A stretch of DNA of 43,757 nt from Candidatus Gastranaerophilales bacterium (lineage in GTDB: Bacteria; Cyanobacteriota; Vampirovibrionia; Gastranaerophilales; Gastranaerophilaceae), in contig CALURS010000002.1 of assembly GCA_944323215.1 (NCBI GenBank), forward strand, positions 1 through 43,757, read 5' to 3'. This document shows positions 1 to 43,757 of the stretch, piece after piece. Below the pieces are notes generated by a model. It was not told where the DNA came from and did no database searches. It saw only the letters and a program-made list of their open reading frames with translations. How positions within the stretch are numbered: position 1 is the first letter of the stretch; each line of letters begins with the position of its first letter. The position numbers and the translations under genes are program-made.

Positions 1-122
1 AATATTAAGAAAAAAAATAAAAAAAAATTAAATAAATTATTTCAAAAATAATATAAATAAATGTCAAAAAAATAAAAATTAATTAATAAAAAAAACAATA
101 TTATAAAAATATAAACAAAAAT
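1..122. other. Extremely AT-rich flank downstream of the TtcA-family gene
   Basis: This segment is almost pure A/T, with only a handful of G or C bases and many A-runs. I see no open reading frame, no GC-containing hairpin and no recognisable RNA gene. It lies downstream of the minus-strand thiolase gene and may carry its transcript end, but no convincing intrinsic terminator can be drawn. Confidence 0.5.
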
Positions 123-848
123 TTAATCTGAGTTTTTCAATAAATTATCGAATAAATTGTATCTTTCAGGTGAAATAATTGCATTAAAAATTTGATTTTT
201 AATTTTTTTGTTTATTTTTTCAAGTATTTTTAAAACATTTTTTATTTCTTCTCTTTTAGTTTTGTGATTAACTGGACAAATATTTTCTATTATTGGCATA
301 TTTTTGCACTTTAATTTAATGATGTCTTCAGGCGTAAAAATTAGGGGTCTAATAACCGTTAAACCTATTTTTGAAAGATAAGTTATTGGCTTAAATGTGC
401 TTAGTCTGCTTTCGTATATTAGCGAGAGTAAAAATGTTTCAATTAAATCATCTTGATTATGTGCCAATGCAGCTTTGTTGCAACCTAGTTTTTTTGCTGT
501 TGAATTAAGAAGACCTCTTCGCATTTTTGAGCATAAACTACAGGGATTTTTTTCTTTTCTAATATTAAAAACGATATCAAATATTTCCGAGTTTTCTTTG
601 TAATATTTAACTCCTAATGTTTTGCAATAATTTTTTAATGGCATATAATCAGTTTTGCCATTTGTTTGGTCAACCGTTATAGCAATTATTTCAAATTTAA
701 TTTTAGAGTATTTTTTATATTGGGCAAGTGCAGTTAATAAAACCAAGCTATCCTTTCCGCCGCTTACTCCAACAGCAATTTTATCGCCAGATTTTATTAA
801 ATTATATTTTTTTATTGATTTATTAATTTGACTAATGATTTCTTTCAT
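123..848 (-). CDS. ttcA: TtcA-family PP-loop tRNA thiolation enzyme
   Basis: This is a 241-residue cytoplasmic enzyme of the TtcA branch of the PP-loop ATPases. In studied members it adenylates and thiolates C32 of tRNA (2-thiocytidine) with a [4Fe-4S] cluster. The PP-loop SGGKDS is at residues 29-34. The cluster ligands are visible as Cys103 and Cys106 in PCSLC, followed by the family signature KMRRG, and a third Cys191 in the ENICPVN segment that aligns with E. coli PIIPCNLC. AHNQDDLIET at 129-138 matches the GHHRDD motif. It is shorter than E. coli TtcA (about 310 residues) because the N-terminal extension is missing, which is common in Gram-positive homologues. It is transcribed divergently from the giant lipoprotein genes. 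The ATG has no Shine-Dalgarno sequence and lies 9 nt after a good -10 box, so the mRNA may be leaderless. TilS is less likely because the Cys triad is present and the TilS C-terminal domains are absent. The family call is firm; the exact tRNA target is inferred. Confidence 0.85.
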   Translation of the reverse strand: MKEIISQINKSIKKYNLIKSGDKIAVGVSGGKDSLVLLTALAQYKKYSKIKFEIIAITVDQTNGKTDYMPLKNYCKTLGVKYYKENSEIFDIVFNIRKEKNPCSLCSKMRRGLLNSTAKKLGCNKAALAHNQDDLIETFLLSLIYESRLSTFKPITYLSKIGLTVIRPLIFTPEDIIKLKCKNMPIIENICPVNHKTKREEIKNVLKILEKINKKIKNQIFNAIISPERYNLFDNLLKNSD

Positions 849-857
849 ATTTATTGT

Positions 858-886
858 ATTTTATCAAATAAAAATCTTTTTTACAA
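858..886 (-). promoter_or_regulatory. Promoter of the TtcA-family gene
   Basis: On the minus strand, TTGTAA (886-881) is separated by 17 nt from TAAAAT (863-858), with an extended -10 element TGA directly upstream (866-864). Only 9 nt separate the -10 box from the ATG at 848, so the expected transcription start falls within about 3 nt of the start codon. Confidence 0.6.
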
Positions 887-962
887 TTTTTTAATGTTAT
901 TATTTTAGAAATTTTCTTCATAAAAAAAACAGTTTTAATTGTCTTTTTTTAATGAATTTATT

Positions 963-1004
963 TTGTTTTTAAGATAAAAAGTATTATATTATATATAAAT
1001 ACTT
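963..1004 (+). promoter_or_regulatory. Candidate promoter and inverted repeat upstream of the giant lipoprotein operon
   Basis: TTGTTT (963-968) is followed after 16 nt by TATATT (985-990), a weak sigma-A-type match about 65 nt before the start codon. A perfect 7-bp inverted repeat, AAGTATT (979-985) and AATACTT (998-1004), flanks the A/T-only core that contains the -10 candidates and could be an operator. The sequence is so AT-rich that chance matches are likely. Confidence 0.3.
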
Positions 1005-1055
1005 GCAAATTTTAAATAAATTTAAACTTTTTTGGAATATTAAATTGGAGGAAAC

Positions 1056-4000
1056 ATGAAAAAAATTTTGGGGATAATTAGTTGCTTTGTTTTAATTTTT
1101 GCGGCAAGCATAACATTTTATGCTTGTGGTTCAGATTCTTCAAAAATTTCTCTAACTTCTAATGCAAAGGAAATTGAACTTGTTTTAGGAACTGATAACG
1201 AAACCCAAAATGTTGAATTTATTGTAGAAAATTACGGCAAAGGAAGCCCGCAAGTTAATTTTAGTTTAGAAGAAGAAGAAAAAGGAACAGTTGATATTTC
1301 TTCAAGCCATATTAAGGGAACAGGAAAAACAGTTTTAACAGTTAAAGGGCTAAAAAGAGGAACCGCAACTGTAGTTGCAACATCTTTGCAAGGAAATCAA
1401 AAAGCCGTTTTAAAAATTAAAGTTATTCAACCTATACAGGGTATTAGTCAAGCCAATGATTACAAAAATAAACTATATGTTGTTGCTGGTGAAAGTTTAA
1501 ATTTAAAACAAGATGTTTTTTGGAATTATAGCCCTCAAGATACGAACCAAAAAGATCTTATTTTTACATTAAAAGGAAGCTATGAAGGGTGTTCAATAGA
1601 AAATGGTCAACTATATGTTAATCCAGATTGTAACATTTCCGAAGTTACCATCAATGTAGCATCGTTACATAACGAACAGGTATTTACTGAAATAAATGTA
1701 AAAATTTTAAAATCAATTAGTGTTACAGTTCAAGTAGATGGGAAAACGGTTGTTGAGAATGTAGAAAACCAAACATCTCAAATTTTAAACTTTTTTGAAA
1801 TATTTCCTAAGGAACCAGAAGTGTCTAAATTTCCAAATAGCTTGGAAGTTGTTTTAATTGTTAAAGCAGGAAAAGAAAATGATAAGTTAAATGTTAGAGT
1901 TTTAAACAGTTCGGATACAGAAAAGTTCTCTGTAAGCCCAAAGCGAAGTTCTTATGATTCAAGTCTTGGAATTTTTAAATTTACGTATTTAATTCAGGGA
2001 AATTCTCAAGAAACAGGAAAAATAGACACTATATATTTTAATGTTTCTTATGAAAATTATGATGCAGGCGAAAGCAATTATGAAAAGAATTCTATAGGAT
2101 TAAATATTAATTCTTATGATAAAGCCATGGAAACAAAAGTTAATGGACAAAGCGGAGACATTGAAATAGAAATTTATGAAAATTCAGATAATGTTAACAA
2201 TGCTAAAGCATTAGAGTTTTTACTTTCTCCTTTTAATATTAAATCTGAAGATAAAAATATTACCATTTGGGCTGAGAATTATGAAAACCTACCAATATCG
2301 TTTTATAAATTAAATGCTACAAGAACTTCATATGTATGTGTATTTGGATATGATAAAAAAGGTGATTTTATTGGAAAAGATGACGAAGGTCAAATAAAAT
2401 ATGCCGAAATTTTATCTGGAACAACACTATATGTTTTTATTAATGATAAGTACAACAATTTACAAATGGAAAACAAAAAAACTGTTATCTATGCGCAAGC
2501 AAGTGAGTTTTGCACATTTTCCTCTGGGGGAGAGCAAAGGGCTCAAACAAAGATTGATTTTGTTATTAATCCTAACGCTAAAGACGTTTTTCTTGCTGAA
2601 AAGAACAACGATAATATTTTAACTGTCATTGAAGATATAAAGACAATATTTATAGAATTAGGGGAAACAAAAACCCAATATATTGCAATAGATCCAAATA
2701 ATTTTATTATAAGTAATAATTCAGTTGTTAATATTTCAAATTCGAATTTAGCAGAAGTTGGAAAATTGAAGCAATATTCTGTTGGTGATTATTATGTATT
2801 TGGAAGCTTTGAATTAACTGCAAAGAAAGTGGGTTCGACAACATTAACTATTATTTTATCCGATGGGAAAAAAGTTGATTTTAATCTTGTAGTAATAAGC
2901 CCGTTGGAAGAAATAGAAATAACATTAGAAGATTTTACTCAGGGTGGGCAAATCATTGAAAGTGATATTGTTCCATACAAAAACATAACAGACAAAACAA
3001 TTGTGGTTGGAGAAACAAATTCTTATATCGAGCTCAATAAATTGGCAATTTCCAACAATGGCGGAGCAGGTATCCAACTTGTAAAAACGCCAACGCCAAC
3101 AACAGCTCAATATTATCTAGATTTTGAATATTTTGATTTTTATTATCCTGAGAACAAGAATATAAAGAATATAACTCTTAGCGATTTAAACCTTGATGTT
3201 ATTTCATTTGGGGATAGCAGTTCTATTATTAATACAGCTTTATTAGAAAGTGCAACTATTATAGAGGCAATAAATTCTTCTAGCGAAGGAAGTGTGTTAA
3301 TTAAAATTTTAGTTTATGCAATGCAGTCTAATGGTCAGTATGGTGAAGAAGCTGTAGGATATTTCTATTATTTAGTAGATTTTTTTATTCCTGTTAGTGG
3401 AATAACTTTAAACAACGGGACACAGGAATTATTCACATATAACACTATTGGAGATAAATTTGTTGGATCTAATAATATAAGCAGATCAATAGGCACCTTT
3501 TCAATTAATATTAACACAGTCTATTCAGGCTTAACCCCAACCTACATAAACAATTTAAAAATTTTTGTTAATGGAAATGAGGCCAATATTTTAAATTATT
3601 TTAATGATAATGTTTTATTTTTAAATATTGATGGGGGAATTTCTGCGAATGAAAACAGTGCTGCTTTAAAAATTATAAAGAGTTTTAAAGATAATGTATT
3701 TACTTTTGAAATTCAAGCATTAAGATATTCTGCAAATTATGTTTTTGCTATAGTTTTATCAGAAATAAATGAAAATAAAAAATTTACTGCAATATCAAGG
3801 GTTATAGCGAAAGAAGCTGTTGAAATTGAAGATATAGAATTAATTAACGCAAATGAAGAAAATCCTATTTACGTTCAAAACAATTTAAAGACAGTTGATG
3901 ATTTTGAAAATGAAACACAATATTACGAATATTTAAATGAAATATTTGATAATCCTTATCAATTAGAAATAATATATAACATATATTCAAATAATGGAAA

Positions 4001-7000
4001 TGAGATTACCAATCCATCTCTTGAATTTGAGATTGAATACAAGGAATCTTCAAATAGCAAAAATTATTATTTGGACCAAAATGGTAATAAAATAAACTTT
4101 ATTCAAATTTTAGATGATGACGGGCGAACTAATTTAAAGGTTATTAAAGCAGCTTGGGATTATTCGGGCTATTATAGTTTATCTGAAGAAGATAGGGAAC
4201 AGACAACAGCAGAAGAAGAAAAAAAACTTGTTCAATTTGGAGCAAATGCAGTAATAAAAATTTATCCTACTTCTAATTATTATGAAGTGTTTGAAGGCTG
4301 CAATGGTGAAGAGCCTATTGTTTTTATTCCAATTATTGTTGCAGATGGGTTAACAAGTTCAACAGCCTTTCAACTTTACACAGAAGATGATTTAAATTTA
4401 TTGGGCGAATATCCTGCATCTAAATTCGTTATTATGACAAATATAACAATGTCAGCTGATAATAATTTTAAACCAGTTGAAAGTTTTTCTGGTGAATTAA
4501 GAGGAATCGAAAATTTTAGTGGAGGGGTTCCATCTTTAATAACAAACAAACCTCTTTTCAAGGAAATTAATGAAAATGGTGTTGTTAAAAACTTTGCATA
4601 CATTATGACTGGCAATACAACTACATCAAGTTCGGAATTAGAAATTGATTATGGCAACTATAAGTCAACTAAAGATGGGATATCTTATTTTGGAGGATTG
4701 GCTAATATAAACAACGGACAAATAATAAATGTTGGAGGAACTCCAGAATTTACAGAAGAGGCTTATTCAATTATTTCTACCGTTAAAATGAAAAACAGAG
4801 CAGATGGTTTATATTATCCGGCGTCTTTATTAGTTATCAGTTGGGGATTTCCATCATTACAGAGTTGGAAAAACCAAATTGTTGCAGAGTATGAAATATC
4901 CGCAGGCGAAAATGTTAAATACACTGGAGGTTTAGTTGGGTTAAACAATGGAACAATAGAATCTTCAAATGAATTTAAAATCAATGCGAATTATTCATTA
5001 ATTATTGGGGCAAATGTTGGAGGAATTGTTGGAGTTAACAACGGGTCTATTAACGGATTAGATTTTTTTGGTAGTATATTGGCAACGGAAAGTTCTGGAG
5101 GAATTGTTGCATTAAATCGAGGCGAAATAAACAACTGTAATGTTAAAGCATCAAAAATAGAAGATTATCCTTTAGATTTTTCGGGACTTATTATAACATC
5201 AATAATTTCTGATGAAATTTATTCTTACGACAATGAAAATATTAAATTTGCAGCTGGCGGTATAGTTGCAATAAGCGAGGGGGGGATAATAAATAGCTGC
5301 AGTTTCCAAAGTAACTATTTAAAAGATTCAGAAGGAGATGAGTCTTACTCTAAGTTTAATCAGGATACGATAGCTAGCATAAAAACAATAAATTCTGAAA
5401 ATCTATATGATTTTAATCAGAGTTGCTTTTATAAAAATTCTTATGTTGGAGGTTTAGTTGGAATTCTAGAAGATACAAAATTAAACCAAAGCTTTTTTGA
5501 TGGAGCATTGGGCTTTAGATATTCAAAAGCAGGTGGGCTTGTTGGAAAATTAATTGACGATGGAGATGAAAGCTCATATCTAGTTGAAAACTGTTATGCT
5601 ATTTTGGGCTATGAAAATGCTTCTATTGAAACATCAATTGCTGAATTGGAAGAGTATTTGCAATATGGATACTTAGATAGATTTGGAACGGGATTGTTTG
5701 TTTCCGAAGGACATTTAGGAGAAATTAAATATTGTTATGTATCTTCTAATAATAAACATTTCGGATATGGATATGCCAATTTAACTGGAGAAACTGTTGG
5801 ATCCTTTAAATCGGCAACAAAAAATTCAAATTTAAGTTCAATATTAGATGTATTTAACAAAAAAATTCAAATTAGCAGATATGACTTAATTGAATTAAGT
5901 GATAAAAATATATCTTATTTTAAAAACAATTATAAATATACCGAATTAAATGCTCGCCTCGAGTTATCAAACTCTACTGAAAACATAAAAGAATATAGAC
6001 TTGAAGGGGAAATAATATTTTTTAAAGATTACGTTCCTGGAAAACAAAGAACAGAAAATTTTGGTTTTACAATTAATGTTTACGAAGATAAAACTATAAC
6101 TATTGATAGCGATAATGAATATATTTTTGAAGGAATATACAAAGAAAATGAAAATATTAAATTAAACTTAATCTATTATTCTTATAACGATTCTTTTAGA
6201 ATAATTTTTGAGAAAAATAATTATAGCGAAAGTATTGGAGAATTTTATTTAACAAACGACAGCCAAGATTTAATTTATTCTTTATATGACGATACAAAAT
6301 TTTATTTAAACTATAACCAAAATTCGTTTTATCAAAACTTTGGCAAAATAACAGATGCTAACTACGAAATATATCCGGTAATAGGCGGGATAGGTTTAAC
6401 ATATTATAAGCTTTTCCAAATATTTTTGGCACAAAATTATGAAGAATTGGTTAAAGATGAAACGTGGAGCGGAGTTTCTTTTGAAGGCAATTCTGGAATA
6501 ACTGGGCAGGAAATAAGGACAATGATTTCCAAATATTTTAATGGGGCATTAACAAAGGAAGGTGTTGATTTATTCGTTGAAAAATACATTATATCCGACA
6601 ATAACAGCAAAGATAATTTTGATAAAACTTTTGAACTTATTCAAGCAGATATTGAAACCTTTTCAGAGAGCTTTATAGAAAATTATCAGTTGTTTATTGA
6701 CACAGCTGAATCAAAATTAACTTCTGAACAAATAACTGAACTCAATGAGAAAAAAGCAAATTACCAAGAAATAATCAACAAATGCAAAACTTATTATGAT
6801 GAAACAGTGAGCCTTACAACAAGTGAGTTGAGAAGTTTTCTTATTAATGGATTAAAACCTATTTACGATTTGCTGATGAGCTACTATTTTGATATCATAC
6901 TTTATGAGGATGTATTTGATGACCCAAATATTACTGAAACAGATTTTTACAATTCGTATTTATGTATGATTTATCCAATTATGCTTGAAGGAATAAACGA

Positions 7001-10000
7001 ATATTTATTTACAAGCGTTAATGCAATTTATAGCTTTGATCCTGATGTAAACAAAGATTTAATTCCTGAAAATATAGATGGGTTTATTGATGCTGGTTGG
7101 GATATAAAAAATAAATATGATATAGATGGGAATTACATAGAAGATGACTCAATTTGGGTTTATGAACAAGGAAAGTTGCCAACATTAAGAGAAAATAATG
7201 AGGAAATTCGAATTAAAGATTTTGATATAGTATTAAATCCTAATAATTTTGATAAAGATAAATTAATTTGTAGCGATGAAGAAATAATTTTATATTATTA
7301 TGATGTTGCGGATAAAAATTTATTGAATAATAAGCAACAAGGAATGCTTTTAGAAAAGAATTTAATTAAAATAAGTGATGTTGTTAAGTTTATTAATATT
7401 AATGGCGTTCCTGGGTTAAATTTAGGTGAAGAAAAATTTTTAATACAAAGCTCAAATAGAAATGTTATTAGAATTTTAAATGGAGCTATAAATGTTGTTG
7501 GAACAGGAAAAACAACATTAACAATAACACCTTTCTTTGGACCTGTGTTTGCCGATAAACCGATAAAAACACTAACTATATATGTTATCTATCCATTTGG
7601 AGAAACAAAAATTTATAATGGTATAAGTAGTGAGTCAGGAGTTAACTCCTCTAATCTGCCAATTAATAATAAAGAAGATATTGTTTTCTTAAAGGGAGAA
7701 AATAATTATATAACGATAAAAACAGAAAATGAATTAATATTAGAAAATACAACATATAAATATTTAACAAATATTAGTGCATTTGATGTTGTTATTAGCC
7801 ATTTTAATAAAGATAACGAACTAGTAGTTGACTATTCTAATTTGCAAGATAATGAAAAAAATAACTTTAATGTTTTGGGATTGGCGGGAGAAGATTCCGG
7901 TAAATTTATTGAAGGAACTTTAACATTAATTCTAAAAGAGGGAGTTTTAGAAGACACAAATTACAAATTTGAACTTAAAACGCTTTTACAATCAAAATAT
8001 CAGCCATACAAAAATTTTGAAGGAGATTTAAAAGAATTCATTTCTCAAGTAAATGGAATTTTACTAAATAAATTCACAGAAAATTTCCACTTCAATGTGT
8101 CTATTAGGGCTGAAAAACTTTTAGTTTCTATAAAATCTGCCGAAATAGATCCTTCAACGGTTATATCTGCTGATGCAGAATTACATACTAATAGAAATGA
8201 AGATTATTTAAAACTAATTATTAGAGATGAAAATGACCAAATAGTTTGGGAAACTAATAATGAAAAGATAAATGACTCATCAATTTTTGATGTTTATGCG
8301 CCTAAATTATTTGAAAAAACATCTCCTGCAGATGGCAAATTAAAGGGAAATATTTTAATAAGTGTTAAGGAAAGCAAAAGACCAAATATTATTTCAACGG
8401 AAAAATATTTTGTCCATATTACCGATTCACAAGAAAATGTTTCTTACAGTTTTGAATTTGTGCTAAAACCTCAAAAAGTTATAAATGTTGTTTACACACA
8501 TAATAACAGAACGGATAACTCTACAGAAGATGGAATTGCAATTCAAGATGAACCTAGTTCAATATTAAATCCTGGCGATTTTGGTATTTTAACTATTGGA
8601 ATGTATCCAACTTATTCCTCATTTAACAGGATTGTAATAGAAAGCGAAATAATTAACGACAAACATTATGTTTTAATGGAACAAATGTATTATAGCGATA
8701 ATGGATACTTTAAGCCTACCTCAACAACAAGCGGTTATAAGAGTGAAAGAAATGCAAATGTTTTAACAATATATAAGCCAACTGCTACTGTAACTGGTAA
8801 TAATATTGGTAATATTTTTGTTAAAACGAAAATTTTGAGCGATGTAAAAGAAGGGCTTTATTTCCCGTTAACAATAACCATATATGCAGTGGATGAAAAT
8901 GGCAATGAATATATTGTTAAAACAGAAACAATTACACTAGTTTCTGAAGTTATTAATGGGGCTAATATTACTATAAACGGCGAAAAAGAGGCAGTTGTTG
9001 CCAGAGGCAATAACTATTCTGTTGAAATAAGTGTTGATGAAAATCAGTCGCTTGCGAATTACACATTGGTTGATTATGATAAAGATATAGAATTAGCAAA
9101 TGATATTGTAACAATAAATTTTAATACCAGCGAATATGAATTAATAGATGGAAGAAAAATTTATACTGGAACATTAAATATAGGCTTAGATGCCGAATTA
9201 AATGGAGATGGTATATTTAAAATTCAAACCATAGTTCAAAAAATCATTAATGGCAGACTTGAAAGTTCTACAGATTATGTTGAAGTTAGAGTTGTTGACT
9301 TTATTGTTGAAGGTATTAAAATAAAAGGACAAGATGAAAATGACAATGTTTTTAATACACCGGTTGCAATTGAAAAAGATTTAGTTTTTGACTTTATACT
9401 TTCAAAAACGCCAGAAAAAATAAGTTCTAATCAAACGGAATCTATAAATAGAATTGAAATGGGTAAAAAAGAATTTATTGAAACATTGGCATTTAAGCAA
9501 TATTATTACAATGATGTTGACAACAAAATTTATCAATATTTAATTAATACTGATAGGGTCTTTAGCATTGTTGACCAAGATGATAGTAAATTAACTCATC
9601 AATCTTTAACACAAAGGACAATAGCGTATGATTTATATTATTCAAGTGACTTAACTCCTTTTATTAACTCTTCAAATGAAGTTCAAGAAAATAGATATTT
9701 CACACTAAAATATAATGGAGACAGCAATGGCAATGTTATTGATGCTAATACTTTAAAGGTAATTGGTAAAACAGTTGGAAGCAATAATATGACAATTAGA
9801 ATTGGCTATAGGCTTCCTAACAGTGATTTTGATCAATACATTACTTACAACTTTACAATTAATGTTCAAACATATTCAGATGAAGATAAGCCAACGCCAA
9901 TAGAAACAGCAGAGCAGTTTGTTTCTTATCTGCAATCAGAAAATGACCAATATCTAACTTCGAATTTTATATTAATGAATGATATAGTTTTAGAAGATTT

Positions 10001-13000
10001 TATACCATTTGAAAAAACAAATTTTGAAAGCCTAGATGGAAACAATAAAGTTATTACTATAAAGAACTTTAATTTAACTCAAATGACAAATCAATTAAAT
10101 ATAGGGCTCTTTAAAACTATTTCGCAAAATTCAACTGTTAAAAATTTAGTTGTTAATTATTCGGAATTAGAAAGCATATATGTTGATGAAAATGTTTTTT
10201 CATCAGTAAATTTTGGAGGAATTGCGGTATTTAATAATGGAATCGTATATAACTGCGAAGTTGTTTCAATAAATTTAAGTAATACGGAAGCAAATTATAA
10301 TAATGGAATTAATATATATTTTAATCATGACAATCAAGATGCTTCAAAAAACGAAGAAACAAAGGTTCAAATTGCAGGATTAATTGTTGAAAATTCTCAA
10401 ACAGGAAGTATTACAAATAGTAGAGTTGGAGGAAAGGGCTATTTTACAAAAGTTGAATATAGCAATGACTCTATAGAAGAAACTGAATATGAATACAACA
10501 AGATAAATATAATTGGGCAAGGCAATATTTCCGGTTTTGTTATTTCAAATTCTGGAGTTATTTCGGCTTCATATTTTGCAAATGGATTTATTGAAAACAA
10601 GACAATTTCTGGAGAATTTTGCGCAACAGCAGGGTTTGCAATTCAAAATTTACTAGGCGGTGTTATTACAGGTTGTTACGTTGAAGGCACTAGACTTCCA
10701 TCAGACAACTTAGAAATTTCTATTAGTGGCGGCGGAATTGTTGCACAAGGAGTGTCGGCGGGATTTATTTATATAAATTCTGGAAATATAGCAGATTGTT
10801 ATTCAAATATAAAATTAGCAGGAAATAGTACAGGCAGATTAGTTTCAGGTTTTGTTTATAATAACACAATAACAGGTATTGTTGCTAGATGTTATTCGGC
10901 TTCACAAATAGTTGGAGAGCTTACAACACAAATGCCTTTTACAGGAAAAGATGCAAAAGATAATTCATTACAAGAAAATCCTAACGGAATTGTTAACAGT
11001 TATTACATAGTTGAAAAACTTGATACCGATACATTGTTAGAAAAGAAATATAACACGGGAGCAACCGCTATTCAAAAAGCAAATTTAACTGATTCTATTT
11101 TCTATGGATTTGCAATGGCATCGGATCAAATTTTAAACAGTGGAATTTGGATTTGGAATACAACTTATGGATATCCTGAATTAATTTCTGCAAATAACAT
11201 AGCAATTTCTGTTAGAAGAATTATAAAAAATTATTCTTCTATAATTTCTGGAGGGACATCAACACAAAACTTAGATATTTTCCCTTACATACAAGGATAT
11301 GAATATGGAACTGAAAAAAATCCTATTATAATTAGATCAGCAGATGAATTTAATAGAGTCTTTGGTCAAGAAACAAATTTAAATCCAAATACCTATTATG
11401 CAATTAGTCAAATGTATAATAAGGATTTAGGTATTGTTTTTGGAAATTATAGGCTAGTTTCACATATAGACTTTAATAATTTATCTATTGTTGAAAATGT
11501 AAAAATTTCTTCATCTATAATGAAATTAACAAATAATGGCGGATACACTGGTGCATTTGATGGAAACGGTTTAAACATATACAATGTTGAAATTGCTTTA
11601 GATAATCAAAGTTCTATTGGACTATTCTCGGCATTATCTAATGGAGCGTCATTAAAAAATCTAACCTTAACGGTTATAACAGTAGCTGGTTCTGGAAAAA
11701 CAGTTTATGCGGGATCGGTTGCGGGATTAGTTCAAGATTCTTATCTTTCTAACATAACAGTTTCTCCAGTTAATGAATCAGGAGAAAATAGATCTAGAAT
11801 TTCTGGACAAAACATAGTTGGAGGAATTGCAGGTGCTGTTCTAGGAAACTCAAAAATATCAAATTTGGTTTCCAGCATTTCAGTTGTTTCTGGATATAAA
11901 ATGCCTAACAAAGAAGGAATTGACTATTATACCCAAACAGTATTAAGAAACAATAAAATTGTTGAAAATGGTGTTATTGTTGATCAAAACAGTTTTTATA
12001 GCTTTGCTGGTGGCGTTATTGGAGTTTTAGATATTTATGAAGACATAACAGATAATTCTATTACTTTTAGCAATCCAAATGCAATAAGGCTTTCTTATTT
12101 TGGCAACAATGTTTCAATTCAAGCATGTTTTGTTGGAGGTGTTGTTGGATATGTTGGTGCTAGTACATATTTAGCAGATGCAAGCTTTATTCTAACAGGA
12201 GATCGAAGTTCTTTAAATCAGAGATTAATATCCTACAATAATACAATAGGAGGTGTTGTTGGTATTAATTACGGAGAGTTATTCGAACTTAGAATTGAAT
12301 ATGAAGATGAAATACAACAAATTATAGAATCAAATATGGAAAATTATTATAATAACAACAGCAACATATTCCGTGGGAATACAAAACTTTATAATTCAAC
12401 GGGCGACAGTCTCGAATATATTGGGGGATTAGTTGGCCAAATGAAAAAAGGCAGCTTAAGTGTTTCTTATTCTAGAGTTGATGTTTCAGCATCGGCTAGT
12501 GATTATGCTGGTGGAATTATTGGCTTAAACGAGTCTTCAACCGAATTCGTTGAATTGTATTCTTATGGAGACGTTGATGGGAAAACAGCAGGTGGAATTA
12601 TTGGTTTAAACCGTGCAAACGCAAGTTTTGATAAATGTGTTGCCTTCTCTTTCTATTCAAAAGACAACACTAATATAAACGATGCTATTTCCAGCGCGAA
12701 TGACTTTAACTCTGGTAATTTAACTTTAAATGGTTATAGCGTTGATGAGAAAACTATTGTTGATGATGAAACTATTGTTGAGGTGATAACTCATACATTT
12801 ACATTTACTAATGGAATTACTCTTAAAATTTCAAATTCAGGTGTTGAAAATCCTAATTATTATTACATCATTAAAGATGAAATCACAGAAAAAGGTAGCA
12901 TTACACAATGGCATTTAGCAAATGTTGTTGTATACACTTACAATGAGGATTCTTTAAGTTATGTTTTAGTTAAAGAAAAACTTTATAATGATCCAGACAG

Positions 13001-16000
13001 AGCATTCTTATACTATTATAAAAATGGAGAAAGTAAAGAATATGTAATGTATGAGGGACTAGATGGGAAATTGTATAAATACAATAGCAATCCCGAATCT
13101 GAAATTGTTTTTGGTGATACAAAACAAAATCTTGAGGTTGTAAAAGAAAATAATGATAAAATATTTAATGAAAATGTAGATTTTGAATTATCTAGCGAAG
13201 ATTCAAGCAAAATTGATAGCCTAATTCTTAAAAATATTGGTGGATTAGTTGGCGAAAATTTAGAAACAGCAACAGTTGCAGTTTCTGGAATAACACAAAA
13301 TAGCGTTTATGCTAACAAGTTATTTAACTACAATGGCTATAACATTTTAATTAATTTAGAAAACATAGAAAACAAAGAAAAAGTTTTAAATTTAACTGTT
13401 AATTTAAATGATTATAGAGGCTATGAGCTAGACGCCCAATTAGTTAACAAAATGTTTTTTGGTAGTGATTGGAATCCGGAACTTTGGGAGCTTAAAGACA
13501 ACTTGCTCTTTCCAACTTTTAACTATCAAATAACTAAAAAGGTTTTATACATTGAAAAACCTTTAGATATATTAAAGATTAAAGACTATTGGAAAATAGA
13601 TAATGTTGTTATATTTGGTGATGATCCGGCAACAGTTTTTAATCCATATAAATACAGCGCTGCTGATCGAACAACTTGGGGAGAATTTACTAAAGAAGAG
13701 TTGGTTGGTTTAGAAGTTGCAGATAAAAAGGTAATTTTAGATTTTGATGCAATAAGAGATAAATTTTTAATAGGATACAGCGACTATTATTTCAGCAGAT
13801 TTTTAGGCAGAATGTATGGCGAAGCCAATAGCGGGAATTACAATTTCGTTTTAAAAAATGTTGAAAAAGCATTGTTTAACTTAGTTTACGGAGGAGAAAT
13901 TTCTAATTTATCTTTTACAAATGCCGATAGAGAGACATTAAATCCAATTTTAGCAAACAGGATTGATGCATATACAGATTTAACAAATTTACACTTTAAA
14001 GATATTAAAATAAAAAGCGAAAGAAAGGTTTCTGGAATTTTAGCTAATGAAATGATAAACATTGTAAACTTGCAAAACATTAGTATTATAAATTCTAAGA
14101 TAATATCCGAAACTAAAGAAGAAATAAGTGCGGGAGCAGTTGCGGGGGAAATTGATAATAAAGATGCAGTAAATGTTGAAAACTTCAAAATTTACATAGA
14201 AGATTTTAATATAACTGTTAAAGATAATATTCCGGCGAATGTTGGTGGTGTTTTTGGTAAATCTAAAGGATCTTTTACAATTTCAAATGTAGTTATTGAA
14301 AATTTTAATATAGTAATTAAGAGTGATACAAATAACAATAATCAAACAAATTCAACCGATCTAAATAGTTATTATGGTGGTTTAGTTGGTAATGCTTCTG
14401 GTGGTGATTACACAATTAAAAACATAAAAGATGATGAAGATTATAATATTGTTGAGGGAGTAAAAATTTCTATTGGTAATGGAGATGTTACCTATGCAGG
14501 TTTGTTGTTTGGTAATGTTGAAACATTAACAATGTTATCTAATAACTCTGATTACTCAATAATTGTTAGCGGGGCAATTAATAGTTTGGAAGACAGCAGT
14601 TCAGCAATTAGAGTTGGCGGTGTTGCAGGCCAAGCAGGAACTGTTAGCGCAGAAAATGTTGAAATAAATTACAATCTAATTGAAAAAGAAATCGAAAAAG
14701 ATATCGAGTTAATATTCAACACTTATTCAACAACCACAACCACAAGCACAAGCACAAGTACAAACACAACCTCAAGCGATACAATTTCATCATTTGGAGG
14801 AATGATTGGCTTTGTTACCGGAGAAGTAACATCCCTTAAAAACATTTCTTTTAACAACAATAAATCTATAAACATAAAATCTATAAACATAACAAATCAA
14901 GATGAGAAAGAAGATAAAATTGTTATAGTTGGTGGAATAATTGGAACTGCTATTGGTGGAATTGGAACTGCTAATGTTGAAACTGAAACTGCTAATGGTG
15001 AAACAAAAGAAAATTCAATAGGCAATATAACTTCAAACATTAATGTTTCTGTTGATTACGAGAATGGAACACAATATGTTGGCGGATTTGTTGGCGGAGC
15101 ATATTCAAATTCTTATATTACAGATGTTAGATTTAGCGGAGAAATATTAATAAAAGGCGTTAAAAATTTATACGCTGGTGGAATTCTTGGCTGGGGTTTA
15201 TATAGCGATAAAAAAACAAATATTTCTAACTGTAAGGTTAGCGGAAACATTAGCATTAATGGAGCAGAAACAACAACAAGTGAAGCAAAAACTTATTCAT
15301 TAAGAGAAAGCCAAATTTATGTTGGCGGAATTGCTGGGGCAATTATCGATGGAAATATTTCAAGCAACTACGCTTGGGGAAATGTTGAAATTAATAAAGA
15401 AGTTGAGCTTTTCGACGGCAATAATTATTCAATTTCAAAATTGCAAGTTGGAGGAATTTTAGGCACGGTTTCAAATAAAATTAAATTTACAGAAAACTAT
15501 AGTTTAACATCAATTTATATAATTCAAAGAGCATCACAGCATTTTGTTCAAGCATTAATTGGTTATCAAATGAGCGAGGATAAAATTGTTGACGATAAGG
15601 ACAATAAGGACAATATGAACTATTATTGCCATCAAATTAACCTTGCAACCGATAGTTTTGGCGAAAATTTATACTATAATAAAACGAATGGAATTCTTTC
15701 ATATTTTAGTAGTGTTAAGGCTGAAGGAGAGGCTGATGGAAGCAAATTAAATCCAACAACAGTTGATTGGAATTCTATTTCATTTGACCCTGGCATGTAT
15801 TATGTTCTATCATCTAACATAAATGTAACAACAAGCAAAAAATTAAATGGACATTTGGTTGGCGATGGATTTACAATAACATCTAAAATAACACCATTTA
15901 CAACTATATATGGATATGTTTCTGGATTTAAGATTAATCTTAATTCTGAAACAGAAGGAAAAAGTGAAGCTGGAACAGTTGTTGACAGTGAGGATCTTTC

Positions 16001-18479
16001 GCCAAGCGGAGTTGCAACAACAAACAACGGAATTATTTTTGCGGTTTTGGTTGAGGGACGAGGATATAAAGATGGAAACAACAGTTTTGGCAATGTGTTG
16101 TATTCAATTAATTCTGGAATTGCAATCGAAAATAATGGTTTAATTTCAGATAGCGGAGTTGTTTTAAATGTTAAATCTGCTTATGCTGGAATTTCAGCAA
16201 ACAACACAGGGGTAATATCAAATTCTTATGTTACAGGAGCCGTTCATCAAGGCGCAATATTGGGATTTTCATATTATTATTTGCTACCTAGACAGGAAGG
16301 AGCAGTTATTAATAGTTACACCGCAATTAAATCAATTTACCCGAGCTCTCGGGCTATCAAAACTGATCATTTCTTCTATGATAAATATGCAACAGAGAGA
16401 GTTTCTGGAAATGGCAGTAAAGACACAAACTACATGTCAACCGTTAATGGAAATAAGACAAGTATTTTAACAGAACCAGATACAGAAGAAGAAGTGAACC
16501 GCCTTTTAGGTGATATCTGGAAACAAGATTCAAGTATTAACTTTGGATATCCATATTTAGGTAGCAGAGCTTATGAAGGGTTTGAATATTTAGCTTATTC
16601 TAGTAAAAAGGACGACAAAAACGAAATTCCAAATCCTGGAAAATTAGCTCAGTTACAACATTCTGAAACTGGAACGGGCTCAAATAAATATTCAGACTGG
16701 AAGGCAAAGTACGTTTTGCTTGCAGATATGAATTTAGCCGTTATATATCCTGAAAATAATTTGAAAAACTCATTTATTGCGAAATTTTCTGGAATATTTG
16801 ACGGCAATAATTATCACATTTATAACATTCCAAGTATAAAAACACCAAGTGCAGAAGCAACAACAGAAACTGGATTCTTTGGGGAAAATTCGGGGACAAT
16901 AAGAGATATTCATTTTATTTATAAAAATGAAGCAACAATACAAGAGGGCAAATATGTTGGGGGAGTTGTTGGGATAAACAATGATGGCCGGCTGATTAAC
17001 ATAACATCTTCAGGCGCACAAATACAAGGGGGCCAATATGTTGGGGGAATAGTTGGCTCTTCAACGGGAACATCTTATTTCAGCTATGTTTATGGCGCTG
17101 TTAACTTTAACAAGGTTTTAGAAGGAGAAGTTGTTGGCGGAATTGTTGGAGAAAGCGACAACACTGCTGGCAATGCGGTTTCAAAGTCGACAAATTATGG
17201 AGAAATTAGCGGAAAAATCGCTGGCGGAATTGTTGGAATTTTCAAGAAAAACACAGTTAGCTCGTGCTACAATTACGGAAATGTAACAGAAACCCAAATC
17301 GCTGGCGGAATTGTTGGGCAAATAGATGGAGATGGTGTTACGGTAACCGGTTGCTACAACGAGGGAAACATAACCGCAGAGCAATCTGCCGGCGGAATTG
17401 TTGGAAGCAATATAAAACAAATAACAACAGTAGTTAGCTCATTGGATTCAATAAGTATAAACAGGAACGAAAGTGCTTCACATTCTGAAACAATTTTTAC
17501 TATTGGGAAAATGACTTTAGGAGTTGAAATTAGAAATTGGACTGGAGGAAGTAAAGCTACAACATATATTTATTTAGAAAACACAAAAGACTCAAATTCG
17601 CGAATAAGAATATATACTGCCGGAGCATTTAATGTTACTGACAACAAGACTGAAGATGGACTTATGAAGAGCTATTACTATATGAACAAGGATAATACAA
17701 GTTTGACAATAAATATAAATCCATTTTACACTCTTACGATAAGGTCCATTTACTATTATTTTCAATTTGCTGAAGACAGCCTTAACTATTCTAATAGCTT
17801 TCACATGACTGACATTACTCTTACTAAAAACTATAGCACGGTTGGAACTATGACGGATAATTCTTCTGTGGGTAAAACAACAGTTAATCTTGCGAATAAC
17901 TTTAATATAGTAACACCGGCAGGAACATTATATCAAACTGGAATATTTATTGGGGATAATGGTAGTATGTACTGGTTACAAAGAGGGGAAGGTAACTTGG
18001 GGACAATAGATTTATCCGATAATAGCATAAAAGGAACAATCACTTATAAAGAAGGAGAAAGTTTAAAAGTTGATGATGGCTATACTTTTACTCTTCCTGG
18101 CGAGAATGTTTGTGAAATAACTAAATCCGAAGCAAATATTAACACTGAACATTCTTGGGCAGAACATACGTCAGAGCCAAAAAGCTTTGAGGTTAATGGT
18201 GAAAAATATTTTGATGTTTACACTGCGAAAGAGCTTGCATGGATTGCAAAAAATATTAATGAAGAAATTGCTAATAATGTAACAATTTATTTAAGGAATG
18301 ATATTGACCTAAGTGCTTACCCTTGGGTTCCAATTACAGTTCTTTATAAAAATTTTATAGGAAATGGCTATGTGGTTTATGGGCTTGGGAAAAGTCCAAG
18401 ATATCAATATAAAAGTTCTTGTCCATTATTTGATGACGATGTAGATATAGTTGGTAATGCAGGTATTCAATTTAGATAA
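1056..18479 (+). CDS. Giant surface lipoprotein with Ig-like and GLUG-repeat regions (5807 aa)
   Basis: This is one uninterrupted 5807-codon frame. The start has a strong GGAGG (1047-1051). The signal peptide has a hydrophobic core at residues 4-19 and a lipobox-like FYAC, with lipidated Cys24 expected, so the protein should sit on the outer face of the membrane. Approximate order: Big/Ig-like domains (27-1090); GLUG block A (1102-1575); a beta-rich stretch and a helical insert (about 1800-1995); more Ig-like domains (2050-2940); GLUG block B (2947-3385); block C (3415-4155); block D (4270-4865); blocks E and F (4892-5460); a non-GLUG beta-rich segment (5465-5690); and a final GLUG header that stops at once (5719-5807). 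GLUG units read GG-[IL]-VG-x-N-x-G-x-I-x-N-C. There is no LPXTG motif or C-terminal membrane helix. Adhesion or host and matrix binding is the usual guess for such proteins, but no binding partner can be read from the sequence. The next gene is a shorter paralogue. Confidence 0.9.
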   Translation: MKKILGIISCFVLIFAASITFYACGSDSSKISLTSNAKEIELVLGTDNETQNVEFIVENYGKGSPQVNFSLEEEEKGTVDISSSHIKGTGKTVLTVKGLKRGTATVVATSLQGNQKAVLKIKVIQPIQGISQANDYKNKLYVVAGESLNLKQDVFWNYSPQDTNQKDLIFTLKGSYEGCSIENGQLYVNPDCNISEVTINVASLHNEQVFTEINVKILKSISVTVQVDGKTVVENVENQTSQILNFFEIFPKEPEVSKFPNSLEVVLIVKAGKENDKLNVRVLNSSDTEKFSVSPKRSSYDSSLGIFKFTYLIQGNSQETGKIDTIYFNVSYENYDAGESNYEKNSIGLNINSYDKAMETKVNGQSGDIEIEIYENSDNVNNAKALEFLLSPFNIKSEDKNITIWAENYENLPISFYKLNATRTSYVCVFGYDKKGDFIGKDDEGQIKYAEILSGTTLYVFINDKYNNLQMENKKTVIYAQASEFCTFSSGGEQRAQTKIDFVINPNAKDVFLAEKNNDNILTVIEDIKTIFIELGETKTQYIAIDPNNFIISNNSVVNISNSNLAEVGKLKQYSVGDYYVFGSFELTAKKVGSTTLTIILSDGKKVDFNLVVISPLEEIEITLEDFTQGGQIIESDIVPYKNITDKTIVVGETNSYIELNKLAISNNGGAGIQLVKTPTPTTAQYYLDFEYFDFYYPENKNIKNITLSDLNLDVISFGDSSSIINTALLESATIIEAINSSSEGSVLIKILVYAMQSNGQYGEEAVGYFYYLVDFFIPVSGITLNNGTQELFTYNTIGDKFVGSNNISRSIGTFSININTVYSGLTPTYINNLKIFVNGNEANILNYFNDNVLFLNIDGGISANENSAALKIIKSFKDNVFTFEIQALRYSANYVFAIVLSEINENKKFTAISRVIAKEAVEIEDIELINANEENPIYVQNNLKTVDDFENETQYYEYLNEIFDNPYQLEIIYNIYSNNGNEITNPSLEFEIEYKESSNSKNYYLDQNGNKINFIQILDDDGRTNLKVIKAAWDYSGYYSLSEEDREQTTAEEEKKLVQFGANAVIKIYPTSNYYEVFEGCNGEEPIVFIPIIVADGLTSSTAFQLYTEDDLNLLGEYPASKFVIMTNITMSADNNFKPVESFSGELRGIENFSGGVPSLITNKPLFKEINENGVVKNFAYIMTGNTTTSSSELEIDYGNYKSTKDGISYFGGLANINNGQIINVGGTPEFTEEAYSIISTVKMKNRADGLYYPASLLVISWGFPSLQSWKNQIVAEYEISAGENVKYTGGLVGLNNGTIESSNEFKINANYSLIIGANVGGIVGVNNGSINGLDFFGSILATESSGGIVALNRGEINNCNVKASKIEDYPLDFSGLIITSIISDEIYSYDNENIKFAAGGIVAISEGGIINSCSFQSNYLKDSEGDESYSKFNQDTIASIKTINSENLYDFNQSCFYKNSYVGGLVGILEDTKLNQSFFDGALGFRYSKAGGLVGKLIDDGDESSYLVENCYAILGYENASIETSIAELEEYLQYGYLDRFGTGLFVSEGHLGEIKYCYVSSNNKHFGYGYANLTGETVGSFKSATKNSNLSSILDVFNKKIQISRYDLIELSDKNISYFKNNYKYTELNARLELSNSTENIKEYRLEGEIIFFKDYVPGKQRTENFGFTINVYEDKTITIDSDNEYIFEGIYKENENIKLNLIYYSYNDSFRIIFEKNNYSESIGEFYLTNDSQDLIYSLYDDTKFYLNYNQNSFYQNFGKITDANYEIYPVIGGIGLTYYKLFQIFLAQNYEELVKDETWSGVSFEGNSGITGQEIRTMISKYFNGALTKEGVDLFVEKYIISDNNSKDNFDKTFELIQADIETFSESFIENYQLFIDTAESKLTSEQITELNEKKANYQEIINKCKTYYDETVSLTTSELRSFLINGLKPIYDLLMSYYFDIILYEDVFDDPNITETDFYNSYLCMIYPIMLEGINEYLFTSVNAIYSFDPDVNKDLIPENIDGFIDAGWDIKNKYDIDGNYIEDDSIWVYEQGKLPTLRENNEEIRIKDFDIVLNPNNFDKDKLICSDEEIILYYYDVADKNLLNNKQQGMLLEKNLIKISDVVKFININGVPGLNLGEEKFLIQSSNRNVIRILNGAINVVGTGKTTLTITPFFGPVFADKPIKTLTIYVIYPFGETKIYNGISSESGVNSSNLPINNKEDIVFLKGENNYITIKTENELILENTTYKYLTNISAFDVVISHFNKDNELVVDYSNLQDNEKNNFNVLGLAGEDSGKFIEGTLTLILKEGVLEDTNYKFELKTLLQSKYQPYKNFEGDLKEFISQVNGILLNKFTENFHFNVSIRAEKLLVSIKSAEIDPSTVISADAELHTNRNEDYLKLIIRDENDQIVWETNNEKINDSSIFDVYAPKLFEKTSPADGKLKGNILISVKESKRPNIISTEKYFVHITDSQENVSYSFEFVLKPQKVINVVYTHNNRTDNSTEDGIAIQDEPSSILNPGDFGILTIGMYPTYSSFNRIVIESEIINDKHYVLMEQMYYSDNGYFKPTSTTSGYKSERNANVLTIYKPTATVTGNNIGNIFVKTKILSDVKEGLYFPLTITIYAVDENGNEYIVKTETITLVSEVINGANITINGEKEAVVARGNNYSVEISVDENQSLANYTLVDYDKDIELANDIVTINFNTSEYELIDGRKIYTGTLNIGLDAELNGDGIFKIQTIVQKIINGRLESSTDYVEVRVVDFIVEGIKIKGQDENDNVFNTPVAIEKDLVFDFILSKTPEKISSNQTESINRIEMGKKEFIETLAFKQYYYNDVDNKIYQYLINTDRVFSIVDQDDSKLTHQSLTQRTIAYDLYYSSDLTPFINSSNEVQENRYFTLKYNGDSNGNVIDANTLKVIGKTVGSNNMTIRIGYRLPNSDFDQYITYNFTINVQTYSDEDKPTPIETAEQFVSYLQSENDQYLTSNFILMNDIVLEDFIPFEKTNFESLDGNNKVITIKNFNLTQMTNQLNIGLFKTISQNSTVKNLVVNYSELESIYVDENVFSSVNFGGIAVFNNGIVYNCEVVSINLSNTEANYNNGINIYFNHDNQDASKNEETKVQIAGLIVENSQTGSITNSRVGGKGYFTKVEYSNDSIEETEYEYNKINIIGQGNISGFVISNSGVISASYFANGFIENKTISGEFCATAGFAIQNLLGGVITGCYVEGTRLPSDNLEISISGGGIVAQGVSAGFIYINSGNIADCYSNIKLAGNSTGRLVSGFVYNNTITGIVARCYSASQIVGELTTQMPFTGKDAKDNSLQENPNGIVNSYYIVEKLDTDTLLEKKYNTGATAIQKANLTDSIFYGFAMASDQILNSGIWIWNTTYGYPELISANNIAISVRRIIKNYSSIISGGTSTQNLDIFPYIQGYEYGTEKNPIIIRSADEFNRVFGQETNLNPNTYYAISQMYNKDLGIVFGNYRLVSHIDFNNLSIVENVKISSSIMKLTNNGGYTGAFDGNGLNIYNVEIALDNQSSIGLFSALSNGASLKNLTLTVITVAGSGKTVYAGSVAGLVQDSYLSNITVSPVNESGENRSRISGQNIVGGIAGAVLGNSKISNLVSSISVVSGYKMPNKEGIDYYTQTVLRNNKIVENGVIVDQNSFYSFAGGVIGVLDIYEDITDNSITFSNPNAIRLSYFGNNVSIQACFVGGVVGYVGASTYLADASFILTGDRSSLNQRLISYNNTIGGVVGINYGELFELRIEYEDEIQQIIESNMENYYNNNSNIFRGNTKLYNSTGDSLEYIGGLVGQMKKGSLSVSYSRVDVSASASDYAGGIIGLNESSTEFVELYSYGDVDGKTAGGIIGLNRANASFDKCVAFSFYSKDNTNINDAISSANDFNSGNLTLNGYSVDEKTIVDDETIVEVITHTFTFTNGITLKISNSGVENPNYYYIIKDEITEKGSITQWHLANVVVYTYNEDSLSYVLVKEKLYNDPDRAFLYYYKNGESKEYVMYEGLDGKLYKYNSNPESEIVFGDTKQNLEVVKENNDKIFNENVDFELSSEDSSKIDSLILKNIGGLVGENLETATVAVSGITQNSVYANKLFNYNGYNILINLENIENKEKVLNLTVNLNDYRGYELDAQLVNKMFFGSDWNPELWELKDNLLFPTFNYQITKKVLYIEKPLDILKIKDYWKIDNVVIFGDDPATVFNPYKYSAADRTTWGEFTKEELVGLEVADKKVILDFDAIRDKFLIGYSDYYFSRFLGRMYGEANSGNYNFVLKNVEKALFNLVYGGEISNLSFTNADRETLNPILANRIDAYTDLTNLHFKDIKIKSERKVSGILANEMINIVNLQNISIINSKIISETKEEISAGAVAGEIDNKDAVNVENFKIYIEDFNITVKDNIPANVGGVFGKSKGSFTISNVVIENFNIVIKSDTNNNNQTNSTDLNSYYGGLVGNASGGDYTIKNIKDDEDYNIVEGVKISIGNGDVTYAGLLFGNVETLTMLSNNSDYSIIVSGAINSLEDSSSAIRVGGVAGQAGTVSAENVEINYNLIEKEIEKDIELIFNTYSTTTTTSTSTSTNTTSSDTISSFGGMIGFVTGEVTSLKNISFNNNKSINIKSINITNQDEKEDKIVIVGGIIGTAIGGIGTANVETETANGETKENSIGNITSNINVSVDYENGTQYVGGFVGGAYSNSYITDVRFSGEILIKGVKNLYAGGILGWGLYSDKKTNISNCKVSGNISINGAETTTSEAKTYSLRESQIYVGGIAGAIIDGNISSNYAWGNVEINKEVELFDGNNYSISKLQVGGILGTVSNKIKFTENYSLTSIYIIQRASQHFVQALIGYQMSEDKIVDDKDNKDNMNYYCHQINLATDSFGENLYYNKTNGILSYFSSVKAEGEADGSKLNPTTVDWNSISFDPGMYYVLSSNINVTTSKKLNGHLVGDGFTITSKITPFTTIYGYVSGFKINLNSETEGKSEAGTVVDSEDLSPSGVATTNNGIIFAVLVEGRGYKDGNNSFGNVLYSINSGIAIENNGLISDSGVVLNVKSAYAGISANNTGVISNSYVTGAVHQGAILGFSYYYLLPRQEGAVINSYTAIKSIYPSSRAIKTDHFFYDKYATERVSGNGSKDTNYMSTVNGNKTSILTEPDTEEEVNRLLGDIWKQDSSINFGYPYLGSRAYEGFEYLAYSSKKDDKNEIPNPGKLAQLQHSETGTGSNKYSDWKAKYVLLADMNLAVIYPENNLKNSFIAKFSGIFDGNNYHIYNIPSIKTPSAEATTETGFFGENSGTIRDIHFIYKNEATIQEGKYVGGVVGINNDGRLINITSSGAQIQGGQYVGGIVGSSTGTSYFSYVYGAVNFNKVLEGEVVGGIVGESDNTAGNAVSKSTNYGEISGKIAGGIVGIFKKNTVSSCYNYGNVTETQIAGGIVGQIDGDGVTVTGCYNEGNITAEQSAGGIVGSNIKQITTVVSSLDSISINRNESASHSETIFTIGKMTLGVEIRNWTGGSKATTYIYLENTKDSNSRIRIYTAGAFNVTDNKTEDGLMKSYYYMNKDNTSLTININPFYTLTIRSIYYYFQFAEDSLNYSNSFHMTDITLTKNYSTVGTMTDNSSVGKTTVNLANNFNIVTPAGTLYQTGIFIGDNGSMYWLQRGEGNLGTIDLSDNSIKGTITYKEGESLKVDDGYTFTLPGENVCEITKSEANINTEHSWAEHTSEPKSFEVNGEKYFDVYTAKELAWIAKNINEEIANNVTIYLRNDIDLSAYPWVPITVLYKNFIGNGYVVYGLGKSPRYQYKSSCPLFDDDVDIVGNAGIQFR
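4360..5780 (+). repeat. GLUG block A of the first giant lipoprotein
   Basis: The block opens with a header (FQLYTEDDLNLL, then VIMTNITM and FSGELRG) like the one that precedes GLUG repeats in other adhesins. About six repeat units follow, including YTGGLVGLNNGTIESS, NVGGIVGVNNGSING, SSGGIVALNRGEINNC and YVGGLVGILED. Such tandem units are expected to stack as a right-handed beta-solenoid; this is inferred from the family. Confidence 0.75.
5279..5285 (+). repeat. G7 homopolymer inside the first giant gene
   Basis: Seven consecutive G bases encode part of Ser-Glu-Gly-Gly-Ile-Ile in a GLUG unit. A one-base slip would shift the frame after about residue 1410 of 5807, removing three quarters of the protein. 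G-runs are scarce in this AT-rich DNA. Confidence 0.8.
6455..7040 (+). other. Helix-rich insert within the first giant lipoprotein
   Basis: Residues about 1800-1995 differ sharply from the surrounding beta-repeat sequence. They are rich in Glu, Lys, Leu and Ile with heptad-like spacing (for example TAESKLTSEQITELNEKKAN) and lack the Gly-Gly and Asn turns of GLUG repeats. The insert sits between GLUG block A and a GLUG-type closing motif (SIWVYEQGKLPTL). I do not recognise the fold. The helical nature is inferred from composition alone. Confidence 0.55.
9895..11190 (+). repeat. GLUG block B of the first giant lipoprotein
   Basis: The header (ETAEQFVSYLQ, FILMNDIVL, LDGNNKVITI) leads into GLUG units such as NFGGIAVFNNGIVYNC and a closing SGIWIWNTTYGYPEL. 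The header is clearly related to YTYEQFLDMREG...YILMNDITL...LDGNNYKINI in the second giant protein, so the two blocks are paralogous. Confidence 0.7.
11290..13520 (+). repeat. GLUG block C of the first giant lipoprotein, with a non-GLUG insert
   Basis: The header GTEKNPIIIRSADEFNR and FDGNGLNIYNVEI start the block, which contains units such as NIVGGIAGAVLGNSKISNL, YIGGLVGQMKKG and YAGGIIGLN. Around 12650-13230 the repeats are interrupted by a Tyr-rich non-GLUG stretch that includes an imperfect 18-bp tandem duplication (12741-12776, VDEKTI then VDDETI). The block closes with WNPELWELKDNLLFPTF. Confidence 0.65.
13870..15640 (+). repeat. GLUG block D of the first giant lipoprotein
   Basis: About eight divergent GLUG units are visible, including NVGGVFGKSKGSFTISN, YYGGLVGNASGG, YVGGFVGGAYSNSYITD, YAGGILGWGLYSDK and YVGGIAGAIIDGNISSNY. 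No counterpart exists in the second giant protein. Several short tandem DNA repeats cluster in this block. Confidence 0.65.
14728..14777 (+). repeat. ACA/AGC-type microsatellite encoding a Thr/Ser linker
   Basis: Short ACA, AGC and ACC units repeat in frame and encode a run of about 15 Thr and Ser residues with one Asn, between two GLUG units. Nearby short duplications are a perfect 15-bp tandem pair (14862-14891, encoding KSINI twice), GGAACTGCTA-type repeats (14940-15000) and a 9-bp pair AAGGACAAT (15597-15614). All keep the frame in units of three. Confidence 0.8.
15730..17430 (+). repeat. GLUG blocks E and F of the first giant lipoprotein
   Basis: Block E starts with WNSISFDPGMYYVLSSNINV and LVGDGFTITSK and closes with IWKQDSSINFGYPYLGS. 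Block F starts with FSGIFDGNNYHIYNI and holds the cleanest GLUG units in the window, including YVGGVVGINNDGRLINI, YVGGIVGSSTG, IAGGIVGIFKKNTVSSCY and IAGGIVGQIDGDGVTVTGC. They are spaced 27-29 residues apart with very similar DNA. Confidence 0.75.
17219..17404 (+). repeat. Three near-identical 17-bp direct repeats in consecutive GLUG units
   Basis: GCTGGCGGAATTGTTGG occurs at 17220-17236 and 17301-17317, and with one change (GCCGG...) at 17388-17404. The spacings are 81 and 87 bp, both multiples of three. Recombination between copies would add or remove whole repeat units without breaking the frame. Confidence 0.8.
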
Positions 18480-18512
18480 TAAAAACTTTGTGAAGAAAGA
18501 ATGGAGAAAAGT

Positions 18513-21500
18513 ATGAAGAAGAGAATTTTGAGTTTTATTGTTTTAATTTTGGTTGCGGTTTGCGGAGGCATTTTTGTTGCCTGTGGCGGAGGCAATCCTT
18601 CTATTAATGCTAAAGTTATTGTTAACTCTGGGTTAGACAAGCAAGTTAACCAAGAAATTTTAGATTCTATTTCTTCTGAACTTTCTCTTTCAAATTTAGA
18701 AATTCAAAATCTTGCTTCTGGAACAGGATATGATAATTCTGTTTTAGATCAAAAATCTGTTTCACTTATTGTAGACAGTCAATCGAATTCTTCTAGAGAA
18801 ATTATTGTTGAGTTTATTGGATTTAATGAAAACGAAACAAGTGTTGTATTTTCGTCGGATTCAAAGTGTGTTGACATTTCAAATGTTGAGTATATTTCTA
18901 CTAACAAAGCAAAAGTAACATTGAAGGCTGTTTCTGCCGGAACTGCAGAAATTTATGTTAAAACAGGAAGATACAATAAAACAACTACCTTCACCGTTAA
19001 ATGCATAGAAAAATTACAAAGTTTTTCTGTTAAATCAAATGCTGTTATATATTTAGAGAAAGGAAAACAACTTGAAATTAATCCAAGCGATTATTTAAAT
19101 TTTTATCCTTCAAGTTCTAACTTTACCGACGTTGAATTCTTTGATAAAGAAATAGCCTTAACAGAGAATAATAAAACAGTTTTGTCAACTGAATGGCATG
19201 AAGGGGTTACAGGAGTAATTTCTGAAAGCAAAGAAATTTCAGTTAAAGCTAAAAGATTAGTTGGGGGGGCTAGTGTTCAAACAATTTCCGTTATAGTTGT
19301 AGACAGTTTATCTAATCTTGAAATGAAAAAGATGGTTTATGATAGCAATGGAAGCAAAAATTATGTTAATCTAGAAAACAATTCATTATTAACATCAATA
19401 AGAAATGTTTCGAATGGGGATATTAATTATGCTATAAGGGAAGTTTTTGTTATTGTAGACAATGCCGAAGAAAATCTTCAAATTTCTGCAAAAACGAATT
19501 TAGACGAAGAAAACATTTTAATTGTTCCAACTTACAAAGAACAAATTACAAATTTAAATTATGAGACTGCAGAATATTTTAATTTAATCGACACGACCAG
19601 GGAGAAGTTTTCAACGTGGGTTTATAAATTTGAATTCAAGTATGAAGGCTATTCTGAATATCATGTTGAATTTAAGTTTAGTTCTAATGGTTATAAATAT
19701 GACAACGTTTTAGGATTAGATGTTGAATTTAAAAGTGCTTCTAATATGATTAATTTAATTAACACCATAGATTCAACAATAGAAAACGACTTTAAAATAT
19801 ATGACAATTATGTTGGAGTTGCTGGGTCGAAGTTTTTAATATCAACTAATAAAAGCGATGAATTTAGTAAAGCAAAACTGCTTTTAAGATTTGGTGGAGA
19901 AGCTGTTGACAAATTTGTTTTATATGATTTGCAAGGAAACATAAAAGTAAATGATAATGGAGTTTATTCCTTTTCAAACGAAGAAACATTTTTTATTAAA
20001 GCAGTTAGCGGCAGTTCAAGGCAGGATCCGTATAAAATAACAGCAGAAGTAACATACACTTTTGAAAATATCCAATTTAAAACATCAAAAGAAATAAATT
20101 TGTATTCAATTAATTCTCCAACGGATTTTGTTTTTAAGAATGGGGAAGGGGAAATTAATAGCTATAATTTTGATTTAAACACTTCTGGGAAAATAATTTC
20201 TGGAAATAAGCAAACTTCAGATTATGATTTAATAAATGAACTAACCTTAATTATTGAAGGAAGAATAGATTCAGTAGTAACTGGCAAGATAACGGATTTT
20301 GTTATTAATGATTCATCTGGTTTATTACAAATTGAAAAAACAGCAAATGGCGAAATAAAAATAACAGCTAAAAAAACCGGAACAGGGAAATTTACTGTAT
20401 ATTTAGGCAACGGCATTAGCAAAGATTTTCATATAGTTGTTATAAACAGCTTGAGCGAAATAGATGTATATTTGCCACAAGCAAATCAAAATAGCAATAT
20501 AATATCCATCATCGAAAATTATATAATTAATGATGTAAATTATGATCAATATGCAATAGTAAAAAATAACTCCCAAATCCCTTTAATAATCGATTACAAA
20601 GGGGATATATTATCTATTCAAATTAATGACAACCTTGAAAATTTTGAACTTATTAAAGATAAAATTCAAATAAAAAATGAATTTAACAAACAAGAACTTG
20701 TAGTTAAAATTTTGTTTAACAGCATAGATGAAGATGGACAAATAATTGAAAATACAGTAGAGGTTCAAAAAATTTTATTAACATCTATAACCCAAATTGA
20801 AAATTTTGAGATTTCAACGAACAAATCAAGCAACAATTTCGATTTATATGACTATTCTAGTGTTGGCTATTATAACAAAGATCAATCTGAGGCATATATT
20901 TATGTGAATATTTTACCAGAATCTATTAAATATGAAACAATATCAAAAATAAAATGGACAACAAATTATCCAAATTCAACAATAAACTATTACAGCAATG
21001 ATGGAATTATTGAAATAACAAACGAAGTTTTTTCATTTATGTTTTATCAAACAGGAAATAATGCAGGAATGGGAATCTTGCAATGTAATGTTAAAAGCGA
21101 AGAATTATTTAATAGCAACGGAGATTTAAATTTTGGCAAAATATCGCTTACTGCAAGTTTTTTCATAGATGATGAAGATAGTTTTGGAAATTATTTTAAA
21201 AACATATATTTTACTGTTAAAAAAGCTAGAACAGTTGAGGTTATCGATAGTTCTCTTTCAAAAATTAATTTAGATCCATATTCTACTGAAGCAAATATTG
21301 TAATCAATACATATCCTTTAAATTCAAAAAATAATGAACTTGTTTATATATTTGCGCCTTTAACTCCTGGATTGCCTGAAAACGCAATATTAATAAAGCC
21401 AATAGAGAATGCAATTAATGTTAAGCTAAATTCTTCAATAGGCGGGGAAGGTGTTTTAAGAATTATTGCAAAAGATAGTTATTCCAGTGCTTCAACTTAT

Positions 21501-24500
21501 AAAACTTATTTGGAAATTCCAGTTAACATTGCAGATGGAAGCGAAGCTTTCCCTTATGTAATTTCAAATTCAACAGACATAGAAAAAATGATTGAAACTG
21601 AATTTAATTATTATTATATAATTAATGGAAAAATCGATTTAACAAATGTTAGCTGGGAGGCAGGCAAATATGTTCTAGGCGGAAAAATAATTGGAAAAAA
21701 CAATGCCAAATTTGTTAATTATCAAATAAAATCTTGTTATTTTAATGAAAACAACGAATACTTTTCAGGTTTATTTAAGGACATTTCCGAAACTGGTTTG
21801 ATTGAAAATGTTTCTTTTGAAAACATATCAATTAACTTAGATTTATCTACTAAAACGGAAGAAACCAATGCATCAATTGGTTATATAGGATTGCTTGCGG
21901 GTAGAAATAAAGGAACAATAAAAAACGTTTCAGTTAGTATTGGTGGCAATGAAAACAAGATAGAAATTAAGGATTCTTACAACATCAATATTGGAGGAGT
22001 TGTTGGAATTAATTATGGGAATATTTTAACTACTATTAATTCTAATTCAAAAAATACTAGATTAGTAATTTTTGAAAATGAAAATGGGCTTAATATAATA
22101 GAAGACAAATCAGAAGGAAACAATTCCCATTCTCTTTATGTTGGGGGAGTTGTTGGCCAAAATCTTGGCGGACGCATAGAAAGAACAATAGAAGGCAATT
22201 TAACTGAATTTAACGATGACTTTGCTACAGCAATAGTTAATATTAAAATTGCAACGAATCCATCAACAACTTCAACTGAAGGTGTTGGAGCAGTTGCGGG
22301 TAATAATAGTTCAATAGGAGGAGGATTAGTTGAAAATCCAGGAATTTATGGTGTTTCCGTTTTAGGATTAATACAAGCCGAAAATTTATACAATGTTGGT
22401 GGAATTGTTGGAAATAATTCGTTAAAGGTTGAAAGAGCAACTTCACAAGTTCAAGTTATTGGAGGAAATAATGTAGGAGGTGGAGTTGGACAAAATTCTG
22501 GAGAATTAACTTCAATTTATATTGAAAACATTAACAGTGGTAGGCCAAAAATCTTAATAGACGGCGAAAATTATGTTGGTGGAATTGTTGGATATATGAA
22601 CGGCGGACAGCTAACTTATTCCTACTTCATTTCATATTTTGCAGGCGAAAACATCGAAAACACAGATCTTGCAGTAGAAGATTCTAATTCAGGTTCTTAT
22701 TGGGGTTTAATTGTAGGTAATGTTATTGATGGAACAATAAACTATGTTGTTGCAATCGCAGATGCAGATAGCAATAACACAACTGGAGAATCAAACATTG
22801 TTTCCGAAAACTATGCTATTTATAGTAAAGATAGTAAGGTTCCAACAAAATATAGCAGTAATTTAGAGAACAAAACAAGAGAAGAATTAAAATCAACCAC
22901 AGGTTTTGAGTTTGTTTTCCTTCCAAGCGAAAACATAGATATTAAGTTAACTGAGAATGACAATGGATATTGGAAAAATGTTGGTGGGCATTTAAATGGC
23001 AATAATAATGTTGGCTTCTTCTTGTATTATTTTAATTCAACAGCTAACAGGGTTAATGAAATTGTTGATTTGAATTTTGCAGATTTATCTAAGCTTATAA
23101 CAAGCAGTGTTGGAAACAAATATTCAGTTATTAGTGAAAATACAGATGTTTTGGAAATTTTTGGTGGGAATTTAATTATTAAAAAACCTGGAATTGCAAT
23201 TTTAAAAATAACCTCTCCATATGTTGCTGATGTTAAACAAAGTGTTTATATTAAAATTGTTAATTATTCTAACAATATTTCTGGATATTTTGACCAAAAT
23301 AAGCAAAATGAAATTACAAGCGAAGAAACATTAGACGCAGAAGAAACTGTAATGTTATATTTTGACTTTTTAGACAAATACAACATTGATGAATTTGCAT
23401 CACCTCAAGATATTAATCTTTTGTTTGTTGCAACAAACGAAAGCCAAACTTTTGTTATTAAAGCAGGAGAAACTGTTGAAAATGCACCGTTTAGCATAAC
23501 AAAAATAAGTTATAACACTTATCAATTTGTTCCAAACGGAACAACAGGAGAATATAAAATTTCCATAATACCTTATATTGTTTTTGATAATGGAGAAGTT
23601 GAGTTAATTTCGTATATTGAAGATAACCAAACAATTAAATCTAGCCTTAATTTACATGATGTTATCGGAAATTTAATTGGTTTGGAAAGAAATCTTTCTG
23701 TTGAAAGCGTAATAGAATTTACTTTAAACATAGAAAAAACAACAAAATCGATTAATCTTTCTAAAGATTCTATAACTACAGAACCGTATTATATTAAAGA
23801 TGTTGAAGTTAGTTTAGATTCTAACAAGGTTGACGAAGTTTTGACAATTTCTGTTAAAGATTTAAATAATAATTCGGTTTCTGGCATTGTTGGAATTAGC
23901 ATAAACGGAATAAACGAGTTTAATTATGTAGGAGAAATAACAGTTAAAAATATAAATTGTCAAACAAATGGCAAATTAACTTTTTATTTTAAAATGAAAG
24001 ATGATGCTAAAGCATTTGATGTTACACAAAGTTACATTATTGAATTTAGAACATCAAATGGAAAAATTGCAAAATTAAGACTTAATTACGAGCCGCAAGA
24101 AGTTCTAACTATATCATCAAATTTATATCCATTAAAAAATGAGCTAGACAATGATTTTAATTTTGAAGGAGAATTTTCTTATATACCTACTGGAACTATT
24201 ATCCCAGGACAAAATTCTTTAATCGAGTTTCAAATTATGCCTGGATTCACATACTTTGATACTATAGAAATTATTAATTCGAGCAACAACCAATATAACT
24301 TACTTTTTGATCTTTACGATAGAACTAATAAAGCAGCAATACCATCTAAAATGATTGAAAATGGAATTTCAATTAGTAGAAATTTAATTAAAAATGGATT
24401 TTTTAGTTTAAGAACATTTGCAGATCAAAGATTATATGATAATTCTTATATTTCAATTGTGATTTTATTAAAAGACAAAGAAGGAAATGTTATAGGCTCA

Positions 24501-27500
24501 CCTATTGAAAAGCAATTTTATGTTGAACATCTTCCAGGTGTTAGCATAACAATAGATGGAGTTTCGAGCGGCAACAGTCAATCTAATCCATTATTGCTTG
24601 CCGAAGGAGTAAAGTATAATTTAGATGTTAATATAAAAAATTATTCAACAGGCAATTTCGTTGCAAATGGTGCTGTTTACAATGACGGTCAAATTGTTTT
24701 TGAAATTGGCGGGGCTTGGGCAAATGCAACAATTTTAAAAAATTTAGATGGAACATATGCTTTGCAGGTTAATGAAAACTTAGATTTATCAAAAAACGGC
24801 GGAATTGTTCAAATAAAAACATATGGAATTAACGAATGGGGAGAGAAAAGCAAAGAATCAATTTTATATATTAAGATAGTAAAATTTGTTGTTAAAAGTT
24901 CAGAAAATTTAGGAGATATTGTAAAAGGTGTTGTTGATAATGTTTATGCTTCTGCGACTGGAAACACTTTAAAGTTGGAAATTTCATTGAATTCTGACAT
25001 TTTAATTTATAATAAAAATAATGAAAAAACTAAAAATCTAGTTGAAAAATTTTTAAAATCGCTTTCTTCGTCGGAAGTTGCCTGGGCTTTTAAAGATTTG
25101 CTTAATTCAGATAACTGGATAAGAATTAATTCTATAACCGAAAGCTACACAACAAAAAATGGAGCATTTGAAATCACTTATAATTCAGAAACGGGAGAAG
25201 CTGTAATAAAATTCAAAAAGACCGAATCCGTTGATGCATCAACATTAAAAATTAGATTTAATGCATATTTTGAATATGAAGATGGAATTCCAAAATTAGC
25301 AACAGGTTCTTCATCAAACAAATTTTCTTTAAGTCAGGAATTTGGTTTTAATATTACAGAAAAAACAGAATTAAGAAATCCTTTTCCTATTTACACATAC
25401 GAACAATTTTTAGATATGCGAGAAGGAAATTATTATATATTAATGAACGATATAACCCTACCAGAAAACTTTACTCCAATTAATACTTTAATTGGCGGAT
25501 TAGATGGCAACAATTATAAAATAAACATTTCTAGAACAATATTAACTGGAGATGAAAATAACACGAGTTTGGTTTTTGGCATTTTTAAGAGAACAAATAC
25601 AAACTGCATATTAAAAAATATTAGAATATATGTAAGAAACAATTTAGAAATATCAACATATAATTATTCTTCTATTATATATGGATTGTTGGTTGGAGAA
25701 AATAACGGAATTATAACCAACTGTAGCATTGAAGGAGAGGATTTATCTATTATTAATCTAAATTTATTTGGTAAAGCATCATCTCAAAGTGTTAACAATC
25801 AAGTTGGTGGATTAGTAGGTTTAAATTATGGAGATATATCGAATTGTCGCATTGAAACGGGAATTTCTGTTAATAGTTCTCAGCTTGTATCAACAGGCTA
25901 TTTACCTGCAAATGTTGGGGGAATGGTTGCTGTTAACCAGTATTCTGGAACAATAACATCTTCTTACGTAAATGCAAGGATAGAAAACAACTCTGCCGGT
26001 TCTTCAATAGCAATAACAGGAGGATTTGTTGCAAGCAACGATTTAGGAGGTAAAATATTCTCTTCATACACAAATGGCGAACTTGTGTTCCCTATGAGCA
26101 GTACAGATTTAAATAATTCATTAGCAATAGTTTATTCGGCATCTGGAAAAGCTAGCGGTTTTGTTTATTTTAACAATGGTGAAATATCAAATTGCTATTC
26201 AAACATACCAGTTAAAGCCACAGCATCTAGCGGTTTTGTTTATCAAAATGAATCAGAAGGAGTTATTTCGTATTGTTATTCAACTTCGGCATTGCAAAAC
26301 AGTGCAACCAATGGCGGGTTTGTTGGAGTTATTCCTGGAACAACGCAAGACGAAAGCATGATATTAAATAACGGAACATTTAGGAACTGTTATTATTGGG
26401 AAGGGGAAGAAGAAGGCGATTATAATTTTGGTTTAGGGAAAAATGAAACACAGGGATTGGATAGCCTAACTAAAGATGATTTTAAGAACAGAAATAAATT
26501 TGTTGACTATGCTTTTAGCACGGACTCAGATAAAACATTAGGTATTTGGTTTATGGCTTCTGCAAGCGGAGAAACTGATTTTATAAACAATGGCGAAAAA
26601 ATGAAATTTTTTACAGAAATTCCTCAATTAGTTTCTCCAAACATTTTAGTATTTGGGCATAAAAAACTTTTAAAAACAGAATATAATGAAGAAACAGATA
26701 TGACAGTTTATTATTATCAACAAGATAGCAATTATCCTGAAGGAAGCAAATATAATCCTTTTATTGTTGCTTCACAAGAGGATCTCGAATATTTAGCATC
26801 AAATCAATCCGGATTTTTAAATGGGAACTTAATAAATTGCGAGTATGTTAGATTGGTTTCTGATATAATTTATAAAGGACAAAATTTAAGCGGTTTATAT
26901 AAATATTCATTTTTAGGAAACATTGAAGGAAATTCATACACTATTGGAAATTATGCGATTGACAGCTCTATTATGGCAGAAAATGGGGGATTTTTTGCAA
27001 CAATAGGAACAATGCAAAAACAAGGTGGAATTTTAAAAAATATATCTTTTAAACCAAAATATATTAGTTTAACAAATTGCAATTCTGTTGGAGCAGTTGC
27101 AGGAACATTATATAGCGGAGCTTTAATTAATATAGATGTTGATGGAAATGTATATAATAGCGAAATTAACGGGTTAACAATATTGGGAAAAAATATAGTT
27201 GGGGGAATTGTTGGAACGGCAGAAGGAGATTACACATTTAAAAATTTAAAATCTAATATATCTGTTAATTCAACTTATCGTTCAAATTTAAACGGACATT
27301 CTTATCAAGAATATTTAAAAGCTTCAATTTCAAAAATTTCCTATTCTGGATTAATTGCCGGAGTTGTTTCCGGATATGGAAAAATATACTACAATGAAGC
27401 CTTTGGAGATAATGTTTCCATTGCAGAAAATGCTGGATTATTGTTTGGATATGTTGGAAAGAACGTAATTGCAGAAAAATTAATTGCTACAGGGTCATAT

Positions 27501-28292
27501 GAACAAAAAGTAAAAGCAGATGTTTACGGGGGAGTTATTGCTGCTGTAAATCTAGGATTGATATCTAATATATCTATAGTTGGAGATTCAAGTTCAAGTT
27601 ATGATGGATTTTTTGCTATAAACAATTATATTCCTTTAGCTATAGGAAATATTGTTGGCTATATGGCAGGTGGCGAAGTTAATAATGCAACAGTTGTTAC
27701 AAATCTTATTGCAAACTCAGGTGTTGAGTCTTTAGGCGGAGCAGTTGGATTGTTTAAAGCAGGAAAAATCAGTGAAGTTATAGTTAAAGGAAACATAAGT
27801 GGAGGCTATAAAATTGGTGGAGTAGTTGGGCAAATCAGAGAAATTCAACAGGGAAGTAAAATGATTATCCAGAACTGTTTTCATTCCGGAGTCCTTTCAT
27901 CAACCTCATCATCTAATATTGTTTCTGTTGGAACGGTTATAGGTTTTATTTCAAACTATTCTGATGAGAAATCTGGGGGAATAACCGTTAGTGTTGGGGA
28001 AGCTATATCTAACCCACAAACAGTTGTATCTATAATTGCTGATAATGATTTTATAAATGAAATTGCCGAAGGCCTTGAAGCGGGAGAATACACAAAAGAC
28101 TATAGGGTTATAACCTATTCATCGTCAACCTTAACAGAAGTTTGGATAGGAATTGCAGTAGGCGAAAAAGGCGGATCTTTTGAAAAAGCTCTAATAGAAC
28201 ATTCATTTCACATTTACAATTTGCAAATATCTGGCGATAAAGTTTATGCACCATTATCGGAAACGATTAAAATAAATGGGGGGGGGGAATAA
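18513..28292 (+). CDS. Second giant surface lipoprotein, paralogue of the first (about 3259 aa)
   Basis: The frame is also open from an ATG at 18501. I prefer the ATG at 18513 because GGAG (18503-18506) lies 6 nt upstream of it and because the protein then starts MKKRILSF, matching MKKILG of its neighbour. Both proteins then carry the predicted lipidated cysteine at position 24 (here FVAC-GGGN). Order by residue: Ig/Big-like regions (25-1000); GLUG block A (about 1006-1420); Ig-like regions including a Big-type LIIKKPGIAILKIT (about 1540-2285); GLUG block B (2290-2630); GLUG block C (2743-3150); and a short tail ending in Gly-Gly-Gly-Glu encoded by a G10 run. There is no sortase signal or C-terminal helix. 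It starts 33 nt after the first giant gene, so co-transcription is likely. The same domain order with low sequence identity indicates an old tandem duplication. The surface location is inferred; ligand and role are unknown. Confidence 0.9.
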   Translation: MKKRILSFIVLILVAVCGGIFVACGGGNPSINAKVIVNSGLDKQVNQEILDSISSELSLSNLEIQNLASGTGYDNSVLDQKSVSLIVDSQSNSSREIIVEFIGFNENETSVVFSSDSKCVDISNVEYISTNKAKVTLKAVSAGTAEIYVKTGRYNKTTTFTVKCIEKLQSFSVKSNAVIYLEKGKQLEINPSDYLNFYPSSSNFTDVEFFDKEIALTENNKTVLSTEWHEGVTGVISESKEISVKAKRLVGGASVQTISVIVVDSLSNLEMKKMVYDSNGSKNYVNLENNSLLTSIRNVSNGDINYAIREVFVIVDNAEENLQISAKTNLDEENILIVPTYKEQITNLNYETAEYFNLIDTTREKFSTWVYKFEFKYEGYSEYHVEFKFSSNGYKYDNVLGLDVEFKSASNMINLINTIDSTIENDFKIYDNYVGVAGSKFLISTNKSDEFSKAKLLLRFGGEAVDKFVLYDLQGNIKVNDNGVYSFSNEETFFIKAVSGSSRQDPYKITAEVTYTFENIQFKTSKEINLYSINSPTDFVFKNGEGEINSYNFDLNTSGKIISGNKQTSDYDLINELTLIIEGRIDSVVTGKITDFVINDSSGLLQIEKTANGEIKITAKKTGTGKFTVYLGNGISKDFHIVVINSLSEIDVYLPQANQNSNIISIIENYIINDVNYDQYAIVKNNSQIPLIIDYKGDILSIQINDNLENFELIKDKIQIKNEFNKQELVVKILFNSIDEDGQIIENTVEVQKILLTSITQIENFEISTNKSSNNFDLYDYSSVGYYNKDQSEAYIYVNILPESIKYETISKIKWTTNYPNSTINYYSNDGIIEITNEVFSFMFYQTGNNAGMGILQCNVKSEELFNSNGDLNFGKISLTASFFIDDEDSFGNYFKNIYFTVKKARTVEVIDSSLSKINLDPYSTEANIVINTYPLNSKNNELVYIFAPLTPGLPENAILIKPIENAINVKLNSSIGGEGVLRIIAKDSYSSASTYKTYLEIPVNIADGSEAFPYVISNSTDIEKMIETEFNYYYIINGKIDLTNVSWEAGKYVLGGKIIGKNNAKFVNYQIKSCYFNENNEYFSGLFKDISETGLIENVSFENISINLDLSTKTEETNASIGYIGLLAGRNKGTIKNVSVSIGGNENKIEIKDSYNINIGGVVGINYGNILTTINSNSKNTRLVIFENENGLNIIEDKSEGNNSHSLYVGGVVGQNLGGRIERTIEGNLTEFNDDFATAIVNIKIATNPSTTSTEGVGAVAGNNSSIGGGLVENPGIYGVSVLGLIQAENLYNVGGIVGNNSLKVERATSQVQVIGGNNVGGGVGQNSGELTSIYIENINSGRPKILIDGENYVGGIVGYMNGGQLTYSYFISYFAGENIENTDLAVEDSNSGSYWGLIVGNVIDGTINYVVAIADADSNNTTGESNIVSENYAIYSKDSKVPTKYSSNLENKTREELKSTTGFEFVFLPSENIDIKLTENDNGYWKNVGGHLNGNNNVGFFLYYFNSTANRVNEIVDLNFADLSKLITSSVGNKYSVISENTDVLEIFGGNLIIKKPGIAILKITSPYVADVKQSVYIKIVNYSNNISGYFDQNKQNEITSEETLDAEETVMLYFDFLDKYNIDEFASPQDINLLFVATNESQTFVIKAGETVENAPFSITKISYNTYQFVPNGTTGEYKISIIPYIVFDNGEVELISYIEDNQTIKSSLNLHDVIGNLIGLERNLSVESVIEFTLNIEKTTKSINLSKDSITTEPYYIKDVEVSLDSNKVDEVLTISVKDLNNNSVSGIVGISINGINEFNYVGEITVKNINCQTNGKLTFYFKMKDDAKAFDVTQSYIIEFRTSNGKIAKLRLNYEPQEVLTISSNLYPLKNELDNDFNFEGEFSYIPTGTIIPGQNSLIEFQIMPGFTYFDTIEIINSSNNQYNLLFDLYDRTNKAAIPSKMIENGISISRNLIKNGFFSLRTFADQRLYDNSYISIVILLKDKEGNVIGSPIEKQFYVEHLPGVSITIDGVSSGNSQSNPLLLAEGVKYNLDVNIKNYSTGNFVANGAVYNDGQIVFEIGGAWANATILKNLDGTYALQVNENLDLSKNGGIVQIKTYGINEWGEKSKESILYIKIVKFVVKSSENLGDIVKGVVDNVYASATGNTLKLEISLNSDILIYNKNNEKTKNLVEKFLKSLSSSEVAWAFKDLLNSDNWIRINSITESYTTKNGAFEITYNSETGEAVIKFKKTESVDASTLKIRFNAYFEYEDGIPKLATGSSSNKFSLSQEFGFNITEKTELRNPFPIYTYEQFLDMREGNYYILMNDITLPENFTPINTLIGGLDGNNYKINISRTILTGDENNTSLVFGIFKRTNTNCILKNIRIYVRNNLEISTYNYSSIIYGLLVGENNGIITNCSIEGEDLSIINLNLFGKASSQSVNNQVGGLVGLNYGDISNCRIETGISVNSSQLVSTGYLPANVGGMVAVNQYSGTITSSYVNARIENNSAGSSIAITGGFVASNDLGGKIFSSYTNGELVFPMSSTDLNNSLAIVYSASGKASGFVYFNNGEISNCYSNIPVKATASSGFVYQNESEGVISYCYSTSALQNSATNGGFVGVIPGTTQDESMILNNGTFRNCYYWEGEEEGDYNFGLGKNETQGLDSLTKDDFKNRNKFVDYAFSTDSDKTLGIWFMASASGETDFINNGEKMKFFTEIPQLVSPNILVFGHKKLLKTEYNEETDMTVYYYQQDSNYPEGSKYNPFIVASQEDLEYLASNQSGFLNGNLINCEYVRLVSDIIYKGQNLSGLYKYSFLGNIEGNSYTIGNYAIDSSIMAENGGFFATIGTMQKQGGILKNISFKPKYISLTNCNSVGAVAGTLYSGALINIDVDGNVYNSEINGLTILGKNIVGGIVGTAEGDYTFKNLKSNISVNSTYRSNLNGHSYQEYLKASISKISYSGLIAGVVSGYGKIYYNEAFGDNVSIAENAGLLFGYVGKNVIAEKLIATGSYEQKVKADVYGGVIAAVNLGLISNISIVGDSSSSYDGFFAINNYIPLAIGNIVGYMAGGEVNNATVVTNLIANSGVESLGGAVGLFKAGKISEVIVKGNISGGYKIGGVVGQIREIQQGSKMIIQNCFHSGVLSSTSSSNIVSVGTVIGFISNYSDEKSGGITVSVGEAISNPQTVVSIIADNDFINEIAEGLEAGEYTKDYRVITYSSSTLTEVWIGIAVGEKGGSFEKALIEHSFHIYNLQISGDKVYAPLSETIKINGGGE
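19263..19269 (+). repeat. G7 homopolymer near the start of the second giant gene
   Basis: Seven G bases encode Val-Gly-Gly-Ala at about residue 251. A single-base slip would truncate the protein early, leaving only the N-terminal Ig-like region. Confidence 0.8.
21530..22780 (+). repeat. GLUG block A of the second giant lipoprotein
   Basis: The header (GSEAFPYVISNSTDIEKMI, then YYIINGKIDL) is followed by GLUG units such as NIGGVVGINYGNILTT, YVGGVVGQNLGGRIERT, NVGGIVGNNS and YVGGIVGYMNGGQLTYSY. It occupies the same relative place as block A in the first giant protein. Confidence 0.75.
25380..26400 (+). repeat. GLUG block B of the second giant lipoprotein
   Basis: The header IYTYEQFLDMREGNYYILM and the LDGNNYKINI motif start the block. 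Units include QVGGLVGLNYGDISNC, NVGGMVAVNQYSGTITSSY and KASGFVYFNNGEISNCY. It is collinear with block B of the first giant protein. Confidence 0.75.
26740..27960 (+). repeat. GLUG block C of the second giant lipoprotein
   Basis: The header GSKYNPFIVASQEDLEYL corresponds to GTEKNPIIIRSADEFNR in block C of the first protein. Units include NIVGGIVGTAEGDYTF, AGLLFGYVGKNV, AIGNIVGYMAGGEVNN and KIGGVVGQI. The protein ends soon after this block. Confidence 0.7.
28278..28287 (+). repeat. G10 homopolymer at the 3' end of the second giant gene
   Basis: Ten consecutive G bases encode the last glycines before Glu-TAA. All three frames meet a stop within about 20 nt downstream, so slippage would change only the last few residues. 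It is the longest G-run noticed in the window and stands out in AT-rich DNA. Confidence 0.85.
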
Positions 28293-28320
28293 TTTAATAT
28301 AAAAAACAAATTTAACGATG

Positions 28321-28350
28321 TTTTATAAAAAAATAATATATTTTATAAAA
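28321..28350. promoter_or_regulatory. Paired TTTTATAAAA palindromes upstream of the rpoB promoter
   Basis: Two identical 10-bp palindromes lie at 28321-28330 and 28341-28350, 20 bp apart (about two helical turns). The second ends 5 bp before the -35 box. They could act as an AT-rich UP element or a binding site, though A/T-only palindromes arise easily in such DNA. Confidence 0.35.
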
Positions 28351-28355
28351 AGTTG

Positions 28356-28384
28356 TTGACATATTTTTAAAATAGTGTTAAAAT
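28356..28384 (+). promoter_or_regulatory. Sigma-A-type promoter of rpoBC
   Basis: A perfect -35 TTGACA (28356-28361) is separated by 17 nt from -10 TAAAAT (28379-28384), with TG one base upstream of the -10 (extended -10). Transcription should start near 28391, giving a leader of about 105 nt before the rpoB ATG. The tRNA-Pro promoter shares TGTTGACA and the AAAATAGTGT spacer end. Confidence 0.85.
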
Positions 28385-28447
28385 CCTAATCTGTATAGGC
28401 TAAAGTGGATAAGTATTGGATATTTTTACTTATTAATAAATTTTAAA

Positions 28448-28479
28448 GGCAAAAAAAACTTTTTGCCACTCTTTTTTTT
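28448..28479 (+). terminator. Terminator-like hairpin in the rpoB leader (possible attenuator)
   Basis: GGCAAAAA (28448-28455) and TTTTTGCC (28460-28467) form a perfect 8-bp stem with a 4-nt loop, followed by ACTC and eight T residues (28472-28479). It lies between the rpoB promoter and its ribosome binding site. It would therefore stop transcripts from that promoter as well as read-through from the giant lipoprotein operon. An upstream stem ATAAGTA/TACTTAT (28409-28433) lies in the same leader. An attenuation role is inferred. Confidence 0.65.
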
Positions 28480-28496
28480 GCTTATAAGGAGAAATT

Positions 28497-31400
28497 ATGA
28501 TAGAGACAATGGTTAAAAAAATTAAATGTGGGAAAGCAGAACGTTATTCATTTGGTAAGGTTGAAGAATTTTGTCCAACTCCAAATTTATTAGACATTCA
28601 AAAGCAAACATATAAAAAGTTTTTAGAAACGGGAATTAATGAGGTTTTAGAAGAATTTTCTCCAGTTGTTGATTACAGTGGCAAGGGGAAGCTTTATTTT
28701 GTTTCATCATCTATTGAGGAAAAAAGTAAATTTTCTCGTAACGAATGCAAAAGAAGAGGAACATCTTATACTGTTCCTTTAAAAGTTAAAGCAAAATTTG
28801 TTGTTGAAGATTCAGGAATTGTTAATGAACAAGAAGTTTTTATGGGTGATATACCTTTAATGACAGAAGAAGGCTCATTTATATTTAATGGCATTGAAAG
28901 AGTTGTTGTTTCACAAATTGTTAGGTCGCCAAGCGTTTATTTTACTTCAGAAACGGCGGACAATGTTCAATATTATAAAGGGCAAATGATTCCTACAAGA
29001 GGAATGTGGCTAGAATTTGAACAAGCTGCAAATGACGTGATAAAAGTTGTTATTGATAGGGGAAGCAAAGTTACACTTGGTGTTTTTCTTAAATGCTTCG
29101 GATATACCAATGATGAAATATTAAAATTATTTGGAAATAACAAATATGTAAAAATAGTTTTGGATAAGGAACCTCAAACAACACAGGAAGAAGCATTAAT
29201 AGAATTTAGCAGGAAAACCAGGCCAACCGAGGTTCCATCGGCAGAATCAACAAGGAGTTATTTAAATTTATTTTTCTTCTCAGATCAGTATTATAATTTG
29301 GGAAGAGTTGGTAGATATAAATTCAACAAAAAGCTTTCTATTGCAACAAGAATTTCTAATCATGTTTCTGCTGAAAATATTATATTTGAAGATGAAGTTT
29401 TAGTTAAAGCAGGAGAAATAATTAAACCAGAGATTGCAAGGGAAATTCAAGATCGTGGAATAAACGAAGTTTGGATAAAGTTGGGAGACACTAAACATTT
29501 AATAAGAGGGAATAATAGGGTTAAACTATCAAAAGTTTTTCCATGTAATGAAGAAGAGCTTGGAATTTTAGAAGAAGTTTATTATCCAACTTTAATGCAA
29601 ATATTAAAAGATAATAAAACTAAAGAAAAAAGGTTAAGTGCAATTAAAGAAAATGCTAAACAATTAATGATAACAACATTAACTATTGATGATATTTTGG
29701 CAAGCATAAGCTATTATTTGGATATTTTAGCTGGAATTGGTGAATTTGATAATATCGACCATTTATCAAATAGAAGAATTCAATCTGTAGGTGAGTTATT
29801 GAGAAATGCTTTCCGTTCAGGGGTTAATAAGCTTTGTGCAAATATGAAAGAAAGTTTACAAGGCAAAGATTTAAGTGAGGTATCCCCAAGTCAAATAATA
29901 AATCCAAGACCAGTTAATAAAGCTTTAAAAGATTTTGTTGCGTCTTCACAGCTTTCTCAGTTAATGGATCAAGCTAACCCTCTTTCCTCTTTAACTCAAA
30001 AAAGGAGAGTTTCCGCTGTTGGACCTGGTGGAATTAAAAAGGAAAGAGCTAGCGATGAAGTTCGTGATATTCATTACACTCATTTTGGAAGAATATGCGT
30101 TATAGAAACTCCAGAAGGACAAAGCATTGGATTAATCAGCACATTAGCTTCATATGCAAGAATTAATGAATATGGTTTTTTAGAAACTCCATATAGAAAA
30201 GTTGATAAAGAAACCGGCATTATTTCTAAAGAAAGTGAATATATGATGGCTGATGTGGAAGATACATCTTATATCGCACAATCAGTTGAGCCAATAACAC
30301 AAGATGGAAGATTTTTAAACGATAGAATAATTTGCAGACATAAAAATACAGTTGTTGAAGTTCCAAGAAAAATGGTAGATTATGTTGATGTATCCCCTAG
30401 ACAATTTATTTCAGCGGCAACAGCTTTAATACCATTCTTAAATAGTGACGATAGTATGCGTGCTCTTATGGGTGCAAACATGCAGCGTCAAGCAGTTCCA
30501 GTTTTAAGGCCAGAATCTCCAATAGTTGGAACTGGAATGGAAGCAAAAATTGCATATGATTGTGGAGCAATGGTTATTGCCAAAAATGATGGAATTGTTT
30601 CATATGTAAGTTCCTCAGTTATTAAAATTTTAACAAAAGATGGCGAAGAGGTTTACAACTTAATTAAGTTTAATAAAACTAATCAGGATACCTGTATCAA
30701 CCAAAAGCCTATTGTAAAACATGGAGAAAAAGTAAAAGCAGGAGATATTCTTGCAGATGGTTATTCAACACAAAATGGGGAATTAGCATTGGGCAAAAAT
30801 GTTCTTGTTGGATACATGAATTGGGAAGGATACAACTACGAGGATGCTATCCTAGTTAGCGAAAGAATGGTTAAAGAAGATGTTTATACTTCTATAACTT
30901 TAAAAGCAGAAGAAATTAAATGTAGAACTACTAAACTTGGAGATGAAGAAATAACAAGAGATATACCAAATCTTGGAGAGGATGCGCTAAAGAATCTTGA
31001 TGAAAACGGTATAGTAAGAATTGGTGCAGAAGTTGTTCCAGGTGATATTTTAGTTGGGAAAGTAACGCCAAAAGGCGAAACAGAATTAACACCTGAAGAA
31101 AGATTGCTACGTGCAATTTTCGGAGAGAAGGCAAGAGAAGTTAGAGATACATCTTTAAGAGTTCAACATGGACGAGGCGGAGTTGTTGTTGATGTCCAAG
31201 TTTTCTCTAGAAAGAATAAAGATGAATTAGAGCCGGGAGTTAACATGATGGTAAAAGTTTATGTTGCTCAAAGGCGTAAGCTTTCAGTGGGCGATAAGAT
31301 GGCAGGCCGACACGGTAATAAGGGGGTTGTTTCAAGAATTCTTCCTGAAAGCGATATGCCTTTTATGGCTAACGGACAGCCATTGGATATAGTTTTAAAT

Positions 31401-32171
31401 CCTCTTGGTATTCCATCCCGTATGAATGTTGGGCAAGTTCTAGAAACACATCTTGGGTTGGTTGCGCAAAGTTTAGGATGGAAGGTTGCAACTCCTGTTT
31501 TTGATGGTGCAACAGCAGAAGATATACAAAAACTATTAGTTGCCAACAATTTCCCAGCAAATGGTAAAATACAACTATATGATGGCAGAACTGGTTATCC
31601 TTTCGATAATCCAGCAACGGTTGGATATAAATATATGCTTAAATTAGATCACATGGTTGATAGCAAAATGCATGCTAGATCTATTGGCCCTTATTCTTTG
31701 GTAACGCAACAACCACTTGGCGGTAAGGCTATGTTTGGTGGGCAAAGATTTGGAGAAATGGAAGTTTGGGCATTAGAAGCATATGGAGCATCTAATGTAC
31801 TTCAAGAAATATTAACCGTAAAATCCGATGATGTTGTGGGAAGAGTAAAAACTTACGAAGCAATTGTTAAAGGACAACCAATTGCAGAACCTGGTATTCC
31901 AGAGTCGTTTAAAGTTTTGGTTAAAGAACTTCAAGCTCTTGGTTTAGATATCAAAATACTAACTGAAAACGAACAAGAGATATCAATAGGCGAAATAACT
32001 CAAGATGATGTATCACCTTTAACTAAAGAAGTAGAAGATGAACTTAAAGAAATAAACATTGATTTTGAAACCCAAGATGATGCAACATCAGATTTACTTG
32101 ATGAAATTGAAAAAGAAACAGCAGTATTCGATGCAGGTGCGCTATTAGAAGATATTGAGGATTTAGAATAA
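28497..32171 (+). CDS. rpoB: RNA polymerase beta subunit
   Basis: This 1224-residue protein is the beta subunit of the core RNA polymerase, of normal length for Firmicutes. Diagnostic stretches include [16 protein letters not shown] near the N-terminus, the rifampicin-pocket region [15 protein letters not shown] followed by [26 protein letters not shown], and near the C-terminus the clamp and switch segment [18 protein letters not shown]. An acidic tail (about the last 50 residues) closes the protein. AAGGAG (28486-28491) lies 5 nt before the ATG, which fixes the start. rpoC follows 27 nt downstream. Position 501 is Gln (LTQKRR) where E. coli and most bacteria have His526, a change seen in rifampicin-resistant mutants elsewhere. 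Unusually, no rplJ/rplL lies upstream; the giant lipoprotein genes do. Confidence 0.98.
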
Positions 32172-32198
32172 TAACAGATAATTTTTAGGAGAAAAGAA

Positions 32199-35100
32199 AT
32201 GTTTGAGTTAACGAATTTTGATTCTATAAAAATAGGAATCGCATCACCAGAAAAAATTAGAGAATGGTCTCATGGTGAAGTAACTAAACCAGAAACAATT
32301 AACTATAGAACACAAAAACCAGAAAAAGATGGGTTGTTTTGTGAAAGAATTTTTGGGCCAAGAAAAGATTGGGAATGCCACTGTGGGAAATACAAAAGAA
32401 TTCGTTATAAAGGTGTTGTTTGCGACAAGTGTGGAGTTGAAGTAACAAGTTCTAAAGTTCGAAGAGAAAGAATGGGGCATATTGAACTTGCTGCTCCAGT
32501 TACTCATATTTGGTTTTTCAGATCTGTTCCATCTAGAATTGGAACCCTTTTGGATATTTCTCCAAAATTGTTAGAACAAGTTGTTTATTATGTTAGCTAT
32601 ATTGTTTTAGATCCTAAAGCAACTCATTTTGAGTATAAACAGGTAATATCTGATAAAGAATATAGAGAAGGAATTGAAACATACGGCAATAATTCTTTTA
32701 CGGTTGGAATGGGTGCAGAAGCAATAAAGAAATTATTAAGCGAAGTTGATTTGAAAAAAGAGGAACAAGAGTTAAAGCAAATTTTACAAACGGCAAAGGG
32801 GCAAAAGAGATTAAAGGCAATAAAAAAATTAGAAATTGTCGACTCGTTTATAAAAAGCGGTAATAAACCACAATGGATGGTTATGGATGTTATTCCAGTT
32901 TTACCTCCAGAACTTAGGCCAATGGTTCAATTGGATGGAGGAAGGTTTGCTACTAGTGATCTAAATGATTTGTATAGAAGAGTTATTAATAGAAATAATC
33001 GTCTTAAAAAATTGTTGGAATTGGGAGCTCCTGAAGTTATAGTCAGAAATGAAAAAAGAATGCTTCAAGAAGCAGTTGATGCATTGATAGAAAACGGCAA
33101 GAGAGGAAAGGCAATTCAAGGAGCAAAAGCTAGAGATTTAAAATCTTTAACAGCGATGTTAACTGGAAAACAAGGGAGATTCCGTCAAAACCTATTGGGT
33201 AAACGTGTTGATTATTCCGGACGTTCGGTTATAGTTGTTGGGCCAGAATTGAAAATGTATCAATGCGGGTTGCCAAAGGAAATGGCATTGGAATTGTTTA
33301 AACCTTTTATTATTAAAAGGCTTGTAGAATTAAATGAATCAAATAATATAAAAAGTGCAAAACGTTTAATTGAAAGGGAAAAGCCAATAGTATGGGATGT
33401 TTTAGATGAAGTAATAAAAGACCATCCAGTATTGTTAAACCGTGCTCCTACATTGCATAGACTTGGTATTCAAGCTTTTGAACCAGTTTTGGTTGAGGGA
33501 AGGGCTATTAAGCTCCATCCATCAGTTTGTTCAGGATTTAATGCAGACTTCGACGGAGATCAGATGCCAGTTCATGTTCCTTTGTCTATAGATGCGCGTA
33601 CCGAAGCTAGAACTTTAATGTTGGCATGTAACAATATATTAAAATTGTCAGATGGAAAACCAATTTGTAGCCCGGCTCAGGATATTGTTTTAGGATGTTA
33701 TTATCTTACAGTAATTCGTCCTGGAGCAAAAGGAGAAAATAATATATATTCTTCATGTAACGAGGCAATAATGGCTCATCAAACTGGCAACCTAGATGTT
33801 CAAGCCCAAATTCAAGTAAGAAGAAGTTGTGAAGTAGATGGCATTAATTATACAGATAGGATAACAACATCGGTAGGAAGAATTATTTTTAATTGGGCGA
33901 TACCGCAAGATTTAGGATGGATTGACAGAAGCAAAAGAGAAAATTATAATGCGCTGGAAATAAACCAGGTTGTTAAAAAAGGCGATTTAAGCAAAATTGT
34001 TGATATGGCGTTTAATAAACTTGGAACAACAGAAACGTCAAAAATGTTAGATAAAATTAAAGCCACAGGTTTTAAATATTCAACTTTAGGCTGCATGACA
34101 ATTAATGTATTTGATATGCAAGTTCCGAATGAAAAAGATGAAATAATAGAAGAAGCAAATAAAAAAGTTTTAGAAAACGATAAGTTTTTAGCAAGAGGAT
34201 TAATAACTGAAGAAGAAAAAGTTAATTCTAATATTTCAATATGGAATGATGCAACAAAAAAAGTCCAAGACGCATTAATAGCTCATTTGAGCGACTTTAA
34301 TCCATTAAAAATGATGGCAGTTTCAGGCGCTCGTGGATCGAATGTTCAAGTAAACAGTATTTGCGGAATGAGAGGAATTATGGCTGGGGCATCAGGGCAG
34401 AAAGTAGATGTTCCAATTCGTTCAAATTTGCGCGATGGTTTAACTCCTTTGGAATATTTTTTATCCTCTCGTGGTGGAAGAAAGGGATTAACGGATACTG
34501 CTTTAAAAACGGCAGATTCAGGTTATTTAACAAGAAGATTAGTAGATATTTCACACAATGTTGTTATAACAGAAGATGATTGTTTTGAATCTTTGGGAGA
34601 AAAAGTTAAGGGAATGAAAGTTGGCCCAATTATTTCAGATGGAATAATTATAGAGCCAATTGAAGATAGAATAGCTGGAAGATATACTGCAGAACCAGTT
34701 GTAAATCCTATAACAAAAGAAATTATTGTTCCAGCAAATGAAATGATAAGCGAGGAAAAAGCAAAGGAGATAGCTGCTGTTGGCATAAATGAAGTTGTTA
34801 TAAGGACATTGTTAACTTGTAAATGTAAGCATGGAGTTTGTGCGAAATGCTATGGAAGAGACATGGCAGGAAAAAATAAAGTTAATATTGGAGAAGCTGT
34901 TGGAATTATTGCAGCACAATCAATTGGGGAGCCAGGGACTCAATTAACAATGAACAACAAGCACTTTAGCGGTGTTATGGTTGCGTCCGATATTACAAAA
35001 GGTCTTCCTAGAGTTGAAGAAATTTTTGAAGCAAGAAAGCCAAAAGGAGAAGCCCAAATAACAGAAATTTCTGGAACTGTTTCTGTTAAAGAAGAACAAA

Positions 35101-35714
35101 AATCATATATTTTAACAATAAAAGGAACAGACAATGAAGCAGTTTACGAAATAAATAAACCGGCATATTTAAAAGTTAAAACAGGTGATAAAATTGAAGC
35201 TGGAACAGCTTTAATGGAAGGCTCCATCAATCCAACTGATCTGTTAAGAACTAAAGGTTTAAAAGGAGTTCAAGACTATTTGCTTTCAGAAGTAATTTCT
35301 GTATATCGCTCACAAGAAGTTAAAATTAATGACAAACATATAGAAGTTATAATAAGGCAAATGTTGAAAAAAGTTAAAATTGAGGATGCAGGAACAACAA
35401 CTTTACTTCCGGGAGAAATAGTTGATGTTTATGATTATGAAGAAGCTAACATTAAAGCCTTAAGCGAAGGTGGGGTTCCAGCAACTGCAAAAAGAATGTT
35501 ATTAGGAATCACAAAAGCATCTCTATCAACCGAATCTTTCTTATCTGCAGCTTCATTCCAAGAAACATCAAGAGTTTTAACTGATGCTGCTCTTAAAGGC
35601 AAGATTGATAAATTAGAAGGTCTGAAAGAAAATGTTATAATAGGTAAATTAATACCAGCTGGAACAGGATTAAAAAAATATAGAAGTGCAATTCCAGTTG
35701 AGGCATCAAATTAA
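32199..35714 (+). CDS. rpoC: RNA polymerase beta' subunit
   Basis: This 1171-residue catalytic subunit carries the invariant NADFDGDQM at residues 448-456, in which Asp450, Asp452 and Asp454 bind the active-site Mg2+. The N-terminal zinc site is Cys60, Cys62, Cys75 and Cys78. The second zinc site is Cys795 (TEDDC), Cys874, Cys881 and Cys884 (GVCAKCYG). The bridge-helix and trigger-loop region is intact ([12 protein letters not shown]). AGGAG (32187-32191) sits 7 nt before the ATG. It is co-transcribed with rpoB, and a strong hairpin terminator follows. The usual downstream ribosomal protein and elongation factor genes are replaced by miaB. Confidence 0.98.
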
Positions 35715-35720
35715 TTTAAT

Positions 35721-35762
35721 AAAAAATAAAGAGGTTATTTAAAATTCTCTTTATTTTTTTTT
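35721..35762 (+). terminator. Intrinsic terminator after rpoC
   Basis: AAAAAATAAAGAG (35721-35733) pairs perfectly with CTCTTTATTTTTT (35747-35759) around a 13-nt loop, and the T-run continues to about 35762. It begins 7 nt after the rpoC stop codon and separates the polymerase genes from the miaB operon. Confidence 0.85.
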
Positions 35763-35778
35763 ATATAAATTGTATAAT
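35750..35778 (+). promoter_or_regulatory. Promoter of the miaB-mutSL operon
   Basis: A consensus -10 TATAAT is at 35773-35778. The -35 position at 17-nt spacing is the weak TTTATT (35750-35755), overlapping the 3' arm and T-tract of the rpoC terminator. Only 7 nt separate the -10 box from the miaB ATG, so the transcript should begin at or next to the start codon. Confidence 0.6.
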
Positions 35779-35785
35779 ACTATTT

Positions 35786-36934
35786 ATGAAATATCACATT
35801 ACTACTTTTGGTTGCCAAATGAATGTTCATGAATCTGAAAAGCTGGCTGGTATAATGGAAAAGCTAGGAATTGTTTCATGTACCAAATTAGAAGATGCAG
35901 ATATTATTGTCTTTAACACTTGTGCAATTAGGGAGGGTGCGCAAAACAGAGCTGTTGGGAACATAGGCTCATTAAAAAGTTTAAAAAAACACTATCCGCA
36001 AAAGATTATTGCAGTTTGTGGGTGCATGACACAACAAGAACAAATTGCAAAAAAATTATACAAAATGTTTCCATTTGTTGATATAATATTTGGGACGAAA
36101 AACTTTGATAAGTTTGAATCTTATTTAATAGAAACTATAAAAAATAAAAATATAAATTCAAAAAAAAGAATAATTTCAATAAGTCAAGAAGATAATGTTG
36201 TTGAAAATCTTCCAATTTTTAGGTCAAGTGGCAAAAATTTTTGGGTAAATATAATTTACGGTTGCAACAATTTTTGTTCTTATTGCATTGTTCCATATGT
36301 TAGAGGAAGAGAAAGAAGTAGAAATAAAGAAGACATAATAAATGAAATTAAACAAATTTTAAATAGTACTAATGAAAAGGTAAGAATAACTTTGCTTGGT
36401 CAAAATGTTAATTCTTATGGTAAAGATAAATACGAAGATTATGGATTTGCTGAATTACTAAATGAAATATGTGAAATAGACGGCAATTTCGAACTAACTT
36501 TTATGACTTCACATCCCAAAGATATTACGGATAAAGTTATTGATGCAATTTCGCATCAAAATAAAATTATTAAAGAATTACATCTTCCAGTTCAATCAGG
36601 TAGTGATAAAATTTTAAAAGCAATGAACAGAAAATACACTATTAAAAGTTATATGGAAATAATTAACAAATTAAAAAAATTAATTCCTAATATACGTTTA
36701 ACCACAGACATAATAGTTGGATTTCCTGGAGAGACAGATGAAGATTTTAAAAAGACATGTGAATTAATTCAAAACGTTAATTACTCTGGTATTTTTGCTT
36801 TTATGTTTTCTCCAAGAGAAGGTACAGTTGCAGAAAAAATGGAAAACCAAGTACCTTATGAAATAAAAAATCAAAGGGTTAATCATCTTTTAAATTTAGA
36901 AAAGGAAATTCAAAATAACAACAGTAAAAAGTAA
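35786..36934 (+). CDS. miaB: tRNA-2-methylthio-N6-dimethylallyladenosine synthase MiaB, lacking the TRAM domain
   Basis: This radical-SAM methylthiotransferase converts i6A37 to ms2i6A37 in tRNA. The N-terminal domain has the three ligands of the auxiliary [4Fe-4S] cluster: Cys10 (TFGCQMN), Cys46 (NTCAIRE) and Cys80 (CGC). The radical-SAM cluster motif CNNFCSYC is at residues 160-167, followed by VPYVRGRERSR. GCQMNVHES and AIREGAQNRAVGN separate it from RimO and MtaB. At 382 residues it is about 60 shorter than usual: it ends in a Lys/Asn-rich tail just where the C-terminal TRAM RNA-binding domain should begin. Only 25 nt remain before mutS, so the domain is not hidden in another frame. No Shine-Dalgarno sequence precedes the ATG. 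It heads the operon that also contains miaA, which makes its substrate. Confidence 0.95.
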   Translation: MKYHITTFGCQMNVHESEKLAGIMEKLGIVSCTKLEDADIIVFNTCAIREGAQNRAVGNIGSLKSLKKHYPQKIIAVCGCMTQQEQIAKKLYKMFPFVDIIFGTKNFDKFESYLIETIKNKNINSKKRIISISQEDNVVENLPIFRSSGKNFWVNIIYGCNNFCSYCIVPYVRGRERSRNKEDIINEIKQILNSTNEKVRITLLGQNVNSYGKDKYEDYGFAELLNEICEIDGNFELTFMTSHPKDITDKVIDAISHQNKIIKELHLPVQSGSDKILKAMNRKYTIKSYMEIINKLKKLIPNIRLTTDIIVGFPGETDEDFKKTCELIQNVNYSGIFAFMFSPREGTVAEKMENQVPYEIKNQRVNHLLNLEKEIQNNNSKK

Positions 36935-36959
36935 TTACATTTTTCACAAAGGAGAAAGT

Positions 36960-39563
36960 ATGGCATTAAGCAATATGATGAAACATTGGTTTACAATTAA
37001 AGAAAAATATAAAGACTGTATAGTTTTTTACAGGCTTGGAGATTTTTATGAAATGTTTTTTGAAGATGCTGTAAACTGCTATAAAATACTAGACCTAACT
37101 TTAACAGGAAGAGATTGTGGATTAGAGCAAAGGGCGCCAATGTGTGGGGTTCCGTTTCATGCAGCAGATTCTTATATATCAAAATTGATTGAAAACGGCT
37201 ATAAAGTTGCAATTTGTGAACAACTTTCTGAACCAAAACCTGGAAAAGAGCTTGTACAAAGAGATGTTATAAGAATAGTAACACCAGGAATAGTAATGGA
37301 TGAAAATATGTTGAATAAAGATAAAAATAATTACATTATTTCAATATATATTTTTAAAAATGATGAAAATATGACAGTTGGTGTTAGTTATTGTGATGTT
37401 TCAACAGGAGAGTTTAATACAATTCAATTAGAAAAAGGGCAGCTAGAAGATTTAGAAGAAATTTTATTAAGAATTTCTGCTTCTGAAATATACTGCAACA
37501 AATATGCTTTTAATATTATTCAAAACCTATCAATCTTTAAATTACAAAATGTTGGATATATTGGTCAATTTGATGACGACAAATATTCTAATGAAACGGT
37601 TCAAAATATTTTAACTAGTCAATTTGGAGAGAATTGTTTTAATAATTTTGATTTTAAAAAAGATTCTGTAGCCTCAATTTCTGCATGCGCATTAATAAGC
37701 TATTTAAACGAAACGCAAAAAAGAAAATTAAGTCATATAAACTATCTCAACACATTAAATGAAAACATGGTTATGCATTTAGATTTAGCAACAAGAAGAA
37801 ATTTAGAATTAACCGAAACTATAAAAGATCATAAAAAGAAGGGGTCGTTACTTTCAGTGTTGGATAACACAACAACTTGTATGGGAGGGAGGCTTTTTAG
37901 AAATTGGCTATCAGCTCCTCTGCAAGATGAAAAAGAAATTAATTTAAGGCTTGATGCAGTAGAAAATTTAATTTCTAATATAATTATTAGAGAAGATATA
38001 AAGCGGCTGTTATCAAAAATTTCAGATTTAGAAAGAATAACTGGAAGAATATCTTACGGTAATTTTAACCCTAAAGACGCATTATCTTTAAGACAAACTC
38101 TACAACAACTTCCAGAATTAAAAGAGTTGTTGCAAAAATTTACCGCTAAAAAACTTGTTAAATTTTTTGAAGATTTTGACGATCTTGCGGATTTAAGAGA
38201 TCTTTTAGATAAAACGATATCTGAAGATGCTCCGGTGTTGTTAAGAGATGGAAATGTAATTAAAAATGGCTTTGATAAAACATTAGATGAGTATAGAAAT
38301 GCAAGACAAATGGCAACAACTTGGCTATCAGAATTGGAAGCAAAAGAAAGAGAAGCAACCGGAATTAAAAATTTAAGAATAGCATATAACAAAGTTTTCG
38401 GATACTTTATTGAAGTTAATAAATCACAAGTTTCTAATGTTCCATATAGATATATAAGGAAGCAAACGGTTGCGAATAATGAAAGATATATAACAGAAGA
38501 GTTAAAGACAATTGAAGAAAAAGTTGAATCAGCAAGAGAAAATTCATTAAAATTAGAAATAGAAATTTTTACAAACATAAGGAATTATTTATTTGAAAAC
38601 ATTAAACGAATTCAAAAAGTTGGCAAGATAATTGCAGAATTAGATTGTTTATTGAGCGGAGCTGTAAGTGCTGTTAAATACAATTATTGCAAGCCTAAAA
38701 TCTCTAGTAAGATAAACCACATAAAAATAGAGGCAGGGAGACATCCGGTAGTTGAAGCTATAAATAAAGAAGAGATATTTGTTCCCAATGATGCATTTAT
38801 TAACTCCGATACAGATAAAACTTTAATTATAACTGGGCCCAATATGGCAGGTAAAAGTACTTTTATGCGTCAAATTGCTTTAATAGTATTAATGGCTCAT
38901 GTTGGTCTTTTTGTTCCCGCAACAAATGCCGAAATCTCCATAACAGATAGAATATTTACTAGAATAGGAGCAAGTGATGATGTAGCATTTGGACAAAGTA
39001 CTTTTATGGTGGAAATGCTTGAGGTGGCTAACATTTTAAATAATGCCACCAGTAAAAGTTTGGCATTATTAGATGAAATTGGCAGAGGGACTTCTACATT
39101 TGATGGATTAAGCATTGCGTGGGCAGTAATAGAACATATAAATGAAAAAATGAACATGAAAACTCTTTTTTCAACCCATTATCATGAGTTGACAGAATTA
39201 GAGGGGGTTTTAGAAGGAGTTAAAAATTATAGAATAACAGTAAAAGAATATAATGACGAAATTATATTTTTAAGAAAAATTGTTAGAGGTGGAGCTAGTA
39301 AGAGCTTTGGTATAGCAGTTGCAAAACTTGCAAACCTACCATCAAGTGTTATAAAAAGAGCAAAACAAATAAGTTATAATTTGGAGAAAGCAGATATAAA
39401 CAAAAAAATAGCAGAAAGCAATTTAGGAGAAAATATTTCTTACAGTTTAAATCAACAAGCAAATAAAAATATTATCGGTATAATAAAAGATGTTGATGTT
39501 AATAAATTAACACCTTTAAGTGCTTTTGAAATATTAGTAGACTTAATCGAAAAAGTAAAGTAG
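36960..39563 (+). CDS. mutS: DNA mismatch repair protein MutS
   Basis: This 867-residue mismatch sensor has the N-terminal mismatch-reading motif GDFYEMF, with Phe29 and Glu31 in the Phe-x-Glu positions. The middle holds the connector, lever and clamp regions. The ABC-type ATPase has Walker A GPNMAGKST (626-634), a Walker B with signature region LALLDEIGRGTSTFDG (about 701-716) and the His loop STHYHE (738-743). A C-terminal helix-turn-helix region follows. AAAGGAG (36948-36954) is 5 nt before the ATG. The TAG stop is embedded in the ribosome binding site of mutL (TAGGAG), suggesting translational coupling with its partner. No key residue is missing. Confidence 0.98.
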   Translation: MALSNMMKHWFTIKEKYKDCIVFYRLGDFYEMFFEDAVNCYKILDLTLTGRDCGLEQRAPMCGVPFHAADSYISKLIENGYKVAICEQLSEPKPGKELVQRDVIRIVTPGIVMDENMLNKDKNNYIISIYIFKNDENMTVGVSYCDVSTGEFNTIQLEKGQLEDLEEILLRISASEIYCNKYAFNIIQNLSIFKLQNVGYIGQFDDDKYSNETVQNILTSQFGENCFNNFDFKKDSVASISACALISYLNETQKRKLSHINYLNTLNENMVMHLDLATRRNLELTETIKDHKKKGSLLSVLDNTTTCMGGRLFRNWLSAPLQDEKEINLRLDAVENLISNIIIREDIKRLLSKISDLERITGRISYGNFNPKDALSLRQTLQQLPELKELLQKFTAKKLVKFFEDFDDLADLRDLLDKTISEDAPVLLRDGNVIKNGFDKTLDEYRNARQMATTWLSELEAKEREATGIKNLRIAYNKVFGYFIEVNKSQVSNVPYRYIRKQTVANNERYITEELKTIEEKVESARENSLKLEIEIFTNIRNYLFENIKRIQKVGKIIAELDCLLSGAVSAVKYNYCKPKISSKINHIKIEAGRHPVVEAINKEEIFVPNDAFINSDTDKTLIITGPNMAGKSTFMRQIALIVLMAHVGLFVPATNAEISITDRIFTRIGASDDVAFGQSTFMVEMLEVANILNNATSKSLALLDEIGRGTSTFDGLSIAWAVIEHINEKMNMKTLFSTHYHELTELEGVLEGVKNYRITVKEYNDEIIFLRKIVRGGASKSFGIAVAKLANLPSSVIKRAKQISYNLEKADINKKIAESNLGENISYSLNQQANKNIIGIIKDVDVNKLTPLSAFEILVDLIEKVK

Positions 39564-39572
39564 GAGAAAAAG

Positions 39573-41489
39573 ATGAAAATAAACGTTCTTCCAAGTGAAA
39601 TTTATAATAAAATAAGCGCCGGAGAGGTTGTTGAAAGACCAGCAAATGTTGTAAAAGAGTTGGTTGAAAATAGCATTGATGGTGGCGCAACAAAAATTAA
39701 TATAGAAATTTTTGGCGGTGGAATAAAAAAAATAATAGTATCAGACAACGGATGTGGAATATCTTCTGATGATATCGAAAAGGCTTTTTTACCTCATTCA
39801 ACTAGCAAAATAACTAAAGAAGAGGATCTATATTCAATTTCCTCATTAGGTTTTCGTGGAGAAGCATTGGCAAGTATTTCTGCGGTTAGCAAAATTGAAA
39901 TTTATTCAAAAGTAGAAGATGAGCCAACTGGAACATTATTAAAAATTAATGGGGGAAAAATAGAGGAAAAAAGGGAAATAGGATTTGAAACGGGAACAAG
40001 ACTTGTTGTGAATGATTTGTTTTATAATACTCCGGTTAGGTTAAAATTTTTAAAAAAACCAAAATCAGAGGAATTAGAAATAACTAATTTAATGGCAAAA
40101 ATAATTATGGCAAATCCTCAGATTTCATTTAAATATTATGTTGATGAGAAAGTAATATATACAACATTCGGTAATGGATTGGCTGAGGCTATGTATATCA
40201 TTTACGGAAAAGAAACTTATAATAATTTGCTTGAAGTTAATTATGAACAAGATAATATCAATGTTTTCGGATACATTGCAAAGCCAACTTTTTCAAAACC
40301 AAATAGATCATATCAAACTTTATTTGTGAATGGTCGAGTTGTAACAAACTACATGGTTTCAGCTGCTGTTCAAGATGCACTTGAAGGTTATATTATGAAA
40401 GGTAAATTTCCTCTTTATGCTTTAAATATAACTTTACCTTTTAATACTGTTGATGTTAATGTTCATCCAACAAAACAAGAAGTAAAATTTGAATATCCTA
40501 ACAAAATTTATTCTATAATCAATAATGCAATTTTTAAAACAGTTTCTAAAGCTAATTATATTCAAAATACCGAGATAAACCAGCAAGAAAAATCATTAAA
40601 AAATGAAATAGAAATAAATGAAAAAAATAAATATTTAAATTTAATAAAAAATATAAAAAATACTGACAATAATATTGAATTAAAAAGTAATGAAAATTTC
40701 CTGTCTAAAATTATTTCGGAAAAATACATTAATTCTTTAGAAATTAATAATACAAAAAATAACGAAAAAGAAGAAAAACATGAAGAAAATAATAAAAATA
40801 AATTCGATAATTTTATTTTTAAAGAAATAGAAATAAATTCTGAAATAATTTCTGAAAAAAAACAAGAAAATATACAAAATAATTATAAAATAAGCCAAGA
40901 AAATTTTAATATATTCAAAAATTATAAAATAATTGGTATTTTGTTTAAAACATACATATTAATTGAAAACGAAAACTGTCTTTTTATTATCGATCAGCAT
41001 GCCGCCCACGAGCGACAACTTTATGACAAATATATGGCGGAAATGGAAAATAATAAAATTCCAAACCAACAACTGTTAACCCCTTTTGTTTTTACAACAA
41101 ATTTTAAAGAAACATTATTTTTGAATGAAAATCTTAAATTGCTTCAAAATTTTGGAATTGAAATTTCAGAATTTGGAGAAAATTCTTTTAAAGTCTCTTC
41201 TGTTCCTATGGTTTTAGCTAATATCAATTTATCGGATTTTTTTTCCAATATTTTAAATGACATTTCTTCATATCTAAAAAAACCAATATCTTTTTTAAAA
41301 GATATAATAGCTAGAGCGGCATGTAGAGCAGCGGTTAAGGCTGGGGATAATTTAACAGATGTTGAAATAGAGAAATTACTAAGCAAATTTAACGACGAAG
41401 ATAATGTGTTATTATGCCCTCATGGGCGCCCAATAATTATTAAATTTAATAAAACCGAAATTGAAAAATGGTTTAAAAGAATTGTTTAG
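39573..41489 (+). CDS. mutL: DNA mismatch repair protein MutL, endonuclease type
   Basis: This 638-residue protein links MutS to strand removal. The GHKL ATPase has the catalytic Glu29 and Asn33 (KELVENSIDGGAT), DNGCGI (58-63) and GFRGEAL (93-99). A low-complexity Lys/Asn/Glu linker spans about 333-448. The C-terminal domain carries the metal-binding endonuclease motif DQHAAHE (474-480), with Asp485 where the motif normally ends in Glu, plus ACRAAVKAGD and CPHGRP (615-620). QQLLTP is a likely beta-clamp-binding motif. This is the nicking type of MutL found in bacteria without MutH. AGGAG, overlapping the mutS stop, lies 6 nt before the ATG. An A8 run (40855-40862) lies in the linker. Confidence 0.97.
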   Translation: MKINVLPSEIYNKISAGEVVERPANVVKELVENSIDGGATKINIEIFGGGIKKIIVSDNGCGISSDDIEKAFLPHSTSKITKEEDLYSISSLGFRGEALASISAVSKIEIYSKVEDEPTGTLLKINGGKIEEKREIGFETGTRLVVNDLFYNTPVRLKFLKKPKSEELEITNLMAKIIMANPQISFKYYVDEKVIYTTFGNGLAEAMYIIYGKETYNNLLEVNYEQDNINVFGYIAKPTFSKPNRSYQTLFVNGRVVTNYMVSAAVQDALEGYIMKGKFPLYALNITLPFNTVDVNVHPTKQEVKFEYPNKIYSIINNAIFKTVSKANYIQNTEINQQEKSLKNEIEINEKNKYLNLIKNIKNTDNNIELKSNENFLSKIISEKYINSLEINNTKNNEKEEKHEENNKNKFDNFIFKEIEINSEIISEKKQENIQNNYKISQENFNIFKNYKIIGILFKTYILIENENCLFIIDQHAAHERQLYDKYMAEMENNKIPNQQLLTPFVFTTNFKETLFLNENLKLLQNFGIEISEFGENSFKVSSVPMVLANINLSDFFSNILNDISSYLKKPISFLKDIIARAACRAAVKAGDNLTDVEIEKLLSKFNDEDNVLLCPHGRPIIIKFNKTEIEKWFKRIV

Positions 41490-41497
41490 GAGTCAAT

Positions 41498-42403
41498 TTG
41501 AAAAAAGATGTAATTATTATTTTTGGGCCAACAGGAGTTGGTAAAAGTAAAATAGCAGTTGAAGTTGCAAAAAAAATTGATGGTGAAATCATTTCTTGCG
41601 ACAGTATGCAAATTTATAAAAAATTAAACATAGGAACAGCTAAAATAAGCGAAGATGAAAAACAGGGTGTTCCACATTATTTAATAGATATCATTTCACC
41701 AAATGATGAATTTAGTGTTGGAAGCTATGTTAAGCTTGCTGAAAAAAAAATAAATGAAATATTAATTCGGAATAAAACACCTATTATTGTTGGTGGCACA
41801 GGATTATATATTAAATCATTAATAAATTCTTACGATTTTGGTAATGTAAAAAAAGATGAAAAATTAAGGGCTGAATACAAAAAAATTTTAGAAGAAAAAG
41901 GCAATAAATACTTACACGAAATTTTGCAAAAAAAAGATGAAAATATGGCAAAAAAAATTCATTTTAATGATACAAAAAAAGTTATAAGAGCTTTAGAAAT
42001 AATTGACAACAAAGATGCCATTAAAATTGATATTGACAATAAAAGAGATTATAATTATATTTTGTTTGGGCTTTTTTTGCCAAGAGAAAAAATCTATGAA
42101 AAAATTAATGAGAGAACAGAAGAAATGTTTAGGCAAGGTTTAGTTAACGAAGTTAAAGAGTTAATAAACGATGGCGTTAATGTTAATAGTCAAAGTATGC
42201 AAGGAATAGGGTATAAAGAGATTTTATTTGGGTTAAAAAATAATTGGTCAAATCAACAAATGATAAATTTAATTCAGCAAAAAACAAGGAATTATGCTAA
42301 AAGGCAATTAACTTTTATGCGCGGCTTTAAAAATTTAATTTGGATAGACGCACTGCAAGGAACAAATAAAATAATTGAGGTATTAAATGATAAGAGAAAT
42401 TGA
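41498..42403 (+). CDS. miaA: tRNA dimethylallyltransferase MiaA
   Basis: MiaA transfers a dimethylallyl group to N6 of A37 in tRNAs reading UNN codons, which is the step before MiaB. The 301-residue protein has the P-loop GPTGVGKS (10-17), DSMQIY with Asp35 and Ser36, VGGTGLYIKSL around Thr101, and the C-terminal RNA-contacting region TRNYAKRQLTFMRG. The length is normal for the family. Translation appears to start at TTG: AGGAG (41488-41492), which overlaps the mutL TAG stop, is 5 nt upstream, and no ATG fits. The gene ends at TGA and overlaps the next gene by 17 nt. Confidence 0.96.
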   Translation: MKKDVIIIFGPTGVGKSKIAVEVAKKIDGEIISCDSMQIYKKLNIGTAKISEDEKQGVPHYLIDIISPNDEFSVGSYVKLAEKKINEILIRNKTPIIVGGTGLYIKSLINSYDFGNVKKDEKLRAEYKKILEEKGNKYLHEILQKKDENMAKKIHFNDTKKVIRALEIIDNKDAIKIDIDNKRDYNYILFGLFLPREKIYEKINERTEEMFRQGLVNEVKELINDGVNVNSQSMQGIGYKEILFGLKNNWSNQQMINLIQQKTRNYAKRQLTFMRGFKNLIWIDALQGTNKIIEVLNDKRN

Positions 42404-43598
42404 AAAACATGAAAAAAAATTAAAAAAAATATTTTTCTATATTGATGAGATAGCTTTATATAATCAGAAAAAAGTTTTAAATGCTTTTCAAAAAAATAAA
42501 ATAAGCTCTAATCACTTTTATGGTACAACTGGTTATGGCTACGATGATAATGGCAGGGAAGCGCTAAATAAAGTGTTTGCAGATTCTTTTGGGGCGGAAA
42601 AAGCCATTGTCTCTCCTTATATAACTTGTGGCTCACATGCTATTTCTATAGTTTTATTTGGACTTTTAAGGCCAAATGACATAATATTATCTGTTACAGG
42701 AAAACCATACGATACCTTAGATGAAACAATTTTTGGCGGCGAAGACAACATTGGTTCATTAAAAGATTTTAACATAAAATATGAAGAAGTTGATTTTAAA
42801 AATAAAGACTTAGATTACGAAAATATTATAAAAGCTTTAGAGCAATTTAAGCCTAAAATCGTTTATATACAAAGATCTAAAGGCTATTCTTCAAGAAACG
42901 CATTATCAATTGATGACATAAAAAAAATAATTAAAATAGCTAAACAAAAAAGTCCTGCAAGTATTATTGTGGTTGATAATTGCTATGGTGAATTTGTTGA
43001 AAAACTTGAACCAACCGATGTTGGAGCAGATATAATAGCAGGTTCTTTAATAAAAAATCCTGGAGGAGGATTAGCTTCAACTGGAGGATATATAGCTGGT
43101 AAGAGACAATATATAGATATAATTTCATGTAGATTAACATCACCATCTCTTAAATTAGAGGTGGGATCGTATGAGCGAGGCTATAGGGAGTTCTTTCAAG
43201 GACTGTTTTTAGCTCCACACGTAGTTAAAGAAGCAATTAAAGGGGGATATTTAATAGGGGAAGTTCTACAAGAAAAAGGAGCAAAAATATTTCCGCCTTC
43301 AAACCAAATTCCAGGAGATATAATTAAATCAATAAAATTTAACGATGAAGAAAAAATGGTTAAATTTGTTCAAAAAATTCAAAAATATTCTCCTATAGAC
43401 AGCTATGTTGTTCCCATGCCATGGAGTATGCCAGGGTATAGCGATAAAATAATAATGGCAGCAGGAACATTTGTTTCAGGAGCATCAATAGAGCTTTCAT
43501 GCGACGGCCCTGTTAAACCGCCATACATTGCATACCTACAAGGAGGATTAACATACGAACAAACAAAATTAATAGCAATTGAATTATTAAAAGAATAA
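42387..43598 (+). CDS. ynbB: Methionine gamma-lyase-like PLP enzyme (YnbB/'aluminium resistance' family)
   Basis: This 403-residue protein belongs to the fold-type I PLP-enzyme family that in Firmicutes commonly follows miaA, named variously as methionine gamma-lyase-like or aluminium resistance protein. GTTGYGYDDNGREALNKVFA near the N-terminus and the Schiff-base segment GSLIKNPGGGLASTGGY identify it, with Lys223 as the probable PLP lysine and DNCYGEF supplying the cofactor-binding Asp. The catalysed reaction is not known from the sequence. The ATG lies 17 nt inside miaA with GAGG (42377-42380) 6 nt upstream, so it is probably translationally coupled to miaA. The length and motifs look complete. 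Confidence 0.9.
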   Translation: MIREIEKHEKKLKKIFFYIDEIALYNQKKVLNAFQKNKISSNHFYGTTGYGYDDNGREALNKVFADSFGAEKAIVSPYITCGSHAISIVLFGLLRPNDIILSVTGKPYDTLDETIFGGEDNIGSLKDFNIKYEEVDFKNKDLDYENIIKALEQFKPKIVYIQRSKGYSSRNALSIDDIKKIIKIAKQKSPASIIVVDNCYGEFVEKLEPTDVGADIIAGSLIKNPGGGLASTGGYIAGKRQYIDIISCRLTSPSLKLEVGSYERGYREFFQGLFLAPHVVKEAIKGGYLIGEVLQEKGAKIFPPSNQIPGDIIKSIKFNDEEKMVKFVQKIQKYSPIDSYVVPMPWSMPGYSDKIIMAAGTFVSGASIELSCDGPVKPPYIAYLQGGLTYEQTKLIAIELLKE

Positions 43599-43632
43599 TA
43601 TAATATTGGTGTTAAAAAATTGATAAAAATTG

Positions 43633-43661
43633 TTGACACATTAGTAAAAATAGTGTAATAT
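43633..43661 (+). promoter_or_regulatory. Promoter of tRNA-Pro
   Basis: A perfect -35 TTGACA (43633-43638) and -10 TAATAT (43656-43661) are separated by 17 nt, ending 19 nt before the mature tRNA. The flanking TGTTGACA and the spacer sequence AAAATAGTGT are shared with the rpoB promoter. Confidence 0.8.
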
Positions 43662-43680
43662 AACTTTTGCTTAAATGTTT

Positions 43681-43756
43681 CGGGGTGTAGCGCAGTTGGT
43701 AGCGCACGTGGTTTGGGACCATGGGGCCGGGAGTTCGAGTCTCTTCACCCCGACCA
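43681..43756 (+). tRNA. tRNA-Pro (anticodon UGG)
   Basis: The 76-nt cloverleaf is complete. The acceptor arms CGGGGTG and CACCCCG pair perfectly. The D stem is GCGC/GCGC, the anticodon stem is CGTGG/CCATG with loop TTTGGGA (anticodon TGG at 43714-43716 and G37), and the T arm is GGGAG-TTCGAGT-CTCTT with two G-U pairs. The discriminator is A, and CCA is encoded at 43754-43756. UGG can read all or most proline codons by wobble. The window ends one base later. Confidence 0.97.
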
Positions 43757-43757
43757 A

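Follow-up and report, generated by a model that had tools for sequence, protein, structure and literature searches.

The window, by which the whole stretch of 43,757 nucleotides analysed is meant, carries two consecutive giant lipoprotein genes, P0001 (long type) and P0002 (short type). The pair is read here, with slightly better than even confidence, as a conserved two-arm attachment apparatus of the bacterial family UBA1242, built from paralogous elongated surface lipoproteins. Giant surface proteins are already known; a lipid-anchored pair of Ig-like chains and GLUG solenoids that is fixed in one reduced-genome family, and found nowhere else in the samples, is new.

As the initial annotation had described, two unbroken frames were found open over 27 kb, at 1056-18479 and 18501-28292. 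Separated by 21 bp, they probably form one operon, and the pair sits just 5' of rpoBC. For P0002, the start at 18513 (3259 aa, lipobox Cys24) is likelier than that at 18501 because of its better ribosome site, a GGAG at 18503-18506, 6 nt ahead of this second ATG. P0001 and P0002 are neither chance frames nor an assembly artefact, since intact orthologs of about 5000-8100 aa (long type) and 3100-5800 aa (short type) are present in many independent assemblies. The features are as follows.

1047-1051 (+): Shine-Dalgarno GGAGG for P0001 (sequence)
1056-18479 (+): P0001, giant lipoprotein, long type, 5807 aa (frame, translation, orthologs)
1056-1127 (+): P0001 lipoprotein signal peptide, lipobox Cys24 (lipobox pattern)
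1128-4205 (+): P0001 Ig-like chain 1, residues 25-1050, pairing with P0002 1-992 (hhalign 2.8e-24, 1.2e-12)
4242-5675 (+): P0001 GLUG block A, residues 1063-1540 (hhalign 1.1e-19; Pfam GLUG borderline)
5733-7085 (+): P0001 lineage-specific insert, residues ~1560-2010 (missing from other clades or aligning badly there)
7203-9755 (+): P0001 Ig-like chain 2, residues 2050-2900, pairing with P0002 1505-2165 (hhalign 4.4e-14, 2e-14)
9756-12695 (+): P0001 conserved core, GLUG blocks B and C, residues 2901-3880 (cross-clade identity; hhalign 1.1e-68, 1.2e-45)
12903-18476 (+): P0001 C-terminal tail with GLUG-like units, residues 3950-5807, not in P0002 (hhalign)
18501-28292 (+): P0002, giant lipoprotein, short type, 3263 aa, or 3259 from 18513 (frame, translation, orthologs)
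18503-18506 (+): Shine-Dalgarno GGAG for the P0002 start at 18513 (sequence)
18513-18584 (+): P0002 lipoprotein signal peptide, lipobox Cys (lipobox pattern)
18585-21440 (+): P0002 Ig-like chain 1, residues 29-980 (AF2 all-beta, pLDDT 67; Foldseek tandem-Ig matches)
21444-23060 (+): P0002 GLUG block A, residues 982-1520 (ortholog alignment, hhalign)
22998-25310 (+): P0002 Ig-like chain 2, residues 1500-2270 (hhalign)
25341-27845 (+): P0002 conserved core, GLUG blocks B and C, residues 2281-3115 (AF2, Foldseek; predicted beta-solenoid)
28356-28384 (+): promoter-like site for rpoB, TTGACA-17-TAAAAT with TG (sequence)
28497-35714 (+): rpoB and rpoC, usual 3' neighbours of the short-type gene (window genes, relatives' loci)

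The genes of the window are a ttcA-like gene (minus strand), the two giant frames, rpoB, rpoC, miaB, mutS, mutL and miaA, together with a Met_gamma_lyase-family gene and tRNA-Pro; miaA and ttcA were named by eye, and for ttcA Pfam adds PP-loop support. The strong promoter-like site at 28356-28384 suggests that rpoBC have their own promoter. Between this site and rpoB lies a terminator-like hairpin at 28448-28467 (GGCAAAAAAAACTTTTTGCC, then T-rich), a possible candidate for a leader attenuator.

The lipobox was present in both proteins as claimed, at Cys24 in P0001 and at Cys24 in P0002 read from 18513, and its Cys is invariant in 27/27 orthologs checked. P0001 and P0002 were searched for an LPxTG sortase motif, for HExxH and for a second hydrophobic or membrane-span-like stretch, and none was found. 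As far as can be judged from sequence, the lipid-only tether put forward initially is supported: both proteins are predicted to be lipidated at the N-terminal Cys and show no other anchor. A sortase-anchored adhesin was rejected, as the window pair has no C-terminal LPxTG; an IgA1 protease (M26) was rejected as well, as the pair has no HExxH and no M26 in Pfam or NCBIfam.

Comparison of P0001 with P0002 by BLASTP gave scattered weak matches only. Profiles were made from the orthologs of each protein and compared with hhalign. Matches were obtained between P0001 1-624 and P0002 1-658 (E 2.8e-24), 738-1022 and 724-992 (E 1.2e-12), 1063-1354 and 982-1306 in block A (E 1.1e-19), 2076-2490 and 1505-1883 (E 4.4e-14), 2504-2782 and 1900-2165 (E 2e-14), 2933-3385 and 2281-2719 (E 1.1e-68), and 3406-3851 and 2734-3111 (E 1.2e-45). 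The profile match is significant outside the GLUG units, with E of 1e-12 to 1e-68 over the shared length; with several aligned stretches lying outside GLUG, the repeat motif alone cannot explain it. The header motifs quoted earlier (YEQFL/AEQFV, YILMNDI/FILMNDI, GTEKNPIII/GSKYNPFIV) were present. The common order of Ig-like regions, GLUG block A, Ig-like regions, GLUG block B and GLUG block C that had been proposed is collinear by hhalign, but P0001 runs about 1900 residues past block C, and these show only GLUG-type similarity to P0002. Collinearity is therefore confined to P0001 up to ~3860 and P0002 up to ~3115. Of the two domain families expected, GLUG was recovered at borderline scores but Big_2 was not. 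In a six-frame scan, one PF07581 unit per protein exceeded the cut-off (24.1 and 21.2 against 20.5 bits), whole-protein hmmscan for GLUG was borderline or below the Pfam cut-off, and a Pfam search of the window pair for BIg2 (PF02368) gave no match; the label "Ig-like" rests on predicted folds, without a Pfam match. The P0001 insert, in the region of GLUG block A, looks helical by eye.

In a tree of 50 cores, long and short types are split with one change each and the genome clades are repeated on both sides. SH-aLRT support is 93% for the long-type split, against a weak 42% for the branch of the short type. The collinear profile homology and the two mirrored types bear out descent from a duplicated gene, and the simplest reading of these sequences would be one ancient duplication before UBA1242 radiated, followed by parallel descent. 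The deep member G321 sorts cleanly into neither type; it has two giant core-bearing genes (L129-L130, 5044 and about 8323 aa) of ambiguous type and order. The initial annotation had offered two functional readings, alternative adhesins and a two-part surface machine. Two paralogs with identical domain order, whose operon-like spacing would permit joint control, could form a phase- or strain-alternating adhesin pair with one in use at a time, but both types are retained in parallel and follow the genome phylogeny, which disfavours this reading and makes it extremely unlikely. The two-part surface machine stays a plausible candidate.

The host bin (2.07 Mb, contamination 5.4%) contains two rpoB genes. 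The second, on contig C25, is 56% identical to the window rpoB and resembles the rpoB of the relatives of the bin. Residues 1-2990 of P0002 had no match in 58 GTDB relatives of the host bin. The second, different rpoB and this lack of a P0002 match indicate that the window contig was mis-binned, and mis-binning in turn accounts for the absence of P0002 from these relatives. The RpoB of the window is up to 93% identical to that of small-genome Clostridia MAGs (L005, L020) and 77% identical to that of Candidatus Caccopulliclostridium, which has been placed in family UBA1242 (PMC8035907). Judged by RpoB kinship, the true owner of the window is a member of GTDB family UBA1242 (Christensenellales), whose genomes measure 0.8-1.4 Mb and come from gut bacteria.

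Of 147 UBA1242 genomes sampled, 105 carry the full-length core common to P0001 and P0002, mostly in two copies (E<=1e-30); the remaining 42, incomplete MAGs or genomes with diverged copies, had no match at this strict cut-off. Strong core matches (E<1e-90) were present in 13/200 genomes of the order sample, all of 0.8-1.3 Mb, and in the class sample 9/391 genomes matched, with exactly two copies each (0.8-1.2 Mb); most of these 13 and 9 genomes recur in the family search. Among the 398 genomes of the phylum sample the query genome alone matched. In about 780 genomes sampled across class and phylum, no larger-genome lineage gave a full-length core, in searches that score few candidates per genome and that distant copies could escape. 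The giant GLUG frames of larger Christensenellales genomes were rejected as orthologs, as only short GLUG stretches in them match the core and tail profiles. Frames of this kind (L120-L128, 5000-8300 aa), without Ig segments or a full core, are common among those genomes of the order that lie outside UBA1242.

Both genes were found in related genomes, often side by side, as anticipated. Both cores lay on one contig and could be typed, by score and frame length in a list compiled by hand, in 36 genomes. In every one of these the genes are on the same strand with the long type 5', and they are usually adjacent; the cores are <=25 kb apart in 25 of these genomes and 35-50 kb apart in 11. The long gene is immediately 5' of the short one in G059, G060, G061, G062, G094, G091, G095, G100 and G310, with a tandem spacing of 6-335 bp in the neighbourhoods read. 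In G068, G070, G071, G072, G079 and G093 the genes are about 16 kb or more apart with order and strand kept, and in the split-pair genomes uvrB/uvrA-like and other genes lie between them (by eye). A full-length short-type core is directly 5' of rpoB in 43 rpoB loci and a partial core in 3 others; in 33 loci genomes, mostly without a core at rpoB, the core pair is elsewhere in most. The tandem order beside rpoB is probably ancestral, being seen both in the window clade and in the deep G310/G091 clade. In one MAG (that of L020; L088, G060:C3), four genes lie between the short-type gene and rpoB; they are not present in the sister L005. In the split-pair subclade (L098, L101, L105, L107, L111, L118), a VirB4-like ATPase gene of ~900 aa (by eye) is immediately 5' of the short-type gene.

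In many relatives the long gene lies 3' of an M23 peptidase gene whose best NCBIfam match, below the cut-off, is SpoIIQ, and in one subclade SpoIIID (Pfam 1.3e-30) is also 5' of the long gene. Since UBA1242 keeps sporulation genes (PMC12306168), the pair could be sporulation-linked and act at the forespore or spore surface. We consider this very unlikely: the window and its sister MAGs have ttcA-like and gyrB-like genes as neighbours, the short gene is usually beside rpoBC, and a common neighbourhood need not imply a common function.

Structure predictions were obtained for an N-terminal and a C-terminal part of P0002. Residues 2170-3263 were modelled by AF2 with many short strands (mean pLDDT 81.8, pTM 0.80), and the conserved core is predicted to be a beta-solenoid. 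The nearest Foldseek matches of the core, at low TM-scores, were GLUG domains of IgA1 proteases and a Bacteroides GLUG protein, followed by PfbA, SRRP and other beta-helices; the core profile had no significant match among PDB sequences. Gly, Asn, Phe and Pro make up nearly every invariant core column, which points to a structural solenoid and away from catalysis. The weaker fold matches include PL6 alginate lyases and further carbohydrate proteins of beta-helix fold, and UBA1242 needs outside metabolites (PMC12306168), so that the solenoids might capture polysaccharides or glycoproteins, binding or perhaps cutting them, and carry them to the cell. Nutrient capture of this kind appears improbable, however, because Pfam and NCBIfam gave weak GLUG only and no enzyme family for the window pair, the invariant columns hold one Asp and one Arg only, and sugar importers are reported missing from UBA1242 (PMC12306168). 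The N-terminal 1150 residues of P0002 are all-beta and weakly modelled (pLDDT 67, pTM 0.38). This half gave 426 PDB matches at E<=0.001 in Foldseek, and among the best matches listed most were tandem-Ig, cadherin and S-layer proteins, at low TM-scores.

The core of P0001 is 23-44% identical across clades and far better conserved than the rest of the protein. Evolutionary rates were compared in the sister MAGs G059 and G060, whose RpoB proteins are 99% identical. In the long protein, the first 1000 residues are 90-96% identical (dN/dS 0.04-0.14) and the core 83-94%, and over the last 1700 residues identity drops from about 65% to 36%, with many indels and a dN/dS of 0.3-0.5; the C-terminal third is thus the fastest-diverging part in these close relatives. 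The short proteins are 72-93% identical over their whole length. Anchoring at the N-terminus presumably makes the variable end of the long protein the distal one. The tail dN/dS stays below 1, so that either a change of ligand or relaxed constraint could underlie the divergence. A rival reading is a structural coat, in which both proteins would join via the solenoid core into an S-layer-like or fibrous lipid-anchored layer that shields the cell and binds no partner. The matches of the Ig-like half to the S-layer proteins SbsB, EA1 and Sap, the retention of both proteins together family-wide and the far better conservation of the core are in its favour, but a coat needs high copy number, which is costly at 3-6 thousand residues, and the divergence of the tail fits a contact surface better; we hold a coat to be unlikely.

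The members of UBA1242 live in the gut, are uncultured and have genomes near 1 Mb. Most biosynthesis, part of glycolysis and the standard transporters, including those for sugars, amino acids and peptides, are reported missing from them; an obligately symbiotic or parasitic life, drawing metabolites from other cells, is predicted for the family (PMC12306168). Such cells should depend on partners. It is this partner dependence, together with the family-wide retention of the pair, the solenoid core and the divergence of the tail, that leads to the attachment reading. Each protein would be exported and lipid-anchored at its N-terminal Cys, and would reach outward as Ig-like chains alternating with GLUG beta-solenoid rods, with the same double solenoid core in both. 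The distal, fast-evolving GLUG tail of the long protein would most likely touch a partner cell, mucus or glycans. In the short protein the core lies near the free end, and this protein may work beside the long one. Surface exposure, adhesion, cooperation of P0001 with P0002 and ligand contact are all inferred. The attachment reading is weakened by the relatives that hold the long gene among sporulation genes, by the pTM of 0.38 of the N-terminal model, by the low Foldseek TM-scores, by the tail dN/dS below 1, which may reflect relaxed constraint, and by the 42 family genomes without a strict core match. A wider proposal, which we regard as rather doubtful, is that the pair serves as an attachment organelle for an episymbiotic or parasitic life led by the whole family. 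Its two lipid-tethered arms, by rough estimate of the order of 100-150 nm when fully extended, would share a docking core, and one of them would have a species-specific tip that picks the partner; this two-gene system would have arisen once in UBA1242 and be without known homolog elsewhere.

Among known systems, Giant1-5 of Apilactobacillus kunkeei are encoded by consecutive genes and are surface proteins of 3000-8000 aa that take up several percent of a small genome; they have beta-solenoid domains and are proposed adhesins (PMC12863079). The pair resembles them in its consecutive giant surface-protein genes, small genome and predicted beta-solenoids. In the Giants, however, the solenoid is N-terminal, the repeats are mostly alpha-helical (with beta domains in Giant4) and wall attachment is predicted to be C-terminal and SH3b-like (PMC12863079), whereas the pair has an N-terminal lipid anchor, Ig-like chains, and GLUG solenoids in the middle and distal parts. 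No SH3 family was matched in the window proteins (Pfam). Membership in the Giants was rejected, the N-terminus being a lipobox and an all-beta Ig-like chain; the likeness is read as convergent. The best core fold matches, GLUG-containing IgA1 proteases (7uvl, 6xjb) and the Bacteroides GLUG protein 3n6z (Foldseek E 2e-4 to 1.5e-3), differ in that the pair has no protease domain or HExxH, shares 13-14% identity and is far larger. PfbA and the serine-rich repeat protein (SRRP) adhesins, weaker core matches, have a beta-solenoid fold, but the pair lacks LPxTG and has another architecture. The S-layer proteins Sap, EA1 and SbsB, with tandem Ig-like chains, are fold matches of the N-terminal half, but the pair is lipid-anchored, has no usual S-layer wall-binding domain and is several times larger. 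A literature search, with most subscription journals outside its reach, found no paper on the P0001/P0002 pair.

The pair is a concrete candidate for how UBA1242 cells contact their partners. It costs about 27 kb, roughly 3% of a ~1 Mb genome, and is barely detected by domain libraries; for tests in mixed samples it can serve as a marker, and its core is conserved while its tip is variable. A third giant secreted frame of about 5500-6400 aa, without a lipobox, was seen in L138-L144 (G061, G065, G073, G080, G125, G098, G095). Those parts of it that were read did not match the P0001/P0002 segment profiles; it has a conserved N-terminal region, and its neighbours include dnaB-, gltX-, trpS- or asnS-like genes (by eye).
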